This document shows, piece after piece, positions 1-64,000 of a stretch of DNA of 64,000 nucleotides. A program made the translations under genes and the position numbers. The stretch lies in assembly GCF_008015755.1 (NCBI RefSeq), contig NZ_SSGF01000007.1:1-64000 (forward strand), in the 5' to 3' direction. Origin of the DNA: Methylophilus sp. GTDB taxonomy: Bacteria; Pseudomonadota; Gammaproteobacteria; Burkholderiales; Methylophilaceae. Numbering within the stretch: position 1 is the stretch's first letter; the number at the start of each line of letters is the position of its first letter. A model generated the notes under the pieces. It saw only the letters and a list, made by a program, of their open reading frames with translations. It did no database searches and was not told the origin of the DNA.

Positions 1-135
1 ATCTATGCATCAAGAGAGGAAGCTAAATCAGAGATATTTGAATATATCGAAGTGTTTTACAATCGAAAACGGCGTCACAGCCATCTCAATCAGCTGAGTC
101 CAATGGAGTTTGAAAAGTTACAGATTGGAACCTGA
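1..135 (+). CDS. IS3-family transposase OrfB, C-terminal end (cut by window edge)
   Basis: Frame 1 is open from the first base to TGA at 133-135. It ends with the typical IS3 OrfB tail, seen as FYNRKRRHSHLNQLSPMEFE, which lies just after the third catalytic acid of the DDE integrase core. Only the last 44 residues are visible. The downstream inverted repeat of this element could not be located with confidence. It is a different element from the complete IS3-family copy at 16130-17342, whose OrfB tail reads differently. It marks the left side of the accessory region. Confidence 0.8.
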   Translation: MYASREEAKSEIFEYIEVFYNRKRRHSHLNQLSPMEFEKLQIGT

Positions 136-458
136 TAATCGTCTAGTAAAGCGGGTGAAGTCCAGAATCAATAATTACATTGCTCAGATACGCTATTCCG
201 ACAACGGGCTTCTGAATTATTTAAATGTTGGTGTAAGTGGTAGTTTGATCTTCAAAGAGGATGCGGATGAGATTCGTACTGCATTTCGCAAAGCTGGCAT
301 TTTTTCGACTACATATTGGCAGCCATCCGGTTATATTCCGGTAACCAAAGGCATCGGAAAAGTTAAACGCGCAAAACAGTGGGTTATCAGGCACCGAGAA
401 CAGCTTTGCTATTGGTTGATCCTTTTTGAGATAGACACATTTTTTGGGGAGCATAGAC
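136..458. other. No convincing gene between transposase end and mazE-like gene
   Basis: This stretch contains an open frame on the plus strand from a TTG at 110 to 502, but the start has no ribosome binding site, it overlaps both neighbours, and the product matches nothing I recognise. It may be a decayed gene fragment left by the adjacent insertion sequence. A GGGGA ribosome binding site at 446-450 belongs to the next gene. Confidence 0.4.
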
Positions 459-698
459 ATGAGACTAAAAATTCAAAAGTGGGGGAACAGCGCAGCGATT
501 AGATTACCTCGGACACTGCTATCGCAAATCGGTGCCACTATTGGAGATGTTGTCGAGATCGATGCTAAGGCATTTAAGTTGAGTAGACCAACATACAAAT
601 TGGATGATCTTATCGCCATGTGTGACATCAATGCTGTTGCTCCCTCTGATATGGACGAGTGGGAGATGGCAGTACCATATGGGCATGAAAAGCTATGA
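459..698 (+). CDS. MazE/AbrB-type antitoxin, without a toxin partner
   Basis: The 79-residue product starts MRLKIQKWGNSAAIRLP, the swapped-hairpin AbrB fold signature of MazE/PemI antitoxins that bind their own operator. The ATG at 459 is chosen because GGGGA at 446-450 sits at good spacing. In a normal module a MazF/PemK ribonuclease gene overlaps the end. Here the overlapping ATGA at 697 opens only six codons before TAA, so the toxin is absent. A second, broken copy lies at 11976-12212. It could be an orphan antitoxin, an anti-addiction gene or a remnant; which one cannot be seen from sequence. Confidence 0.8.
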   Translation: MRLKIQKWGNSAAIRLPRTLLSQIGATIGDVVEIDAKAFKLSRPTYKLDDLIAMCDINAVAPSDMDEWEMAVPYGHEKL

Positions 699-801
699 TT
701 ACTGTTTTAGGGTAAAGACGGTATTTTTAGATGACGGAATTTAAACCTATGCGACTCAATATACAAACTTGGGTTTGCTGAAACTAGAATGGATATTACC
801 T

Positions 802-1011
802 ATGAAAATTAAATCCGAATATTCCGCGAATCAAGCCCATATTCTTGAATTGGCAATAGACACCTTTGGCTCTCAAGAGACCGCTGAGGCGTGGATGAAT
901 GATTACAACCTCATGTTAGGCGATACACCCTTGACCATCGCGGAGTCAGATCAGGGGGTACAAGAGGTCAAAAAAATATTAGGTGCGATAAGTTATGGTG
1001 GAGTAGCTTAA
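802..1011 (+). CDS. Orphan DUF2384 (MbcA/ParS/Xre C-terminal) antitoxin-like protein
   Basis: The 69-residue product carries the DUF2384 pattern: a helical segment ending in FGSQETAEAWMND, then LGDTPLTIAES and a final KKILGAISYGG. In the RES-Xre/ParST family this domain blocks an NAD-degrading or ADP-ribosylating RES toxin. No RES gene is next to it, and the N-terminal Xre DNA-binding part is missing. ATG 802 is taken because the match begins just after it; no strong ribosome binding site is visible. Homologous copies lie at 12629-12838 and, decayed, at 11806-11960. Confidence 0.7.
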   Translation: MKIKSEYSANQAHILELAIDTFGSQETAEAWMNDYNLMLGDTPLTIAESDQGVQEVKKILGAISYGGVA

Positions 1012-1116
1012 TACCCTTTAATGCGAGTAATGTTTGTACTAAAACTCAATATCACTGCTATGCTTTTATGTCGCTGATGGATAGGTAAAACAAGAGTTAA
1101 GAAGTGAAAGCTAACT

Positions 1117-1215
1117 ATGCTAAATGTAGCTATTTTCTTAAGTATTATTGGTACTGTCTTTGCGATAGCCTTGGCAATTCTTACTTATAAACAGCACAAA
1201 TCAAAAAAGAAATAG
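1117..1215 (+). CDS. 32-residue single-pass membrane peptide with lysine-rich tail
   Basis: ATG 1117 opens 32 codons to TAG 1213-1215. Residues 2-23 form one unbroken hydrophobic helix (MLNVAIFLSIIGTVFAIALA) followed by a basic end, YKQHKSKKK. A weak purine stretch (GAAGTGAAAG, 1101-1110) precedes it. Small hydrophobic peptides with charged tails are typical of type I toxins and small membrane regulators, but no antisense RNA can be proved here. It converges on the TIR gene. The function is unknown and the call is by composition only. Confidence 0.4.
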   Translation: MLNVAIFLSIIGTVFAIALAILTYKQHKSKKK

Positions 1216-1253
1216 CTTGTAGCATGCGCTGTAGACTCACTTAGCAAGTACAT

Positions 1254-2210
1254 CTAATGTTGTAGTGACTCAATCAACATTTCCCAGAATACCTCTGCTG
1301 CACCCTCATTACTCAGAAGTTGATTAGTATGACCTCTGAAAGCCATCCCCATTGGTCTAAAGCCTAAAGCATAACCATCATCAGATAAAGTCATACATTC
1401 GTTATAACTGTTATGACTTACGCCACTGGAGCTGAAAAAAATATCTCCACCTCGTCCATCAGCTGTCCATATACCGCATCTTGATTTACGTTTACCTTGA
1501 ACATAAATTGCTGCTTCAAAACTATTTGCATCAATCCTTCGAAATTCACATTCAACATCCGTATTCCTAGCAGCTAACTCGTTTAAAGAGTTCTCAAAAT
1601 AGCCTGAGATATATTCATACGCTTGAATTCTTGCTTTGTCTTTTTCTCTATCGGAAAATGTTTTTTTAATTCTAAGATTACTAGATCGCTCAATATTCTC
1701 TTCAATCATCTGACTGGGGAAAAGGGATGATTCGATTGAATCATTATTCACTACTGATTTAACGTTGGTACTGGGTGTCCTCTTTAATGCATTCTTGATA
1801 GATTTAACAACCTCCAAAAATCCATCATCGTGTGTCGGAAAATGCACTATCGGTTTACCATCCGTTGTCGCGGCCATTAATTTACCAAATGGTAATTCAT
1901 GCCAATCACACGGTCTAAGTATTACTGGAATAACAATTGCCTCTTTAGACTCGTGACGAGCTAACGATTTCGTCATTTCTATGTTGTAACAATAGTCTGA
2001 AGCAATGAAATCCGGGCTAACCAACAAAAGTACTATGTCGGCATTTTCGAAATGCTGGTCAATTTGATTTGCAAATTCTTGCCCTGCCTTAATCCGCCGG
2101 TCATGCCAGGTATCAATCAAGCCCTGCCGTTTCAAGCCTGTTAAATGCGTTTCTAATTCATTTCTCAATAATTCATCTACATGAGAATAAGAGAAAACTA
2201 AGGAAGTCAC
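1254..2210 (-). CDS. TIR-domain protein with unknown C-terminal domain
   Basis: Residues 1-145 are a bacterial TIR domain: beta-A strand LVFSYSH, then KRQGLIDTWHDRRI, NADIVLLLVSPDFIASDYC and IPVILRPCDWHELPFGKL. Glu78 in the IEM segment is at the position of the catalytic glutamate of TIR NAD hydrolases. Residues about 195-318 form a separate alpha/beta domain that I do not recognise, rich in aromatic and glycine residues near the end. In defence systems such fusions pair an NADase effector with a sensor. The gene lies 19 bp downstream of an unknown 148-residue gene on the same strand, so the two are probably co-transcribed. An antiphage role is inference from family and context. Confidence 0.8.
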   Translation of the reverse strand: MTSLVFSYSHVDELLRNELETHLTGLKRQGLIDTWHDRRIKAGQEFANQIDQHFENADIVLLLVSPDFIASDYCYNIEMTKSLARHESKEAIVIPVILRPCDWHELPFGKLMAATTDGKPIVHFPTHDDGFLEVVKSIKNALKRTPSTNVKSVVNNDSIESSLFPSQMIEENIERSSNLRIKKTFSDREKDKARIQAYEYISGYFENSLNELAARNTDVECEFRRIDANSFEAAIYVQGKRKSRCGIWTADGRGGDIFFSSSGVSHNSYNECMTLSDDGYALGFRPMGMAFRGHTNQLLSNEGAAEVFWEMLIESLQH

Positions 2211-2229
2211 AGTTTTTCCTTTTGAAAAA

Positions 2230-2676
2230 TTATTTATTAATTAATGGTTTAGTGGCAGATAAGTAAATGAAATGCGAAATAATCTCTATAGCTTGATACT
2301 GAAGTCTAACAGTCTCTTGGTCATTATCAGATTCAAAGTTTGTTTTTCCGGCCTGATCAAATTTGAATGTTCCGATGATATTTTTCTCCTTAGAAAAATT
2401 TGGGCTCTCTTTTGAGCAATAAATATTGCCTTCCGCCACACCATCTTCACCGATACATAGATTGAATTCGAACCTAAGTTGTACACCCAGATACGAAACA
2501 TCAAAAAAGTTTCTTTCCAGATTGTCTTCAAAAGAGATACCTGAAAACCCATAGGTTGGATCAGTTAAACGTTGGCTTTCATTAAAGAACCTCTCAAAAA
2601 AGTATTTCAATTCTTTGTTGAGATTGGAAAGGTGAAGTGCTTTTTGATAGCTGTTTGATATTAGTTTCATTTTCAA
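2230..2676 (-). CDS. Unknown 148-residue protein, probable partner of the TIR protein
   Basis: I do not recognise this protein. It has no signal peptide or membrane segment. An N-terminal amphipathic helix (residues 5-35, lysine and phenylalanine rich) is followed by alternating beta strands (VQLRFEFNLCIG, EGNIYC, IIGTFKF) and a C-terminal helix. The general order of helix, strands and helix resembles the C-terminal domain of the TIR protein just downstream, but I see no clear residue match. It is the first gene of the likely two-gene unit, 19 bp before the TIR start. It could be a regulator or inhibitor of the TIR effector. Confidence 0.55.
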   Translation of the reverse strand: MKMKLISNSYQKALHLSNLNKELKYFFERFFNESQRLTDPTYGFSGISFEDNLERNFFDVSYLGVQLRFEFNLCIGEDGVAEGNIYCSKESPNFSKEKNIIGTFKFDQAGKTNFESDNDQETVRLQYQAIEIISHFIYLSATKPLINK

Positions 2677-2804
2677 CCACCGAATTATTTAATAATGCAG
2701 CATGTTTATCGAAGAATATAAACCTCATATTAGCTGCGATCTCAGAGCCTAAATGAAAGTCGGCTACTGATAATCATGTACAAGATGAAAGGAAGCACTG
2801 ACAA

Positions 2805-3141
2805 ATGGCTAAAGCATTCTCAAGTCTTCGTTTATGTATGACATCTGAATCACAACTGGGCTCTCAATTTATAACAAAACAACCTTTAATTAAATGCCTT
2901 TGAGCAAATTGAGATATGCACGTGGACTTTCCAAACGATGCTCGCTGAAGTATTAGCTGTACCACCGCGATCAATTTCAAAGTTAGAAAAACAAACAGAT
3001 ATGTACTTAACTACCTTACGTACCCATATCCAGAACATGGGAGGTGACCTGGAAATCACCGCTCGTTTTACGGAGGTCTCCGTTAGAAACAGCAATTTTC
3101 CGGATTTGGAGGATGAGGTGGAGGCTTCACGCTCTAAATGA
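2805..3141 (+). pseudogene. HigA-like XRE antitoxin, broken by a frameshift
   Basis: The start (ATG 2805, AAAGGAAG upstream) reads MAKAFSSLRL then TSESQLGSQFIT and stops at TGA 2904-2906. Reading continues one frame later into MLAEVLAVPP, ISKLEKQTDMYLTTLRTHI and GGDLEITARF. The intact relative at 12230-12580 has the same order (SFSNLRL, PESQLRSQTIT, YLSSLRTHVQAMGGELEIVA), so the two frames belong to one gene. The LEK-TDMYLTTLR...MGG pattern is characteristic of HigA-type XRE antitoxins. No HigB toxin is adjacent. Confidence 0.7.
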
Positions 3142-3282
3142 CATTTGAATGCGTATCAAAAAAACTCAGTCGCAACTTTCAAAGATTGAGAAAAGTGCAT
3201 CCATTATATTTCGGCTATTAGCTGTAATTGCTCCAGATATTCTTTATTGGTCTTGGATAGCCAGTTGTGTATTCCATTCATT

Positions 3283-3333
3283 TTGAGCAGTCATTCCAGC
3301 GTGTTGAGCAGTCGTTCCAGTCCTAATGAGCAG
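3283..3333. repeat. Two 17-bp direct repeats plus a partial third copy
   Basis: TTGAGCAGTCATTCCAG (3283-3299) recurs with one change at 3304-3320, a period of 21 bp, and TGAGCAG appears again at 3327-3333. The 3142-3469 interval holds nothing else that I can support. Short tandem end repeats of this kind occur at the ends of IS21-type elements and at some replication or regulator sites. No transposase is nearby, so this may be the scar of a lost element. Confidence 0.5.
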
Positions 3334-3469
3334 CTCATATCTTATTGCAGTTCAAGACTCAAATCTTTATTATGCTCTCAGGTTTTTTTAGAGCCTGCTT
3401 AAGTAACTGGCTGTCCATACTTTCTTAAACTTGAAACACATTAACTATGTTCAAAAAGGGAGTTTTGCT

Positions 3470-3601
3470 ATGAAAGGGATTATTGCTGGAGTTGCTGTAT
3501 GCATCATTGTTTGCTCAAGTTTTGCCAGTGCCCACTCCGGTGGCACAGATAAGAATGGCTGTCATCATGATCGCCAAACTGGTACATATCACTGTCATTA
3601 A
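3470..3601 (+). CDS. Small secreted YHYH-type protein
   Basis: A 43-residue product with a signal peptide (residues 1-21, MKGIIAGVAVCIIVCSSFAS) and a mature part that reads HSGGTDKNGCHHDRQTGTYH then CH. The pattern H-x-x-G-T-D-x-x-G-C-H-x-D-x-x-T-G-x-Y-H-C-H is the YHYH-type motif found in small exported proteins, probably a metal- or ligand-binding knot. AAAGGGAG at 3456-3463 is a good ribosome binding site. It is followed after 12 bp by a second small gene and a shared terminator, so it is a two-gene unit. Confidence 0.7.
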   Translation: MKGIIAGVAVCIIVCSSFASAHSGGTDKNGCHHDRQTGTYHCH

Positions 3602-3613
3602 TTTGGAGGGTAT

Positions 3614-3790
3614 ATGGCTACTTTTAAAATTAAGACACCAAAACCTCCTAAGCCACCAAAACCACCGGATAGACTACAGAATATACAAACGGTACGCCCG
3701 CTCGGTAAAACAAAATGGGTTAAAGCACATTGGCGTTGGAATTATGGAACACATAAATGGGAGTGGGTTCTAGGCCATTGGAGTAAGTAA
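3614..3790 (+). CDS. Small proline- and tryptophan-rich protein
   Basis: ATG 3614 follows TTGGAGGG at good spacing and opens 58 codons to TAA 3788-3790. Residues 8-19 are a Pro-Lys repeat (KPPKPPKPP) and residues 34-58 hold six tryptophans (KTKWVKAHWRWNYGTHKWEW). The aromatic part resembles YxWxxW-type repeats of small proteins. There is no signal peptide. It is co-transcribed with the YHYH gene 12 bp upstream and ends 1 bp before a strong terminator. The function is unknown. Confidence 0.6.
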   Translation: MATFKIKTPKPPKPPKPPDRLQNIQTVRPLGKTKWVKAHWRWNYGTHKWEWVLGHWSK

Positions 3791-3791
3791 C

Positions 3792-3822
3792 AAAACGGCT
3801 TGCGAATATGCAAGCCGTTTTT
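3792..3822 (+). terminator. Rho-independent terminator of the two small genes
   Basis: A 12-bp stem with AAAACGGCTTGC (3792-3803) pairing GCAAGCCGTTTT, a 6-nt loop and a short T run. It lies directly after the stop codon of the small tryptophan-rich gene. Confidence 0.85.
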
Positions 3823-3854
3823 GCGTTAGTTAAGGTCAAAAGCCCATCACGTCA

Positions 3855-5249
3855 CTAATGCCCAGAATGATTAATGGGCTTCCTGACATTGACCTCCAAC
3901 TCACCTTCAACATGAGGCTTTTGACGTTCAACCTTTGTTAGATCCACATCAACTGCATGCGCAACCGTGCCGCTTGGATGTTTATAATCACCAGGATTTT
4001 TATAGTCATTTCTGGCGAGCCCATCTCTAACTTTCACTGTCGTAAACATCCCGCCCATCTCAAGTGATCCAAACTGACCGTTGCCCATCATCATTGGCAA
4101 TGTGTTTTTAGGTAATGGCATATCCATCATCTCAGACATATCTGTCATTTCAGACATGCCTGTTTCACCCATAGGCATGTAATCAGGCACGAGGTTGGTG
4201 ATCTTTTTCATCAGATCGCCCTGTTTCACACCTATCATGGTTGGGAAGTTGTGCCCCATGGCATTCATAGTGTGATGGCTTTTGTGACAGTGAAATGCCC
4301 AATCGCCAGGCTCGTTTGCAACAAACTCAATGGCACGCATTTGACCAACGGCCACATCAGTAGTCACTTCTGGCCAACGTGCGGTTTTTGGTACCCAACC
4401 ACCATCTGTTCCCGTGACTTCGAACTCATGCCCATGTAAATGGATCGGATGATTCGTCATGGTTAGATTCCCTACGCGGATACGCACACGATCATCTTTA
4501 CGAACAACGAGAGGATCAATACCTGGGAATGCACGACTATTCCAAGTCCATAAGTTGAAATCCAGCATGGTGTTCACCTTAGGGGTAAAGCTGCCAGGCT
4601 CGATGTCATAAGCATTAAGCAAAAACACAAAATCACGATCCACTGGCATAAATTTCGGGTTCTTGGGGTGTGTAATCCAACTACCCATCATGCCCATGGC
4701 CATTTGCAGCATTTCATCCGCGTGAGGGTGATACATAAACGTGCCTGGTCGTTTGGCTTCGAACTCATAAACAAACGTTTTGCCAGGCTCAATGGCAGGT
4801 TGCGTCAAACCACTGACACCATCCATACCATTAGGCAAACGCTGACCATGCCAGTGAACACTAGTTTTCTCGGGCAAGCGGTTTGTCACAAAAATACGGA
4901 CACGATCACCCTCAACAACTTCGATTGTGGGACCAGGGCTTTGGCCGTTGTAGCCCCAAAGATTAGCTTTCATACCCGGTGCAATCTCTCTGACGACAGG
5001 CTCCGCAACAAGGTGAAACTCTTTCACACCATTGTTCATCTTCCAGGGAAGGCTCCAGCCATTCAAGGTAACCACCGGCTGATACGGACGCCCTGTGCCA
5101 GGATAAAGTGGCTCTTGTGTGTTTGCCACCTCAGAGGTGATGATTTCCGGAATAGCAGCCAATGCAGCCTTGCTAACAGCGCTGACGGCAACGCCAGCCA
5201 TGCCTAATCCAGCATATTTAAAAAAGTTTCTTCTATCCATAGTTGTCAT
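3855..5249 (-). CDS. Copper-resistance multicopper oxidase, two-domain type
   Basis: A Tat signal (DRRNFFKYAG, residues 5-14) exports the 464-residue protein to the periplasm, where it probably oxidises Cu(I). All copper ligands are visible: HWHG near residue 131, HPHAD near 172, HPIHLHGH near 266, and HCHKSHHTMNAM near 319. The distance between the first and second pairs of motifs (about 95 residues) fits two cupredoxin domains, not the three of classical CopA/laccase. A Met-rich tail (MSEMTDMSEMMDM and more) follows and may bind copper. It is the last gene of the block, 1 bp after the TolC-like gene, so translation is probably coupled. Confidence 0.85.
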   Translation of the reverse strand: MTTMDRRNFFKYAGLGMAGVAVSAVSKAALAAIPEIITSEVANTQEPLYPGTGRPYQPVVTLNGWSLPWKMNNGVKEFHLVAEPVVREIAPGMKANLWGYNGQSPGPTIEVVEGDRVRIFVTNRLPEKTSVHWHGQRLPNGMDGVSGLTQPAIEPGKTFVYEFEAKRPGTFMYHPHADEMLQMAMGMMGSWITHPKNPKFMPVDRDFVFLLNAYDIEPGSFTPKVNTMLDFNLWTWNSRAFPGIDPLVVRKDDRVRIRVGNLTMTNHPIHLHGHEFEVTGTDGGWVPKTARWPEVTTDVAVGQMRAIEFVANEPGDWAFHCHKSHHTMNAMGHNFPTMIGVKQGDLMKKITNLVPDYMPMGETGMSEMTDMSEMMDMPLPKNTLPMMMGNGQFGSLEMGGMFTTVKVRDGLARNDYKNPGDYKHPSGTVAHAVDVDLTKVERQKPHVEGELEVNVRKPINHSGH

Positions 5250-5250
5250 C

Positions 5251-6630
5251 TTATTGACCTTCCATCAAACGAGGACTAGCGACTAAAGTAGCTTGTAATT
5301 CAGCATCAGCTAACCAGAAATCACGTAATGATTCGATATAGCCTTTTACACTTTGTACTTGCGCCCTGGCATCGCCAAATAATTCAAATGGGCTTGTGAG
5401 CATGCCGTTATAGCGCAGTTGATCCTCGTACAATATACGTTTGCGTAATGGCACAATCTCATCGCGAATGTGACGAGTGACATCATGTTTGGTGCGATAA
5501 GTGTTATACCGTTCTCGTATCTCAGATTGCGCATTGGTCACCAACTGAGCAGTTTCCTGTACGGACTGCATGTAAATTGACTCTGCCCGTGGCACCTTGG
5601 CCTGGCCCCAGTCAAACAACGGAATTTCAAAAGCGATATCAATACCTTTCTTGTAAGGCTCGCTTCTTCTGCCCTCCAATACTCTTGCCGGGCCTAACTC
5701 GATCACATTGATGAATCGCGTGGTTTTGGTCAGTCCTAGCTGCTTAGCCAAAGCATCCATTTCAGAGCGCTTAACCAGCAAGTCCAATCGTTGTTCATAG
5801 GCATTTTGTTCAAAGGCCTGTAACTCTGAAAGAGACTTAGGCAGATCAGGTAACCGAGATTGGATTGTGAGTTGTGAAGCTTTCACACCTAATTGCCTGG
5901 CCAAAGCCTCATATGCCCTCACTTCAGCATTCTTTGCATTAGCATATTCAAGGGCGGCATCGGCATAGAAGCTCTGCTCACGTGACTGCTCCAGTCGATT
6001 CCAGTTGCCGGTTTCATGCAGTCGTTTAGCCAACTCAGCACTAGCTTCTGCAGACTCTTTCACTTGTGCGCTATATCTGGCCAATTCAGTAGCGGCTACC
6101 GCATTAAAATAAGCGATACGTGTCTGATAGGCGAGCTTCAGGACTTCAATAGCGGTAGAGGCTTGTGTCTGGGCGAAACGTCTTTTTTCAACCTCTACCG
6201 CTTTAGGCATCGTGATCAATGAGAAGACGTTGAACGTGAATGCCTGCTCGATCTTGTACTCACCGCCATTACGCGCATAAAGCATAGAGAAGCGTGGATT
6301 AGGCAATCGGCCTGCCTGTACAAGGTCTGCTTCTGAGATGCCCAGTTCGTAGAATGAAGCCTGTAGTCCTTTGTTGTTGTAAAGCGCCACCTGTACTGCA
6401 CCTTCTACATCCAAAGGTTGTGCAAGCAATGCCTGAGTCTTGTCCTGCAGGGACTTTTTAGACTCTTCCGTCTTTGCCCATTCATACGCTTGCTTCAGGT
6501 GCGGTTGAGTTTGTTTTTGTACCTCATCCATGCCGCCATCTTTGGAGAAGGTCGCACAGCCACCTAATAACAAGCTAACGGCAACAAGAATGGCACTGCG
6601 TGCTCTGAGATTTCCAATATTAGTGCGCAT
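5251..6630 (-). CDS. TolC/CzcC-family outer-membrane efflux lipoprotein
   Basis: The start ATG 6630 has AAGGAG upstream and gives a lipoprotein signal ending LLLGGC. Longer readings lack a binding site. The 459-residue protein has the repeated coiled-coil helices of outer-membrane factors (for example TRIAYFNAVAATELARYSAQ and AEASAELAKRLHETGNWNRL). No RND pump or membrane-fusion gene is present, so in this block it probably works with the multicopper oxidase and the DUF2231 protein, as in other copper-resistance clusters with a lone TolC gene. Its start overlaps the end of the DUF2231 gene by 11 bp. Confidence 0.85.
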   Translation of the reverse strand: MRTNIGNLRARSAILVAVSLLLGGCATFSKDGGMDEVQKQTQPHLKQAYEWAKTEESKKSLQDKTQALLAQPLDVEGAVQVALYNNKGLQASFYELGISEADLVQAGRLPNPRFSMLYARNGGEYKIEQAFTFNVFSLITMPKAVEVEKRRFAQTQASTAIEVLKLAYQTRIAYFNAVAATELARYSAQVKESAEASAELAKRLHETGNWNRLEQSREQSFYADAALEYANAKNAEVRAYEALARQLGVKASQLTIQSRLPDLPKSLSELQAFEQNAYEQRLDLLVKRSEMDALAKQLGLTKTTRFINVIELGPARVLEGRRSEPYKKGIDIAFEIPLFDWGQAKVPRAESIYMQSVQETAQLVTNAQSEIRERYNTYRTKHDVTRHIRDEIVPLRKRILYEDQLRYNGMLTSPFELFGDARAQVQSVKGYIESLRDFWLADAELQATLVASPRLMEGQ

Positions 6631-7885
6631 GTGAATCTCCTTCAGAGGATGCATGTTGGTGACCTGAATGACTGTCCTTAGCCGGTATTGCTGATTCACT
6701 TGCTTTACCATGGTGGTGTCCAGCATGATGATGGCCACCAGATGCAGGTAAAGATAGAACACCAATGCCATGGTGATAGACCACTTCACCACCCAGCCAT
6801 GCCGTTGTAGCGACAGACATGGATAAACCAGCCAGGCAAACTAATACAGGAATGGACATCGGGCTATCCTGACGCGATTTCAACGAGTGCCAGATTGCAA
6901 CGAGCACCAATCCAACAGCAGTAGGGATTGCCCAGGCTCGATGCAGCAACATGGCAGCATGACCAGCATCATCGTGATTCATGGTTGAGTTGAATGCCAG
7001 CCAACCAAAACCAACGGCAGCCACAGCACTCACAGCGGCTAGTATCAATACATAAGATCCTGCAGCAGCCAATGAAGTGGATGATGCAGATTGGCGGAGC
7101 AAGCGCTCAGCTAGGCCTAAAATGAATGCCACTATCGTCAACGCAATTGGGAAGTGCACGACTGCGGGATGCAAATTTGGAATAATTTGGAAACCGGTGT
7201 GTTCTGAGGGCGCTGTTGGTTTAACGGCTTCTGAAGGCTCATGGATATGGCTTGAGTGATCTTCTTCCGCAAGCACACCCTCTGAATTTCCATGCTCATG
7301 GGCCATTGATACAGCCTCTTCACTATCACTTTCTGCATGACTCATATTTTGCATTGCGTGATGATCCATGCCAGCATGGTTCATCATGGTATGGTCGTGA
7401 GTGTGTGCCGACATTTCAGGTGGAGATGATTTGTGATCCATGTTTGCCATGCTGTGGCCCATATTCTCAGCCTGACTATTCATGTCATGCATGTTGCTAT
7501 GGTCCATCCCCGGCATGCTGTTATGATCCATGCCTTTCATATGGCTGTGATCCATGGGTGGCATCTGAGACTTTGAGTCAGGTGAAGCATGCGTATCGCC
7601 ATGAGACATACTATGTCCCATCGCTTCATGATTCATTGGTTGATCTGAGGAGTGCTGCATCCCTGACATTTGATGTCCTTGGTCTGCAATTGAAGAATCT
7701 AGCGATTTCCAGTCTGTTTGATTGTCACTATTTGTCGCCTTGTAATCTTCAAACGTGGACTGGTAAGGTGCTGTGCTTTCTTCTGCAAGAGACGCACCGA
7801 TACCAAACAGTAATGTCATTGCAAGACATAGTAAGTATTGATAGAGAGAAGCTATCCAGGCTCTCTTTAGGGTAGGAAATTTCAT
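6620..7885 (-). CDS. DUF2231 membrane protein with long Met/His-rich copper-binding region
   Basis: The 421-residue protein has a signal-type helix (10-35), a Met/His-rich stretch (about 66-190, many MDH, HSM and MPGMDHS units), then a DUF2231 membrane domain with four helices beginning HPAVVHFPIAL (about 240-375), and a His-rich tail (GHHHAGHHHG). The Met/His part resembles the N-terminus of PcoB/CopB, and the membrane part is a separate family, so this looks like a fusion that collects periplasmic copper at a membrane protein. It is the first gene of the three-gene unit ending in the multicopper oxidase. Confidence 0.75.
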   Translation of the reverse strand: MKFPTLKRAWIASLYQYLLCLAMTLLFGIGASLAEESTAPYQSTFEDYKATNSDNQTDWKSLDSSIADQGHQMSGMQHSSDQPMNHEAMGHSMSHGDTHASPDSKSQMPPMDHSHMKGMDHNSMPGMDHSNMHDMNSQAENMGHSMANMDHKSSPPEMSAHTHDHTMMNHAGMDHHAMQNMSHAESDSEEAVSMAHEHGNSEGVLAEEDHSSHIHEPSEAVKPTAPSEHTGFQIIPNLHPAVVHFPIALTIVAFILGLAERLLRQSASSTSLAAAGSYVLILAAVSAVAAVGFGWLAFNSTMNHDDAGHAAMLLHRAWAIPTAVGLVLVAIWHSLKSRQDSPMSIPVLVCLAGLSMSVATTAWLGGEVVYHHGIGVLSLPASGGHHHAGHHHGKASESAIPAKDSHSGHQHASSEGDSHAH

Positions 7886-7968
7886 ATAAACCTCTCATTT
7901 AGAATTCCCAACATTGGTTGGAAACACATTCTTTTGCTTGCCCAGAGCATGCAAAAGCATAAGTGTGC

Positions 7969-7997
7969 TGGCTAAAGACCTGATAGGACTTTAGCCA
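7969..7997. other. Perfect 9-bp inverted repeat between two copper genes
   Basis: TGGCTAAAG (7969-7977) pairs with CTTTAGCCA (7989-7997) around an 11-nt loop. A second, weaker dyad, CTTTTGC (7931-7937) with GCAAAAG (7951-7957), lies closer to the DUF2231 gene. Neither has a T run on the minus strand, so these may be mRNA stabilisers or operators for the downstream unit. No clear CueR box was seen here. Confidence 0.45.
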
Positions 7998-8005
7998 ATA
8001 ACATA

Positions 8006-8386
8006 CTAAATGAGGGTAAAGCGCGGAGGTCGCTCAGGGCCGGAGGAGATGTGGCTAGTGAAATCTGGGGCGATAAAACCGATTGCCGTACCTGCAACAA
8101 TCAAATGATGCTTCAGGTCGTCACCCGGCGCTGCAAAGGCGAAGCCTGAACAGCACACTGAACATTTGGAACAATGATTACAAGCGTGCTTAGTATCATC
8201 TTGATGTTTGTGAGCATGACTATCCACAGCACCCTCGTGGTGTTCATGGCTATGACCACTTACACTTTCATGGTTATGCTGGCTTTGTGGCTTCTCACAA
8301 TTCATCATGCTGACCGCTGCAAATCCCTGCACCGATAGAATGATTGCGATGAGCCAAATAGCGAAGATCTGAATGAGCTTTCTCAC
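8006..8386 (-). CDS. Small periplasmic metal-binding protein (CzcI/DUF2946-like)
   Basis: A 126-residue protein with a signal peptide (residues 1-23), a His-rich stretch (HNHESVSGHSHEHHEG, HAHKHQDDTKH) and a Cys cluster CNHCSKCSVCC, ending ISSGPERPPR. The ending of the form S-x-I-x-x-G-x-x-R-P-P is usual in small exported proteins of heavy-metal efflux loci. It probably binds or senses copper in the periplasm. It lies between cueR and the DUF2231 gene on the same strand. Confidence 0.6.
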   Translation of the reverse strand: MRKLIQIFAIWLIAIILSVQGFAAVSMMNCEKPQSQHNHESVSGHSHEHHEGAVDSHAHKHQDDTKHACNHCSKCSVCCSGFAFAAPGDDLKHHLIVAGTAIGFIAPDFTSHISSGPERPPRFTLI

Positions 8387-8457
8387 GATGAGGATATGAT
8401 AACCCTAAATTAAAAATGATTCAGTGCCAAACTGAAGTTTTCCTGTTATGAAAGACC

Positions 8458-8862
8458 CTATGTTTGATTAAGCGCAAGTTGCTCCAGGATGGGGCACTCT
8501 GGGCGATCATCCCCATGGCAGCAATGTACAAGCTTTTGTAGCTCCGACTTAATCGACATCAAGCTTTGAATCTTTTGGTTTAAGGCTTCAACATGGGCGT
8601 TTGCTAATTCTTTCACTTTACTGCTTGGCCGATGCGGGTCTTGCCATAAGCTTAATAACTCCTCAATTTGCTTGATAGAAAAGCCTAAGTCGCGAGAGTG
8701 TCGAATAAAACTCAGCGTATGGATATCTTTTTCAGAATATTGACGATATCCCGCAAAAGTTCTTGAAGCGACAGGCAACAACCCGACGCTTTCGTAATGC
8801 CGGATCATTTTGGTTGATATACCCGACGCCTTTGCAGCTTGCCCAATATTGAATAAACTCAT
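8458..8862 (-). CDS. cueR: Copper-responsive MerR-family regulator CueR
   Basis: The 134-residue protein has the MerR helix-turn-helix and wing (FNIGQAAKASGISTKMIRHY, AGYRQYSEKDI), a dimerisation helix, and the metal loop CHGDDRPECP, in which two cysteines are separated by seven residues as in CueR. CueR binds Cu(I) and activates promoters with an over-long 19-bp spacer. Two such promoters are found here, before copZ and copA. A terminator separates cueR from copZ, so it probably has its own low-level promoter. Confidence 0.9.
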   Translation of the reverse strand: MSLFNIGQAAKASGISTKMIRHYESVGLLPVASRTFAGYRQYSEKDIHTLSFIRHSRDLGFSIKQIEELLSLWQDPHRPSSKVKELANAHVEALNQKIQSLMSIKSELQKLVHCCHGDDRPECPILEQLALNQT

Positions 8863-8884
8863 CGCCCATGCCCAAGTGATAGGT

Positions 8885-8913
8885 AAAAAGCCTGCTGATA
8901 TTGCTCAGCAGGC
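8885..8913 (-). terminator. Terminator after copZ
   Basis: On the minus strand GCCTGCTGA pairs with TCAGCAGGC and is followed by TTTTT. It lies 10 bp after the copZ stop and before cueR. Confidence 0.85.
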
Positions 8914-8922
8914 AGATAGAAA

Positions 8923-9117
8923 TTACTTAGTTGCAGGTGGAAAACCAGCATCTATAAGCGCTGAAACGATCTCATCTTTTGCAACGCTGGTTTCAACGTT
9001 GACCGTCCTGGTAGGAGGGTCCGTGGTAATGCTTGCTTCTGGGTCTATGGCTTTAATGGCACTTGTCACACCCCTTGCACATCCACCGCAGGTCATATTT
9101 TCAATATGAAATTCCAT
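8923..9117 (-). CDS. copZ: Copper chaperone CopZ
   Basis: A 64-residue heavy-metal-associated domain with the Cu(I) motif NMTCGGCARGV at residues 7-17, covering the full family length. It carries cytoplasmic copper to CopA and CueR. ATG 9117 is preferred over the adjacent ATG 9120 because AAGGAG then sits 6 bp upstream. It has its own CueR-type promoter just downstream of the copA stop codon. Confidence 0.9.
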   Translation of the reverse strand: MEFHIENMTCGGCARGVTSAIKAIDPEASITTDPPTRTVNVETSVAKDEIVSALIDAGFPPATK

Positions 9118-9152
9118 CATCAACTCCTTAAAGAATAATTGGTAGTGATATA

Positions 9153-9183
9153 AGCTTAAAGGTTCCAATAATGGTAAGGTCAA
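9153..9183 (-). promoter_or_regulatory. CueR-type promoter of copZ
   Basis: On the minus strand -35 TTGACC (9178-9183) and -10 TAAGCT (9153-9158) are 19 bp apart, and the spacer holds the CueR dyad CCTTACC...GGAACCT. The long spacer is the hallmark of MerR-family activation. Confidence 0.8.
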
Positions 9184-9189
9184 GCATTA

Positions 9190-11694
9190 TTATTCAAAGG
9201 CTTTGTGGTTGTTGGGTTCCACTAAAGGTGGTTGGAATGTCCGTAAACGCAAGGCATTCCCTAAAACGAATACGCTCGATAAGGCCATTGCTCCGGCAGC
9301 AAATACTGGTGAAAGTAATAACCCCCAGGCAGGATAAAGAACCCCAGCCGCTACCGGAATCAAAGCCGTGTTATAGGCAAATGCCCAGAACAGGTTTTGA
9401 TGAATATTGCCTATCGTTGCTTTGGATAAAGCAATCGCATTCGGCACTCCTTGCAGATTGCCAGACATCAAGACGACATCTGCTGATTCTACAGCGATAT
9501 CTGTACCGGTCCCGATTGCCAGGCCTACATCTGCTTCTGCCAGCGCGGGGGCATCATTGATGCCATCCCCCACAAAAGCAATCTGCCCATAAGTAGATTT
9601 CAAGCGGCGTACCGTGTCAACCTTGCCCTCAGGCATGACCTCAGCAATGACTTCATCAATGCCAAGCTGGCGGGCGATTGCATGTGCGGTCTTGGCATTA
9701 TCCCCAGTAATCATGGCCACTTTGAGACCTAACTGATGCAGTGCGGAAATTGCACCAGGTGTCGAAGTTTTTATGGGGTCAGCGACTGCAATAATGCCAG
9801 CCAACTGACCATTAATAGAAGCGTATAAAGGTGATTTACCTTCTTTACCCAACCGCTCAGCAGTTTGCGCAAAGACATTCAAATCTAACCCTAGTTGTCG
9901 CATGAAGCGATCAGCGCCCACTTCCACGAGAGCACCTTCAACACTTGCTCTTACGCCCATACCAGTCACAGACTCAAAGTCTGTTAAAGACGGTAGTGAT
10001 TGTCCATTTTCAGTGGCAGCGGTCACAATAGCGCGGGCAATTGGATGCTCAGATTTAGATTCAACCGCCCCGATTTTTGCAAGAAGACTATTACGCTCGA
10101 AGCCCTCTGCAACTTCCAGGTCGGTCAGTACTGGCCGACCTTCTGTTAGCGTACCGGTCTTGTCAACTGCGACAACTTTGGCATCCTTGAGTAACTGTAA
10201 TGCTTCGCCTTTTCTGAACAATACGCCAAGCTCGGCACCTCGCCCCGTTCCAACCATAATTGAAGTCGGCGTAGCCAAACCCATGGCGCATGGGCACGCA
10301 ATGATCAACACGGAGACTGCATTCACTAATGCGAAGGTCAACGCAGGGGATGGACCAAAGATCATCCAGCTGATAAATGTGAGCAAAGCAGCACCCATAA
10401 CAGCAGGTACAAACCACATAGTCACTTTATCTACGAGCGCCTGTATTGGCAGCTTAGATCCTTGTGCCTGTTCCACCATACGTATGATCTGAGCCAGCAT
10501 GGTTTGATTTCCAACGGCTGTCGCACGCATCTCCAACATCCCTTTCTGATTAACGGTGCCGCCGACTACAGAACTACCCAGGATTTTTTCAACAGGGATG
10601 GGTTCACCAGTGATCATGGATTCATCAACGAAACTTTTACCATTGGTGACTTCACCGTCTACCGGCACTCTCTCACCAGGTCGCACTTCGAGCACATCAT
10701 TCAGCACCACTTCATTGATAGGCACATCCAAAAAGCGATGATTGCGCATGACATGCGCTTCTTTGACCTGCATTTTTGCCAGGCGCTTGATTGCTTCGGA
10801 AGTGCGCCCCTTGGCACGGGCCTCCAGAAATCGGCCAAGTAATATCAAAACGACAATGACTGCAGCCGCCTCATAGTAGACATTGACCGTTCCTTCCGGT
10901 AACAGTCCAGAAGCAAAGGTCGCGACTATTGAATATCCGAAAGCCGCAGCAGTACCTACTGCTACGAGCGAGTTCATGTCTGGAGCAAGCCTAAGCATTG
11001 CAGGAAAGCCTTTCTGGTAAAAGCGCCTACCAGGGAAAGCCAGTACCAGAGCCGTCAACACAAACTGCATGTACCAACTAGTGTTCATACCAATGGTATC
11101 CATGATTAATTCATGAACACCTGGTATCAAATGCGCACCCATTTCCATTAAAAACACTGGTAACGATAGTGCTGCTGCGAGAATGAGGTCCCGCTTCAAT
11201 TTGAGTAATTCAATCTCTTTTTGATTTTCTGCTACAGCCTGTAAGGAGGATAGAGAGTCAACGACCTTAGCTTCGTAACCGATATGCTCGATCGCGGAAA
11301 TCAATTCTGCTGGGTCAGCAGAACCATATATGGAGGCACGTTCAGTGGCTAAGTTAACTGTTGCTTCAACGACCCCTGGTACAGATCTGAGGGCTTTCTC
11401 AACACGCCCAACACATGACGCACAGGTCATGCCAATAACATTGAGTTCTATCTTGGATGTTGGAACTTCATAACCAACTTTATGAACAGCTTCGATCAAG
11501 GCTGTGCGATTTACCTCTTCGGTAACGTGAATAGTCGCTCGCTCAGTTGTCAGGTTGACTGAGACACTTTCTACGCCAGGGACCTTTGTTAAGGCGGCTT
11601 CAACACGCCCAACGCAGCTGGCGCATGTCATCCCTTCGATAGGAAGCGAGATATTTTGGATGGCATCGCTTGAAGTCTTTTTAGACATGCTCAT
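9190..11694 (-). CDS. copA: Cu(I)-exporting P1B-type ATPase CopA
   Basis: An inner-membrane copper exporter of 834 residues. Two N-terminal heavy-metal domains (GMTCASC at residues 21-27 and again near 90) precede eight membrane helices with the Cu(I) motif CPC in [13 protein letters not shown] (near 466), the phosphorylation site DKTGTLTEG (near 510), and the hinge [10 protein letters not shown] (near 708). The length and motif set are complete. It is driven by a CueR promoter at 11725-11755 and followed by copZ. Confidence 0.95.
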
Positions 11695-11724
11695 AATCCG
11701 GAAACTTGTATTAACTATATTTCC

Positions 11725-11755
11725 AGTCTAAAGCTTCCCTCCATGGGAAGGTCAA
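11725..11755 (-). promoter_or_regulatory. CueR-type promoter of copA
   Basis: On the minus strand -35 TTGACC (11750-11755) and -10 TAGACT (11725-11730) are separated by 19 bp carrying the near-perfect dyad ACCTTCCC-ATGG-AGGGAAGCT. This closely matches CueR operators and starts 30 bp before the copA ATG. Confidence 0.9.
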
Positions 11756-11805
11756 CTGATTTATTGTAAATTAAAGAATCCTATTAGGTAGTACTTTAAG
11801 CTAGA

Positions 11806-11960
11806 TCAAACAACGCCTCCATAATTGATGGCGTTAAAAATTCTTTCAACCTCTAGAAGACCAGCATTTGATTCGCACAATGTTATGGGAGTCTTGCCTA
11901 AAATAGGGTGGTATTGATGAACAAGCTTACGCGCAAGTTGGGACTAAATGGACATATCAA
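11806..11960 (-). pseudogene. DUF2384 antitoxin remnant
   Basis: Minus-strand reading gives QLARKLVHQYHPILGKTPIT, LEVERIFNAINYGG and a stop at 11806-11808. This aligns with LNQYHSLLGATPI and QKILSAINYG of the copy at 12629-12838. No start codon or first half is present, so this is a decayed third copy. It lies in the gap between copA and the broken mazE-like gene. Confidence 0.65.
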
Positions 11961-11975
11961 ACGTAGGGAATGGGT

Positions 11976-12212
11976 ATGAAATTAAAGATTCAAAAATAAG
12001 GCAATAGCGCCGCGGTACAGTTGCCAAATGCGATACTATCCGAAATCGGTGCAGCCATTGGCGATACTTTAATGGTCGATCCAAAGGCGTTTCGCGTTGT
12101 AAAACTCAAATACAATCTAGATGATCTTCTCGATCAATGTGATAAGGACGCTAAGCCCCCACTGACGTGGCGATGTAGGGAGATGAGCCCTGTTGGCCAA
12201 GAGATCATTTGA
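11976..12212 (+). pseudogene. MazE-like antitoxin with internal stop codon
   Basis: ATG 11976 begins MKLKIQK, then TAA at 11997-11999 replaces the tryptophan codon of the conserved KWGNS motif. Reading resumes in the same frame with GNSAAVQLP, EIGAAIGDTLMVDPKAF and YNLDDLLDQCD. The left copy at 459-698 has an intact TGG at this site and the same residue pattern. Two base changes are needed to turn TGG into TAA. No toxin gene follows. Confidence 0.75.
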
Positions 12213-12229
12213 AACCTTGGACGCCAATA

Positions 12230-12580
12230 TTAAATTGGAGCATCTTTGTCAGTCTCTGCTTCCATTTCAAAATCTGAGAAGCTACTTATTCTAACGGTCT
12301 TATTTGTAAAGCGAGCGACAATCTCCAACTCACCACCCATAGCTTGAACGTGTGTGCGTAAGGAAGATAAATATATATCTGCGAGCTTTTCTAACTCTTT
12401 AAATGATGGTTCATGAACATCCAATGTTTGAGTTAGTGTAAGTATCTGTTGAGAGAGCGAACCTGTTTGCTTTAAGTGATGCAATAGCATTTCTCTCATT
12501 AGTTTTTCTGTAATAGTTTGAGAGCGCAGCTGCGATTCAGGGCTCATAGTTAAACGAAGATTTGAAAAGCTTTTAGTCAT
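12230..12580 (-). CDS. HigA-like XRE-family antitoxin, without a toxin partner
   Basis: Starting at ATG 12580 (MTKSFSNLRL) the 116-residue protein ends with the HigA-type pattern ELEKLADIYLSSLRTHVQAM, GGELEIVARF, TVRI. The middle, where the helix-turn-helix should be, is weakly conserved (LSQQILTLTQTLDVHEPSF), so DNA binding is uncertain. A broken copy lies at 2805-3141. No HigB-type toxin is adjacent. It is 48 bp downstream of the DUF2384 gene on the same strand, so the two may be one unit. Confidence 0.65.
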   Translation of the reverse strand: MTKSFSNLRLTMSPESQLRSQTITEKLMREMLLHHLKQTGSLSQQILTLTQTLDVHEPSFKELEKLADIYLSSLRTHVQAMGGELEIVARFTNKTVRISSFSDFEMEAETDKDAPI

Positions 12581-12628
12581 CCATCCCACACCCTTACAAA
12601 ATCTCACTGGATTTTCATCCGCTTCAGC

Positions 12629-12838
12629 TTAAACAGCTGCACCATAATTTATTGCACTTAGTATTTTCTGAATCTCAACAAATCCAGAAGCTGATTTGGC
12701 CACAACGATAGGAGTAGCTCCTAACAAGGAATGATATTGATTGAGCCAAGACTCTGCCACCGATTCGGAACCAAAGGTATTAATAGCTAAGGCTCGGATT
12801 TGTGCAAGATTTGCAGCGCTATTGGACTCCATATTCAT
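12629..12838 (-). CDS. Orphan DUF2384 (MbcA/ParS-type) antitoxin-like protein
   Basis: A 69-residue product with AINTFGSESVAESWLNQYHS, LLGATPIVVA and EIQKILSAINYG, the DUF2384 pattern. It is a clear relative of the product at 802-1011 (AIDTFGSQETAEAWMNDYN, LGDTPLTIA, KILGAISYG). No RES-type toxin gene is beside it. The start could be ATG 12838 or 12832. Confidence 0.7.
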   Translation of the reverse strand: MNMESNSAANLAQIRALAINTFGSESVAESWLNQYHSLLGATPIVVAKSASGFVEIQKILSAINYGAAV

Positions 12839-12952
12839 ATCGACATCCCGAAGTATTGGTATTGCTGTTTATCACAGACTATTTTTATGTTGTTGACCAC
12901 TCACTAGCTATGCACTGACCGAGATCACTTGCAGCCTGATTTCATAATTACT

Positions 12953-13390
12953 CTAACTCATTGATGAATAGACTTTGCTAAACTCTATGAGGCTTTCTTT
13001 TTTTGAAAGACTAAACAGTCGCCCATCATTGAGTTCGATTGTGACCTTTTCTGTACCATCAGTATGGTTTTGATAAACGGATTTGACTACTTCCTTTTGC
13101 CATGTCCTGGCGCCATCCAATATCAAAGAGTTCATCAAATAAATATGGTTGATCTTTAATTCTATATTTTTGATTAAATTCATTAGATCGCCATCGGGAC
13201 CAATAATTATCTCAATTGATCGCCCGTTGCTTTCTTTTATTGGTGAGCAGTTTGCATGGAACCAGTAATCGCAATTGACTAAATAGACATATCGCCAGAA
13301 GCTGGTATTCAATTCGTCCTCTTTGGACTTTACATACGGCACACTATCCTCATGAAGCGTTGCTAGCATTATTTCGGGAAATTCAGTCAA
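12953..13390 (-). CDS. Unknown 145-residue protein
   Basis: I do not recognise this protein. It is soluble by appearance, with no signal peptide; aromatic residues cluster in SFWRYVYLVNCDYWFHANC, and the C-terminal part looks like alternating strands (KVTIELNDGRLFSL). The start is probably TTG 13390, since AAAGGA lies just upstream; ATG 13369 is the alternative. It is divergent from the XRE gene at 13459, so that regulator may control both. Confidence 0.5.
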   Translation of the reverse strand: MTEFPEIMLATLHEDSVPYVKSKEDELNTSFWRYVYLVNCDYWFHANCSPIKESNGRSIEIIIGPDGDLMNLIKNIELKINHIYLMNSLILDGARTWQKEVVKSVYQNHTDGTEKVTIELNDGRLFSLSKKESLIEFSKVYSSMS

Positions 13391-13458
13391 TGTGTCCTTT
13401 AGATTATAGTCCTTTAGAGCACATTTTGGCTATATAAGCTCCTTTATTGGGGCTTAAT

Positions 13459-13740
13459 ATGGAAATTCAAAAAGCACTAGGTTTAGCAATCAAAGAAATC
13501 CGATTGAGCAAACAACTAACGCAAGAGTTCTTTAGCGACATATCAAGCAGAACATATATGTCTGTTTTAGAGAATGGCAGAAAGAAACCTAGTGTTGATA
13601 AGATTGATAGCCTTGCAAATGCAATCGGAGTGCATCCGCTCACAATACTTACCTTATCGTACCTGATTGCAAACGAGGGTTTGAGCTTGGCTGACCTGCA
13701 AAAGAAAGTATCTGATGAGTTGAGTACCATCAATCGCTAA
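13459..13740 (+). CDS. XRE-family transcriptional regulator
   Basis: A 93-residue protein with a full helix-turn-helix: IKEIRLSKQLTQEFFSDIS, then SRTYMSVLENGRKKPSVDKI and ANAIGVHPLTIL. Such short stand-alone XRE proteins often control neighbouring accessory genes. It is divergent from the unknown gene at 12953-13390 with only 68 bp between. Its stop overlaps the stop of the convergent HNH gene by 3 bp. Confidence 0.8.
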   Translation: MEIQKALGLAIKEIRLSKQLTQEFFSDISSRTYMSVLENGRKKPSVDKIDSLANAIGVHPLTILTLSYLIANEGLSLADLQKKVSDELSTINR

Positions 13741-14630
13741 ACGCTAGCTGCAATAGCAGCTCGAAGTTCGCTGACAGTGTAGGGAGGGGTTCTGTGGTGG
13801 GCCACATGGTGACAAGAGGCGCACAGTGGAATGAGGTCTTTAATGGGGTCAACTTGATATGCCTCACCGATATCGGCTAATGGGGTCACATGGTGAACAT
13901 GAATGAGATCTTTACCAATAACACCATATTTGTTTTCATATACCAAACCGCATGCTTGGCACTTAGCCCCATAGTACTCAATACAAAGTCGACGAGCGTC
14001 TTCGTTTCGCTCATAACTCGTAAGCAGAACCTCTCTTGGGGTTCCCTCTGTTAGGTTCGGTGTTGGCAGTTGCTCAGTGCGAATAAAGCTCGGAGGAAAT
14101 ATACCTATGGCGAAATCCCCCGCAATCCCAGTGACATCAGCATTCCAGGCCCCCCATTCTCCAATGTGCAAACTTGATTTAGGCGGGTTTTTAAGGAGTT
14201 CACTTACCATTTCTCCAGTTACTGGATCTCGCGAAATCTTAAGCATGTCAGTATTTCGTTCATGTAAATACTGAGCAGGCCACTCACCTAGTTGACCAAG
14301 CCAGGATTCTCCTTGTGCGTAACATTCTCTAGCGATTTCAAGGCATAGATCATCTGATGGTACTGCTATTGAAATGTAAAATGGGGGTGTTAACTCTCCA
14401 GCAGGCGGTGTTAGGTAGACGTAATTTCTTGATTTTTTGACCAGTGTCCAACCTCTTCGTGGAAGGATTACACTAAGTGTCATAGAAGCACCAAAACGGT
14501 AAGTGTATGGCCCATATTTTTTTGGAGCCTTTCCACTTGGCTTGAGCTCAATGGATTTCGTTATCCATCCTGGGGGATAGTGTGTTTGAGCTGCAGCTTC
14601 AGTCAATGATGTAATGTTTTTTTGATCCAT
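13737..14630 (-). CDS. HNH endonuclease (McrA-like C-terminal domain)
   Basis: The 297-residue product ends in an HNH nuclease domain: CIEYYGAKCQACGL, IHVHHVTPLADIG, then LIPLCASCHHVAHHRTP, giving paired zinc cysteines and the catalytic His-His pair. The first 200 residues are an unknown domain with several aromatic strands, probably a DNA- or modification-recognition part. McrA-type HNH proteins cut modified DNA, so a type IV restriction role is plausible. The start may be ATG 14630 or GTG 14645. Confidence 0.75.
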   Translation of the reverse strand: MDQKNITSLTEAAAQTHYPPGWITKSIELKPSGKAPKKYGPYTYRFGASMTLSVILPRRGWTLVKKSRNYVYLTPPAGELTPPFYISIAVPSDDLCLEIARECYAQGESWLGQLGEWPAQYLHERNTDMLKISRDPVTGEMVSELLKNPPKSSLHIGEWGAWNADVTGIAGDFAIGIFPPSFIRTEQLPTPNLTEGTPREVLLTSYERNEDARRLCIEYYGAKCQACGLVYENKYGVIGKDLIHVHHVTPLADIGEAYQVDPIKDLIPLCASCHHVAHHRTPPYTVSELRAAIAASV

Positions 14631-14777
14631 GATCCATTTAACCACTAAAGCATTAAAAAGTTGGAAGCAAAGTTAATATAAATGTAAGGCAACAACAAGC
14701 TGACAAAAATGACCTCGTCGCTGTGAGGCTATTAGACGGGCTTGAAGACATAAATAGCCATTTTGGAGAATTGTTTA

Positions 14778-15608
14778 ATGAACTGGATATTGGATCTCTT
14801 AACTTGGGAAAACATATTAAACTCAGCATTCACAACGTCGTTGGTCGGCGCGTTAGCAGGTGCTTATGCTGGCGCCAAAGCTGCTCAGAATATTGCGGAG
14901 CGAAGTAAAGAGAAAGAGGAGTTCCAGACGCAGATACGAAATACAAATGCTGCAATTACTTTTTCATTTATGATTTGCAATGCTGCCATTGCTCTTAAAA
15001 AACAAAATACAAAACATCTAATAGACAGTTATTTCCAAGCAAAGTCTGTTTATGAAGAATATCTTTTAACAAAAAAACACGGGACTACCGCCAAAGAGGT
15101 CGTTTTTGAGTACCAAGCTAATTTATCTAGCTTACCAGTTCAGGAAGTGCCATTAATAGCACTTCAAAAGCAGGTCTACGAAAACTTATCAATCACAGGT
15201 AGGCCTTTAGCGCTTGTATCTACTATTACCACTATGCAATCGGCTCTGAACGCCGCAATAGTAAAGAGAAATGAAATGATTCCAGAATTTCAGAAGCTAT
15301 CTTTGGAAAACCGTAAAGGCGATTTTCTAGCCCTATATTTTGCAACACCCTATGGGGAAGGCCATACGAATGCCCAATATCACGATTTGATGCACGCAAT
15401 ACGTCGTCTGAATGATGATGTAATCTTTTTCAGTCGGTTGCTGAGCAAGGACTTGGAAGCTTATGGCAACGCAATAATGGAAAAATATAAAAGCAAGTTT
15501 GGAGATGTAATTGAGCGCATTCATCCAGCTAGACATGAAGATATGCCTGGCATTATTCCGCTGGATGAGAATTATCAAGATTGGTTTACCGCGTTCCCTC
15601 AGCAGTAA
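14778..15608 (+). CDS. Unknown membrane-anchored helical protein
   Basis: ATG 14778 follows GGAG at suitable distance. Residues 13-37 form a glycine/alanine-rich membrane helix (TTSLVGALAGAYAGAKAAQN), followed by a long charged, mostly helical region of about 230 residues (coiled-coil type, ERSKEKEEFQTQIRN). I do not recognise a family. Membrane anchor plus cytoplasmic helical domain is common among accessory abortive-infection candidates, but this is not evidence of function. Confidence 0.55.
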   Translation: MNWILDLLTWENILNSAFTTSLVGALAGAYAGAKAAQNIAERSKEKEEFQTQIRNTNAAITFSFMICNAAIALKKQNTKHLIDSYFQAKSVYEEYLLTKKHGTTAKEVVFEYQANLSSLPVQEVPLIALQKQVYENLSITGRPLALVSTITTMQSALNAAIVKRNEMIPEFQKLSLENRKGDFLALYFATPYGEGHTNAQYHDLMHAIRRLNDDVIFFSRLLSKDLEAYGNAIMEKYKSKFGDVIERIHPARHEDMPGIIPLDENYQDWFTAFPQQ

Positions 15609-15635
15609 CCTAGTAGCACCATCGTTAAGAAAAGA

Positions 15636-16094
15636 CTAATTCTGATTATGAGTGTTGTAGCTCATATCAACAATGAATGAGCGCATTAGTAAACTATCCA
15701 AAATACTGCTCGTCGGGATGTCTTTAAGAATCCCAGATCGCTCCAGAATTCGCCAAGGAGCCACCATAAACTTCTTGGTGTAGTAAATACACAGTCCCCA
15801 AACACTGAATATCATTCCAAGAGCTATAAAAACTCTCCATGGTGATGTTTGCGCAATGCTGATTGAGAATATATTCAGTCCACAAATAAAGCTGACAATT
15901 ACAAAAAAGACGAACCCAAGCACGGGGGATACCCTATCTGGTGTTGCAAATACCTCGTGTTGTTTAACACTGATTTGGCCGGAGCCAACCAATGCTTTGA
16001 CTTCCGGATCGGTTAAGTTATATCGACGTTTAATGGCAATTATTTTGGAGCGTACCGTCGCATTAGCAGTCAATCCAAATCGATACTTGAACAT
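15636..16094 (-). CDS. Unknown protein with two membrane helices
   Basis: A 152-residue product with a basic N-terminal region and two membrane helices (SPVLGFVFFVIVSFICGLNI near 56-75 and WRVFIALGMIFSVWGLCIYY near 85-105). No known motif was seen. Its start lies 36 bp inside the left end of the IS3-family element, so the element may have altered its promoter. Confidence 0.5.
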   Translation of the reverse strand: MFKYRFGLTANATVRSKIIAIKRRYNLTDPEVKALVGSGQISVKQHEVFATPDRVSPVLGFVFFVIVSFICGLNIFSISIAQTSPWRVFIALGMIFSVWGLCIYYTKKFMVAPWRILERSGILKDIPTSSILDSLLMRSFIVDMSYNTHNQN

Positions 16095-16183
16095 CCGTTG
16101 ATTCGTAGCTGCTATTCTGTCTAGGTCATTGACCTGCCCCCCAAAGCCATACCATTTTTAAGTTAGCAAAGTCCGATTAAAAA

Positions 16184-16960
16184 TCATTTTGCATGCCTTA
16201 ATTTTTGGGCATAGATTGCTGGCGGAATACGACCACAGCTACTATGAGGCCGTACTTCGTTGTAGTCCTGACGCCACAGCGCAATTGTCTTTCTAGCTTG
16301 TGCGAGTGTCTCAAACCATTGCTCATTTAAACACTCGTCGCGGAATTTACCATTGAATGATTCAATGTAGGCATTCTGTGTTGGTTTGCCTGGCTGAATC
16401 AATAAATGCTCAATCCCATGGGTATGCATCCAAGCCATGAATACCCGACTTGTGAATTCTGGCCCACCATCCGTTCTAATCGCTTTTGGAAACCCTCTGA
16501 ATCTAGCTGCCTGCTCCAAGACTCTGGTCACGTACAACCCGCCAATGCCATGGTCTACCGCAATATCCACGCATTCGTGTGTCTTGTCATCGGCAATTGT
16601 TAGACACTTTAGCTTTCTGCCATTAGCCAGACTATCCATCACAAAATCAATACTCCATACCTCATTAGGGGCTAATGGCACCAGCAATTCAGCACGTTCA
16701 GTGATAGGACGCTTTACTTTCTTGCGGCGCTTAACGCTGAGCTTTTGCTCGGTATACAAGCGATAGATGCGCTTGTGATTAACTTCAACCCCTTGGAATC
16801 GTAACAGGTCGTGAATACGTCGGTAACCAAAGCGACGACGCTGATGCGCAATGACCTTGATACGCTCACGTAACTCAGCTGTTTGATGTGAATCCTGTGG
16901 TGTTTCACGCCAGCTGGATCTGGATAACCCCACTAAACGACAGGCACGACGTTCTGACAT
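16184..16960 (-). CDS. IS3-family transposase OrfB (DDE integrase)
   Basis: The 258-residue reading from ATG 16960 contains the whole rve-type catalytic core: VWSIDFVMD (first Asp), RTDGGPEFTS (second Asp) and NAYIESFNGKFRDECLNE (Glu). The same frame stays open upstream across the orfA stop (LTPQAKRDGIQRILDAQL), which fits the usual -1 ribosomal frameshift that makes the active OrfAB fusion. Confidence 0.9.
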   Translation of the reverse strand: MSERRACRLVGLSRSSWRETPQDSHQTAELRERIKVIAHQRRRFGYRRIHDLLRFQGVEVNHKRIYRLYTEQKLSVKRRKKVKRPITERAELLVPLAPNEVWSIDFVMDSLANGRKLKCLTIADDKTHECVDIAVDHGIGGLYVTRVLEQAARFRGFPKAIRTDGGPEFTSRVFMAWMHTHGIEHLLIQPGKPTQNAYIESFNGKFRDECLNEQWFETLAQARKTIALWRQDYNEVRPHSSCGRIPPAIYAQKLRHAK

Positions 16961-17010
16961 CAGCTGAGCATCCAGAATGCGCTGTATGCCATCACGTTTC
17001 GCTTGTGGGG

Positions 17011-17277
17011 TTAGCGCTTTACCCCAAAGGCAACCTTGAGTGCTGCCATATCCAGATGCGCTTCTGCTAGCAACTTCTTGAGTTCCGAGTTCTCTCGTTC
17101 AAGGGCTCTGAGTCGTTGCGCCTCAGTCGCCTCCATGCCGCCAAACTTGGCACGCCACTTATAGAACGTAGCATCACTGAAGCCACCACGACGACAAATG
17201 TCAGTCACTGGTGAACCAGCCTCTGCTTCCTTCAAAAAACCAATAATTTGCTCTTCGGTAAATCTACTCTTCTTCAT
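17011..17277 (-). CDS. IS3-family transposase OrfA
   Basis: An 88-residue helix-turn-helix protein beginning MKKSRFTEEQIIGFLKEAEA and ending with the leucine-zipper part (LERENSELKKLLAEAHLDMA). ATG 17277 is preceded by GGAG. It binds the inverted repeats and is the first half of the OrfAB transposase. Confidence 0.9.
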   Translation of the reverse strand: MKKSRFTEEQIIGFLKEAEAGSPVTDICRRGGFSDATFYKWRAKFGGMEATEAQRLRALERENSELKKLLAEAHLDMAALKVAFGVKR

Positions 17278-17342
17278 TACATCCACTCCAATGAGTGGAC
17301 TTTACTAACTTTTAATTGGTAGGGCAAACGGGGAGCAGGTCA

Positions 17343-18340
17343 GAGGTACCGGTAATTTTGGCACCGGTTGGGGCCATGGCGCAGAACCGGCAGAGGCCAA
17401 AAAGATCTTTGAGCTGTACGCCAGCGCAGGTGGCAATTTTATTGATACTGCAAATGTCTATCAATTTGGCCAGTCGGAACAGCTTTTGGGCGATTTGATT
17501 GCCGCAGACCGGGATCATTTTGTGGTGGCTACCAAATACACCAATGGCACCGATTCCACTGCCGGGGTATCTGCGAAAGGCAATAGCCGTAAAAATATGA
17601 TGCGCGCGGTTGAGGAGAGCCTCAAGCGCTTGAACACAGACCATATTGACCTGTATTGGGCGCACATTAGTGACAGCATGACGCCGATGGAAGAAGTGTT
17701 ACGTGGCTTTGATGACCTGGTACGTGCGGGCAAAATTCTCTATGCAGGCTTGTCGAATTTTCCTGCTTGGCGCATTGCGCGGGCAGACCTGATGGCGGAG
17801 GTGCGAGGTTGGGCATCCATGGTAGCCATTCAAACAGAATATAGTTTGGCGGAGCGCACTGCCGAGCGTGAGCTGCTGCCGATGGCTGAAGCACTCGGCT
17901 TGGCCATCACCACCTGGTCACCGCTGGGCGGCGGGTTGCTCACTGGTAAATATCGCGATCATCCGGCGAATACACGCTTAGAAAAACTGGGCATGTTGGT
18001 GCATACCGAAACCACCGAAAAAGATACTTTATTAATGAACACAATTTTTGAAGTGGCAAAAGAGGCGGGTGCGACCGCGACGCATATTGCCATCGCCTGG
18101 CTGTTGCACCAAGCCCGGACATCATCTACCGCCTTGATTCCCATCTTAGGTTCAAGAACGGCCGATCAGCTCCAGGCGACGTTGGGCGCACTTGAAGTGG
18201 TGTTAGATGCCAGCCAGGTTGCACGTTTGGATGCGGCGAGTCAGGTCAGCCTGGGCGTGCCACATGAACAGATTGCTTCCTCGGTTAAAAATATCGCTGC
18301 GGGCATGCGCTTGAACGATTGGCATCGCTTACACGCGTAA
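17343..18340 (+). pseudogene. Aldo-keto reductase, 5' end removed at the insertion-sequence junction
   Basis: The frame reads from the junction: GTGNFGTGWGHGAEPAEAKK, NFIDTANVYQFGQSE (with the Asp and Tyr of the catalytic tetrad), VATKYTNG (Lys), IDLYWAHISD (His) and later TAEYSLAERTAE-like and GGGLLTGKYR segments. Family members begin about 20 residues earlier with a Leu-Gly-x-Thr-Gly strand. That part and the native start and promoter are missing. A TTG at 17486 could give a shorter product, but that would lack the Asp and Tyr. It is probably inactive. Confidence 0.75.
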
Positions 18341-18420
18341 TTTTGGTGCGGTTGAGGAGGGTGGTTCAGAGCGGCCATGGCTTTCATCACAGATATGCTA
18401 ACAGGCTGGATAGTCATTTA

Positions 18421-18451
18421 AAACCCGCTAGTGCGCTAGCGGGTTTTTTTT
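18421..18451. terminator. Bidirectional terminator
   Basis: CCCGCTAG and CTAGCGGG form a perfect stem with a 4-nt loop, T8 on the plus side and TTTT on the minus side. It separates the convergent reductase remnant and hydrolase gene. Confidence 0.9.
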
Positions 18452-18454
18452 AAC

Positions 18455-19366
18455 TTAATTCAAAAAGGTGGTCGCTTTGCTGACGAAATCAGTCGGATAT
18501 TGGAAGAATGAGCCGTGCCCGGAATCTGGGTACAGCACCAGCTGCGCATTCGGTAAGTGTTTGTACAAGGTGATGGCATTGTCAGTGATTAACATCTCAT
18601 CGTTTGAGCCTTGCACAATCATCACGGGTTGCTGGATCGCTTTGAGTAAGGCAAATTCTGGATCCGGGGTATTTGCCCAGGTGATGAGTGCCTTTGCATG
18701 CGCGTTCATGTCCTCTTTAGAAATTTCAGGATCACGATCCTGACGCACGGTAGACCTGGCGATGAATGCCTTGCCTGCCTGCTGGCTTTGTACACTTTGG
18801 GTAAAAAATACATGTAAACGTGGATCGGGCAGGTTCTGTGAAAACGCTTCGCCAAGCACTTTCATCAGATTCTCACCGCCGCCTTTATTTGAGGTGCCGA
18901 CCAAGACCACTTTTCTGATCTGGTCTGGATGGGCGGCCGCCAGCTCTTGTGCAATAAATCCCCCCATTGAAAAACCGAGTAAGTCTACTTGTTTGTAGCC
19001 TAAGGCGGTGATGAACGCGTACGCATCTTTGCTCATTTGATCAATGCTATCCGCAACTTTGCCAGAACTATGGCCCATGCCGGTATTGTTAAATACAATC
19101 ACGCGGCGGGTTTTGGCCAGGCCATCTACCACTGCAGGATCCCAATAATCCATGGTGCCGGTGAAGTGTTGCAGAAACACCAGCGGCGTGCCTTGTTGAT
19201 GACCAAAACTGCGGTATGAGAATGTCGTGCCGCCCGCGACGATGGTTTGATTCTTCGCCGTCGCCAGCCCAATATTGTCGCTGCCTGCAACCGCTTCAAC
19301 CATGCCTAAGGCCAATAAAGAATGCAGAATAAAAGTTTTACTGATCAGGGATTTAACGATGTTCAT
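18455..19366 (-). CDS. Exported alpha/beta hydrolase
   Basis: The 303-residue protein has a signal peptide (about 1-28, ending EAVAG) and the alpha/beta hydrolase fold: oxyanion segment LQHFTGT, nucleophile elbow GFSMGG with Ser133, an acid near 258 (GSNDEM), and the catalytic His near 284 (DSGHGSFFQYP). The substrate is unknown; relatives include non-haem chloroperoxidase-like and ester hydrolases. It is divergent from the TetR gene at 19514, and the gap between them carries a large inverted repeat, so that regulator probably controls it. Confidence 0.8.
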   Translation of the reverse strand: MNIVKSLISKTFILHSLLALGMVEAVAGSDNIGLATAKNQTIVAGGTTFSYRSFGHQQGTPLVFLQHFTGTMDYWDPAVVDGLAKTRRVIVFNNTGMGHSSGKVADSIDQMSKDAYAFITALGYKQVDLLGFSMGGFIAQELAAAHPDQIRKVVLVGTSNKGGGENLMKVLGEAFSQNLPDPRLHVFFTQSVQSQQAGKAFIARSTVRQDRDPEISKEDMNAHAKALITWANTPDPEFALLKAIQQPVMIVQGSNDEMLITDNAITLYKHLPNAQLVLYPDSGHGSFFQYPTDFVSKATTFLN

Positions 19367-19393
19367 TGTGATGGTCTCCTAAACCTGTTTATT

Positions 19394-19470
19394 AATTTAC
19401 CGATTAGTACAAAATAATTTAATCGTTGCATTTGCCTTTGTCAATGTATTTATGTACTATTTGGTAAATT
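19394..19470. promoter_or_regulatory. Inverted-repeat operator between hydrolase and TetR genes
   Basis: The segment at 19394-19416 (AATTTACCGATTAGTACA...) is repeated in reverse at 19447-19470, with 20 of about 23 positions matching. Paired sites in a divergent promoter region fit autoregulation by the adjacent TetR protein. Confidence 0.6.
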
Positions 19471-19513
19471 ATTTATTAATCATGGATCAATCTCTCTAAT
19501 TTGGAGTGTGGGT

Positions 19514-20128
19514 ATGTCAGGCGAACAGATAAAACGGCCAAGAGGAAGACCCAGAAAGTTTGATAAGGCAGTCGCGCTCAAGATTGCGCTGGATTTGTTT
19601 AGGCAAAAAGGATTCGACAACACCTCGCTGGAGGATTTGACGCGCGCGCTGGACCTCAACCGGCCGAGCTTGTATGCGGCTTTTGGAAACAAGGAAACGC
19701 TTTTTCAGGAAGTCCTGCAGGCTTATATTTCGGGGCCTTCGGCCTATTTTCATGAGGTACTGAATGAGCACTCATCCACAGAAATGGTGAGAACACTGCT
19801 CACAAAGTCGATTGAATTGTTGTTTTACAATGAGACGCCTTACGGTTGCCTGGTGGTGATGAGCACCGCCAGTGAGCAACTGCAAAAAACAGGCATTCAG
19901 CAGCAGTTGGTCAATGCCTTGCAAACGCATCAACAAAAGCTGGTGGCCTGCTTTGAGCGCGCAAAACAAACCGGGCAGCTCAAACACACTGCCGATCCTG
20001 AGCGCCTGGCCCTGTATGTGGTGACTTTGCACAAGGGCTTGTCACTGCAAGCCATTAACGGCTCCAGTAAAGAAGCGCTGCTTGCCCTGGTTGATCAAGT
20101 GATTGAGTTATGGCCAGTAGCCACCTAA
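19514..20128 (+). CDS. TetR-family transcriptional repressor
   Basis: A 204-residue protein with the TetR helix-turn-helix (VALKIALDLFRQKGFDNTSL, EDLTRALDLNRPSLYAAFGN) and a helical ligand domain. The basic head GEQIKRPRGRPRKFDK is common in this branch. ATG 19514 follows TTGGAG at good spacing and is preferred to the GTG at 19508. It most likely represses the divergent hydrolase gene and itself. Confidence 0.85.
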   Translation: MSGEQIKRPRGRPRKFDKAVALKIALDLFRQKGFDNTSLEDLTRALDLNRPSLYAAFGNKETLFQEVLQAYISGPSAYFHEVLNEHSSTEMVRTLLTKSIELLFYNETPYGCLVVMSTASEQLQKTGIQQQLVNALQTHQQKLVACFERAKQTGQLKHTADPERLALYVVTLHKGLSLQAINGSSKEALLALVDQVIELWPVAT

Positions 20129-20146
20129 GTGGCTATGCGAGATACC

Positions 20147-20533
20147 TTAAAGCGCTGGCGCCGATGACATGCCTTGCACAAACAACAGGCTTAATAACAG
20201 CTCGATCACCGCCGCCGCGAGGATGCCTTTGCTAGCGCGGCCTTGCAGCCACTCCACTACGCCTGATACGGCGAGTAGCAGGCAGGTGCTTACCAAGCCG
20301 ACACTCAGTGCGGTACGCGGGAGCGATGGCTCAGCATCTCTGGCTATAAAAAACATGACAGCGACACCGGCATACAGCGCCGCCACACGCCTGCCGATGA
20401 GCCTGGTCTCGGCCGAGTCCTTGACGCCCCACGCCGTTAGAAAACGGGCGGGGGCAAACAGCCAGACGATGGCAATCAATAAAAAAATACCTGCAGTCAC
20501 CAGCGCGAGCGTATGAAAAGAAACCTGCATCAT
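20147..20533 (-). CDS. Unknown four-helix membrane protein
   Basis: A 128-residue protein with four hydrophobic helices (for example TLALVTAGIFLLIAIVWLFA and ILAAAVIELLLSLLFVQG). Small four-helix proteins of this type often accompany redox genes. It is the last gene of the unit with the SDR (12 bp upstream) and the quinone-reductase-like gene. Confidence 0.6.
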   Translation of the reverse strand: MMQVSFHTLALVTAGIFLLIAIVWLFAPARFLTAWGVKDSAETRLIGRRVAALYAGVAVMFFIARDAEPSLPRTALSVGLVSTCLLLAVSGVVEWLQGRASKGILAAAVIELLLSLLFVQGMSSAPAL

Positions 20534-20545
20534 CTGTCCTTGCGT

Positions 20546-21373
20546 TTAACCAGCGATGTGATCGAGCATATCTAACTTCATTTCCTGGCGAATGCCTTTA
20601 TCCATCAATGCCGCGGGCGCAAACTTTCTTAAAAAGTTTAATCGACAGGCGAGTTTTCCGGCGGGATAACGTATTTTGGGATGTTTAGCATTGGCCGCTT
20701 TGAGGACCACTTTCGCGACCACCATGGGATCATCTCCGCTTTCGATGGCGGTTTTCATTAACTTCGCCAATGCTTTTCTCGCCAGCGCATACTCCTCAAT
20801 TTTGCTGTCTAGTGCAGGCGCATTCGCCTCAAAGTTGGTCTTGGTATATGCCGGTTCAATCACCGACACGCGAATTCCTCTGGTGCGTAGCTCATGGTCT
20901 AGCGATTCTGAATAGCCTTCTATGGCGTGCTTGGTGGCGGAGTAGGTCGCCATATAGGGCGCGGGTAACAAGCCCAGCATAGAGCCGATATTAATGATGC
21001 GGCCTTGTTTTTGTTGGCGCATATACGGCAGCACCGCTTGAATCACACGCACCACGCCAAAGAAGTTGGTCTCAAAGACTTGTTGCATTTGTGCGATCGA
21101 ACTTTCTTCCGCACCACCGGCTTCGACGCCAAAACCAGCATTATTCACCACCACATCAATGCGTCCTTCTGCCTGTATCACGGTGTTGATGGCTGCTTGG
21201 GTGGATTCATCGCTATTCACATCGAGTGCAATGATCTTGTAATTGCGCTGTTCAGTGGCGTTGCCTTTGCGGCTGGTGCCATAGACGGTATAGCCTGACC
21301 GCGCTAACAATTCCGCAATCGATTGACCGATGCCGGATGATGCGCCTGTCACAAGTGCGACTTTATTTTTCAT
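20546..21373 (-). CDS. Short-chain dehydrogenase/reductase
   Basis: A 275-residue classical SDR with the cofactor motif TGASSGIG (residues 9-16), NNAG, and the catalytic YSATK. The Arg-containing stretch after the first strand (GTSRKGN) suggests NADP(H). The substrate is unknown. It lies between the quinone-reductase-like gene and a membrane gene on the same strand and is probably repressed by the TetR protein at 22516. Confidence 0.85.
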   Translation of the reverse strand: MKNKVALVTGASSGIGQSIAELLARSGYTVYGTSRKGNATEQRNYKIIALDVNSDESTQAAINTVIQAEGRIDVVVNNAGFGVEAGGAEESSIAQMQQVFETNFFGVVRVIQAVLPYMRQQKQGRIINIGSMLGLLPAPYMATYSATKHAIEGYSESLDHELRTRGIRVSVIEPAYTKTNFEANAPALDSKIEEYALARKALAKLMKTAIESGDDPMVVAKVVLKAANAKHPKIRYPAGKLACRLNFLRKFAPAALMDKGIRQEMKLDMLDHIAG

Positions 21374-21419
21374 GTGTCATTTCCTTTGGGTGAGATTAAA
21401 AATCGATGATATGTTGGCT

Positions 21420-22424
21420 TTAAATAAACCGCACGACCACTTTACCCTTGGCGCGACCGGACTCCAGGTAAGCGAGCGCTTCAAGCGTTTGATCAAATGA
21501 AAACACTTGATCGATGACGGGTTTGATATGTCCGTCATCCAGAATGCCGGCGATGTCAGTCAACTGCTGACCATCCGGGCGCACAAACATAAAGGCGTAT
21601 TCAATATGACGTTTTTTGGCGAGTCGTTTGATTTTGCTGCTGATCAAGCCAAAGAGCCATTGCATGATAATATTCATGCCTCTTTTGCGCGCAAATGCGA
21701 CATCTGGCGGACCCACTAACGACACCACATGGCCGCCGGGTTTCACAATCTGCAGCGCTTTTTCAATGCCATCGCCTCTGACGGTGCCGAGCACAAAGTC
21801 ATAGTCTTGCAAGCGCTGTTCAAATGCCTGGGTTTTGTAATCAATCACTTCATCGGCGCCCAGTCGTTTCACCAGGGCAGTATTTTGACTGCTGGTGGTG
21901 GTTGCCACGGTGGCGCCAAGGTATTTGGCCAGTTGAATTGCAAACGTGCCGATGCCGCCCGCGCCAGCTGGAATGAATATTTTTTGGTCACGCTTGATAG
22001 CACTGCCATGATCGTTGAACGCCTGCCATGAGGTCAGCCCGACCATCGGGATAGATGCTGCTTGTACAAAATCTAATTTTTTCGGTTTGCTGGCAGCCGC
22101 AGAGGCAGGCACCGCGACATACTCTGCTAGCGAGCCTGTGCCTAAATCAAACACACTGGCATAGACGGCATCGCCTGTTTTAAAGGTGGTGACCTGATCG
22201 CCAACTTCCACCACGATGCCAGCCAGATCGCTGCCCATGATAGCGGGCAACTCAAACTTTAATATTGGCTTGAAACTGCCTTTGGGGATCATGGTGTCAA
22301 TCGGATTCAGTCCAACGGCATAGACTTGCACCAGGATTTCGTCGGGCTTAATGGTTGGGCGGGCAACTTCAGCAAATCTGAGCTGATTGGCTTTGCCGTA
22401 ACGTTCTAAAATCAGTGCTTTCAT
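21420..22424 (-). CDS. Zinc-independent NADP-dependent oxidoreductase (quinone reductase family)
   Basis: A 334-residue medium-chain reductase with GroES-like start (YAVGLNPIDTMIPKG, PAIMGSDLAGIVVEVG) and Rossmann motif AGAGGIGTFAIQLAKYLGA. The zinc-binding Cys set of alcohol dehydrogenases is missing, as in QOR-type enzymes. It begins the three-gene unit and sits 27 bp downstream of a long palindromic operator. An aldehyde- or quinone-detoxification role is likely but not proved. Confidence 0.85.
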   Translation of the reverse strand: MKALILERYGKANQLRFAEVARPTIKPDEILVQVYAVGLNPIDTMIPKGSFKPILKFELPAIMGSDLAGIVVEVGDQVTTFKTGDAVYASVFDLGTGSLAEYVAVPASAAASKPKKLDFVQAASIPMVGLTSWQAFNDHGSAIKRDQKIFIPAGAGGIGTFAIQLAKYLGATVATTTSSQNTALVKRLGADEVIDYKTQAFEQRLQDYDFVLGTVRGDGIEKALQIVKPGGHVVSLVGPPDVAFARKRGMNIIMQWLFGLISSKIKRLAKKRHIEYAFMFVRPDGQQLTDIAGILDDGHIKPVIDQVFSFDQTLEALAYLESGRAKGKVVVRFI

Positions 22425-22450
22425 GTGGGGTCCTTAAATCATTGAGTCAT

Positions 22451-22486
22451 GGCATAAAAATATGATGTTCATCATATTTTTATGCC
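22451..22486. promoter_or_regulatory. 36-bp palindromic operator of the oxidoreductase unit
   Basis: Perfect 17-bp arms flank TT, with core TATGATG-N2-CATCATA. The same core lies before the TetR gene at 23117-23132, so this is the likely binding site of that TetR protein. As RNA it could also act as a hairpin after the tetR gene. Confidence 0.75.
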
Positions 22487-22515
22487 AAAAAAAGTAAGCC
22501 ATATTGCTTAAAACA

Positions 22516-23103
22516 TTAACGCGCAAACTGCTGGAGCGCCGCTTGCCGCAAGGCCGCTGATAGTTCAGGATCATCGACTGCGCGCGCCAGCATCAGCGTG
22601 CCCACCATGGTGGAAACCACCAGCAGTGCCTCTTCATGCGGCTTCTTTGATGCTTGCTGCGATAACTCGGCTTCGATTAAGCCGATCATTTGTTTGATTC
22701 TTTGCGTTGAGGCTGCTCTCACCTCGGGGGCTTGCCTGTGCATCTCAGAACCTAATGCTGCGAATGAGCAGCCCATTTCAATATTGGTCAGGTGCTCATC
22801 GGATAAATAAGCATGCATCAGTGTCGACAAGCGTTGTTCCTGCGGGGCATTGGTTAATAGCTGCTCAGTAAATGCCAGCGTTTCTGCCCCTGCCTGACTG
22901 GCGGCTTCAGCCAGCATGTCATCCCTAGAGGCAAAGTGCGCGTAAAAACCGCCATGCGTTAATCCGGCCTCTTTCATGATGTCGGCCACGCCTGTGCCAC
23001 TGTAACCACTACGTCGAATGGCCTTGGCCGCCGTTTCAACGATGCGCGTGTGGGTAAGCTCTTTGCGATTGGGCGCGCTTTTAGGTACAGATTTACTTTT
23101 CAT
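22516..23103 (-). CDS. TetR-family repressor of the oxidoreductase unit
   Basis: A 195-residue protein with the TetR head (ELTHTRIVETAAKAIRRSGY, ADIMKEAGLTHGGFYAHFAS) of the AcrR/NemR-like group. The THGGFYAHF form is typical of regulators that control aldehyde- or electrophile-responsive oxidoreductases. ATG 23103 is preferred to 23112 because a GAGG lies just before it and the operator then stays upstream. Matching palindromes before this gene and before the quinone-reductase-like gene support control of both. Confidence 0.8.
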   Translation of the reverse strand: MKSKSVPKSAPNRKELTHTRIVETAAKAIRRSGYSGTGVADIMKEAGLTHGGFYAHFASRDDMLAEAASQAGAETLAFTEQLLTNAPQEQRLSTLMHAYLSDEHLTNIEMGCSFAALGSEMHRQAPEVRAASTQRIKQMIGLIEAELSQQASKKPHEEALLVVSTMVGTLMLARAVDDPELSAALRQAALQQFAR

Positions 23104-23115
23104 TCGCCTCATAAT

Positions 23116-23133
23116 ATATGATGGTCATCATAT
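23116..23133. promoter_or_regulatory. TetR operator upstream of its own gene
   Basis: TATGATG (23117-23123), GT, CATCATA (23126-23132) repeats the core of the palindrome at 22451-22486. This fits negative autoregulation. Confidence 0.7.
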
Positions 23134-23290
23134 TATCAAGCACATTGATTGCCTGATGACTTTTATTGCTGGGTGATTTTAATTATGTTGACTGTCTGTA
23201 TCAGGGGCAGCCTTGCCTATCCACCTCTGGCATGATTAAAAAAACAGAATGCACTTTGAAACTTTTTCTAAGATTTATTATCATTGAATG

Positions 23291-23309
23291 AATGAGATTT
23301 ATTCTCATT
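23291..23309 (+). promoter_or_regulatory. Fur box of the siderophore receptor gene
   Basis: AATGAGATTTATTCTCATT is a 19-bp sequence with perfect 7-bp arms that matches the Fur consensus closely. It lies 26 bp before the receptor ATG, so iron should repress the gene. Confidence 0.85.
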
Positions 23310-23335
23310 ATAAAATAATGATTAAGGGAAAATAA

Positions 23336-25492
23336 ATGCATTACACACACGCTCTCCGCATGCGGCCGCTCGCCGCTGTTCTTGGCATTGTTTTTAGCAG
23401 TACGCAGCCCGTGTTCGCAGAAGAGGTACAAACGCTGCCAGATATCAAGGTGTCGGCGCCAAAAAATCAGCAGATCACCCAGGGATATGTCACCAAAAAG
23501 TCCAGCGCATCCACCAAAACCGAGACCGATCTCATAGATATTCCGCAGTCGATCACCATTTTTAACCAGGCGCAGATGAAAGATCAGGCGGTACAAAACT
23601 TGGGTGACCTGGTCCGTTACACCCCCGGCGTTGGCGCAGCGCAAGGGGAGGGTAATCGCGAAACGTTTTTGTTCCGTGGTCTGGCCTCAACGGCGGATTT
23701 CTTTCAGGATGGCGTGCGAGACGATACGCAGTATTACCGTGACCTGTATAACATTGAGCGCGTAGAGATTTTAAAAGGCCCGAATGGCATGATTTTTGGC
23801 CGTGGCGGCGCTGGTGGCCTGATAAACCGCGTCACCAAACAAGCCAACTGGACGCCCTTGCGTGAGGTGGGCTTGCAATACGGCTCATTTGATCAGGCGC
23901 GTGGGACCGTAGACATTAATCAGCCGATCAATGACGTGGCGGCGTTTCGTTTAAATGCCATGTATGAAGATGGCAACAGCTATCGCGACGGCGTGAGCCT
24001 CGAGCGCAAAGCGATCAACCCTACGTTGACCATTCAGCCATCGGATAAAACCAAGGTGGTCGTTGGTCTGGAATATTTTAAAGATGACCGCACGGCAGAC
24101 CGGGGAATTCCATCGTTTGGCAGCCGACCTGTGGAGACGAATCGCTCCACCTTTTTTGGCAACGCAAAACAAAGCCCGACCAACACCGAGCTCACCGCGT
24201 TTAATGTGTCGTTTGAGCATTTGTTTGATAACGGCATGACGCTGAAGAACCGCACCCGCTACGCCAATTACAATAAGTTTTATCAGAACGTGTTTGCAAA
24301 CGGCCCCGTCACCTCGGCAGGCTTGGTCAGAATTGACGCCTATAACAACGCGACAGATCGCCAAAACCTGATTAACCAGACTGACCTGACGTTTGCCTGG
24401 GAGACTGGTTTTATTGAGCATGAGTCTGTGGTCGGAGTAGAGCTGGCGCGTCAGCGTACATCTAATTATCGTGAGACCGGCTTTTTTAATAATGCGACCA
24501 CTTCGGTCAATGTGCCACTCAGTGACCCCACCACCAATGCGCCGATCACCTGGCGCCAGAATGGTACAGACGCAGACAATTATGTGCAGAACGATACCTA
24601 TGCCGCCTATTTTCAGGACCAGATGAAGTTTAACGCGCAATGGTCTGCCATTGCTGGCTTGAGATACGACCGCTTTAATACCGACTTTACTAATAGTAGA
24701 TTGCCGTCTACCGATGCCAACTACAGGATTAACACTCGCGATGATTTGTTTTCACCACGCGTCGGTCTGATTTATAAACCAGTTGAAAATCTGTCGCTGT
24801 ATAGCAGCTATGCCATTAGCTACGTGCCGCGTGCAGGTGAGCAATTGGCCAGCCTGACCGCGATTAACAAATCCTTTGACCCGGAAAAATATAACAATAT
24901 TGAAGTCGGCGTGAAGTGGGATTATTCACCGGCCTTGGCGCTGACGGCGGCGGTATACAAGCTGGAGCGCAACAATATTGCGGTGGCCGACCCTGCGAAT
25001 CCCAGCACCAACCAGATTCTGGTGGACGGGCAGCAAACCAAAGGCCTGGAGTTGGGCATTAATGGCAAGTTGACAGACGCCTGGAGTGTGGCTGGCGGCT
25101 ATGCATACCAGGATGCCGAGTTTACCAAAACGCAACCCAATGCCACGGCGGGCAACGTGATTCCTGCCGGGGCCGAAGTGGCGATGGTGCCGCGTCACAC
25201 GTTTTCATTATGGAACCGTTATGACTTTAATGAAGTGTGGGGCGCTGGGCTTGGTGTGATCAGCCGTACAGATATGTACGCGGCAGCCCCCACGGTATCC
25301 ACTAGCGTGACCTTGCCAGGCTATGTGCGCCTGGATGCTGCTGTGTTTGCCCAGGTGAATAAAGACTTGCGCGTGCAGCTCAATATTGAAAACCTGCTCA
25401 ATAAAGACTACTACCTGTATGCGCACAATAACAACAACACTACGCCGGGTTCGCCACTGGCGGCACGGTTGTCAGTGATTGCTAACTTTTAA
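23336..25492 (+). CDS. TonB-dependent siderophore receptor (catecholate type likely)
   Basis: An outer-membrane receptor of 718 residues. A signal peptide (1-28, ending PVFA) is followed by a TonB box region (TLPDIKVSA), a plug domain (IPQSITIFNQAQMKDQAVQN, RGLASTADFFQDGVRDDTQY, VEILKGPNGMIFGRGGAGG) and a 22-strand barrel ending in LSVIANF with the C-terminal Phe needed for assembly. The plug resembles Fiu-like catecholate receptors. There is no STN domain, so it does not signal. A Fur box and AAGGGA ribosome binding site precede it. Confidence 0.9.
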   Translation: MHYTHALRMRPLAAVLGIVFSSTQPVFAEEVQTLPDIKVSAPKNQQITQGYVTKKSSASTKTETDLIDIPQSITIFNQAQMKDQAVQNLGDLVRYTPGVGAAQGEGNRETFLFRGLASTADFFQDGVRDDTQYYRDLYNIERVEILKGPNGMIFGRGGAGGLINRVTKQANWTPLREVGLQYGSFDQARGTVDINQPINDVAAFRLNAMYEDGNSYRDGVSLERKAINPTLTIQPSDKTKVVVGLEYFKDDRTADRGIPSFGSRPVETNRSTFFGNAKQSPTNTELTAFNVSFEHLFDNGMTLKNRTRYANYNKFYQNVFANGPVTSAGLVRIDAYNNATDRQNLINQTDLTFAWETGFIEHESVVGVELARQRTSNYRETGFFNNATTSVNVPLSDPTTNAPITWRQNGTDADNYVQNDTYAAYFQDQMKFNAQWSAIAGLRYDRFNTDFTNSRLPSTDANYRINTRDDLFSPRVGLIYKPVENLSLYSSYAISYVPRAGEQLASLTAINKSFDPEKYNNIEVGVKWDYSPALALTAAVYKLERNNIAVADPANPSTNQILVDGQQTKGLELGINGKLTDAWSVAGGYAYQDAEFTKTQPNATAGNVIPAGAEVAMVPRHTFSLWNRYDFNEVWGAGLGVISRTDMYAAAPTVSTSVTLPGYVRLDAAVFAQVNKDLRVQLNIENLLNKDYYLYAHNNNNTTPGSPLAARLSVIANF

Positions 25493-25501
25493 GTCTCTCT
25501 G

Positions 25502-25533
25502 CCCATTCCCTGGTTGTCCGGGGAATGGGTTTT
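25502..25533 (+). terminator. Terminator of the siderophore receptor gene
   Basis: CCCATTCCC pairs with GGGAATGGG around a 10-nt loop, followed by TTTT, 10 bp after the stop codon. Confidence 0.85.
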
Positions 25534-25878
25534 CTGCTGGTCAGCCTCACGCCCAGACACACGCTTTTAGCGCCTGCCTGTTGCCCTGATATTCACATCT
25601 GCATTAAAAAAACATCGCCATCCCTAAAGTAATCGCTGGCGTTGACGAAATGAAGAAGAAGGCCTTGCACGTCAACGCTGGATGACTGAAAGAGAAGGTG
25701 ACAACCACCGCATCTGTACTGGGTTCTGTGCGTTTTTTGCATGCAACTGTACTCTAAAAATTCAGAGTTTCTGTGTCTGGTTTCCTATCGTTGACTGTCT
25801 TATGATGATAGTCATTGTGAATCCGTATTTATCTGTTGGTCTGTGTAAATGCAGGCCAACCCACCGTCAGTAGGACTT
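25534..25878. other. Intergenic region before the formate-dehydrogenase-like gene
   Basis: No convincing gene was seen. An imperfect palindrome at 25792-25814 (TGACTGTC...GATAGTCA, one mismatch per arm) lies 65 bp before the next start and overlaps a possible -35 TTGACT. It may bind a regulator of the downstream genes. Confidence 0.4.
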
Positions 25879-28203
25879 ATGTCGCAACCCAAAGCCTCCA
25901 TTAAGCCATACCACCACCCAGCCGCTGGTTGGGGGGCCTTGAAGCAAGTCGCCGCGCAACTCGCGCTGCAAAAGATTCCCGTCAAGGGCATCTTGACCTT
26001 GCTGGCACAAAACCAGCCGGATGGTTTTGATTGCCCGGGCTGCGCCTGGCCAGACAAAGAGCACACCTCAACCTTTGAGTTTTGTGAAAATGGCGTCAAG
26101 GCCGTGGCCGCAGAAGCGACCGCCAAGCGCGTGCCGCCTACATTTTTTGCCAAACATACCGTGACCGAGCTCATGGGCTGGGGCGATTTTGAGCTGGAAA
26201 ACGAAGGCCGGTTGACGCACCCGATGCGCTACAACGCTGCCACCGACAAGTATGAAGAGGTGAGTTGGGACCAGGCGTTTGCGCTGATTGCCACACACCT
26301 CAATGCGCTGGCCGACCCCAATGAAGCCATTTTTTATACCTCTGGCCGTGCAGCCAATGAGGCGGCTTTTCTGTATCAATTGTTTGTGCGCGAATTCGGT
26401 ACCAATAACTTCCCTGATTGTTCTAATTTGTGCCACGAATCGACCAGCATCGCCTTGCCCGCCACCGTGGGCATCGGCAAAGGCTCGGTGACCTTGCATG
26501 ATTTTGAACACACCGACACCATCCTGATTTTTGGTCAGAACCCGGCCACCAACCATCCGCGTATGTTGGGTGAATTGCGCGAGGCGGCGAAACGTGGCGC
26601 ACGCATCGTCGCCATCAATCCGTTAAAAGAGCGCGGCCTAGAACGCTTTGCTGACCCGCAAAGCCCGTTTGACATGCTGTCTTTCAAAGGCAGCAAAATC
26701 AGTGATTTATTTATTCAGCCCAAATTGGGTGGTGACCTGGCGCTGATTAAAGGCATGATCAAGTATGTGATCCAGTGGGATGACGAGGCGATTCAACATG
26801 GCACCGAGCGCGTGGTTGACCTCGACTTTATTGCGCAGCACACCAATAACTTTGCAGCGATTGCCGAAGATGCGCGCCAGGAAAGCTGGGCAGTGATTGT
26901 TGAGGAGTCCGGCGTCCCGTTAGCGCAGATTGAGGAAATCGCCCGCATTTATGCCACCGGCGATCGCGTGATTGCTACCTGGGGCATGGGCATTACTCAG
27001 CACAAGCATGGCGTCGCCACCATTAAAACGCTGGTGAACCTGATGTTATTACGCGGCAATATCGGTAAAGAGGGCGCAGGTCTGTGCCCGGTGCGCGGCC
27101 ACAGCAATGTGCAGGGTAATCGTACGGTCGGCATTTATGAAAAGATGCCAGCCGAGTTTCTGGATAGCCTGGAGCGCGTATTTGAGATCACCGTGCCGAG
27201 AACGCCGGGCTACGATGCGGTGGGCGCGATTCAGGCCATGCTGGATGGCAAAGGCAAAGTATTCTTTGGTCTGGGTGGCAATTTTTCGATTGCAACGCCT
27301 GATACCGACCGCACCTGGCAAGCGATGCGCAACTGCGATTTGACCGCACATGTGACCACTAAACTCAACCGCAGCCACTTGGTGCACGGCAAAGAAGCCC
27401 TGATTTTGCCTTGCCTGGGCCGTACCGAAATCGACACCCAAGAGACTGGCCCGCAAGGGGTGACGGTAGAAGACTCCATGAGCATGGTGCATATTTCTTA
27501 TGGTATGAACAAACCTGCTTCGCCGCATTTGCTGTCTGAGCCTGCGATTGTAGCGCGGCTGGCGCATGCCACGCTCCAGCACAGCAAAACGCCATGGCTG
27601 GCATTGATCAAGGATTACAGCAAAATCCGCGACGCGATTGAGCAAACCATGCCCGTCGCCTTCAAGGATTATAACGAGCGAATCAAGACGCCCGGCGGCT
27701 TCCGCATGCCGGTGCCTTCCAGTGAGCGCATCTGGAACACGCCTTCAGGCAAGGCGGAATTTACCGTACAGGCCATTCCGCAAAACTCGCCTATCCACCA
27801 GGCGCGTCAACAATATGGTGACCAGCTGTTTGTGTTGATGACCACGCGATCGCACGACCAGTACAACACCACTATTTATGGCATGGATGACCGCTACCGT
27901 GGTGTGTTTGGCCAGCGTCGCGTCGTGTTTATGAATCCGCTGGATATTGCACGCCTGGGCCTGGAGGCTGGTGATTGGGTCAATCTGATCAGCGTCTGGC
28001 AAGATGGAATCACGCGCCGTGCCGACAAGTTTTTAGTGGTGTCTTACGATATTCCGGCTGGCTGCCTCAGCGGTTATTACCCGGAAACCAATAATCTGGT
28101 GCCGCTGGAAAGTGTGGCAGATGACTCACGTACGCCCACTTCTAAATCTATTCCGGTGATTGTTGAAAAAACCACCGCGCCAGAGGTGGCCCATGCTGCT
28201 TGA
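25879..28203 (+). CDS. Molybdopterin oxidoreductase, FdhF/YdeP family (possible FDH4-type formate dehydrogenase)
   Basis: ATG 25879 has AGGA upstream. The 774-residue protein has Cys52, Cys55 (DCPGCAWPD) and Cys69 (FEFCENG) in the iron-sulfur region; only three of the usual four ligands are clear. Cys185 in NLCHESTSIAL is at the position of the active-site selenocysteine of FdhF, and IFGQNPATNHPRM and MTTRSHDQYNTT bind the bis-MGD cofactor. Methylotrophs use several formate dehydrogenases to oxidise formate to CO2, and FDH4 is of this family and paired with a small gene. A small gene overlaps the end here. YdeP-like function cannot be excluded. Confidence 0.75.
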   Translation: MSQPKASIKPYHHPAAGWGALKQVAAQLALQKIPVKGILTLLAQNQPDGFDCPGCAWPDKEHTSTFEFCENGVKAVAAEATAKRVPPTFFAKHTVTELMGWGDFELENEGRLTHPMRYNAATDKYEEVSWDQAFALIATHLNALADPNEAIFYTSGRAANEAAFLYQLFVREFGTNNFPDCSNLCHESTSIALPATVGIGKGSVTLHDFEHTDTILIFGQNPATNHPRMLGELREAAKRGARIVAINPLKERGLERFADPQSPFDMLSFKGSKISDLFIQPKLGGDLALIKGMIKYVIQWDDEAIQHGTERVVDLDFIAQHTNNFAAIAEDARQESWAVIVEESGVPLAQIEEIARIYATGDRVIATWGMGITQHKHGVATIKTLVNLMLLRGNIGKEGAGLCPVRGHSNVQGNRTVGIYEKMPAEFLDSLERVFEITVPRTPGYDAVGAIQAMLDGKGKVFFGLGGNFSIATPDTDRTWQAMRNCDLTAHVTTKLNRSHLVHGKEALILPCLGRTEIDTQETGPQGVTVEDSMSMVHISYGMNKPASPHLLSEPAIVARLAHATLQHSKTPWLALIKDYSKIRDAIEQTMPVAFKDYNERIKTPGGFRMPVPSSERIWNTPSGKAEFTVQAIPQNSPIHQARQQYGDQLFVLMTTRSHDQYNTTIYGMDDRYRGVFGQRRVVFMNPLDIARLGLEAGDWVNLISVWQDGITRRADKFLVVSYDIPAGCLSGYYPETNNLVPLESVADDSRTPTSKSIPVIVEKTTAPEVAHAA

Positions 28204-28519
28204 TAATGACCTGACCGTGTTGCACGCTGACACAGCGTTAGAAGCGGGCTTTATTGCCGACTATGTGCCGCTAGATAACAGTACTGTGTTGATGCTGGGG
28301 ATTCTGGAATTGCTGCATGCCGAGCATGCACAGGGCCGGGCGGCGGTGTCACTGGCCGTGATTTGCAAACGCCTGGGCATTCGCATGAGCACGCTACAAC
28401 GCCTGATGACGGCGCTGAGCGAGCAGGCGCTGGTCACCGTGTGGACCGAAAAAGATCGCCTGGTCGCCATGCTGACTGCCAGCGGCGAAGAGGTGTCGCG
28501 GGCCTTGCAGGCCGCCTAA
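28193..28519 (+). CDS. Small winged-helix protein coupled to the formate-dehydrogenase-like gene
   Basis: ATG 28193 overlaps the upstream stop by 11 bp, so translation is coupled. The 108-residue product looks like a winged helix: MLGILELLHAEHAQGRAAVS, ICKRLGIRMSTLQRLMTALS, then LVTVWTEKDRLVAMLTASGE. The position and size fit the second gene of FDH4 pairs in methylotrophs. It may be a maturation factor or a regulator; the role is inferred from coupling. Confidence 0.6.
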   Translation: MLLDNDLTVLHADTALEAGFIADYVPLDNSTVLMLGILELLHAEHAQGRAAVSLAVICKRLGIRMSTLQRLMTALSEQALVTVWTEKDRLVAMLTASGEEVSRALQAA

Positions 28520-28589
28520 ATCTTGCACGGCTGGGCAATGGCCTGACGTATAATACAGGCATCGCAACCCCGCACACCGCCTGCTTACC

Positions 28590-30008
28590 ATGAAGCTTTA
28601 TGTCTCGTTTGCCGCCCGCATACGCGCAATGATCGACGAAGGCGTGTTGCGGCCTGGCGACCAGATTTTTTCGGTACGGCAGGCCAGCCAAAAATACGAG
28701 CTCAGTATCAGCACGGTGTTGCGCGCCTATTTGTTGCTGGAGCAAGAGGGCGTGATCAGCAGCCATCCGCAATCCGGCTATTACGTCACCCCGCGCAAAC
28801 GCCTGCAACAACGGCAAGCTTCCCCGCTGGCCAAAGATATTAACCTGTCTGAAATCGACGCCAGCAAGCTGGTGCTGACGACACTCAAATCTATCCGCGA
28901 ATTTGGCACCGTGCCGCTGGGGTCGCCATTTCCTGACCCGCAGCTGTTCCCGTTAAAAAAAATCCATCAATATGAAAAAGCGCTGACCGACGATCAGGGC
29001 GAGTGGGGCGTGCTGAGTGACTTGCCGCCTGGCAACGAAAGTCTGCGCCAGCAGATTGCGCGCCGCTATCTGGCACATGGCATGGAGGCCTCGCCAGACG
29101 ACATTGTGATCACGCATGGTGCCACCGAAGCCATCACCCTTTGTTTGCAGGCGGTGGCCAAAGCCGGGGCGACCATTGCGCTGGAATCGCCCGGCTATTA
29201 TGCCCTGGCGCATACCGTCGAACGGTTGGGCATGAAGGTGATAGAAGTGCGCACCGATCCTGCGTCTGGCATAGACCTGGATGCCTTACGTGCCGTGACG
29301 GACAATGTGCGGCTTTCGGCGGTGATCCTCACCACTAACTTTCAAAATCCGCTTGGCTTTGTGATGCCAGAAGCCAAAAAACGTGCCTTGGTGACGTTTC
29401 TCGCCGAACAGCAGATTCCGCTGATTGAAGATGATGTCTATGGCGAGCTGTATTTCAGCGATGCGGCGCCGCTACCGGCCAAAGCCTTTGACCGGGCAGG
29501 CATGGTGCTGCATTGTGCGTCTTTTTCCAAGTCACTGGCGCCGGGGTATCGCGTCGGCTGGACCAGCGCCGGGCGTTATCGCCAGGAGGTTGAGCGGCTG
29601 ATGTTTCTGAGCAGCCTGTCATTGCCATCGGCGCCGCAGATTGCGATTGCCAAGTTTATGCAGCGTGACAGCTTTGAACAGCACCTCAAGCAGTTGCGGC
29701 ATACCTTGCGCTCCAACTATGTGCTGATGCGTAATGTGATCGAGCAGAGCTTTCCGACAGGTACGCAGCTGTCGGTGCCACAGGGCGGTTACGTGATCTG
29801 GGTCAAGTTGCCACCCGCGCTGGACGCGCTGGCGCTCTACCGTGCCGCCATTGATAACGGCATCACTGTTGCGCCGGGCACCATCTTCTCGCGCAACAAA
29901 GAACTGACGCACTATATTCGCCTCAACTTTAGCCATTTATGGACGCTGGCGATTGAGCAAGCCGTGCGCGAGGTAGGGGCGCTGGCGTGTGAGATGCTAG
30001 CCGCTTAA
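28590..30008 (+). CDS. MocR-family (GntR/aminotransferase) regulator
   Basis: The 472-residue protein joins a GntR winged helix (DEGVLRPGDQIFSVRQASQK, YELSISTVLRAYLLLEQEGV) at residues 1-75 to a fold-type I aminotransferase domain with the PLP lysine in SFSKSLAPGYRVGW and the Asp in EDDVYGELYF. MocR proteins use PLP as effector or cofactor to control genes of vitamin B6, amino-acid or polyamine metabolism. A TATAAT at 28549-28554 is flanked by GCCTG and CAGGC arms and is a likely promoter. The target is unknown. Confidence 0.85.
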   Translation: MKLYVSFAARIRAMIDEGVLRPGDQIFSVRQASQKYELSISTVLRAYLLLEQEGVISSHPQSGYYVTPRKRLQQRQASPLAKDINLSEIDASKLVLTTLKSIREFGTVPLGSPFPDPQLFPLKKIHQYEKALTDDQGEWGVLSDLPPGNESLRQQIARRYLAHGMEASPDDIVITHGATEAITLCLQAVAKAGATIALESPGYYALAHTVERLGMKVIEVRTDPASGIDLDALRAVTDNVRLSAVILTTNFQNPLGFVMPEAKKRALVTFLAEQQIPLIEDDVYGELYFSDAAPLPAKAFDRAGMVLHCASFSKSLAPGYRVGWTSAGRYRQEVERLMFLSSLSLPSAPQIAIAKFMQRDSFEQHLKQLRHTLRSNYVLMRNVIEQSFPTGTQLSVPQGGYVIWVKLPPALDALALYRAAIDNGITVAPGTIFSRNKELTHYIRLNFSHLWTLAIEQAVREVGALACEMLAA

Positions 30009-31189
30009 AACTGATGATTCCACTGGCCAAGCCAGGTAGTGGCGGTGGCTTGGTCCATCGGCCGCGCAAAATAATAGCCTTGGCCATATCGGCAGCCTAA
30101 CTCGCGCAAACCAATGGCGGCCAGGGTGTTTTCCACGCCCTCTGCAATGGTTTCCAGCCCCAGGCTTTCAGCCAGCTTGAGCGTAGAGGCCACCACTTTT
30201 CTCGATTTTGACGAAGTTTCCATGGTGGTGACAAACGATTTATCAATCTTGAGCTCGGTAAAAGGCAGTTTGGCCAACTGCGCCATCGACGAGTAGCCGG
30301 TGCCAAAATCATCAATACTCAGCTTAAAGCCCTCGGCCCGCAACTGGGAAAGAATGTGCTGCGCTTCATCCGGGTCTTGCATGGTGGCGGTTTCGGTGAG
30401 TTCGAGAATGACTCTTTCCGGGGCGACCTCCAGCGATTGACTGGCCTCGACTAACGCATCGGTGAGTAAATGGTTTTTAATGCTTTTTGCTGAGATATTC
30501 AGTGAAAATGTCAGCGTATTGCTGAGTGATCGAATAAAGTTAAATCCGTGCTCAATCACAATCTGGGTCAGCTGGTCAATTTGCCCGGTTTTTTCAGCCA
30601 CCGGAATAAATGCCTCGGGGAGCTTGATGCCCAGCGTCGGATGCTGCCAGCGCAGTAAGCCTTCAAAACCAATCACTCGGCCACTATGCAGTTCTATTTG
30701 TGGTTGATAAAACAAGCTGAACTGCTGGTTGCGGATGGCGTCATCAATGCTTTGAGCATCGACGGTGAATGGTTGCATGCTGGCATCGCTAGCAGAGCGC
30801 GCGTGCAGGTCGACTGACACCTGGTCTGTGAGCAGATTTTTGAGAATGTGCTGGTGAAACGGCTGGTAGAGGATGCCGCGGATATTCAGGTTGTGCTCAA
30901 TGGCGACGAGTTGCGCGGCTGGTAGCAGGTCTGAGCCTATGCCACTGCTTAATATAATCGACGATTGGCAATCGAGTTGCGCCAGCGTCTTTAAAATCTC
31001 TATGCCGTTGATACTAGGCATCACAATATCGATGGCCAGATGTGTTGGTTTCCAGGCCAGAAACGCATCCATAAACAGCTTGGCATCGTCCAATACTCTC
31101 ACCTCAAAACCCAGATGTTGGGCTTCGTGAGCGATCAAACTGGCATCATGACTATCGTCATCCAGGATTAAAAGCGTGTTTGTACGCAT
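30005..31189 (-). CDS. Response regulator with EAL phosphodiesterase domain
   Basis: Residues 1-120 are a receiver with acidic pocket D10-D12 and phospho-acceptor D54 (AIDIVMPSING). Residues about 140-394 are an EAL domain: GFEGLLRW (EGL in place of EAL), SLNISAKS, ETATMQ, DDFGTGYSSM, KIDKSFV and AEGVEN, so the c-di-GMP phosphodiesterase residues are complete. No histidine kinase gene is nearby. Its stop overlaps the stop of the convergent MocR gene by 4 bp. Confidence 0.85.
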   Translation of the reverse strand: MRTNTLLILDDDSHDASLIAHEAQHLGFEVRVLDDAKLFMDAFLAWKPTHLAIDIVMPSINGIEILKTLAQLDCQSSIILSSGIGSDLLPAAQLVAIEHNLNIRGILYQPFHQHILKNLLTDQVSVDLHARSASDASMQPFTVDAQSIDDAIRNQQFSLFYQPQIELHSGRVIGFEGLLRWQHPTLGIKLPEAFIPVAEKTGQIDQLTQIVIEHGFNFIRSLSNTLTFSLNISAKSIKNHLLTDALVEASQSLEVAPERVILELTETATMQDPDEAQHILSQLRAEGFKLSIDDFGTGYSSMAQLAKLPFTELKIDKSFVTTMETSSKSRKVVASTLKLAESLGLETIAEGVENTLAAIGLRELGCRYGQGYYFARPMDQATATTWLGQWNHQF

Positions 31190-31418
31190 GGCGCAACCTC
31201 CTTGGTAATCTTTAGGATACTGCTGGCAAGCGCTCGGTTTGTTTCGGTTGGGGATGGCAGGCGCTGCTGTCAGCGCGTGTTTAACACGCGTGCACTACAT
31301 CGCGTGCGATATAACCGCGCGCGATGACTAAAAACATTGATGTTAATCTAGTTTTTAGCAAAAAGGGTATTTTTGTCAACCTTTAAGGCCATCTCAGACC
31401 AGTATCCGGTGCATGGCA

Positions 31419-33329
31419 TCAAGAGTCGGCTATCCCTGTTGCGGTGGCCAGGTAAGGCTGCACCTGCTCTTTGGGCATGGGCTTGGCAAAATAATAGCCC
31501 TGAATGAACTGGCAGCCCATGGCTTGTAAAAACCGTACCTGGCTTTCGGTTTCAGCGCCCTCAGCCACACACTCCATATGCATGCCGTGGCACAGCGCTA
31601 AAATCGAGCGTACGATGGTTTGGCTGGTGGTGTTGGTTTCAATATCCTTCACAAAGCCGCGGTCAATTTTCAGTTTATCCAGCGGCAGGGTTTGCACATG
31701 GCTGAGGCTGGAATAGCCAGTGCCAAAATCGTCCAGCGCCACTTTGGCGCCCGCCTGGCGTAGTAGGTTAATATTGTCGCGCGCGGTTTCAAAGTTTTGC
31801 AGCAAAGCCGTTTCGGTAATTTCAAACACAAAGCGGCCGGGCGCCAGCTGGCTGGCATGCATCATGTCTATCAAGGCTTTAATCACTGTTTGGTTGGTTA
31901 CATCATAAGCTGACAAATTAAACGACAAACGCATGTGATCTGGCCATGAGGCCATTTCGATCATCGAGTGGCTAAACATCAGCTTGGTGATGTCGGCGAT
32001 CATGCCTAGGCTTTCGGCCACCGGGATAAACATGGCCGGGGACACTGCGCCTATGGTTGGGCTTTGCCAGCGCGCCAGGCTTTCAAAGGCGCACACTTCG
32101 TTGGCATCCATATCAATAATCGGTTGAAAGACCGGATATAGCTCGGCGTGAATATCCGCGGTGCGCAAGGCCTGGTCGATGCGGTTGAGGTGCAGACGCT
32201 CTTTTTCTAGCGTCTCAGAGTAGATTTCGAGGTTGCCGCGGCCGGTGCGTTTGACGTGGTATAAAGCAAAGTCCGCATGCTCGTACAACATTTGCGCAGA
32301 GAGATAGTCGTCACAAATAATGCAGGCGCCCATTGAGGCTTTTATGCTGATGAGCAAGCCATCAATGGCGATCGGTTGTGAAATGGCCTGGTTGATCTCT
32401 TGGGCAATCTGTCTGAGTGAGGCATGCTCATCGTCGGTGACCAGGTGAAAGGCGAATTCATCCCCCCCCAAACGGTAAAATTGCACCTGCCCCGGCCTCA
32501 CCTGTGCCAGCCGCTTGCCCACCTCGATCAGCACCAGATCACCGATGTGGTGACCGTGTATATCGTTGACCGGTTTAAAGTTATCGAGGTCTAAAATCCC
32601 TACCGCAAAACATTCTTGCGTTTGTCTGGCCAACAGCAGTTGCTGTTCTACCTGGATAAAAAACTGCCGCCGGTTAGGCAGTTGCGTCAGTACATCCTGG
32701 TTTGCCAGGCGTTGGTTGTCTTTTAATAAGGCCTGCGTTTCATAAGTTGCGTTCACCCACTTGTCAAACATGGTGGTACTGGCGCGCATGGTCATCAGCA
32801 TGCCAATTTCAAATACCATAATCAGCAATGCCATCAAGTGCGCATGCTCAAAATTGCCACGGTAAATGCAGGCAATGGCAGAGGAAATCATCAGCAGGTT
32901 GTAAGCGTAGGCTGCCGGGCCTAGCTTGCTCAAAATAAAGGCAAAACAGAAACCGTAAAGCGTATTGTGAAAAATCAGGAAGTAATGGCCGAAGGTGTCG
33001 GTGAGGGGGTAGAGGTAAACGCTGCGCCAGAACGTGAAAAATCCGGCCAGAATGAACACGATGGAGGCGATCTCCAGTCGTTTGCGAATTTTATCAATCG
33101 AGGGGTGCTCGTCACGGTGCGCAAACCAGTAAAACAGCAGGCTGCCGCCAATCAGCATCCTGATCAAAGGCGTCGCAATCGAGAGCAACCAATGCACCTG
33201 ATCATGCAAAACGATCATCTGTATGCTCAGCGCGCTGATCGCCGTGAAGAGGGCGACGGGCACATCTTCAAGCAGGCTGTTATAGCGTGCTCGCAATACT
33301 TCATGGCTGGTCGTTTTAAAGAATGACAT
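31419..33329 (-). CDS. Membrane GGDEF-EAL c-di-GMP enzyme
   Basis: A 636-residue protein with five to six N-terminal membrane helices (about 18-175), a diguanylate cyclase domain with an intact RLGGDEFAFHL, and an EAL domain with AFESLARW, SFNLSAYD, ETALLQ, DDFGTGYSSL, KIDRGFV and AEGAET. No RxxD inhibition site precedes the GGDEF motif (RPGQVQFYRL is found). Both activities look possible, so the net direction is unknown. The membrane part may sense a small ligand. Confidence 0.85.
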   Translation of the reverse strand: MSFFKTTSHEVLRARYNSLLEDVPVALFTAISALSIQMIVLHDQVHWLLSIATPLIRMLIGGSLLFYWFAHRDEHPSIDKIRKRLEIASIVFILAGFFTFWRSVYLYPLTDTFGHYFLIFHNTLYGFCFAFILSKLGPAAYAYNLLMISSAIACIYRGNFEHAHLMALLIMVFEIGMLMTMRASTTMFDKWVNATYETQALLKDNQRLANQDVLTQLPNRRQFFIQVEQQLLLARQTQECFAVGILDLDNFKPVNDIHGHHIGDLVLIEVGKRLAQVRPGQVQFYRLGGDEFAFHLVTDDEHASLRQIAQEINQAISQPIAIDGLLISIKASMGACIICDDYLSAQMLYEHADFALYHVKRTGRGNLEIYSETLEKERLHLNRIDQALRTADIHAELYPVFQPIIDMDANEVCAFESLARWQSPTIGAVSPAMFIPVAESLGMIADITKLMFSHSMIEMASWPDHMRLSFNLSAYDVTNQTVIKALIDMMHASQLAPGRFVFEITETALLQNFETARDNINLLRQAGAKVALDDFGTGYSSLSHVQTLPLDKLKIDRGFVKDIETNTTSQTIVRSILALCHGMHMECVAEGAETESQVRFLQAMGCQFIQGYYFAKPMPKEQVQPYLATATGIADS

Positions 33330-33697
33330 TGATTTTTAGACGAATTATTGTCTTTTAGTGATTGAATATTAAGCATGTGCTGGCCGTTTCGATTCGGTAA
33401 ACACAGCGCAATAAGCTTTCCATTTATGGGTTTGGTCCGCTTGATAAAACTGGCAGCTGCTAAATTGACCACTGTGAGCAGTGTTTAGCGTGAGGCGGCG
33501 ATTTTACTTTTATTTCAATACAATTGAGTGGTTTATAACAGCCAATTTCTAAAAAAGTGGTTGAAAGAAGCCGCCAATATTGGCCGCTTTTTAAACCCGA
33601 TGACATTTTTTAATTGAGAATCAATCTCTTATTGCATGTCGCAGTCATGGCATGTGTTTTGCAAGTTATCAACTCATTCAAAGTAGGGTGATGAAAT
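33330..33697. other. Intergenic region before the sigma-factor gene
   Basis: No gene was seen in 368 bp. It contains the perfect palindrome GCCAATATTGGC (33573-33584 region) followed by a T run, which may end transcription, and a Fur-like site at 33612-33633. Confidence 0.4.
33612..33633 (+). promoter_or_regulatory. Fur-like box before fecI
   Basis: AATTGAGAATCAATCTCTTA contains TGAGA-N5-TCTC, the same spacing as the strong Fur box at 23291-23309. It lies about 65 bp before the sigma-factor start, where Fur control of FecI genes is usual. Confidence 0.6.
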
Positions 33698-34198
33698 ATG
33701 AGCGAAACACTGGCTTGGTGCGGCATCGATTTAACCTGGGCATATACCGACGTCTTGCGTCGTATTGGCAGGCGTACCGCGTGTGTGCAGCGTGCCAAAG
33801 ACATCCTGCATGACGCCCTGGTATTTTTTGCCGTCTCGAGCCATCCGGCCCGTGAAGAGTCGCCGCAAGCCTATTTAAATGGCATTGTGAATCATTTGCT
33901 GGTGGATGAGTTTCGCCACAGGACGCGGTTTGTCGATGAAGACCAGATTGACGAAGCTGCGCTGATTCTGGAATGCACGCCTGAGCAATTGTACGAAACG
34001 CGGCAAAAACTGCATCACTTGCAGCGCGTGGTCGATTTGCTGCCTGAAAAATGCCGCCAGGTATTCTGGCTGTATCACGTCGATGACATGAAGCAGCGTG
34101 AAATCGCGGTGCAACTGGATATCAGCATCAATATGGTTGAAAAACACCTGATCCGCGCCATGCTCGATATCCGCGCATTTCAACAGGCTGTGCATTAA
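33698..34198 (+). CDS. fecI: FecI-type ECF sigma factor
   Basis: A 166-residue sigma factor with region 2 (DILHDALVFFAVSSHP, AYLNGIVNHLLVDEFRHRTR) and region 4 (LLPEKCRQVFWLYHVDDMKQ, IAVQLDISINMVEKHLIRAM). FecI sigmas are freed by a FecR partner when a signalling TonB receptor binds its ligand. The fecR gene follows 8 bp later and the receptor gene after that, which is the usual order. It should direct transcription of the receptor and the genes behind it. Confidence 0.9.
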   Translation: MSETLAWCGIDLTWAYTDVLRRIGRRTACVQRAKDILHDALVFFAVSSHPAREESPQAYLNGIVNHLLVDEFRHRTRFVDEDQIDEAALILECTPEQLYETRQKLHHLQRVVDLLPEKCRQVFWLYHVDDMKQREIAVQLDISINMVEKHLIRAMLDIRAFQQAVH

Positions 34199-34206
34199 CC
34201 TTGCCC

Positions 34207-35253
34207 ATGTCAAAACCGCTCACGCCCAAATCAAGCGCCTCTAGTGCAGCGGCCTCCAAGTCGCTCACCCTGAGTGAAATGGCCGCCCGCTGGTATTTGC
34301 GGATGCGTGAGCATGCGCACAACCAGCGCAGCGCCGAGCATCACGCGTTTGAGCAATGGTTAGCCGATGACCCTCGCCATGCGGCTGAATATGATAGTTT
34401 TGCCCACGCCATGCGCCAGCTCGATTCCGCCGAAAGTTTGTCGACACTGGCCGATGCCGCCGAGCAACAGGCTTTTTTAGCCAACGAAGCCGGCCGTAAA
34501 GCCAAACAGCAGCGCTTGGCACAGTTGATGGTGGTCTGCTTTATGTGTGTGGCCGGCTTTTTCTCGCACCAGCAATACCAGGTCTGGCAAGCCGCGCCCG
34601 TCATGCAGCTCGCCGCGCAAAACCCGGTCGGCCAAATTGTCACCAAAACACTGGATGACGGCACTCAAGTCACCTTGAGCGCCAAGAGCGACATGGAAGT
34701 CACTTATTATCGCCATGAGCGCCATGTGCTGCTCAAAGAAGGCGAAGCCATTTTTGAAGTGACCAAAGACCCGGATCGGCCATTTGTGGTTGAAACCGAT
34801 ACGGCAAAAATCACCGTCCTTGGCACCCGTTTCGCCGTCAACCGGCTGCAACAAGTGGTGCGCGTCAGCGTCGATCACGGGCGCGTCAAGGTCGAGCCGA
34901 AAAAAGAAGCTGCACCAGCAGCCATCACGCCGCTAGCGCGAGAAATCACCAATGGCCAGGTGCTCGAGGTCTATGCTAATCGCGCCATGGTCTTGGTCAA
35001 CCGCCCGGCTTCAGATGCCTTTGCTTTCCTCAATGGCAGGCTGGTGTTTGACCGCGCCGATACCGGTGAAATTGCCGATACCGTCTCGCGCTACCGGCAA
35101 AAACCAGTGCAGTCGCAAGGCAGGCAAGTGCGTAATATTTCTGCCGATATCAATATTCAGGACATAGACCAGTTCTTGCGTGGCCTGCCCAATATCGCGC
35201 CAGTCAGGCTGCAGGAAACGCCGCAATACACCCTGCTGCATTCCCGCCAATAG
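34207..35253 (+). CDS. fecR: FecR-type anti-sigma/signal transducer
   Basis: A 348-residue inner-membrane protein: a cytoplasmic sigma-binding start (SLTLSEMAARWYLRMREHAH, FEQWLADDPRHAAEYDSF), one membrane helix near 100-118 (LAQLMVVCFMCVAGFF), a periplasmic FecR domain (GEAIFEVTKDPDRPFVVETD, ITVLGTRFAV), and a C-terminal STN-like part (FAFLNGRLVFDRADTGEIAD) that contacts the receptor's signalling domain. ATG 34207 is used rather than the earlier TTG. Confidence 0.9.
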   Translation: MSKPLTPKSSASSAAASKSLTLSEMAARWYLRMREHAHNQRSAEHHAFEQWLADDPRHAAEYDSFAHAMRQLDSAESLSTLADAAEQQAFLANEAGRKAKQQRLAQLMVVCFMCVAGFFSHQQYQVWQAAPVMQLAAQNPVGQIVTKTLDDGTQVTLSAKSDMEVTYYRHERHVLLKEGEAIFEVTKDPDRPFVVETDTAKITVLGTRFAVNRLQQVVRVSVDHGRVKVEPKKEAAPAAITPLAREITNGQVLEVYANRAMVLVNRPASDAFAFLNGRLVFDRADTGEIADTVSRYRQKPVQSQGRQVRNISADINIQDIDQFLRGLPNIAPVRLQETPQYTLLHSRQ

Positions 35254-35428
35254 CCCACTCACGACTAAGTCATGTCACCACAGGCGCTGCTATCAGCACC
35301 TTTTTTATTAGCCTCAAGGGCTAACTGCGTTCTCGTTGCTCTCACTTCCACCCTTTGAATGTAAAGTTAGGTTAACAGCATCAGGGTTTTGCCGCGCTCA
35401 CAGATGAGTCTAAGTACAGGAGAAATCT

Positions 35429-38400
35429 GTGAATACATATAAAAAAATACATAGAAGAGGAATACACACTGCGCTAGCGGCTTTGAGCGTGATGGCAACG
35501 CAACCAGTGTGGGCGGAAGCATTGAATACCCAACTGCCAAAGCAGCAAGAGGAGAGCTTTAGTGTGCCCGTGAATGTGGATATTCCAGCGCAGCCGTTGG
35601 CTAATTCATTGCATGACCTTGGCAAAGCCACAGGCATGAATATCTCATTCCCCAATGACATCGTTTCTGGCAAAACCGCCCCCGAAGTGCGCGGCCGTAT
35701 GTCGCGTAAAGAAGCGTTGCAGCGCGTATTAGGTGAGAGTGGGCTGGTACCTAAGCTGGAAGGAAATAATGCTTTCATCCAAAAGGCGCCAAAAGAAGAA
35801 AAGCAACAAGCGCTACAACTGGAAAAAGTTGAAATACGCGCCAAACGTGCTTATGACATCGGCCCGCTGAAAGGCCTGGCGCTCACTAAGGAGGAGATTC
35901 CCGGCAACGTACAAAGCATCACCGCCAAAGAGATTAAAGAATCCAAAGCGGTGAGTTTGACTGACTTAATGAACAGCAAACTGCAGTCTGTGAACGTTAA
36001 CGACTACCAAAGCAACCCGTTTCAAATGGACGTCACCTATCGTGGTTTTACTGCCAGCCCGCAATTAGGCACTTCACAGGGTTTAAGCGTGTTTCTGGAT
36101 GGCATCCGCGTGAATGAACCATTTGGTGACGTGGTGAACTGGGACATGATCCCCATGAACGCCCTCAACAGCCTGGACGTTTTTCCCGGCTCCAATCCGT
36201 TGTTTGGCCTGGGTACGCTGGGCGGTGCCATCAGCATGAAAACCAAAAGTGGTTTTGATAGCAACGAAGGCACGGTGGAATACCTGGGTGGTTCTTTCAA
36301 GCGCAATCAGTTTCAAGGCTCTGTGGGTGGTAACAACGGCGTTATAGCTGGTTTTGCTGCGGCTAATATTTTTAAAGAAGACGGTTGGCGCGTGAACTCA
36401 CCTAGTGAGGTGAATCAAATTTTTGCTAAAGGTGAATGGCGTAATGACAGTCTACAACTGGGTTTAAGCATGCTGTATGCAGGCAATAAACTTGTGGGTA
36501 ACGGTTTGCTACCCACTGAAATGGCCAAGCAAGATGGCAGTCAAATCTTCACCAGTCCGGATGAAACTAAAAACCGCTTGTTGCAGTTCCAGTTAAACGG
36601 CACGTGGGATGTGAGTGACACCTTCAACATCACGGGGCAAGTCTACAGACGTAAGAGCCGTAGAAATGCCAGCAATGGTGATGTAAACCAGAACTTTGGA
36701 GGTAGTGCGACCCGCAGACCAAACTCAGGTGAGCAACTCGCTAATGGGGTGCCTGACTTTGATGGGGATGGGTTGCCGGATATTAATCCGGACAATGGTA
36801 TAAGTCTTGAAAATGTGGCTGCAAAGAGTGTGCCGGATGGTAGTGGGGGCAATATTCTGGCAATGTTAGATGTTAATGGCGAGCCAGAGTATTTTGGTAT
36901 TGATTCCAGTGGTAATGTTTTATTAAATTCCGCGTTCTCGGCTTATGATTCATCCTCACCTTCGGGATATGATTTAAGTCGATTGGCGATAGGTAGTGCT
37001 GCAAATTCGATTGCTGTGACAGGGCAGTCTGTAGATGCAAGCGGCAATCCAATCTGGACGCTTAATCCACAAAATCCAACAACTGCTCCTGCATTTACAC
37101 CTGAGTTTTATCAAGCAGCTTTATACGCATGGCAAACAAGAGGTTTGGCAACAGACGGTAGCAGAGATCTTCCTGGACAATTTTTTGATCCTAATAATTT
37201 AAACTATGTGTACAAAGACTCTAACGGCTTTATTGTAAGTGGATCATCTTATTCTATCACTGCATTAGACCCTGTTACGGGTGTGTCATTGGTCCGTACA
37301 TTTTCGGGATCAAACCCAGGAATTAACAAACCACTTGGATTGTTAGTCACGGACGCGAACGGCACACCCATCGAGCGTAATGGGGCTGATTGTCAACCCA
37401 ATCCAGGGCTTGGAACTTGCTCTGGTTATGTAGAAGGCACACCGACTGCGCTAATTACCCAAACAGAGATTGACCAGACCACGGATGGAGCTTCGATGCA
37501 GCTCAATTGGAATCTGGAACAACACAAGTTTATGGTAGGAGCCTCGGTTGACGCAGCAGATGCGACCTACGAAAGTGGCCAATATTTAGGCTTATTTACC
37601 GATCAGCGTAGAGCAATCCGAGACCCTAGTAAACTCGGCTACGAATTTTACGCAGCAAACAACCGGATTGACTTAAATAACTTTGATGGTAATAGCACCA
37701 CCAAAAGTATTTATTTTAGTGAGACCTGGACACCGACCAAAGAGTGGGCGTTCACAGCCGCCGGTAGGTTCAACCATACAAAGATCAAGAACGTTCTAGC
37801 CATTAATAATATCTTGGGATTGTCAGGCCCTACCGCATTTAAAAACTTTTATCAGGATGCGGTGCTGTGCCCGGACAGTAATGGAAACGGTACGTTGGAG
37901 CTAGAGGAGTGTCCTCCAGTGAGTGTGCTGCCATTTAGTCCGGAGCTGGCAGGCGGGCTAGGTTTTCTCGGTCAACCAGAAACAGAGAAGTTTACTTATC
38001 GCTCCTTTAATCCAAGTCTGGGCGCAACCTGGCAGCCAACGGAGACACTTAACTTTTATGGTAACTGGAACAGGGGTGCACGTACACCCAGTGTGATTGA
38101 ACTTGGCTGCGCGTTTGATGATACCCCCAAATACAACACAGACCCTAATACTGGCGAACTCATCTTTGTAGGGCCACGCTCTCTTGCTGAGCGACGTTTC
38201 TGTAGTTTGCCAAGTACTTTATCTGGTGACCCATATTTGAAACAAGTGCGTTCTGAGACTATTGAGTTTGGTGGGCGTGGCAATTTGACGCCAACGATAC
38301 AGTGGAATGCCACTGCCTATCAAACTGACTTGACTGATGATATCTACTTCGTCTCTTTCACCGCTGAGCGTAGCTTCTTTCAGAATATTGGCGACACTCG

Positions 38401-39121
38401 CCGCCGAGGGGTTGAGCTTGGGTTGCAAGGTAAAGTCGATAAACTTGGCTTCCGAGTCAACTACTCACTCACGGATGCCACTTTTCAAGACCGCTTTACA
38501 GTAGCCAGTCCTAATAACAGCAGTGCAGGGAATGTATCTGGACGTGGCAATGGCTACGAGCAGACTGTCGTCTCCCCCGGCAATCGTATCCCAGGTGTGC
38601 CCTTGCACAACCTGAATGCCACTGTGAGTTATGACATCACCCCAGATTGGACCGTGAGCCTCACAGGCATATTGCATTCAGAAAGTTTTGTACGTGGTAA
38701 CGAAAACAACAAGCATCAGGTGGGTGCAGCAAACTCCCGCTACATCTGTAGTGGGTTGAGTTCACCAACTGTCATTGATGGTATTGAGTATGGGAATAGC
38801 ACTTGCGAGACGCGGATAGACAGACCTAACTTTCGATACCCTGGCAAGGTGCCAGGGTATGCGGTTTGGAACCTCAAGACCAGCTACAAAATCACTAAAA
38901 ATCTGACGGCAGGCTTAATGATCAACAATCTTTTTGATCGTGAATACTACAGCGCAGGCCGGTTAGGGATTAACCCATTCTCGCCATCTATTAATGGTGC
39001 GATTGGCCCTGGTGGGTTCAATTACAACAGCAATGACTGGATGGCCAGTACTTTCTTGGCACCTGGTGCACCAAGGTCGGCATTTTTTACCTTAACGTAC
39101 GACTTTGATGTTGGGAGGTAA
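35429..39121 (+). CDS. Signalling TonB-dependent receptor with very large extracellular loops
   Basis: The start is GTG 35429 with CAGGAG upstream. A signal peptide (1-31) is followed by an STN signalling domain (about 43-118, FSVPVNVDIPAQPLANSLHD), a plug (about 150-275) and a barrel. At 1230 residues it is some 400 longer than usual; the extra length sits mainly in about 425-695. There, D443-x-D445-x-D447-G reads as a calcium-type loop (DFDGDGLPDINPD), and at 816-827 DSNGNGTLELEE fits an EF-hand loop, held between Cys814 and Cys828. With fecI-fecR upstream it is probably part of a cell-surface signalling relay. The ligand is unknown; iron, calcium-bound or lanthanide compounds are possible. 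Confidence 0.9.
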   Translation: MNTYKKIHRRGIHTALAALSVMATQPVWAEALNTQLPKQQEESFSVPVNVDIPAQPLANSLHDLGKATGMNISFPNDIVSGKTAPEVRGRMSRKEALQRVLGESGLVPKLEGNNAFIQKAPKEEKQQALQLEKVEIRAKRAYDIGPLKGLALTKEEIPGNVQSITAKEIKESKAVSLTDLMNSKLQSVNVNDYQSNPFQMDVTYRGFTASPQLGTSQGLSVFLDGIRVNEPFGDVVNWDMIPMNALNSLDVFPGSNPLFGLGTLGGAISMKTKSGFDSNEGTVEYLGGSFKRNQFQGSVGGNNGVIAGFAAANIFKEDGWRVNSPSEVNQIFAKGEWRNDSLQLGLSMLYAGNKLVGNGLLPTEMAKQDGSQIFTSPDETKNRLLQFQLNGTWDVSDTFNITGQVYRRKSRRNASNGDVNQNFGGSATRRPNSGEQLANGVPDFDGDGLPDINPDNGISLENVAAKSVPDGSGGNILAMLDVNGEPEYFGIDSSGNVLLNSAFSAYDSSSPSGYDLSRLAIGSAANSIAVTGQSVDASGNPIWTLNPQNPTTAPAFTPEFYQAALYAWQTRGLATDGSRDLPGQFFDPNNLNYVYKDSNGFIVSGSSYSITALDPVTGVSLVRTFSGSNPGINKPLGLLVTDANGTPIERNGADCQPNPGLGTCSGYVEGTPTALITQTEIDQTTDGASMQLNWNLEQHKFMVGASVDAADATYESGQYLGLFTDQRRAIRDPSKLGYEFYAANNRIDLNNFDGNSTTKSIYFSETWTPTKEWAFTAAGRFNHTKIKNVLAINNILGLSGPTAFKNFYQDAVLCPDSNGNGTLELEECPPVSVLPFSPELAGGLGFLGQPETEKFTYRSFNPSLGATWQPTETLNFYGNWNRGARTPSVIELGCAFDDTPKYNTDPNTGELIFVGPRSLAERRFCSLPSTLSGDPYLKQVRSETIEFGGRGNLTPTIQWNATAYQTDLTDDIYFVSFTAERSFFQNIGDTRRRGVELGLQGKVDKLGFRVNYSLTDATFQDRFTVASPNNSSAGNVSGRGNGYEQTVVSPGNRIPGVPLHNLNATVSYDITPDWTVSLTGILHSESFVRGNENNKHQVGAANSRYICSGLSSPTVIDGIEYGNSTCETRIDRPNFRYPGKVPGYAVWNLKTSYKITKNLTAGLMINNLFDREYYSAGRLGINPFSPSINGAIGPGGFNYNSNDWMASTFLAPGAPRSAFFTLTYDFDVGR

Positions 39122-39259
39122 ACATAAATGAAACTAGATTGGTTTGTTATGAAGTGCATTTGTGAACTACACATAAGTGCAACTTAAAAAAGATTCAATC
39201 ACGTTCAGATTAGAACTCACAAGGCGCTAACAGAATGTGCTGAATTGGTGAAGCAACAC

Positions 39260-39281
39260 GCAGGCAGCCACAAATGCCTGC
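39260..39281 (+). terminator. Hairpin before the first secreted-protein gene
   Basis: GCAGGCA pairs with TGCCTGC around 8 nt, followed by a T-rich stretch (TCATTTTAACCTTTTT). It lies between the receptor and the secreted-protein gene and may be an attenuator or an mRNA end. Confidence 0.45.
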
Positions 39282-39311
39282 TCATTTTAACCTTTTTATT
39301 AGGAGCATGTA

Positions 39312-40325
39312 ATGAGAAATCAATTACTAAAGTTAGCCGTGATGACAGCATTTGGCGTATCAGCTAATGCATTTGCAACAGGCTTGGAAAGCTTACCAGC
39401 GGCAGGCTTCACGGTGACTGCGGGTACAAATCAGGCAGCAGGTACTACAGGTTGGCGTGAGTGCAATACCACAGGGTTGTATGGTAGTTTGAGTTACACA
39501 GCACCCACTGCTGGTGCTAATAATACTTGTGCGGTCTTCCCTTCCGGTGGAAATAATCCCGGTACTCCGGTGACCGGGTTTACAAGTGTAACCCTATCTA
39601 CAGCAAAACAAAGTGTCAATATCACAGCTAATGGTGAAGTTTTAGCGCGTATGAGACAAAGAGTCTATCGCAACGCTGCTGCAACTGAATGTGTTTTTGA
39701 AAAGCGTTTTGAAATGAATACCAGTAGTGGGTTGACAAATCCAGCAGTAGCAGCCGCAACGTTTGATTACAACCCACAATTAGATGGCAGTCAGCGTCTG
39801 GAGGTAAACGATTATGTTTTCGGTGGGTTTAGTGGTACTACGGATGTAAGTGCTGGTTATTATCACTCAGCAAATACCGACTCACCGGTTTTCAGAATGG
39901 GCCGCTCATTTACTTCAGTTCAAATTCAGGGCGATGATTTTGATGCAGCTACCGCATTAAATGCAGGTTATGTACGTCGTCCAGTGAATAGCCCTGCACC
40001 TGCTTCTAGTACAGAAATTAATGGCGTTGGCCAGACATTGGTTAATCCAGGTACGCCGACTGCTGCGCAGCAAACTGCAGAGATTCGCACCAATTGGGTG
40101 GACTTTACTGTTGACGTAACAGGTGGTGTAGATGAGGACGGTACAACTGCTAAGGATAGTCCATTTATGTATGTACGTTCCGGTTGCGGTTCAGGCACTG
40201 AAGCAACAGCATTTCCAACAACCAACAATACTGTGCGTATTCGCCAGACTGGACAGGAGTCTCAGCCATGGGTCACTGTGGTCACTAATGGTGTGACACG
40301 TAGCGGTGCCAATGCAAACTTCTAA
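39312..40325 (+). CDS. Secreted four-cysteine protein A (candidate T2SS substrate)
   Basis: A 337-residue protein with a signal peptide (1-22, ending ANAFA) and no known domain. It is a clear paralog of the next gene: NTTGLYGS/NATGAFG, NTCAV/NTTCAV, ECVFEK/ECIFGT, EVNDYVFGGFSG/EINDIVRGGFGG, FRMGRSFTSVQ/YRVGRSMTSVK, WVDFTVDV/WVDFTTDV and RIRQTGQ/RLRTTGQ. All four cysteines are shared, so two disulfides are likely. Low lysine and high Asn, Thr and Gly content suits an extracellular protein. AGGAGC precedes the start. Placement between receptor and secretion genes suggests it is exported by the T2SS and binds the receptor's ligand. Confidence 0.7.
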   Translation: MRNQLLKLAVMTAFGVSANAFATGLESLPAAGFTVTAGTNQAAGTTGWRECNTTGLYGSLSYTAPTAGANNTCAVFPSGGNNPGTPVTGFTSVTLSTAKQSVNITANGEVLARMRQRVYRNAAATECVFEKRFEMNTSSGLTNPAVAAATFDYNPQLDGSQRLEVNDYVFGGFSGTTDVSAGYYHSANTDSPVFRMGRSFTSVQIQGDDFDAATALNAGYVRRPVNSPAPASSTEINGVGQTLVNPGTPTAAQQTAEIRTNWVDFTVDVTGGVDEDGTTAKDSPFMYVRSGCGSGTEATAFPTTNNTVRIRQTGQESQPWVTVVTNGVTRSGANANF

Positions 40326-40359
40326 TTCTGTATTGATTTAGTGTTAAGCATGTAACAAA

Positions 40360-40388
40360 TTGCCAGCGATGTAGCTTGTCGCTGGCAA
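40360..40388 (+). other. Perfect 10-bp hairpin between the two secreted-protein genes
   Basis: TTGCCAGCGA pairs with TCGCTGGCAA around 9 nt. No T run follows, so it probably protects or separates the mRNA of the first secreted-protein gene and does not stop transcription fully. Confidence 0.6.
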
Positions 40389-40414
40389 CCCCTCCGACTT
40401 AAGGGAGCGATGAA

Positions 40415-41230
40415 GTGTTAAAAATAAAATATTTGAAGTTAATGGCGTTGTTAGCGTTGTGCTTGCCTTTGATTTGTCAGGCAGAGTTCGTTGATTTAAA
40501 GCCGAGCAAGACATCCGCTTATGTGGCCTGTAACGCGACAGGTGCATTTGGCTTAAAAGAGAGTAGTGCCCCAGATGTGGCACAGCGGAAAAATACCACG
40601 TGTGCTGTAACGAGTGATCTGTTATTAACGAGCCCGATGAACGCGCCGCTGGCGGGTTTTAATATGGTGGGCATGATTTCGCGAGGTGTTGCACCACCTG
40701 CACCGGAAGGTAACGATAGCGAGGAGTTCGCTACCCTGACTGATACGATTTGGTGGAACAAAGACACCAAAGAATGCATTTTTGGCACACATATATTAAT
40801 GAAAGAGCCCAAGTTAAGTCATGGCGAACAGTGGGAAATCAATGACATTGTGCGTGGTGGGTTTGGCGGCCGCCCTGTGTCAGTCGCCTATTTTATGAAC
40901 CCAAATCCTAATGCCAGCTACGGTATGCCAGAAGCGTTATATCGAGTTGGGCGCAGCATGACATCAGTCAAGCAGCCTGGTTTACCAGATTTGAACGCTG
41001 CGCCTTATCACGATAGTTGGGTGGATTTCACCACAGACGTGAGTTTTGCTGACCCGGATGGTTCGACACGCAAAATGACGTCTATGTTGTATATCAAAAG
41101 CCATTGCGATAGCAAAGAGCCTGATGAGAAAGAAGGGGCGATTCGTTTGCGCACCACGGGTCAAAACGGACAAAAAGCATTTGAAGTCGTGCTGCCAGGA
41201 TTGGTGCCAGCAGGTGCAAGCCTGGATTAA
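40415..41230 (+). CDS. Secreted four-cysteine protein B (paralog of protein A)
   Basis: GTG 40415 with AAGGGAG 7 bp upstream gives a 271-residue protein with a signal peptide (about 1-23, ending LICQA). The mature part keeps the four cysteines and the matching segments of protein A. It is shorter because it lacks the Asn/Thr/Pro-rich loops seen in A near 215-250. The family is unknown to me. It lies 45 bp before gspG on the same strand. Confidence 0.7.
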   Translation: MLKIKYLKLMALLALCLPLICQAEFVDLKPSKTSAYVACNATGAFGLKESSAPDVAQRKNTTCAVTSDLLLTSPMNAPLAGFNMVGMISRGVAPPAPEGNDSEEFATLTDTIWWNKDTKECIFGTHILMKEPKLSHGEQWEINDIVRGGFGGRPVSVAYFMNPNPNASYGMPEALYRVGRSMTSVKQPGLPDLNAAPYHDSWVDFTTDVSFADPDGSTRKMTSMLYIKSHCDSKEPDEKEGAIRLRTTGQNGQKAFEVVLPGLVPAGASLD

Positions 41231-41275
41231 AAGACCTCTATCTTTTCGCAGGGTTAATTTTAGAAAGTGACGACG

Positions 41276-41695
41276 ATGAAAGTGGCGAAATTTAAGCAAG
41301 CAGGCTTTACTTTGCTGGAGTTGCTGGTGGTGATGGTGATTATCGGCCTGCTGGCGGGTTATGTGGGCCCCAAGTATTTTGCCCAGATTGGCAAATCAGA
41401 AACCAAAACGGCTAAAGCACAAATTGAGGCACTGTCACGTGCCTTGGATACCTATCGTCTGGATATTGGTCATTATCCGTCAACTGAGCAAGGCCTGGCG
41501 GCGCTTAATCGACAGCCGGATGGTGAGGCGAAATGGCAGGGGCCTTACTTGGCCAAAGGCGTACCCGCGGACCCGTGGGGCAGGGCTTACCAATACCGCT
41601 ACCCCGGTGAGCATGGTGATTATGATGTGTGGACGCTGGGCAGTGATGGCGCGGTGGGCGGCCAAGACGCAGATAGCGACGTCGGTAACTGGTAG
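41276..41695 (+). CDS. gspG: T2SS major pseudopilin GspG
   Basis: A 139-residue prepilin-like protein: short basic leader, cleavage site before FTLLELLVVMVIIGLLAG with Glu5, and the GspG tail features (TEQGLAALNRQP, ADPWGRAYQYRYPGEHGDYD, LGSDGAVGGQDADSDVGNW) including the C-terminal calcium-site region. It polymerises into the pseudopilus. ATG 41276 is preferred to GTG 41267. No prepilin peptidase gene is in this locus, so a PilD elsewhere must process it. Confidence 0.9.
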   Translation: MKVAKFKQAGFTLLELLVVMVIIGLLAGYVGPKYFAQIGKSETKTAKAQIEALSRALDTYRLDIGHYPSTEQGLAALNRQPDGEAKWQGPYLAKGVPADPWGRAYQYRYPGEHGDYDVWTLGSDGAVGGQDADSDVGNW

Positions 41696-41714
41696 TGCTT
41701 TAAGCGAAACGGCG

Positions 41715-42905
41715 ATGAAGTTTGAATTAAAAGTATTGCAGGGCGCGCAGGTCAGTTGGGTGTCGCTAGACGCGACTGACCGGCAGGCGGCCTTGCATCA
41801 GGCGCAGGCAAAAGGCTATGGCGTCTTGCAGGTAAGGTCAGCACGGGCGCGCGGCTGGCCGCAATGGCCACTCAAAACACAGACTTTTAACTTGAGTCTG
41901 TTTAGCCAGGAGTTGCTGACGCTGCTTGAATCCGGCCTGAGCCTGATCGAAGCGATTGAAGGCCTGGCCGAAAAAGAGCAGCAAGACCATGCGCGCGCGG
42001 TGTTAACCCAGTTGCGTACGGCCTTGTTTGAAGGCTTGCCTTTGTCGCAGGCGCTGGCCTTGCAGCCCAGCGTATTCAGCCAGTTGTATATCGCGCTGAT
42101 CCGCGCCAGTGAGCGCACGGGTGACATGGTGCATGCCTTGCGCCGTCATGTGGCTTACCAGTCACAGGTGGAGGCGATTCGTAAAAAAATTATTGCAGCC
42201 TCCATTTATCCGGTGTTGCTGATTGTGGTGGGTGGCCTGGTGGTGCTGTTTCTGCTCGGTTATGTGGTGCCGCGCTTTAGCACGATTTATGAGAGCGGCG
42301 GTGACAATTTGCCCTGGGCCAGCCAGATGCTGTTGCGCTGGGGGCAATTGTTGCAAGGTCATGGCGAATGGGTGCTACTGGGTACCTTGGGCATGGCGGC
42401 CACGCTGTGGCTGCTGTTTTCACGCCCGGCCAGCAAGGCCTGGATCATGCAGCGCGTGTGGCAAATCCCCAGTTTGGGCGAAGCTTTGCGCATTTACCAA
42501 TTGGCGCGGTTTTACCGCACCCTGGGTATGTTGTTACAGGGAGGAATTCCCTTGCTGACTGCGCTGGGCATGGTGCAATCTTTGTTGCCGCAAGAGTTGC
42601 AACTGGCGCTGCAACGCGTGATGACCGAGGTGCGTGAAGGCAAGGCTTTGTCTGGCGCCATGGAGTCGCATGGCCTGACCACCTCGATTGCCAACCGCAT
42701 GTTGCGCGTGGGTGAGCGCAGCGGAAAATTAGACGACATGCTGGGGCGCATTGGCGTGTTTTACGACGAGGAAACCGCGCGACGGGTGGAGTGGCTGAGC
42801 AAGTTACTGGAACCCGCACTGATGGTAATCATCGGCCTGATTGTCGGGCTGGTGGTGGTGTTGATGTATATGCCGATTTTTGAACTGGCAGGCGCCATAG
42901 AATGA
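41715..42905 (+). CDS. gspF: T2SS inner-membrane platform protein GspF
   Basis: The 396-residue protein has two repeated T2SSF domains (LFSQELLTLLESGLSLIEAI and LARFYRTLGMLLQGGIPLLT) and three membrane helices (IYPVLLIVVGGLVVLFLLGY, a second near 215-240, and MVIIGLIVGLVVVLMYMPIF). It anchors the ATPase and pseudopilus base. It starts 19 bp after gspG and is followed by gspE. Confidence 0.9.
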   Translation: MKFELKVLQGAQVSWVSLDATDRQAALHQAQAKGYGVLQVRSARARGWPQWPLKTQTFNLSLFSQELLTLLESGLSLIEAIEGLAEKEQQDHARAVLTQLRTALFEGLPLSQALALQPSVFSQLYIALIRASERTGDMVHALRRHVAYQSQVEAIRKKIIAASIYPVLLIVVGGLVVLFLLGYVVPRFSTIYESGGDNLPWASQMLLRWGQLLQGHGEWVLLGTLGMAATLWLLFSRPASKAWIMQRVWQIPSLGEALRIYQLARFYRTLGMLLQGGIPLLTALGMVQSLLPQELQLALQRVMTEVREGKALSGAMESHGLTTSIANRMLRVGERSGKLDDMLGRIGVFYDEETARRVEWLSKLLEPALMVIIGLIVGLVVVLMYMPIFELAGAIE

Positions 42906-42918
42906 GAAAGACCATGCC

Positions 42919-44634
42919 ATGAATATGCAGGACTTACCGCTGACCGAGCAGGTGCCGCCTTTGCCGCTGACCTTATTGCCGCAGGCGCGGCAACTGGCGC
43001 AGCAAACCGGGCGGCCACTGATCGAGGTGCTGGAGGAGTTATCGACGTTGGCACCTGAGGTATTTGTGCAGGCACTCGGGCAGTGCATGCATTACCCGAC
43101 GCTGACGGCGCTCGACCTGCATGCCATGCAGCCGATGTTTGACTTGCTGCGCTTTAACGATGCCAGCACCCTGCATGCCGTGCTGATGCAGAAGCCAGAT
43201 CAATCTTTATATCCAGAACAGTCTTTATATATGGTACTGGCCGACCCGTTTGATGAACCACTGCTGTTACGGTTGCAGAATAGGTTGCGTGTGCCGGTGC
43301 AATGGTGCCTCGCTCATCGCAACGATATTGCCGCCTGCTTGCAGTTTCATGAAACGCAAATGCGGGCGATGGACCAGGTGCAACACAGTGACAGTGCTGC
43401 TCATGAAGAAGAGGCACCGGTCGAGGCCTTATCGCTCAAGTCTATCAGTGAAGATAGCAGCCCAGTGGTGCGTTTTGTACGCTCGACGCTGTACGATGCG
43501 CTCAAGGCCGGGGCCAGTGATATTCACCTTGAATCGACCCTGCATGGCTTGCGCGTGAAATACCGTATTGATGGCGTGCTCACCGAGGTGGGTGGCTTAA
43601 ATGGGGTGATGCAGGCCGAGCAGGCCATTTCGCGCATCAAGGTGATGTCTGAGCTGGATATTGCCGAGCGGCGCATTCCGCAAGATGGTCGCTGCAAAGT
43701 GCATGCCCTGGGCCGCGAGATTGATTTGCGCGTATCTATCATGCCCAGCGTGGTGGGTGAAGACGCCGTGCTGCGCGTGCTGGACCGCAAGGCGCTTAGT
43801 GAAGCGCAAGGCATCAGCCTGGAGGTGCTCGGATTTGCCCCAGACTTGCTGGCGCAAATCCGCGCGCAGGCAGAAGCGCCTTATGGCATGTTGCTGGTGA
43901 CCGGGCCGACCGGTAGCGGCAAAACCACCACCTTGTACGGCATGATTTCCGAAATCAACCAGGGTGAGGACAAGATTATCACCATTGAAGACCCGGTTGA
44001 ATATCAATTGCCCGGCGTGTTGCAGATTCCGGTCAATGAGAAAAAGGGTCTCACCTTTGCGCGCGGTTTGCGCTCGATTTTGCGCCACGACCCCGACAAA
44101 ATCATGGTCGGTGAAATCCGCGACGGCGAAACGGCACAGATTGCCGTGCAGTCGGCCCTCACCGGGCATTTGGTGCTCACCACCGTGCACGCCAATAACG
44201 TGTTTGATGTGATTGGCCGCTTTACGAATATGGGCGTGGATGCCTACAGCTTTGTCTCGGCCGTGAATGTGATTCTGGCGCAAAGATTAGTGCGTGTGAT
44301 CTGCCCGTTTTGCAAAGTGGATGATGTGCCAGAACCCGCATTGTTACGCAAATCTGGCTTGAGCGTTGAGACCACACAGCACTACCAGTTTAAAAAAGGC
44401 TGCGGCTGTGGCCAGTGCCATGGCAGCGGCTACAAGGGCCGCAAAGGCATTGCCGAATTATTGTTGTTTGACGACCGCATGCGCGAACTCATCGTCGCCA
44501 AAGCGCCGATTAGCCAGATCAAGGCTTTGGCGGCCACCACCGGTACACGGGCCATGCGTGACGCAGGCCTGGCGCTGGTGGCCGCAGGCGAAACCACATT
44601 GCAGGAGATTAACCGTGTTACTGCACTCTCCTGA
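42919..44634 (+). CDS. gspE: T2SS assembly ATPase GspE
   Basis: A 571-residue secretion ATPase with N-terminal GspE/MshEN domain, Walker A GPTGSGKTTTLYG, Asp box ITIEDPVEYQ, Walker B LRHDPDKIMVGEIRDGETA, a His box (LVLTTVHANN), and a zinc-binding Cys set (CPFC and CGCGQCHGSGYKGR). All catalytic features are present. Its end overlaps the start of the PilM-like gene by 20 bp. Confidence 0.9.
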   Translation: MNMQDLPLTEQVPPLPLTLLPQARQLAQQTGRPLIEVLEELSTLAPEVFVQALGQCMHYPTLTALDLHAMQPMFDLLRFNDASTLHAVLMQKPDQSLYPEQSLYMVLADPFDEPLLLRLQNRLRVPVQWCLAHRNDIAACLQFHETQMRAMDQVQHSDSAAHEEEAPVEALSLKSISEDSSPVVRFVRSTLYDALKAGASDIHLESTLHGLRVKYRIDGVLTEVGGLNGVMQAEQAISRIKVMSELDIAERRIPQDGRCKVHALGREIDLRVSIMPSVVGEDAVLRVLDRKALSEAQGISLEVLGFAPDLLAQIRAQAEAPYGMLLVTGPTGSGKTTTLYGMISEINQGEDKIITIEDPVEYQLPGVLQIPVNEKKGLTFARGLRSILRHDPDKIMVGEIRDGETAQIAVQSALTGHLVLTTVHANNVFDVIGRFTNMGVDAYSFVSAVNVILAQRLVRVICPFCKVDDVPEPALLRKSGLSVETTQHYQFKKGCGCGQCHGSGYKGRKGIAELLLFDDRMRELIVAKAPISQIKALAATTGTRAMRDAGLALVAAGETTLQEINRVTALS

Positions 44635-45481
44635 CCCTGGTGTGGATTGCCGCCTGGCCGATAGCCGCCGCTGGTGGCAGGCATGGACTGCGCCAGAATT
44701 GCGTCTGGTCATCACTTGTGACGCATTGGAAGTGTTCCAATTTCAACGCGCCTGGTGGCCGGGCAGTCGCCCGCAGATGGTTAGCCATCAACGTCATGCC
44801 TTACCAGGCAATGCGCACGATATATTGCCGCCAGACGCATTGTGGTCGACCTTATCAGACGTATTAGCGCCATTGGTGGACCAGCGCTGGCACGTGGTGG
44901 TGGTGCTTTCTAACCAGTATGCGCGCTGGCTGGTGCTGCCGTGGCAGGCCGAGATTCGCTCGCAGGCTGATCTGGCCGCGTATTACCGCCATGGCTTGCA
45001 GCAGGCCTTTGCCAGCGATGGCCAGGATTGGCAGATACAGGCGCAGCCGGGGGGGTATGGCCAGCCTATCTTGCTCAATGCCTTGCCAGTGGCCCTCATG
45101 CAACAATTACAAACCGTGCTGGCTACACATCGTTTGCTACCCGGCATCATCACCCCCGCCTGGACGCTGGCCGCCAACCTGGCCTTGCAGGTGATGCGTC
45201 AGCAAGGCTTGCCAGCCGAGGGCTGGATTGTCTGCCGCGAGACGGGCAGCTTAACCGTTGCCTGTCTGCTGCAAGGCTACTGGCAGCACATCCGTCAGGT
45301 GCCGGTAGACTCGCAATGGCAGCAGACCTTGCATCAACTATTGCTGCGTGAGCAAGCTATTCATCCCGCGCGTGCGGACTTGCCGGTTTTTTTACCACAA
45401 ACGCCAGCGAGTAGCGTGAGGCAGCAGTCTGTGCCGCTGTTTGTTGAGGTGGCTGCGTTGGCCAGGCAGGGGAGTCACTGA
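44615..45481 (+). CDS. PilM/GspL-like cytoplasmic platform protein
   Basis: GTG 44615 lies 7 bp after AGGAG, inside the gspE end, so translation is coupled. The 288-residue product has no membrane helix. A GspL-type stretch (WHVVVVLSNQYARWLVLPWQ) and later actin-like strands (GWIVCRETGSLTVACL) suggest the PilM or GspL cytoplasmic fold that links the ATPase to the membrane platform. Sequence similarity is low, so the call leans on gene order. The stop overlaps the next ATG. Confidence 0.65.
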   Translation: MLLHSPDPGVDCRLADSRRWWQAWTAPELRLVITCDALEVFQFQRAWWPGSRPQMVSHQRHALPGNAHDILPPDALWSTLSDVLAPLVDQRWHVVVVLSNQYARWLVLPWQAEIRSQADLAAYYRHGLQQAFASDGQDWQIQAQPGGYGQPILLNALPVALMQQLQTVLATHRLLPGIITPAWTLAANLALQVMRQQGLPAEGWIVCRETGSLTVACLLQGYWQHIRQVPVDSQWQQTLHQLLLREQAIHPARADLPVFLPQTPASSVRQQSVPLFVEVAALARQGSH

Positions 45482-45996
45482 TGACGCAAGTGCGCATCAA
45501 TTATGCGGCAGGTCGTCTGCCCGGGCCGATGGCGACATTGCTGGGTAGTCTGCTGCTCATAGGCCTGGTCTGCCTGGTGGTGATCTATCAACAGCTTGCC
45601 GAGGACAATACGCGCTTGCAGCAACAATGGCAGGCACGCCAATCGGCGCTGGCGGCGAGTCGGCAAGTGGCTGCTACGCCTGTGGTGAATCAGGCGCTGG
45701 CAGCGGACATCGCCGCGGCGCAGGTGCAGATTCAAACGCCGTGGTTAGCGTTGTTGAGTGGCCTAGAACGCGCACAGCAAGCGCAGCTGTACTGGCTGCA
45801 ACTCTCCCCCGATGCCAAACGCAAACAGGTGCGCATGACGGTGCTGGCGCAGCAACGTCAGCAAGGCTGGGCGTTGGTCGAGCGGCTCAAAAAACAATCC
45901 GGCCTGGCCGACGTGAAACTCAAGGCCAGCGAAGCCACCGAAGTGAACGGCTTGCGCATGACCACCTTGCATCTGGAGGCCGGATGGCTGTTTTAA
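45481..45996 (+). CDS. PilN-like inner-membrane platform protein
   Basis: A 171-residue protein with one N-terminal membrane helix (MATLLGSLLLIGLVCLVVIY), a coiled coil (LAEDNTRLQQQWQARQSALA) and a small alpha/beta end, the layout of PilN and of the periplasmic half of GspL. Its ATG is the last base of the preceding stop codon, and its end overlaps the PilO-like gene. Confidence 0.65.
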   Translation: MTQVRINYAAGRLPGPMATLLGSLLLIGLVCLVVIYQQLAEDNTRLQQQWQARQSALAASRQVAATPVVNQALAADIAAAQVQIQTPWLALLSGLERAQQAQLYWLQLSPDAKRKQVRMTVLAQQRQQGWALVERLKKQSGLADVKLKASEATEVNGLRMTTLHLEAGWLF

Positions 45997-46541
45997 GCCC
46001 AATCCTGCAGCGCCTGCGCTTTGTCTGCCAGCAAACATGGCAGAGTCACCGTTGGCTGCTAGTCATGTTGCTCATCACGATGGTATTGTCTGCGCTGATC
46101 GCACAGGCCTGGTGGCTTCGCCAGACTCTTCAAGTCGCTATTCAAGCATTGCCAATGCAGACCAGGGAGGCCATGCAGGCCAGAGTTGCGCCCCTTACCC
46201 GCCCTGTCGCCACAACTGCGGCACAAACCTGGCCCGTTGAAGACGAAGCAGACCGTATCAGCGCCGAGATTCTGGCCACCGCGGATGCCATGGGCATGCT
46301 GTTTGAGCGGGCAGAGTTTCAGTCTATTGCGCTTGAACAGAGTCGCTTGCAAGTGCAGCGCATCAAATTGCCGCTCAAAGGCGATTATTTGCAGGTGCGT
46401 CACTTTTTGCAGCAGGTGTTGCAGCATTACCCCAGCCTGGCATTGAGCCAGTTTAAATTGCAGCGTAGCGATGTCATGCAACCTGAGCTTGAGGCTTATG
46501 TGGAGTTTAGTTTGTATACACGCAAGCGAGGTCAGCCATGA
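45984..46541 (+). CDS. PilO/GspM-like inner-membrane platform protein
   Basis: ATG 45984 follows CTGGAGG at good spacing. The 185-residue product has one membrane helix (WLLVMLLITMVLSALIAQAW), a helical stalk and a ferredoxin-like end (LQVQRIKLPLKGDYLQVRHF, AYVEFSLYTRKR), as in PilO and GspM. It overlaps both neighbours, so the platform genes are made in fixed ratio. Confidence 0.65.
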   Translation: MAVLSPILQRLRFVCQQTWQSHRWLLVMLLITMVLSALIAQAWWLRQTLQVAIQALPMQTREAMQARVAPLTRPVATTAAQTWPVEDEADRISAEILATADAMGMLFERAEFQSIALEQSRLQVQRIKLPLKGDYLQVRHFLQQVLQHYPSLALSQFKLQRSDVMQPELEAYVEFSLYTRKRGQP

Positions 46542-47047
46542 TGCGGCGCGGATTCGTATGGGCCGCACTGGTATGCACCTTGCTGGCATGCTGGTGGGTA
46601 GAGCAGGCCGACGAACAGGCATCATCGCCTGCGGCGTCGGCTGAGCCTGCGCCGCGGCAGCGCGTGAGTTTGGCACAGGCGCTGCCTTTGCCAAATGCTC
46701 CAGCATCATACGCCACGGACTTACAACGCATTGCAGAAACGGCTCACAGCCTGACGACAGCCGATGATGCCGCGATTGATCTGTTTGCCGTGCTGCACCC
46801 AGCTTCGGCCGAGAGTGCACCGCCCGTTGCGCCTGAAGCTGTCAATCCATATACCTATGCCGGTCGCTTGCAAGAAGATGGTCGCTGGATCGTGTTTTTA
46901 ACCGACGGTCAACAACAGTACGTGTTACACGCGGGGGACCGCTTTGCCGATGGCTGGCAGGTGGCGTTGTTGGATCAACAAAAAATCGTGCTGCAACATG
47001 CGGCCGAGCGCTTTGAAATCAGGCTGGATAATGGGGTGGTATTTTGA
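46538..47047 (+). CDS. PilP/GspC-like linker protein
   Basis: A 169-residue protein with a signal or membrane helix (residues 5-22), an Ala/Pro-rich linker, and a C-terminal beta domain (YTYAGRLQEDGRWIVFLTDG, YVLHAGDRFADGWQVALLDQ) of the HR type found in PilP and GspC, which contacts the secretin. It starts in an ATGA overlap with the previous gene, and its stop overlaps the secretin start. Confidence 0.65.
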   Translation: MMRRGFVWAALVCTLLACWWVEQADEQASSPAASAEPAPRQRVSLAQALPLPNAPASYATDLQRIAETAHSLTTADDAAIDLFAVLHPASAESAPPVAPEAVNPYTYAGRLQEDGRWIVFLTDGQQQYVLHAGDRFADGWQVALLDQQKIVLQHAAERFEIRLDNGVVF

Positions 47048-49029
47048 ACAAGCAAGTGAAGCATAAAATGAGCCATTGGGCCTGGTGGTTGGGCTGCCCA
47101 CTGTTATTGGCGGGATGCAGCAATCTGTTGCCCGCACCGCAAACCGGCGATGCCACGCTAGAGCAGGCCAGAATCTATGCCGCGCGCGGCCAGGACGATG
47201 AGGCCATCCAGCTATTGCAGCCCTTGGTCGATCAGTATCCGCGCCAGCCACAATACAAAAACTGGCTCACCTTGTTGCAAGAGAAAAAACTGCAAAAACA
47301 ATTGCAGCAAGCTGATAGTTTGCAGGCCTCGCAGCAATACGATGCGGCGAGCGAGGCTTACCAGCAAGTGCTGAAGCTCTCGCCCAACAACCGTGCGGCC
47401 AGTGATGGCCTGCAAAAGGTGCAACTGGCACGCCAGCATGCGGCACAACTGGCACAAGTGCAATTAGCCATATCGGCAGAAGACCTGGCCGGGGCCGAAT
47501 TTGGGTTACGTATCATTTTGGCTGAGCAGCCTGCACACGCTGAGGCGCGGCAATTATTCGAGCAGCTTGAGCAGAAAAAAAACGAGCGCAGCAGCGTGGT
47601 GCGGCCATTGCAGTCATCCCTTAAAAAGAAAGTCACGCTAGAGCTGAAAAACACGCCGATAAAAAATGCTTTTGAATACCTGGGCAAGGCGGGCGACCTC
47701 AATTTTTCGTTTGACCAGGAGCTCAACGAGGGCATACGCGTCAATGTCTTGTTGCGCGATACCCCAATTGAGCAGGCGTTGGAAGTGATTCTCACCAGCC
47801 ACCAGCTGGGCAAAAAAGTGCTCAATAGCAATACCTTGCTGATTTATCCGCAAGCCCGCGCGGCGCAATATGAGGAGTTGTTTGTGCGCAGTTTTTACCT
47901 GACGCACATGGACGCCAAACGTGCGCTCAACATGATGAAAACCGTGTTGCGCGCCAGCGATGTGTATATGGATGAAAAGCTGAATACGCTGGTGATGCGC
48001 GACACCATGGACCGCATTAAAGTGGCCGAAAAACTGATTGCCTCGCAAGACCTCAATGAACCCGAGGTGATGCTCGAAGTGGAGGTGATGGAAATCAATC
48101 GCCGCAACCTGGAAAACGTGGGCATTCAGTACCCTACACAGATTGGCGTGGGCGTGCAGGGCAATGCGGCGGGTAACAGTAGTGGCACCCAACCGCAGGC
48201 GGGCAAGCTGACCTTGACCGAGTTGCGTAACTTTAATGGCAATCTGGGCGTGTTTTCAATCAATGATCCGGCCATTGTGCTTAACCTGCTGCATCAGGAT
48301 ACCGACACCAATTTGTTGGCCAGCCCCAAAATCCGCGTCAAAAACCGTGATCGCGCCAAGATTCATGTCGGTGACAAAATCCCAGTGCTGACCAGTGTGG
48401 CCAGTGCGCAGGGCTTTGTTAGCCAGAATGTGAATTATATTGAGGTCGGCATCAAGCTCGATGTCGAGCCGGTGATCCAGATGCAGGACCAGGTCAGTAT
48501 CAAAGTCGGCATGGAGGTCAGCAATATTACCGATCAGGTCACCACCAGCTCTGGCGTGCTGGCGTACACCATCGGTAGCCGCAACGCCAATACCACCTTG
48601 CAGTTACGCAATAACGAAACGCAGATTCTGGCCGGACTATTCCGTGACGATGAGCAGAAAACCCGCCGCAAAGTACCAGGCCTGGGCAACTTGCCGCTGA
48701 TAGGCAAACTGTTTAGCAGCAACAATGAAGACAAGCGCAAAAACGAAATTGTATTGCTGATTACACCGCGCATTATGCACAACCTGAGCCCGGCCAGTGC
48801 GGTCTATAGCCTGATTCCTTCCGGCATCGCCGCCACGGCTAATCCGGTGGGCGCGGGTGGCGCGCGCGCCGTGCAGTCTAGCGACACACCGTCTAACCCG
48901 GTTGCTACGCCTCTCAATAGCTCGAATGACCGTGCAAGAGTGGATGCAAACTTTGCTGATCAATTGATCAATTCGGCGCCACCTAATCCAGCGGCGAGCC
49001 CCAATACCATGATTATTCAGAGTCAATAA
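47044..49029 (+). CDS. gspD: T2SS secretin with N-terminal TPR region
   Basis: The 661-residue outer-membrane channel is a lipoprotein (LLLAGC, Cys25). Residues about 35-180 are TPR-like helices (ARIYAARGQDDEAIQLLQPL), then an STN/N0 domain (VTLELKNTPIKNAFEYLGKA), an N1 domain (ALNMMKTVLRASDVYMDEKL) and the secretin core (LLASPKIRVKNRDRAKIHVG, VPGLGNLPLIGKLF, IVLLITPRIM). The TPR part probably serves in place of a separate pilotin. TTG 47044 gives a basic n-region (MNKQVKHK); ATG 47068 is the alternative. Confidence 0.85.
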   Translation: MNKQVKHKMSHWAWWLGCPLLLAGCSNLLPAPQTGDATLEQARIYAARGQDDEAIQLLQPLVDQYPRQPQYKNWLTLLQEKKLQKQLQQADSLQASQQYDAASEAYQQVLKLSPNNRAASDGLQKVQLARQHAAQLAQVQLAISAEDLAGAEFGLRIILAEQPAHAEARQLFEQLEQKKNERSSVVRPLQSSLKKKVTLELKNTPIKNAFEYLGKAGDLNFSFDQELNEGIRVNVLLRDTPIEQALEVILTSHQLGKKVLNSNTLLIYPQARAAQYEELFVRSFYLTHMDAKRALNMMKTVLRASDVYMDEKLNTLVMRDTMDRIKVAEKLIASQDLNEPEVMLEVEVMEINRRNLENVGIQYPTQIGVGVQGNAAGNSSGTQPQAGKLTLTELRNFNGNLGVFSINDPAIVLNLLHQDTDTNLLASPKIRVKNRDRAKIHVGDKIPVLTSVASAQGFVSQNVNYIEVGIKLDVEPVIQMQDQVSIKVGMEVSNITDQVTTSSGVLAYTIGSRNANTTLQLRNNETQILAGLFRDDEQKTRRKVPGLGNLPLIGKLFSSNNEDKRKNEIVLLITPRIMHNLSPASAVYSLIPSGIAATANPVGAGGARAVQSSDTPSNPVATPLNSSNDRARVDANFADQLINSAPPNPAASPNTMIIQSQ

Positions 49030-49037
49030 ACGTGTGT

Positions 49038-49511
49038 ATGCCAGGTCAGCGAACGTATGGATTTACATTAGTCGAGTTGTTGGTGACGCTGGCCTTACTC
49101 GCATTGCTGGTGACCTCGGCCAGCCCGGTGCTGCAACTCAACGCCAAGCGTGACAAAGAGCGCGAACTCAAGCGCGCCTTATGGCAAATCCGTGATGCAC
49201 TGGATGCGTATAAAGACGCGGTCGATCAGGGCCTGATTAAGAAGACGGCCGAGGGGAGTGGCTATCCACCTAATCTGGCAATCCTTGTGACTGGCGTTGA
49301 AAATGCACAAGACGCCAAAAAGAAAAAACTGTTTTTTTTGCGCCGCATTCCGCGCGACCCGTTTGCGGCAGATGCCACGCAAAGCAATGCCGCCACCTGG
49401 CAAATCCGTGCCTACGATGGGGCGTTGGACGACATGGCGCAAGACGTCTATGACGTGTCGTCGCGCTCGCCTACCATCGGCATTAACCAACAACCTTATA
49501 GCGCGTGGTAA
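49038..49511 (+). CDS. Pseudopilin, GspG-like
   Basis: A 157-residue prepilin-like protein: leader MPGQRTYG, then FTLVELLVTLALLALLVTSA with Glu5, and a body with RIPRDPFAAD and WQIRAYDG. It is longer than GspG and lacks its C-terminal calcium segment. It is probably a minor pseudopilin. ATG 49038 is preferred to GTG 49032. It lies 8 bp after the secretin gene. Confidence 0.75.
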   Translation: MPGQRTYGFTLVELLVTLALLALLVTSASPVLQLNAKRDKERELKRALWQIRDALDAYKDAVDQGLIKKTAEGSGYPPNLAILVTGVENAQDAKKKKLFFLRRIPRDPFAADATQSNAATWQIRAYDGALDDMAQDVYDVSSRSPTIGINQQPYSAW

Positions 49512-49515
49512 CACC

Positions 49516-49887
49516 ATGAAACGTGGATTCACCTTGATTGAAATGCTGGTGGTGCTGGCGATTCTGGCCATGTTGCTGACGATTGTCTCGCCCAAATTTA
49601 TGCATATGTTGCAGCGTTCTAAAGAAACCACTTTACGTCATGACCTGCTGACCATGCGTGACGCCATTGATAAATTTTACAGCGACAAAAACCGCTACCC
49701 AGAAACGCTGGACGAATTGGTCGAACGCCAATATCTCAAAGCCATCCCGCCTGACCCGGTGACTGAGCGCGCGGATACCTGGGTGATTACCTTGCCACCG
49801 AATATAGACGAGCAAGGCAGTGTGTTTGATGTGCATAGCGGTTCGACGCGATTAGCTGAGGATGGCACGCCCTATGCGCTGTGGTAG
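49516..49887 (+). CDS. Pseudopilin, GspG-like (short)
   Basis: A 123-residue protein with a very short leader (MKRG), then FTLIEMLVVLAILAMLLTIV with Glu5, and a body ending in PPDPVTERADTWVITLPPN. It has the usual GspG features DKNRYPETLDELVE and DPVT. It starts 4 bp after the previous pseudopilin gene and overlaps the next one by 26 bp. Confidence 0.8.
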   Translation: MKRGFTLIEMLVVLAILAMLLTIVSPKFMHMLQRSKETTLRHDLLTMRDAIDKFYSDKNRYPETLDELVERQYLKAIPPDPVTERADTWVITLPPNIDEQGSVFDVHSGSTRLAEDGTPYALW

Positions 49888-50368
49888 GCCGCCTGACTGC
49901 GGCTTTGTGCTGATCGGCATGTTGATGCTGGTCATGCTCAGTGGCCTGGTGATGGCGCAGGCCAGCATGCGCTGGCACACGCAGGTGCTGCGCGAGCGCG
50001 AGGCAGAGTTAATCAAGGTCGGGCTGGCTTACCGCGACGCCATTGGCCGTTATTACAACCAGACGCCAGGCGTGGTCAAAACCTTTCCGCCCACCCTCGA
50101 GGCCTTGCAGGAAGATAGCCGTTTTCCGACCGCGCGCCGCCATTTACGCAAACCCTACGTCGACCCCATCACACAACGTGAAGGCTGGGGTATTGTCGAG
50201 GCCCCCAGTGGCGGCATCATGGGGATTTACAGCCTGTCTGACAAACCACCTTTTAAAACCAAAGGTTACCGCGGCGAATTGCAGCATCTCAATGACAAAC
50301 GCTATTACGGTGAGTGGTACTTTGTCTACTTGCCGCAGCCGCTAGGCCTCAATACTAGTGGCATGTGA
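49862..50368 (+). CDS. Pseudopilin-like protein lacking Glu5
   Basis: A 168-residue protein with leader ending PPDCG, followed by FVLIGMLMLVMLSGLVMAQA. The residue at +5 is Gly where nearly all pseudopilins have Glu. In tip proteins of the GspK type this glutamate is also not needed, so it may cap the pseudopilus. The body has LTDKPP-like and YRGELQHLNDKRYYGEWYFV segments that I do not recognise. The start may be ATG 49862 or 49874. It ends the secretion-gene run. Confidence 0.65.
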   Translation: MARPMRCGRPPDCGFVLIGMLMLVMLSGLVMAQASMRWHTQVLREREAELIKVGLAYRDAIGRYYNQTPGVVKTFPPTLEALQEDSRFPTARRHLRKPYVDPITQREGWGIVEAPSGGIMGIYSLSDKPPFKTKGYRGELQHLNDKRYYGEWYFVYLPQPLGLNTSGM

Positions 50369-50564
50369 TTGTGTAAAGTTATGTTATTGACGTCAGGCTT
50401 TTAGCTCGCCCAGCGATTAAACATATGAAGGGATGTAAATGTGAGAAATTCCTGTCGTTGATGGGGCTTTTTCCTTGTATGCACTTTTGCCTGGTTAACC
50501 GCGGGACCAAAGTGCAGTAAGCACCCGGATTATTTCTAATCTGATTTTTATAATGGAGCGTGCT

Positions 50565-51203
50565 GTGGACTTAGTGCCTGATATTGTTGATCTTGTGTTG
50601 GTTTTGCTGGGCGTGTTGTCGGTGCTGGTGTGGTCCATCATCCTGATGAAAAGCTGGGCCTGGTTTAAGTCGCGCAATGAGGCGAACCACTTTTTATCTG
50701 AGTGGCAGCAGGTGAAAACCATTTATGAGTTGCCAAAAATTATCTCCCATAGCAATAGCAGTTTTGCGCGTTTGTGCGATGCCGGTATGCGGGCGATGAA
50801 CGAGGTGATGGCGAATTCGGTGTTGCGCAGAAACGAGCGCCAGGAGGTGATTTTGTTGTCTCTCAAGCAGCAGGCTTATCTGGAGCAAAAGCGCATGGAT
50901 GGCGGCGTGGCAGTGTTGGCGAGCATAGGCTCTACGGCGCCGTTTATCGGTTTGTTTGGCACGGTATGGGGCATTATGAATGCGCTTAAAACCATCACCG
51001 CCACCGGTTCTGCCGGGCTGGACGTGGTGGCCGGGCCGATTGGTGAGGCGCTGATTGCGACGGCGATTGGCATTGCCACGGCGGTGCCTGCCGTGCTGGC
51101 TTACAACTATTTTATGCGCAAGCAAAAAGTGCATAAGGCAGACATGGAGCAAGTGGCCAGCCGCTTTCAATCACTGCTGACGCAGTCAGGCGCGGAAGGC
51201 TAA
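50565..51203 (+). CDS. exbB: ExbB-type Ton motor protein
   Basis: An inner-membrane MotA/TolQ/ExbB-family proton channel of about 212 residues with three helices (LVLVLLGVLSVLVWSIILMK, ASIGSTAPFIGLFGTVWGIM, and IGEALIATAIGIATAVPAVL). The GLFGTVWGIM and ATAIGIATAVPA motifs are complete. GTG 50565 has GGAG 6 bp upstream; ATG 50553 is the alternative. With ExbD and TonB behind it, it should energise the TonB receptor of this locus. Confidence 0.9.
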   Translation: MDLVPDIVDLVLVLLGVLSVLVWSIILMKSWAWFKSRNEANHFLSEWQQVKTIYELPKIISHSNSSFARLCDAGMRAMNEVMANSVLRRNERQEVILLSLKQQAYLEQKRMDGGVAVLASIGSTAPFIGLFGTVWGIMNALKTITATGSAGLDVVAGPIGEALIATAIGIATAVPAVLAYNYFMRKQKVHKADMEQVASRFQSLLTQSGAEG

Positions 51204-51207
51204 TATC

Positions 51208-51621
51208 ATGGCGATTTTAGGTGATAGTGACAATGAAGACCTGGTAAGCGAAATCAATGTGACGCCGCTGGTGGATGTGATGCTGGTGTTGCTCACCGTG
51301 TTTATTGTGACGGCGCCTTTGTTGATGAATGCAGTGAAGGTGAAGCTGCCGCAAGCCAGTGCCGAGGTGGCGATTACCACGCCTAAAACAGCACATATCA
51401 GCGTGACGGATGCGGGTGATGTGTTTTTGGACCAGCAACGCCTGGCGCTGGAAGGCTTAACCCCGGCGCTGGGCCAGCTCAAGCAAAGCCAAGACCCGGC
51501 GGTGGAGATTTATGCCGACGAGCACGCGCAATACGGCGTGGTGGCCAAAGTGTTGGCGGCGATTCAGCGCGCAGGCATTAGCAAATTTAGTTTTGTGATG
51601 TCGCCAGAGGTTGGGAAATAA
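51208..51621 (+). CDS. exbD: ExbD-type Ton motor protein
   Basis: A 137-residue protein with SEINVTPLVDVMLVLLTVFI, which holds the membrane helix with the essential Asp (Asp24 region), followed by a periplasmic domain. It starts 4 bp after exbB and completes the proton-driven motor. Confidence 0.9.
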   Translation: MAILGDSDNEDLVSEINVTPLVDVMLVLLTVFIVTAPLLMNAVKVKLPQASAEVAITTPKTAHISVTDAGDVFLDQQRLALEGLTPALGQLKQSQDPAVEIYADEHAQYGVVAKVLAAIQRAGISKFSFVMSPEVGK

Positions 51622-51625
51622 AGGC

Positions 51626-52438
51626 ATGAGCAGCCTGATTTACCCTGAGCAGCAAGACTATTCGCTGATTTGGCGGGCGGTGATTGTCTCGCTGGCGCTG
51701 CATGCGCTGGTGGTGGTGTTTTATCCGGCACTGAGCCAGATTGAACTGCCCAAGCTGCCAGACCGCCTTGAAATTGAGTTTTTTTCGATCAAAGCTGCAG
51801 CCCCAAGCGTGCAAGCGGTGGCGCCGCCGACAGAGGTGGCTAAGCCGCTTGAGCCCCCTAAGGCGACGACTACGCCTGTGGTGAAGCCACAAACGCCGGT
51901 AGAAACACCCAAACAGGTGTTGGCGGCGCCAAGCAGTCAACCGTCGGATTACCGTGTGCCAGAGCAGGTCGCCCCCGCCAAGGCCGAGCCAGCGCCCGTG
52001 ACCCCGGCAGCCGCCACGCCTAGCGTGAGTGCGGCAGAGAGTGCGCAGCCCGCGGCGAATGACGCCCCTGCCAAAGACAGCAAACCCAGCGTGGCGGCCA
52101 GTGCAACGCCAGCCAGCAGCGAGTCTGAGGAGTTAAATGCCGGTGATACCGATGCCTGGGGCGATTATGGCGAGCAATTGCGTGCGCTAGTGGGTAAAAG
52201 CAAACAATATCCGGCCATTGCGGTGCGCCGCCATCTCGAAGGCGAGGCGACGGTGGTGGCGCAGTTTGTGCGCGGTGAGCTGGTGAATGTGTCACTGGCT
52301 GGCAGCAGCAAGCATGTGCCGCTGGATGAAGAGGCGATGCGCATGGTGAAAAAAGCCATTGCACAGCTGGGCGTGAAAGACAGTTTAAAAAAGAAGAGCT
52401 TCAAAATAACAATACCAGTGAATTTTAAACTGGAGTGA
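51626..52438 (+). CDS. tonB: TonB-family energy transducer
   Basis: A 270-residue protein with an N-terminal membrane helix (IWRAVIVSLALHALVVVFYP, keeping the Ser-x3-His motif), a long Pro/Ala/Lys-rich periplasm-spanning region (about 60-165) and a TonB C-terminal domain (YPAIAVRRHLEGEATVVAQF). It lies 4 bp after exbD and is followed by a terminator. It is likely dedicated to the receptor at 35429. Confidence 0.9.
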   Translation: MSSLIYPEQQDYSLIWRAVIVSLALHALVVVFYPALSQIELPKLPDRLEIEFFSIKAAAPSVQAVAPPTEVAKPLEPPKATTTPVVKPQTPVETPKQVLAAPSSQPSDYRVPEQVAPAKAEPAPVTPAAATPSVSAAESAQPAANDAPAKDSKPSVAASATPASSESEELNAGDTDAWGDYGEQLRALVGKSKQYPAIAVRRHLEGEATVVAQFVRGELVNVSLAGSSKHVPLDEEAMRMVKKAIAQLGVKDSLKKKSFKITIPVNFKLE

Positions 52439-52521
52439 TCCCTTCGCGGTTTCCCGAAGGCTGGCGTCATTAGAAAGTAAATCCCTCACTTTCGCTCAAT
52501 GGTGGCGCCTGCTCTATGTAA

Positions 52522-52569
52522 CCCCTGTCATTTGCCAATTTTCCTCCGGCAAGTGCAGGGGATTTTTTT
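52522..52569 (+). terminator. Terminator of the Ton/T2SS locus
   Basis: CCCCTGTCATTTGCC pairs with GGCAAGTGCAGGGG with one interior mismatch and is followed by T7. It closes the gene run that starts at fecI. Confidence 0.85.
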
Positions 52570-52588
52570 GCCTAATATGGGTGAATGC

Positions 52589-53497
52589 TTAGTGATGCGT
52601 TAACTGGTTTTGTATGAGTTCGCTCAGCCAATCCATCAAAATTCGCACCCGTTTAGATAAGTTCCGACGATGCGGAAACAACAGTGAAACCGTCATGCTT
52701 GGTGCAGTGAATGAGGGCAATATCTCCACTAACTGACCGCTGGTCAACATTGCCATTGCGCCAAGCTTGGGCGCCTGCATGATGCCTAGTCCGGCGGCGC
52801 AGGCAGCGCGGTAAGCATCGGTGTTGTTGACGCAGATACGGCTGCGCATTTTCACGCGATGGAATTCTCCGTCTAACTGATATTCAAACGCATCAAAGCG
52901 GTTGTTGCTGCTGGTCTGGTAGTGAATCAAATAATGTTGCTGCAAATCGTCTATGCTTTTGGGTGTGCCGTATTGGGCGAGGTAAGCCGGGCTGACGAAG
53001 TTGCTTTGCTGCATTTCACCTATCCTGCGCATGATCATGCCAGATTCATCGACCTTACCGGTTCTGACCACGCAGTCGTAGCCTTCACTGACCAAATCGA
53101 CTTTACGGTCTTCGCTGCTGATTTCTATATTGAGGTTGGGGTGGCGCTGCAAAAAAGCGGGCAGGGCGGGGATAACCAAATGCCTGGCCATGGGCTGTGA
53201 CATATTCACCCGCACGATGCCTGTGACCTGGCTGTCGTCGCGCATGAACAAGGTTTCCAGTTCTTCTATCTCACTCAACACGTCTTTGGCTTTTTCGTAA
53301 AACAACTGGCCGTCTGGCGTGAGTTGTACTTTGCGCGTGGTGCGGTGAAACAGCTGTGTTTGTAGCCTGGTTTCCAGTTGCTGAATGGCTTGCGACACGC
53401 TGGCTTTCGGCAGGCCCAGGCTATCGGCCGCTTTGGTAAAGGAGCCGAGTTCGGCGACGCGCATAAAACGCTTCAGGCTTTCAGTGCTATCACTCAT
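52589..53497 (-). CDS. LysR-family transcriptional regulator
   Basis: A 302-residue LysR protein with the helix-turn-helix (FTKAADSLGLPKASVSQAIQ, LETRLQTQLFHRTTRKVQLT) and a ligand-binding domain of the CrgA/AaeR-like group. It is divergent from the SDR gene at 53610 and very probably controls it through the palindrome at 53509-53527. Confidence 0.85.
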   Translation of the reverse strand: MSDSTESLKRFMRVAELGSFTKAADSLGLPKASVSQAIQQLETRLQTQLFHRTTRKVQLTPDGQLFYEKAKDVLSEIEELETLFMRDDSQVTGIVRVNMSQPMARHLVIPALPAFLQRHPNLNIEISSEDRKVDLVSEGYDCVVRTGKVDESGMIMRRIGEMQQSNFVSPAYLAQYGTPKSIDDLQQHYLIHYQTSSNNRFDAFEYQLDGEFHRVKMRSRICVNNTDAYRAACAAGLGIMQAPKLGAMAMLTSGQLVEILPSFTAPSMTVSLLFPHRRNLSKRVRILMDWLSELIQNQLTHH

Positions 53498-53508
53498 GTG
53501 TGCTTTAT

Positions 53509-53527
53509 TGTTCGTTTATTGTGAACA
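53509..53527. promoter_or_regulatory. LysR-type binding site between divergent genes
   Basis: TGTTC-N9-GAACA forms a 19-bp interrupted palindrome 12 bp before the LysR start codon, with the T-N11-A type layout of LysR operators. Confidence 0.5.
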
Positions 53528-53609
53528 GTATAATTATTAATGGTTAATTTATCTTTAATTTTAATACCAATAAACTACGCACATCTTTCATCAACACAGG
53601 AGAATGAGC

Positions 53610-54368
53610 ATGGTTAGCAAAATTGCATTGATTACAGGTGGTAGCCGTGGGTTGGGTAAAAATACCGCGTTGGCGATGGCAAGGCAGGGCATTGATGTGG
53701 TGCTGACTTACCAAAGCAAGCAGGCGGCTGCGCAAGAGGTGGTCAACGAGATTCATGCCTTGGGACGTAAGGCGGTGGCTTTGCCACTGGATGTGGCGCA
53801 AGTGAAGACGTTTGATGCGTTTGCCAGTGCTTTGAGCCAAGCGTTGCAAACACATTTTCAGGCGGAAAAGTTTGATTTCCTGATTAACAATGCGGGTACT
53901 GGTCTCACCGCTCCTTTTGCTGAAACGACGGAACAGGTGTTTGATGACATGGTGAATATCCACCTGAAATCCACCTTCTTCGTGACGCAGAAATTGCTGC
54001 CATTGATCAATGATGGTGGCCGCATTATCAATATCTCGAGTGGCCTGGCCCGCTTTACATTGCCTGGCTACAGCGCTTATGCGGCGATGAAAGGCGGCAT
54101 TGAGGTATTGACGCGCTACATGGCTAAAGAACTGGGTGCACGTCAGATTGCGGTGAATACGGTGGCGCCGGGGGCGATTGAAACCGATTTTGGCCAGGGC
54201 CTGGTGCGCGATAACCAAGAGGTGAATGCCTATATTGCCGGTCAGACTGCGCTTGGCCGAGTGGGGATGCCGGATGATATTGGCCCGATGATTGCGAGTC
54301 TGTTGTCGGAGAATAATCGCTGGGTGAATGCGCAGCGCATTGAGGCTTCCGGCGGCATGCTCATTTAA
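53610..54368 (+). CDS. Short-chain dehydrogenase/reductase (FabG-like)
   Basis: A 252-residue classical SDR: cofactor motif TGGSRGLG, NNAGTG, catalytic Ser in ISSGLA and YSAYAAMKG (Tyr and Lys), and a C-terminus ending in EASGGM. ATG 53610 is preferred to 53604 because AGGAG is then 7 bp upstream. The substrate is unknown. It is divergent from and probably regulated by the LysR gene. Confidence 0.85.
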   Translation: MVSKIALITGGSRGLGKNTALAMARQGIDVVLTYQSKQAAAQEVVNEIHALGRKAVALPLDVAQVKTFDAFASALSQALQTHFQAEKFDFLINNAGTGLTAPFAETTEQVFDDMVNIHLKSTFFVTQKLLPLINDGGRIINISSGLARFTLPGYSAYAAMKGGIEVLTRYMAKELGARQIAVNTVAPGAIETDFGQGLVRDNQEVNAYIAGQTALGRVGMPDDIGPMIASLLSENNRWVNAQRIEASGGMLI

Positions 54369-54385
54369 TCAGTTTGAAAAAAGTA

Positions 54386-54415
54386 AAACGGGCAGCGAAT
54401 GGCTGCCTGTTTTTT
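54386..54415. terminator. Terminator after the SDR gene
   Basis: CGGGCAGC pairs with GCTGCCTG around 5 nt and is followed by T6, 18 bp after the stop codon. Confidence 0.85.
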
Positions 54416-54501
54416 ATTACTGAGCCTGTTGGCCGAGAAGCTATTTCTGTAGTTAGACCTCAATATAGAGAGTCATGGTAGTCGCTTCAAATTGCTCAAA
54501 A

Positions 54502-55359
54502 TCACTTGCTTTGCAGTTGGGTGAATTGCGTTTTGTAGTCTTCTATCCATTGTTGTGCATGCAGGCGTTGTTTGGCCGTTGTGGTGGCATGCAGGCTGGC
54601 AATGGTTTCACAGCTGAGTTGAGTGACTGTCTCGATATGCGCCTGATAAGCGGCATTGGGGCTGGTTTGCATGCGCTCGAAACCTGCGCGCACCAGTTGC
54701 GACTTTTCTTCGTTTGATGATGCGAGGTTGCGTAATGCTTTGAGAATATCCAATGCATCTTCGTCGCGCCGCAAAATCTCAGCATAGATGATGGCCGGAT
54801 TAATGTCACTCTTGGCAATCACTTGTTTTAAAAGGTTGATTTGTTTTTCGTTTAAATCGCCATAGACTTTTTCAGCAAACTCTTCGGATTTTTCTAGCCT
54901 CACTTCCCGCTGTTCTTCGGTCGTCTCCTGCCACCATTCTTCTTTCCATTCCTGGTTGCGTTTTTCGAGCTTTTTTTGCAAATGTTGCAGTTGTTTATCG
55001 CTCAGCGTGCCAGCGATCTCCACAATCATGGGGATCATTTTTATTTGTAGCGTTTGCAGATTTGATTTGATGGACTCTATGCGCTGGCAGGCTGTTTGTG
55101 CTGTCACATCATGACTTAGATCATCGTGTATGGTATTGAGCAGCGAAACATAACGCGGTAGCTCGTTTTGGCGATGCCAGGCATGTACATCCTGCAGGGC
55201 GAGTTTAAGTTTGGTTTTTTGCGCGTCATTAAAACTAAAGTAATCATCCAGCCGCCATGCGATGAGTGCCGGTGCGTTGTTGTAAGCGGTTTTTACCAGG
55301 CTACAACTGGCCATGGTCATCGCAATCAGCAAAAGTAAAAAGGGGGTGATGTTTCGCAT
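54502..55359 (-). CDS. DUF6279-type lipoprotein
   Basis: A 285-residue outer-membrane or periplasmic lipoprotein: signal ending MTMASC, then SLVKTAYNNAPALIAWRLDD, the usual start of DUF6279 proteins, followed by long charged helices (KLEKRNQEWKEEWWQETTEE). Its function is unknown in the family. It is a single gene. Confidence 0.8.
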   Translation of the reverse strand: MRNITPFLLLLIAMTMASCSLVKTAYNNAPALIAWRLDDYFSFNDAQKTKLKLALQDVHAWHRQNELPRYVSLLNTIHDDLSHDVTAQTACQRIESIKSNLQTLQIKMIPMIVEIAGTLSDKQLQHLQKKLEKRNQEWKEEWWQETTEEQREVRLEKSEEFAEKVYGDLNEKQINLLKQVIAKSDINPAIIYAEILRRDEDALDILKALRNLASSNEEKSQLVRAGFERMQTSPNAAYQAHIETVTQLSCETIASLHATTTAKQRLHAQQWIEDYKTQFTQLQSK

Positions 55360-55512
55360 GGCTATACGACCTTGGTTGACCAGCTAAGTTTACGAGCCCA
55401 TCAATTTGTATGCACTACGCGCAAGGTTGATGTGCGTTTCTGACCAGCTTTACCCTGGTTTAGTGATAAGAATAGGGTGGCGCAGGCAGCGTACGCTGCC
55501 TGTTTAAATGGC

Positions 55513-56037
55513 CTACGGCTTACGATTGGGCGGTGGTGGAGGCGGGTAATAGCCTGAGCGGGTACTTGCTGGGGCCGGGCTGGTGTCTTGCGAGTAGGTT
55601 CTCGCCATGCTGGCCGGGACCGGGATGCGGTGTCCGGCGGCGTACATGCATTGGTAATAGGCGTTGTCGTATTTATCCTGCGCGTTCATGCCGCTCACGG
55701 CGGCGGTATTGCTGCCAATCGCACCGCCTGACAAGGCGCCCATGCCCGCGCCGATGGCCGCGCCTTGGCCACCGCCTGCTGCGGCACCGATGGCCGCACC
55801 GACCACAGTGCCCACAGCCGTGGTGGTGGCGAGGCTGGCATTGTATTGCTGGTTGACTGTTTTACCGCCAATTTGGGTCAAGGCAAAGTCGCGGCAGGAT
55901 AAGTCGTCTGCCCTAAAACGATTAAAGTCTTTGCCGGTGCCCGGCAGCGCCATATTGCTGGGGCCGGTGGGGTTGGTGGCACAGGCTGAGAGCGCCAGCG
56001 CGGCCAGCACGATAATGAGCTTAGGATGCGTATTCAT
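55513..56037 (-). CDS. Glycine-zipper lipoprotein
   Basis: The start ATG 56037 has AGGA upstream and gives a 174-residue lipoprotein (lipobox ALSAC). A glycine-zipper region (AVGTVVGAAIGAAAGGGQGA, IGAGMGALSGGAIG) follows, with two Cys and a Pro-rich tail (PPPPPPNRKP). Such proteins insert into or stabilise membranes. It lies 10 bp after the Tyr/Pro-rich gene on the same strand. Confidence 0.75.
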   Translation of the reverse strand: MNTHPKLIIVLAALALSACATNPTGPSNMALPGTGKDFNRFRADDLSCRDFALTQIGGKTVNQQYNASLATTTAVGTVVGAAIGAAAGGGQGAAIGAGMGALSGGAIGSNTAAVSGMNAQDKYDNAYYQCMYAAGHRIPVPASMARTYSQDTSPAPASTRSGYYPPPPPPNRKP

Positions 56038-56047
56038 GTGGGTCATC

Positions 56048-56488
56048 CTATTTGGCCGGTGGCGTGGGCGTGACTTGCTTCCAGTCTGCCGCGCACTCTT
56101 TGACGTAAGGATAATAGCTGTCAGAGGGCTCGCAGTAATACCAGTAGCTCTGGCCGTTATTGCCCGCACTGGCGGTGGGCGGCGTGGTTTGTGCTGGGGC
56201 GGGTGGCGTAGTGCTGCTGGCCCCGCTGCCTTGTTCTATATAGACCTGCGGCTGTGGTTGGGTGATGACCACTGGCGGTGGGTTATACACATAGGGATAA
56301 GGGTAGGCGTAAGGCGAATACGCATATGGAAAATAGGGGTAGGGCGCGCCAAAATAAACGCCGACACCCCCATGCCAACCGCCGCCATGCCAACCACCAC
56401 GGCCTGGCGGGTGTGCCTGGGCGATGGTGCTGGTGAGCGCCAGTGCCGCAACCAAGCCGGTTAACCATATTTTTTTGACGTTTTTCAT
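56048..56488 (-). CDS. Exported Gly/Tyr/Pro-rich protein
   Basis: A 146-residue protein with signal peptide (1-25, ending IAQA), a GWHGGGWHGG stretch, a Tyr/Pro repeat (YPYFPYAYSPYAYPYPYVY), and a conserved end YWYYCEPSDSYYPYVKEC that would form one disulfide. Homologous small proteins occur in many proteobacteria with no known role. It is transcribed with the glycine-zipper gene. Confidence 0.7.
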   Translation of the reverse strand: MKNVKKIWLTGLVAALALTSTIAQAHPPGRGGWHGGGWHGGVGVYFGAPYPYFPYAYSPYAYPYPYVYNPPPVVITQPQPQVYIEQGSGASSTTPPAPAQTTPPTASAGNNGQSYWYYCEPSDSYYPYVKECAADWKQVTPTPPAK

Positions 56489-56681
56489 ATTGCCTCCATT
56501 ACACGCATGCTTAATTTCTCAGACCAAAATATAGATCAATGTATCCGCATGAACAGCGGCCAGTTTGTATCAGAGTGTATCGGGCACCCGCCATTTGCAT
56601 GGCCTGCGCCTGATAGTGTTAGGCAGCCTGGCCGCAACTGCGGTATGCTAGTCAAGACCCCTTTGCAAAGCGATTTATCTT

Positions 56682-57257
56682 ATGCAACAACAATCTATCC
56701 AGCAGATCAATCTTTCTTACGACCAGCAACAAGACCGTTTGCTGATGAAGGCGGCTGTGAGTGAAACGCAGGAAATCCAGGTGTGGCTAACTTACCGCAT
56801 CGCGCGGCAGATGTTTAATGTGTTAAACCGTGAGGCGCATTTGCCGGTCTCGGCGTTGGCACTGGGCGAGGCTGTGCCGCTACCTGCGGTCCAGTCACCT
56901 ACCGAGGCGACCCGCCAATTTGAAGCCGAGGCAGAGGCGGTGCATCAGCTGGATGACCTGGACTTTGCCACGGCCTATCAACAGCGGCCGTCGGTGGTGA
57001 GTGAACAGGCCTTATTGGTGGTTGATACGCGGTTTGTGTCGATTAACGACCAGTTAAACCATATGCAACTGGTCTGCGCCAATGGCATGAATGTGAACAT
57101 GAGTTTAAATCACCCATTGGTGCTGGCGATTAGCCGCATGTTAATGGTCGCCAGCCAGGAGGCAGGCTGGGGATTGTCCGTGTTCAAGCACAAGGAACCA
57201 GAAGCCGTTTCGAGCATCGTAATGCAGGTACCCACAGAAAAACAGGTATTACATTAA
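56682..57257 (+). CDS. Conserved protein of unknown function coupled to Tas-like gene
   Basis: A 191-residue soluble protein. I see no known motif; the N-terminal part holds INLSYDQQQDRLLMKAAVSE and the C-terminal part NHPLVLAISRMLMVASQEAG. Its stop codon overlaps the start of the aldo-keto reductase by one base (TAATG), so the two are made together. I do not recognise the family. Confidence 0.55.
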   Translation: MQQQSIQQINLSYDQQQDRLLMKAAVSETQEIQVWLTYRIARQMFNVLNREAHLPVSALALGEAVPLPAVQSPTEATRQFEAEAEAVHQLDDLDFATAYQQRPSVVSEQALLVVDTRFVSINDQLNHMQLVCANGMNVNMSLNHPLVLAISRMLMVASQEAGWGLSVFKHKEPEAVSSIVMQVPTEKQVLH

Positions 57258-58315
57258 TGGATTACACCACCCTCGGGGACAGCGGCATTCGCGTCTCCAA
57301 AATCACGCTGGGCACCATGACCTTTGGTGACCAGAACACCCAGCAAGATGCTAACAACCAACTAGATTTTGCCTTGTCGCAAGGTATTAATTTGATTGAT
57401 ACCGCCGAGATGTATCCGGTGCCGCCACGGGCCGAGACGGTGACACGGACCGAGACCATTCTCGGCCACTGGATGAAAACACAAGTGCGTGACCGCTTTG
57501 TGCTGGCGAGTAAAGTCGCAGGCCCCAGACGCGGCATGCAATGGATACGTGGCGGCCCGACGGGCATGGATAGAGCCAATATCCGCCAGGCGGTGCACGA
57601 CAGCCTGACGCGTTTGCAAACCGATTATCTGGATGTGCTGTATTTACATTGGCCGGAGCGAAATGTGCCGATGTTTGGCCAATATCAGTTTGACCCGCGC
57701 GCCGAGCGCGATGCCAATGATCAGCCGCTAGACTGGGTGCCGATTCAAACCCAGCTGGAGGTGCTGGCAGAGTTGATACAAGAAGGTAAAGTGCGCGCCA
57801 TCGGCTTGAGCAATGAGCAACCGTGGGGCGTGATGGAGTTTTTGCGCATCGCCCGCGAGCAAGGCTTGCCGCGCATTGCCGTGTTGCAAAACTGCTATAA
57901 CCTGATGAATCGCGGCATGGAGTTTGGCATGACAGAGGTGCTGTATCGTGAGCGCATCAGTTTGGCCGCCTATTCGCCGTTGGCGTTTGGGCATTTAACC
58001 GGCAAATATGTAGACGACCCGGCCACGCCTGGCCGTGTGACGCTGTTTTTGGGCTATGCCCAGCGCTACAAAAAACCGGGGGTGCCCGCTGCGGCCAAAG
58101 CCTATGCCGAGCTGGCGCGTGCGCACGGACTCACGCCGACGCAGTTGGCACTCAGTTTTGTCTATCACCGCTGGTTTGTCGGCACCACTATTATTGGCGC
58201 CACCAGCATGACGCAGTTACAGGAAAATATTGCCGCTTATCAAACGCCTTTGAGTGATGAGGTGTTGAGCGCCATCGAGCAGCAACATCTGATGATGATG
58301 AATCCGGCGCCTTGA
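57257..58315 (+). CDS. tas: Tas-like aldo-keto reductase
   Basis: A 352-residue NADP(H)-dependent aldo-keto reductase: catalytic Asp and Tyr in NLIDTAEMYPVPPRAETVT, Lys in VLASKVAG, His in VLYLHWPERNVPMFGQY, and the cofactor region GATSMTQLQENI. The PVPPRAETVTRTE form is typical of the Tas branch. It is complete, unlike the truncated reductase at 17343. Confidence 0.85.
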   Translation: MDYTTLGDSGIRVSKITLGTMTFGDQNTQQDANNQLDFALSQGINLIDTAEMYPVPPRAETVTRTETILGHWMKTQVRDRFVLASKVAGPRRGMQWIRGGPTGMDRANIRQAVHDSLTRLQTDYLDVLYLHWPERNVPMFGQYQFDPRAERDANDQPLDWVPIQTQLEVLAELIQEGKVRAIGLSNEQPWGVMEFLRIAREQGLPRIAVLQNCYNLMNRGMEFGMTEVLYRERISLAAYSPLAFGHLTGKYVDDPATPGRVTLFLGYAQRYKKPGVPAAAKAYAELARAHGLTPTQLALSFVYHRWFVGTTIIGATSMTQLQENIAAYQTPLSDEVLSAIEQQHLMMMNPAP

Positions 58316-58342
58316 TCGGGCGTTTCGCAGAAGGGAATCCTT

Positions 58343-59464
58343 ATGTTTGTGTTTAACAACCTGCGCAGCTTATTGCGACGCAGTTTTACTGTGTTTATGG
58401 GCACATCTCTGTTTGTGGGCATGTTTGCCGGTCAGGCGCAGGCCGCAGGCATGCAAGAGATGCAAAATGCCTTGCGCACCTGCCAATCCGAATTTGCGAC
58501 CGATGCCAGTCGGCGTCTGGTTTGTTTTGATAAAGTGGCCGAGCAATATACGCCTACCCACCTGGTGCCGCCGATCTTAGCCCCTAGCCAGCAGGAGCTG
58601 GTGAAGAGTGTCGATGCCGAGACCGGCTATCTCTCGCGCAAATGGCATTTGAATAGCCAGGACGAGCTGCATTTTACCGACCTCGAAACGCATCAGCTGA
58701 ATTACCTGATCACCACCTATTCAAATAATCCAAACGATGTGCCGACCTCGCCCTCGCGCCCGAATACGCAAGACCGCGACCTCGGCCATAATGACCTCCA
58801 TTTTCAAATCAGCCTGAAAACGCAGTTGATGAATCTGTCGGACTGGCTGCCTAAAAACCAGTGGGTGCAAAGCGCCCGCTTGTGGGGCGCGTATACCCAG
58901 CAGTCGTTCTGGCAAGTGTATAATGAAGCGCAGTCGCGTCCGATGCGCGATCACAACTACTCGCCCGAGCTGATTTTGTCGTTGGGGTTGAACAAGCCCA
59001 CCGAGCAAAGCAGTTGGCTGAATGCCATGCCGGATATGCTCAATGTGGGCCTGGTGCATGAGTCCAACGGTCGCTCGCAGCCGCTGTCACGCAGCTGGAA
59101 CCGCCTCTACCTGCAAGGCGGCTGGCAGTTGAATGAGCGCTATAGTTTGCTGGTGCGGCCGTGGTGGCGCATCCCAGAAAACAAGTCGGATGACGATAAT
59201 CCGAATATCAGTAAATACATGGGCTATGGCGATGCGATACTGCGCTGGGACAACGAAGCGAATACCACAGCGGCCAGCGTGACCTTGCGCAACAATATGC
59301 GCAGCGATAATAAAGGCTATGTGAAGTTTGACGTGCAATATAAACCACTTAAAACCGAAAGCGTGCGTTTTTACGCCATGCTGGCCAGTGGTTACGGCGT
59401 GTCGCTGCTTGATTACAATCAGGCGCAAACCATGTTTGGCATCGGCTTTGCGGTGGGCGAGTAG
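58343..59464 (+). CDS. pldA: Outer-membrane phospholipase A
   Basis: A 373-residue protein with a signal peptide (1-34, ending AQA) and an OMPLA barrel. The active site is complete: His239, Ser241 and Asn253 in HESNGRSQPLSRSWNR, with the spacing of H142, S144 and N156 of the E. coli enzyme. It hydrolyses mislocated phospholipids when the outer membrane is disturbed, after calcium-dependent dimerisation. AAGGGA lies 8 bp upstream of the start. Confidence 0.9.
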   Translation: MFVFNNLRSLLRRSFTVFMGTSLFVGMFAGQAQAAGMQEMQNALRTCQSEFATDASRRLVCFDKVAEQYTPTHLVPPILAPSQQELVKSVDAETGYLSRKWHLNSQDELHFTDLETHQLNYLITTYSNNPNDVPTSPSRPNTQDRDLGHNDLHFQISLKTQLMNLSDWLPKNQWVQSARLWGAYTQQSFWQVYNEAQSRPMRDHNYSPELILSLGLNKPTEQSSWLNAMPDMLNVGLVHESNGRSQPLSRSWNRLYLQGGWQLNERYSLLVRPWWRIPENKSDDDNPNISKYMGYGDAILRWDNEANTTAASVTLRNNMRSDNKGYVKFDVQYKPLKTESVRFYAMLASGYGVSLLDYNQAQTMFGIGFAVGE

Positions 59465-59610
59465 TGTGTTCGGTATTCCCTGTGGCTCAGTAAAATCATG
59501 AGCCGCTTTTAAGGATGCTGCGCAAGCATTGTGCGGGTTGTCTGCGTATAGTGATACTTAACGAGTTGGAAACAACTTAATCAACAAACACATCATCAAG
59601 GAGAAACACC

Positions 59611-59682
59611 ATGTGGACTAAACCAGCTGCTACAGAAATGCGTTTTGGCTTTGAAGTCACTATGTACGTGATGAACAAGTAA
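59611..59682 (+). CDS. pqqA: PQQ precursor peptide PqqA
   Basis: A 23-residue peptide starting MWTKPAATEMRFGFE, with Glu15 and Tyr19 (E-x3-Y), the two residues that become pyrroloquinoline quinone. AAGGAG lies 7 bp upstream. PQQ is the cofactor of methanol dehydrogenase. No pqqB, C, D or E gene follows; the gene ends at its own strong terminator, so it is a stand-alone unit and the remaining pqq genes must be elsewhere. Confidence 0.95.
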   Translation: MWTKPAATEMRFGFEVTMYVMNK

Positions 59683-59700
59683 TTCAAGCGTTAACTTGCA

Positions 59701-59741
59701 AAACAACAAACCCGGCCTAGTGCCGGGTTTGTTGTTTTTTG
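59701..59741 (+). terminator. Terminator of pqqA
   Basis: A 16-bp stem (AAACAACAAACCCGGC with its complement), loop CTAGT and a T run. It ends the pqqA transcript and may stabilise it. Confidence 0.9.
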
Positions 59742-59761
59742 CGCCTGCCTGGTGATAATCG

Positions 59762-60436
59762 TTAAGCAGCGCCAGTGGCCGTGCTTAAGTGGTGAGTCAC
59801 TGCGGTGACCAGCACCAGCCGCGATTGCAGTGCATAATGAATCAGCGCGGTGTTGTTCGTTAGCCCCATCTTTTTGAGAATTTTAGACCTGAAGACACTG
59901 ACCGAGCCTGGTGTAATGGCCAGTTCTGCGGCAATGGCATTGATCGCCTGACCTTTAATCAATTTGAAAAATACTTGTAGCTCGCGAAGCGACAGGTGGT
60001 CGTGTGGCAGGCGACGGCTGTCGGTAAGTAACGGCTTAAGCAATGCCTGATGCTGCGGTAGCACGTAGCGTTGCCCGCGCGTGATGGTGTGAATCGCCGG
60101 CATCAGTTGCGCGCTGTCTGCGCTATAGGGCAAATAGCCCGCACAACCCAGGCGCATAAAATGCAACATGCGGTCTGCGTGTTCACTGCCATTGACGATG
60201 AGAATCGGCAGCTCAGCACACGCCTGCTTGAGATCGCAAAACAGTTCGAGGCCGTTTGTTTCTGCGGCAGACACATCCAGGATGACCGCATCGTATGCAT
60301 GTTGGCGCATGCTTAATTTCGCGGCGCGCACGCTGGCAACCTCTGCGGCTAAGTGCAGCCCAGGGTCATTGCGTAGCAGCGTTTTTAATGCGCAACGGCT
60401 AAGCGCATGGCCGTAAATTAACAGAATATTTTTCAT
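59762..60436 (-). CDS. LuxR/NarL-type response regulator with degenerate receiver
   Basis: A 224-residue protein with receiver domain (1-120) and a LuxR helix-turn-helix (LSLRELQVFFKLIKGQAINA, AAELAITPGSVSVFRSKILK). Asp54 (VILDVSA) is kept, but the acidic pair near residues 8-9 is Tyr-Gly and the conserved Lys is missing, so normal phosphorylation is unlikely. It is adjacent to and convergent with pqqA. No histidine kinase is nearby. Confidence 0.8.
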   Translation of the reverse strand: MKNILLIYGHALSRCALKTLLRNDPGLHLAAEVASVRAAKLSMRQHAYDAVILDVSAAETNGLELFCDLKQACAELPILIVNGSEHADRMLHFMRLGCAGYLPYSADSAQLMPAIHTITRGQRYVLPQHQALLKPLLTDSRRLPHDHLSLRELQVFFKLIKGQAINAIAAELAITPGSVSVFRSKILKKMGLTNNTALIHYALQSRLVLVTAVTHHLSTATGAA

Positions 60437-60475
60437 GGCTGGTGGTCTATGGTCATTTATGGCCGTCCATTGTGG

Positions 60476-61318
60476 CTATTGTTGTGCCACTTTGCGGTTG
60501 CCTTTCACGTGCCAAATCACATTGCCGACATCATCTGCCACCAGCAAGTAACCTCTTTTATCGTGCAGCACATTGGCTGGCCGTTGTGGCACCAGGCCCT
60601 CTTGCTGCAGTGTTTCGGTCAGCAGGTCCAAGGGTGTCTTTGCACGGTTATCTGGCAAGGGGGACATTGTCTGATTGGCAGGGTCAGATTCAGCGCTCTC
60701 TGCCATTGGCGTCACCTGTTGTTCTGTCACCGCCACAGGCGTGACGTGTGTCTGCCCGGTGTGATAAGCAAACTGCAACAGCGTGTCGCTGTTGGCCATA
60801 TATAGGGTATCGCCGACCAGCGCCACGCCAACAGGTAACGCGGTCTCTTGAATAAACACGTGCCGTTCGTCAGCCACGCCATCGTCATTGTTGTCGCGCA
60901 ACAAGGTAATTTGGTACTGGCTCGTGGTTTGATCACCTGCGCCATGCAGGCGCTTCTGATGCATCCACTGCTTGAGACTAAAGCCAGCATTCGCCGGCTG
61001 AGGCTTGCTTTCTCCGACCAGAATATCGCCATTGGGCAAGGCGTATAGCCAGCGCGGGTGAGACAGGTGATTGGCAAATGCCACCACCTTGCTGGCTGGC
61101 ATAGACATCGCTTGTTTGCCCGCTGGCCAGCGCAGAGTTTCTGCCGCTTGCGTGGTTGAAAACCAGCTTGGCTGATGGGCGACATTTTGCGCATTGGTAT
61201 GTACTGCGCTTGATGCGGAGCTCGCTGGCGATTGTGAGCAACTGCTTAAGGCCAGCATACATAGCGAGGCAAGTAGCCGCTGTTGTGGTTGAGTGGGGGA
61301 CATCCGTGTGTGTTGCAT
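60476..61318 (-). CDS. Sorbosone-dehydrogenase-like lipoprotein, middle part missing
   Basis: ATG 61318 follows AGGAGG. The 280-residue product has a lipobox (LALSSC), then the start of the PQQ-dependent sugar (L-sorbosone) dehydrogenase propeller (HPRWLYALPNGDILVGESKP, ITLLRDNNDDGVADERHVFI, VGVALVGDTLYMANSDTLLQ) and jumps to the last blade (RPANVLHDKRGYLLVADDVG). Relatives run to about 430 residues; about 150 central residues with the catalytic His and Arg are replaced by a short Ser/Pro-rich spacer. It is probably inactive as an enzyme. Confidence 0.7.
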   Translation of the reverse strand: MQHTRMSPTQPQQRLLASLCMLALSSCSQSPASSASSAVHTNAQNVAHQPSWFSTTQAAETLRWPAGKQAMSMPASKVVAFANHLSHPRWLYALPNGDILVGESKPQPANAGFSLKQWMHQKRLHGAGDQTTSQYQITLLRDNNDDGVADERHVFIQETALPVGVALVGDTLYMANSDTLLQFAYHTGQTHVTPVAVTEQQVTPMAESAESDPANQTMSPLPDNRAKTPLDLLTETLQQEGLVPQRPANVLHDKRGYLLVADDVGNVIWHVKGNRKVAQQ

Positions 61319-61337
61319 CAGGCCGCCTCCTAGTTGG

Positions 61338-62654
61338 TTAATCACATCGGCGTGTGGCAAGCACCTGGTGCATGCCGGTCACGCCCTGTTCAAACTGGAT
61401 GACGCTGGCAGTCAAGGCCAGACGCCAGATTCGGTAAGTGCGTTCGCTCAGGTTGGCGGCAATCGAGGCGTGCTGTGCCTCCAGATTTTTCAGCCACTCG
61501 CGCAAGGTCATCATATAGTGCCTGCGCAAACCTTCTACGTTAAACACGTCAAACCTGGCGTTGTCCATATGCTGCAACACCTGCGCAAACGACGTTAACT
61601 CGCCTGCAGGATATCGCTGGCGGTTGATGAGTCCGCTAGCAGCCTCTTGCGGACGCGGTGCATGTTCACTCCCTGTATGTCCACCTGTTACATGTTCAGT
61701 GGTCATGACATGGCTTAAAAATAATCCACCAGGTTTCAGCGCGGCATATACCTTGGCCAAAAACGCCGGGTATTGCGCGGCCCCAATCTGTTCGGCAATG
61801 CCAATAAAAACGGCTTTGTCGTAACTGGCCAGAGCGGGCAGGCGGTCGTCCTCAGCCAGCGCTATCTTGACCAAGTGCGTCAGACCTTGTTGCTGTACTT
61901 GTCTGGTGGCATAGGCATATTGTGCTGGATTTGTTGTGATGCCATGCACAAACACACCATAGTGTTTAGCCGCCCAGCAGGCCAGTCCGCCCCAGCCGCA
62001 GGACATATCCAGCAACGTTTCCCCATGCTGCAAACGCAATTTCTGGCAGATCAGCGTCAGTTGCGTTTGCTGGGCTTGCGACAAGCTAGTGCCAGCGCCG
62101 GTGAAATACGCACAGGAGTACAACATCTGTTCATCCAGCCAGTATTGATAAAAGGCATCCGCGACTTCGTCATTCAACGGCATCGCTGATGGCGTTTGCG
62201 TGCGCGCAGTGGCCGCCGCGCGCGCCGTCGCAATGTCACGCACCTGATGTGCATGCGGGCGATCTGCCAGTGTCAGTGCCCGAAACACCAGGCCAAGTTT
62301 TTCATGTAGCGGTAAACACAAGGATTCAACATGCTCGCGCAACTGCATGGCGGCATGAAAGTCGCCATGAATCTGCAGCTCACCTGCGCAGTAGGCTTCT
62401 AGCAGTCGTTGCGGGTTACTAAACCAGACCATGTCACGCAACACCGAGGCTTGCTCCAGACAAAAGGTAAACACGGGCGCGCCATCGCCTATGGTCAATA
62501 CGCGGCCATTCCACAAACGCACGGCAAACGGATCCGCAAAGCCCTGAAATAAGCGGTTAAGAATGTAACGGGCCTGGGCCATGTCATCATCACTGTTAGT
62601 GTCAGGTTGCAGTGGTGATGACATGGCTAAAGCCTGCACGGGATAAGGACTCAT
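61338..62654 (-). CDS. Cyclopropane-fatty-acyl-phospholipid synthase family methyltransferase
   Basis: A 438-residue SAM-dependent enzyme: N-terminal lipid-binding part (VLRDMVWFSNPQRLLEAYCA), then DEQMLYSCAYFTGAG, SAM motif LLDMSCGWGGLACWAAKHYG, and GIAEQIGAAQY at the bicarbonate-site Glu, followed by the end LRRHYMMTLREWLKNLE. The usual motif reads S-x-G-M-x-E-H-x-G; here GIAEQIG is a variant. It modifies membrane lipids. It lies 19 bp upstream of the lipoprotein on the same strand. Confidence 0.8.
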   Translation of the reverse strand: MSPYPVQALAMSSPLQPDTNSDDDMAQARYILNRLFQGFADPFAVRLWNGRVLTIGDGAPVFTFCLEQASVLRDMVWFSNPQRLLEAYCAGELQIHGDFHAAMQLREHVESLCLPLHEKLGLVFRALTLADRPHAHQVRDIATARAAATARTQTPSAMPLNDEVADAFYQYWLDEQMLYSCAYFTGAGTSLSQAQQTQLTLICQKLRLQHGETLLDMSCGWGGLACWAAKHYGVFVHGITTNPAQYAYATRQVQQQGLTHLVKIALAEDDRLPALASYDKAVFIGIAEQIGAAQYPAFLAKVYAALKPGGLFLSHVMTTEHVTGGHTGSEHAPRPQEAASGLINRQRYPAGELTSFAQVLQHMDNARFDVFNVEGLRRHYMMTLREWLKNLEAQHASIAANLSERTYRIWRLALTASVIQFEQGVTGMHQVLATRRCD

Positions 62655-63117
62655 GACGTACTCCTACTCAAAGACTCAAGCGGTCAAAACGTTGTTTTTG
62701 AAAAAACTTATTTTTTTAAAAATGATGGTTAATCGATACCCGCCAACCTATGGTGATCAGCCTGCGCGGCTGATTAATTCCTAGGCGCGAATAAGGCGAA
62801 TGATTCTCATCTGCGAGCAGTGTAGAAATGAAGCCTGCAGCCAAGTATCGGGCACTGGCTGATTGTCTTGTCAGAGGTGTCTGACACCGTCAGTGAGTCG
62901 TCCGTGAGTGAGTCATCATAGTCACGCTATCCAGCACATCGATTTTTGCCGACGATGGCGCTACGATTGCCAGGCTGGTTGAGGCGGGTGGCTGCGTTGT
63001 CCGAATCTTCCTACAGCAAATTCCGCCGTTGTGAGATGGGCGCCGGGAAGTGTTTTATACATAATGAGTGCCGACAACTCGTCAATCAAGAACACACTCA
63101 ACCATTAGGAGAACGAC
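62655..63117. other. Intergenic region before cytochrome cL
   Basis: No gene was seen in 463 bp. TGTCAGA-GGTG-TCTGACA (62869-62886) is a perfect 7-bp dyad, followed by several GTGAGT/GTCAGT repeats (62889-62920). These could be regulator sites for the divergent genes. A TATACATAAT near 63056-63065 may be the -10 region of the cytochrome gene. Confidence 0.4.
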
Positions 63118-63654
63118 ATGAATCGCACCCTTGGCTTCGGCCTGCTGGTATTAGTTGCTGGACTCACCGCCTGTGATAAACAGGCCTCAACGACTGGCGC
63201 TGCGGGCGCCGCTGCCAGCGGCGAAACCATTAAATTCGTCAAAACGCAGGACGGCTCGCCGCTGGAAATCAAGGCTGAGTTGTTTGATACACCTGCGGCC
63301 AAAGAATTTTTAGCCACCGGTAAAAACCCTTATGTGGGTAAAGAAGATGCGATTGCCCAAGGTAAAAAAACCTTTCAGTTGTATTCTTGCACCCAGTGTC
63401 ATGGCCCTGAGGCGGGTGGCCAAGTTGGCCCTGCATTGACCGGACCTAATTACAACTATGCCAAAGACGCGACGAATAAAGGCATGTTTGAAACTGTCTG
63501 GAACGGCACCAATGGCGGCATGGGGGCGAAGGGCAAAGGCCTGATGGATCCTTCAGATCCAAACAATGGCATTACCCCGGATGAGTTGCTGAAAGTGATT
63601 GCCTGGATCCGCAGTCATGGCAGCTTGACTGGTAATGAGGCCGTCGGCTCATAA
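63118..63654 (+). CDS. Cytochrome cL (MxaG/XoxG type), lipoprotein
   Basis: A 178-residue c-type cytochrome and probable electron acceptor of a PQQ methanol dehydrogenase. A lipobox (AGLTAC, Cys19) suggests membrane attachment. The haem site is CTQCHG (Cys91, Cys94, His95). Family features are DTPAAKEFLATGKNPY before it and DELLKVIAWIRSHG at the end. The sixth ligand is probably Met135 or Met143. TAGGAG lies 7 bp before the start. No mxaF or xoxF gene is in the window. It could be MxaG, XoxG or a related donor. Confidence 0.8.
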   Translation: MNRTLGFGLLVLVAGLTACDKQASTTGAAGAAASGETIKFVKTQDGSPLEIKAELFDTPAAKEFLATGKNPYVGKEDAIAQGKKTFQLYSCTQCHGPEAGGQVGPALTGPNYNYAKDATNKGMFETVWNGTNGGMGAKGKGLMDPSDPNNGITPDELLKVIAWIRSHGSLTGNEAVGS

Positions 63655-63688
63655 CACGCTGAGTGCCGATGATCGGCGCGCATGATGC

Positions 63689-63734
63689 GCAGGGCAGAGC
63701 GCCTAGGGGAAATCTTAGGCGTCCTGCCTGCTTT
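63689..63734. terminator. Hairpin after cytochrome cL
   Basis: CGCCTA (63700-63705) pairs with TAGGCG (63716-63721), extended outward by CAGGGCAG/CTGCCTG with mismatches and followed by TTT. It lies between two convergent genes. Confidence 0.5.
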
Positions 63735-64000
63735 AAACTGCTTGGCGTTGCTCAAGTTTTAAGATGATGAACTCAGCAGGCCTGACCGCTGCCATGCCAA
63801 TCTCAACCCGCATCAATCCTTGCCCAATGTCGGCTGCCGTCATGGTCTTTCCCAGCCCGATATTGACGAAAAAAGCATGCTCAGGCTTGCGGCCTTGTAA
63901 TGCGCCTTGTCGCCATAGCATGGTTAAAAAATTTTCGATCATGGCTTGTGTGCGTACCCAGGTGTTGGCATCGTTAGGTTCAAACATCAGGGCTTGCAAG
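63733..64000 (-). CDS. Contractile tail-sheath protein, C-terminal end (cut by window edge)
   Basis: The last 88-89 residues read QALMFEPNDANTWVRTQAMI, MLWRQGALQGRKPEHAFFV, MTAADIGQG and RVEIGMAAVRPAEFIILKLE. This is the conserved C-terminal domain of phage and extracellular contractile injection sheath proteins (FEPN, GAL-G, AFFV, VEIG-APVRPAEF pattern). The N-terminal part lies beyond the right edge. It suggests that a phage-tail-like injection cluster or prophage starts here. Confidence 0.8.
   Translation of the reverse strand, partial: LQALMFEPNDANTWVRTQAMIENFLTMLWRQGALQGRKPEHAFFVNIGLGKTMTAADIGQGLMRVEIGMAAVRPAEFIILKLEQRQAV

Follow-up and report, generated by a model that had tools for sequence, protein, structure and literature searches.

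A conserved block of receptor, exporter and exported-protein genes in Methylophilaceae suggests a private send-out-and-fetch-back feeding device

Gene content of the locus

The window analysed here is the whole 64,000 nt stretch of Methylophilus sp. assembly GCF_008015755.1 (contig NZ_SSGF01000007.1, positions 1–64,000, forward strand). A sequence-only reading of this DNA had described one locus running from fecI and fecR through a receptor and exported proteins to type II secretion system (T2SS) genes and exbB-exbD-tonB, and we confirmed this order, with every gene on the + strand (Table 1). The ECF sigma factor and FecR anti-sigma factor beside an STN-bearing receptor have the layout of FecIRA-type surface signalling; the receptor possesses a full barrel (Pfam, 1.1e-40) and an STN domain that scores below the Pfam cut-off (E 5.4e-5). 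Direct reading likewise confirmed the hairpin with its T run at the end of the locus, whose loop is longer than the limit of our hairpin scan. No Rfam match was obtained in the 64 kb window.

Table 1. Features of the locus and the basis on which each was assigned
Feature	Position	Strand	Basis
Enhancer-like repeat 1, GGTT-N6-AGCC	33530..33543	+	Kept in genus alignment
Enhancer-like repeat 2, GGTT-N6-AGCC	33559..33572	+	Genus alignment and pattern searches
Fur-like element TAATTGAGAATCAATCTCTTA, conserved	33611..33631	+	11/11 aligned same-genus loci
Sigma-54 promoter-like site TGGCATGTGTTTTGCA (TGG-N10-GC)	33648..33663	+	Kept in genus alignment
fecI-like ECF sigma factor	33698..34198	+	Pfam Sigma70_r4_2 1.7e-13
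fecR-like anti-sigma factor	34207..35253	+	Pfam FecR 4.4e-18; NCBIfam FecR model 4.9e-27, below cut-off
TonB-dependent transducer, STN + Plug + barrel, 1230 aa	35429..39121	+	Pfam
Giant loop of receptor, hypervariable, residues ∼430–660	36716..37408	+	Column conservation as low as 0.14
SecA, exported partner protein, 337 aa, four conserved Cys	39312..40325	+	
SecB, SecA paralogue, 271 aa	40415..41230	+	Sequence comparison with SecA
gspG, major pseudopilin	41267..41695	+	TIGR01710 176.6 bits (cut-off 88.85)
gspF	41715..42905	+	Pfam T2SSF 3.6e-53
gspE, ATPase	42919..44634	+	Pfam T2SSE 3.1e-125
gspL-like, start uncertain	44642..45481	+	Position only; GspL family match absent
gspM/PilN-like	45481..45996	+	Position and Pfam PilN (E 0.087)
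gspN/PilO-like	45984..46541	+	Position and Pfam PilO (E 0.028)
gspC/B-like	46538..47047	+	Position and Pfam T2SSB (E 0.049)
gspD, secretin, N-terminal TPR repeats	47044..49029	+	Secretin 3.1e-40, TPR
Minor pseudopilin 1	49032..49511	+	N_methyl 1e-6
Minor pseudopilin 2	49516..49887	+	N_methyl 1e-8
Minor pseudopilin-like protein 3	49862..50368	+	Conserved position; no family match
exbB	50553..51203	+	MotA_ExbB 2.8e-33
exbD	51208..51621	+	ExbD 2.1e-29
tonB	51626..52438	+	TonB_C 4.7e-10
Terminator-like hairpin CCCCTG...CAGGGG, then ATTTTTTT	52522..52569	+	Direct reading

The T2SS block comprises eleven genes (41267–50368) separated by gaps of +19 to −26 nt. It had been called complete, which holds in so far as GspD, GspE, GspF, GspG and the pseudopilins stand in one cluster; the L, M, N and C components, however, were assigned mainly by position together with weak PilN, PilO and T2SSB similarity. 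Among the T2SS proteins scanned, GspG alone passed a curated NCBIfam cut-off, and GspE, GspF and GspD scored about as well against type IV pilus models as against T2SS ones. That the core proteins score almost equally as type IV pilus proteins counts against the interpretation preferred below. No prepilin peptidase gene lies within the locus; one was found elsewhere in the genome (C16:210076).

Distribution and linkage in the Methylophilaceae

A GspD orthologue was detected in 39 of 187 Methylophilaceae genomes, scoring at least 641 bits, compared with 492 bits for the next best secretin. The partner family (that of SecA and SecB) and this T2SS subtype occurred in the same 39 genomes, and none carried one alone. 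In 34 of the 39 loci a same-strand receptor ends 53–454 bp upstream of the partner; the other five comprise three with a receptor–partner gap of ∼3.5–3.8 kb, one with the receptor on the opposite strand and one at a contig end. T2SS genes were found downstream of the partner in 37 loci, the other two ending at contig ends. Having searched other genomes for this gene order, we found order and content to recur in 39; receptor and T2SS are kept together as a conserved unit, so the separation that would have spoken against the sequence-only reading is not what homologous loci display, and the gene block is confirmed as real.

Other members are less constant. The private Ton motor claimed for the locus is present in the window as exbB-exbD-tonB, but the DNA retrieved around each locus includes a full motor for 20 of the 39 (19 relatives and the window itself), and 22 loci had fecI called close to the receptor; neither is therefore a fixed neighbour. 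A same-strand RTX protein gene is located downstream in 26 loci, 23 of which also have type I secretion (T1SS) genes, and in many relatives these stand directly after the RTX gene; other cargo is therefore possible. The window locus contains no type I secretion genes, and the relatives' RTX protein has no full-length match in the window genome (partial matches at 34–47 % identity), so it is not needed here.

The exported partner proteins

SecA and SecB are 26 % identical (E 1e-20) and both have signal-peptide-like starts. The four cysteines that had been noted in them were borne out, three being invariant and one nearly so across 18 aligned proteins. The expectation of two paralogues held for the window, where the proteins are related, but this is one variant only, as loci carry one to three copies. 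Searches with SecA and SecB returned no Pfam or NCBIfam family, including no match to HasA; a Pfam line assigning SecA to RCC1_2 (E 0.43) was below its cut-off and was rejected. A PDB sequence search with the partner gave a single match (E 0.97), and the best Foldseek E-values, 0.016 and 0.0067, came with TM values of at most 0.36 among the 50 matches listed for each, which we read as no match. SecA also had no match among the PLSDB plasmids. The partner has no known family or fold, and fold and sequence matches lend no support to ligand binding by SecA or SecB. Among the open-licence papers listed by our searches, which mostly did not extend to subscription papers, no title, abstract opening or passage viewed described the locus or the partner family.

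Remote relatives of the partner are often found next to receptors and often carry PEP-CTERM tails; in L143 and L144, relatives with this tail lie beside a cluster that we read from translations as exopolysaccharide/exosortase genes. Receptor–partner pairs are kept even where no T2SS of this type is nearby. SecA and SecB of the window have no PEP-CTERM match, and no lipobox was seen on reading their sequences.

Control region upstream of fecI

The sigma-54 promoter-like site is the sole exact match within the 64 kb window to TGG-N10-GC, which we take to be the sigma-54 consensus. Our upstream alignment covered 11 of the 15 genus members with the locus (all except G067, G068, G073 and G079), and in two of the remaining four, G068 and G073, the repeats and the sigma-54 site are likewise present. 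Of the 22 loci with fecI, 20 have GGTT-N6-ARCC repeats near its start; none of the 39 loci has them near the start of the partner gene. As the repeat pattern was taken from the same-genus alignment, the independent test is confined to the 12 loci outside the genus, ten of which have it. The same repeats are common to other TonB receptors, one of which adjoins an NtrC-type regulator gene, and no regulator in the genome reached the cut-off of the PrsR model.

Fur control of fecI and fecR, as had been proposed, is weakly supported: the Fur-like box matches the Escherichia coli Fur 19-mer at 12 of 19 positions, which is chance level given that 881 of 2999 random 331 bp stretches score likewise, although the 21 nt element is retained in the 11 same-genus loci aligned. 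G067 has no close match to it, and a 13/19 site occurs in G054, which lies outside the genus. A 15 nt palindrome at the Fur-like site was not counted as evidence, since it was defined after the site had been seen. The putative sigma-54 promoter with its repeats is the deeper and more widely conserved control, and sigma-54 control of fecI-fecR is, on these patterns, the best explanation.

Co-divergence of receptor and partner

In partial Mantel tests given gspE, gspD and gspF (n = 32), divergence of the receptor barrel was strongly correlated with that of the partner (r = 0.726), in contrast to the STN domain (r = 0.09). T2SS genes of comparable evolutionary speed, taken as controls, gave values near zero: gspL 0.085, gspC 0.093 and gspN −0.016. 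The giant loop co-diverges with the partner as the barrel does. For the 21 loci in which FecR was called, the values were 0.819 for STN–FecR, −0.147 for barrel–FecR and 0.725 for barrel–partner. The domain-level test with n = 32 was run without G127, G172 and G173 (extra receptor–partner DNA), G056 (receptor split into ORFs in a draft assembly), and G050 and G175 (no same-strand receptor). An earlier, looser test that still included G172, G173 and G056 gave partial r values of 0.271 for partner–gspF and 0.512 for TBDR–RTX. Joint transfer of neighbouring genes can also yield co-divergence. Taken together, the domain-level values support the view that outer parts of the receptor and partner probably change together, the STN domain going with FecR and not with the partner. 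An EF-hand-like loop (residues 816–827) and a DxDGDG motif (from residue 443) are also present in the receptor; a lanthanide or calcium role suggested by these motifs was set aside because the EF-hand-like loop falls in a weakly conserved block (0.35).

Two close pairs of loci bear on the same question. Between G060 and G061, FecI, FecR and most T2SS and T1SS proteins are 94–100 % identical (FecR, 99 %), whilst the first partner proteins are 35 % identical and the barrels 23–62 % by block, and over the region that starts inside the receptor gene and takes in both partner genes blastn returned no match of >150 bp. Comparison of these loci shows joint replacement of barrel and partner in one close pair. 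The STN-plug region also differs (protein identity 0.68–0.85 past the first 60 residues); the boundary of the exchange therefore does not fall neatly at the barrel. The pair G110/G108 breaks the receptor–partner coupling: a barrel distance of 0.44 goes with 92 % and 97 % identity in the two partner proteins, indicating that receptor loops can change alone.

Discussion

We consider it probable, at roughly 60 %, that these genes make up a self-contained TonB uptake system with surface signalling, in which a dedicated T2SS sends out a partner matched to the receptor. Genome comparison shows the linkage, the one-to-one occurrence of T2SS and partner, the STN–FecR and barrel–partner co-divergence, the joint replacement in one close pair, and the conserved sigma-54-type site with its repeats; passage through the T2SS, binding and ligand delivery by SecA and SecB are what we infer. 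The proposed secrete-and-retrieve unit keeps its conserved combination, its T2SS–partner pairing and a receptor whose outer parts co-diverge with the partner, but Fur control is weakly supported and neither two paralogues nor the Ton motor is a fixed feature. The sigma-54 promoter and enhancer-like repeats would turn on fecI-fecR; signal peptides would take SecA and SecB to the periplasm, where disulfides would form, and both would exit via the T2SS. Outside, they may dock on the giant variable loops of the receptor and present captured ligand, for which a ferric chelate is our first guess. ExbB-ExbD-TonB would power uptake, and receptor occupancy would be signalled via STN to FecR and then FecI. 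Barrel and partner would form a matched pair, exchangeable together on a fixed signalling and T2SS chassis; the partner may diffuse or remain on the surface, as the proposal covers either.

The best reading is that such a device would work like the Has hemophore system, with unrelated parts. The Serratia marcescens order is hasI-hasS-hasR-hasA-hasD-hasE-hasB (PMC9249621), so that sigma factor, anti-sigma factor, signalling receptor, secreted partner, secretion genes and a system-specific TonB-type protein follow one another as here, with signalling via the receptor in both. The Has exporter, however, is type I according to that account (PMC9249621), whereas a T2SS stands next to the partner here; our partner has no HasA match and there is no evidence for heme. 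The locus also differs in its own ExbB/ExbD, its sigma-54-type promoter and a partner and barrel that are jointly replaceable. PUMA3 of Pseudomonas aeruginosa (VreA-VreI-VreR) similarly places surface-signalling genes beside T2SS genes (Hxc), secreted proteins including an alkaline phosphatase, and exbB2-exbD2, all regulated by its sigma factor (PMC2729926). VreA is barrel-less in that account, unlike the receptor here with its full transporter barrel, and the Hxc substrate named there is an enzyme, whereas our partner belongs to no known family and co-diverges with the barrel (PMC2729926). PEP-CTERM/exosortase systems with PrsK-PrsR have sigma-54-type sites and an upstream motif that is sometimes repeated (PMC1569441, PMC9850573); these recall the PEP-CTERM tails of remote relatives, the sigma-54-type site with repeats and the NtrC-type regulator gene by a receptor. 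The motif 1 given there ends in TTTACA, in contrast to GGTT-N6-ARCC (PMC1569441, PMC9850573), and the window proteins lack the tail. Lastly, IrsA of Legionella pneumophila, an iron-regulated T2SS exoprotein of ∼15 kDa, provides a T2SS-dependent exoprotein tied to low-iron growth, although the available part of the source mentions no linked receptor or T2SS genes (PMC11705809).

A more far-reaching version, which we hold tentatively and at a little under even odds, is a lock-and-key form of private uptake, in which a dedicated T2SS releases a member of a new protein family that serves a single receptor, and barrel and protein are exchanged together between lineages on a fixed signalling and secretion chassis, so that each lineage would own a version unusable by its neighbours. 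It would amount to a T2SS-based counterpart of the hemophore systems, and a sister branch would rely on PEP-CTERM surface sorting in place of secretion.

Several other explanations were weighed. The one that survives best, and that overlaps with our own, is quite conceivable though we put it somewhat short of an even chance: SecA and SecB could leave through the T2SS yet be retained at the cell surface as a co-receptor or receptor lid. SusD on SusC and TbpB on TbpA are surface partners of this sort. The PEP-CTERM tails of relatives adjoining receptors and the co-divergence of partner with the outer loops would both fit, but SecA and SecB, having neither such a tail nor a visible lipobox, display no sign of retention. 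A far less probable alternative, which we regard as unlikely, makes the exported protein the message or cargo in its own right, with the receptor sensing or importing a protein from kin; self-recognition would make pairs diversify, as strong co-divergence and the joint replacement between near-identical chassis might suggest, yet G110/G108 changed receptor loops with unchanged partners, and ExbBD-TonB and a control element common to other TonB receptors point to nutrient uptake.

More unlikely still, and to a like degree, are two further possibilities. Escape from phages or bacteriocins, with SecA/SecB shielding a receptor for ordinary chelate uptake that needs no partner, would suit a giant loop that is the most variable part and can change without the partner; it leaves the tie of a whole T2SS to the partner, and partner–barrel co-divergence, unexplained. 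Alternatively, one operon might serve two independent functions, with the receptor taking up an iron chelate and the T2SS secreting SecA/SecB or other proteins for adhesion or matrix building. This would accord with the RTX and T1SS genes of many loci and with the putative exopolysaccharide/exosortase cluster in L143 and L144, but the co-divergence is barrel-specific and absent for gspL, gspC and gspN, and receptor–partner pairs remain where no such T2SS is near. A periplasmic role for SecA/SecB in aiding receptor or T2SS is very improbable: a signal peptide is all that their sequences display, but they co-diverge with barrel and outer loop and not with the periplasmic STN, and relatives carry a surface-sorting tail.

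If our preferred reading of a dedicated, receptor-matched export system is true, a T2SS can serve one nutrient receptor privately, with an undescribed protein family as the matching extracellular part. A fixed chassis with exchangeable pairs, such as that of G060 and G061, would offer a direct testbed for receptor–partner specificity, for the ownership of shared goods and for TonB receptor evolution. Methylotrophs, for which iron, copper and lanthanide acquisition is still open ground, would also gain an uptake system that is under signalling control and has a sigma-54-type promoter.

Occurrence and gene linkage of the locus

In the source genome of the window (Methylophilaceae, 2.75 Mb, 40 contigs), a single strand between 33.5 and 52.6 kb carries fecI, fecR, a 1230-aa STN–Plug–barrel receptor, the exported proteins SecA and SecB, eleven T2SS genes, exbB, exbD, tonB and a terminator-like hairpin. 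SecA and SecB are paralogues without a Pfam or NCBIfam family; the nearest named match to SecA is from Methylophilus sp. QUAN (87 % identical). Their predicted structures are beta-rich (pLDDT 80.6 and 79.9; pTM 0.84 and 0.82, respectively), and neither protein had a significant match in the PDB. Contig 30 of the genome encodes another, distant T2SS, whose GspD is 39 % identical; the locus T2SS is therefore additional and apparently dedicated.

A profile search for the Sec family (the SecA/SecB-type partners) was positive in 39 of 187 Methylophilaceae genomes, and matching of the lists by hand showed these to be the same 39 that contain orthologues of the window GspD (at least 641 bits); the remaining genomes had none, and the next secretins scored ≤ 492 bits. 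Across the 39 loci (38 fetched stretches and the window), the receptor ORF ends 53–454 bp upstream of the first sec gene in 34, and T2SS genes lie downstream in 37, the other two being truncated by contig ends. The linkage of receptor and T2SS proposed in the sequence-only reading thus extends across homologous loci. The receptor gene is on the opposite strand in genome G175, the locus in G050 lies at a contig end, and ∼3.5–3.8 kb separates receptor from sec in G127, G172 and G173. In G172 and G127 (stretches L119–L120 and L098), the two inspected, this space holds one long ORF (∼1130–1200 aa) between a 1381–1384-aa receptor-like protein and the sec gene; the gap in G173 is of the same size.

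Other components vary. There are one to three sec copies per locus, and 22 of the 39 have a fecI called close to the receptor. The private Ton motor of the sequence-only reading is present in the window as exbB–exbD–tonB, but was found inside the fetched stretch in 20 of 39 loci. A same-strand gene for a cysteine-free RTX-repeat protein (∼750 aa), which has no full-length match in the window's genome, lies between sec and the T2SS in 26/39 loci; type I secretion genes occur in 23/39, most RTX loci having ABC, ABC, HlyD and TolC genes. Some loci also encode, in the interval from sec to gspG, a long TPR-repeat protein, for which the 25 Pfam matches listed were to repeat-type families alone. One further locus (L016), in a metagenome bin that bears the label Gammaproteobacteria, combines the receptor with three sec copies, an RTX gene and T2SS genes. 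Of the genes neighbouring the window locus (see table), the GGDEF/EAL-type gene has close orthologues at the corresponding position of L009 (92 %) and G062 (83 %).

Features in and around the locus and its relatives
Feature	Location	Position or context	Basis
TIR-like protein	window 1254–2210	low-GC stretch	translation only
Copper-handling cluster (oxidase, MerR-type regulator, P-type ATPase)	window 3855–11694		translation only
Transposase	window 16184–16960		translation only
Another TonB receptor	window 23336–25492		translation only
Receiver-EAL-type protein	window 30005–31189 (− strand)	just upstream, divergent from locus	reading of translation
GGDEF/EAL-type protein	window 31419–33329 (− strand)	just upstream, divergent from locus	reading of translation
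Related 800-aa TonB receptor with same double repeat, then NtrC-type sigma-54 response regulator	L166:6072–9913	window's genome (G000), contig 7, 14–18 kb	
RTX-repeat protein	L015:10963–13227 and orthologues		
TPR-repeat protein	L013:9256–11427 and orthologues		
Receptor, then two or three PEP-CTERM-type proteins	L145:6583–12738; also L142, L143, L144		

Receptor barrel and partner diverge together

Pairwise protein distances across loci were correlated with gspE, gspD and gspF distances held constant. Sec gave partial correlations (n = 32 loci) of 0.726 with the barrel, 0.728 with loops 400–740, 0.567 with the plug and 0.09 with the STN domain. For the 21 loci with fecR, values were 0.819 for STN–FecR, − 0.147 for barrel–FecR, − 0.113 for STN–Sec and 0.725 for barrel–Sec; an STN–FecR interaction has been described in comparable systems (PMC11637429). 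Equally fast-evolving T2SS genes correlated with the barrel at 0.085 (gspL), 0.093 (gspC) and − 0.016 (gspN), TolC at − 0.026 (n = 18) and RTX at 0.295 (n = 21). A first, looser test, controlled for gspE and gspD only, gave 0.647 for receptor–Sec, and also 0.512 for receptor–RTX, 0.308 for Sec–RTX, 0.253 for receptor–HlyD and 0.271 for Sec–gspF; joint inheritance of neighbours therefore contributes some of the signal.

Between genomes G060 and G061, sequence comparison shows that barrel and partner were replaced jointly, the front edge of the exchange being gradual, not sharp, because the first Sec proteins are 35 % identical while FecI, FecR and most type I and T2SS proteins are 94–100 % identical (TolC 85 %, RTX 81 %). 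Receptor identity is 0.97 over the first 60 residues, 0.68–0.85 over the next ∼180 and 0.23–0.62 over most of the barrel, and blastn found no match > 150 bp from within the receptor gene to the early RTX gene. As a counter-case, G110 and G108 have a barrel distance of 0.44, yet their two Sec proteins share 92 and 97 % identity. In G060/G061, a second fecI–fecR–receptor set, with no sec gene called there, adjoins the T2SS at ∼32–38 kb of the fetched region; its receptor DNA identity also drops.

Control region

All 11 aligned same-genus loci (of 15) retain two GGTT-N6-ARCC repeats, the Fur-like 21-mer and a sigma-54-type site (TGG-N10-GC) in a 200-bp upstream region that has otherwise diverged; the window has a single exact match to the sigma-54 pattern. 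The E. coli Fur consensus, applied to the window site as a measure of the Fur control proposed earlier, gave a score at chance level. In 20/22 loci (10/12 outside the genus) the repeat occurs between − 330 and +90 relative to the fecI start, compared with 2/37 for the receptor start (both without a called fecI) and 0/39, 0/31 and 1/37 for the sec, gspG and gspE starts, respectively; 68 of 3000 random 350-bp stretches contain it.

The double repeat gave 50 strand matches in 22 genus genomes versus two for the reversed pattern, palindromic sites counting twice. Of 29 such loci inspected, eight precede a locus-type fecI and ten a receptor resembling (by its N-terminus) the 800-aa one of contig 7, the rest comprising two FecA-like receptors, one PEP-CTERM relative of SecA, two other ORFs and six without a called ORF. 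The NtrC-type regulator follows the 800-aa receptor in the window's genome; it is a candidate activator, and may regulate several TonB receptors of this genus. Genome G074 carries a double repeat together with a sigma-54-like site between a receptor and its first PEP-CTERM-type partner.

Remote relatives and resemblance to known systems

Two groups of proteins are remotely related to SecA (hhalign probability 99.1 and 99.4 %). They adjoin a TonB receptor in 8 of 11 places inspected (L137, L138, L140 and L142–L146), with none beside them in L136, L139 and L141. Those in Methylophilaceae have PEP-CTERM tails, by model matches in L145 and by eye in L142–L144. Outside the family, weak matches alone were found, in 10 more of 399 genomes sampled from the order and 2 more of 369 sampled from the class. 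The gspD, E and F genes of the locus T2SS were unmatched, among the matches listed, in the stretches inspected around the remote relatives; receptor and partner therefore form the constant pair, with the route to the surface apparently differing.

By its anatomy, the locus most likely works like the Has hemophore system, which likewise combines sigma factor, anti-sigma factor, receptor, secreted partner, own secretion genes and own TonB (PMC9249621); the gene content of the locus also recalls PUMA3–Hxc (PMC2729926). It is a member of neither, because its partner is not HasA-like, the adjoining exporter is not type I and its receptor is not barrel-less. SecA and SecB would be exported through the T2SS, bind the receptor and deliver to it a presumed ligand, the partner acting as either a surface-tethered co-receptor or a diffusible carrier.
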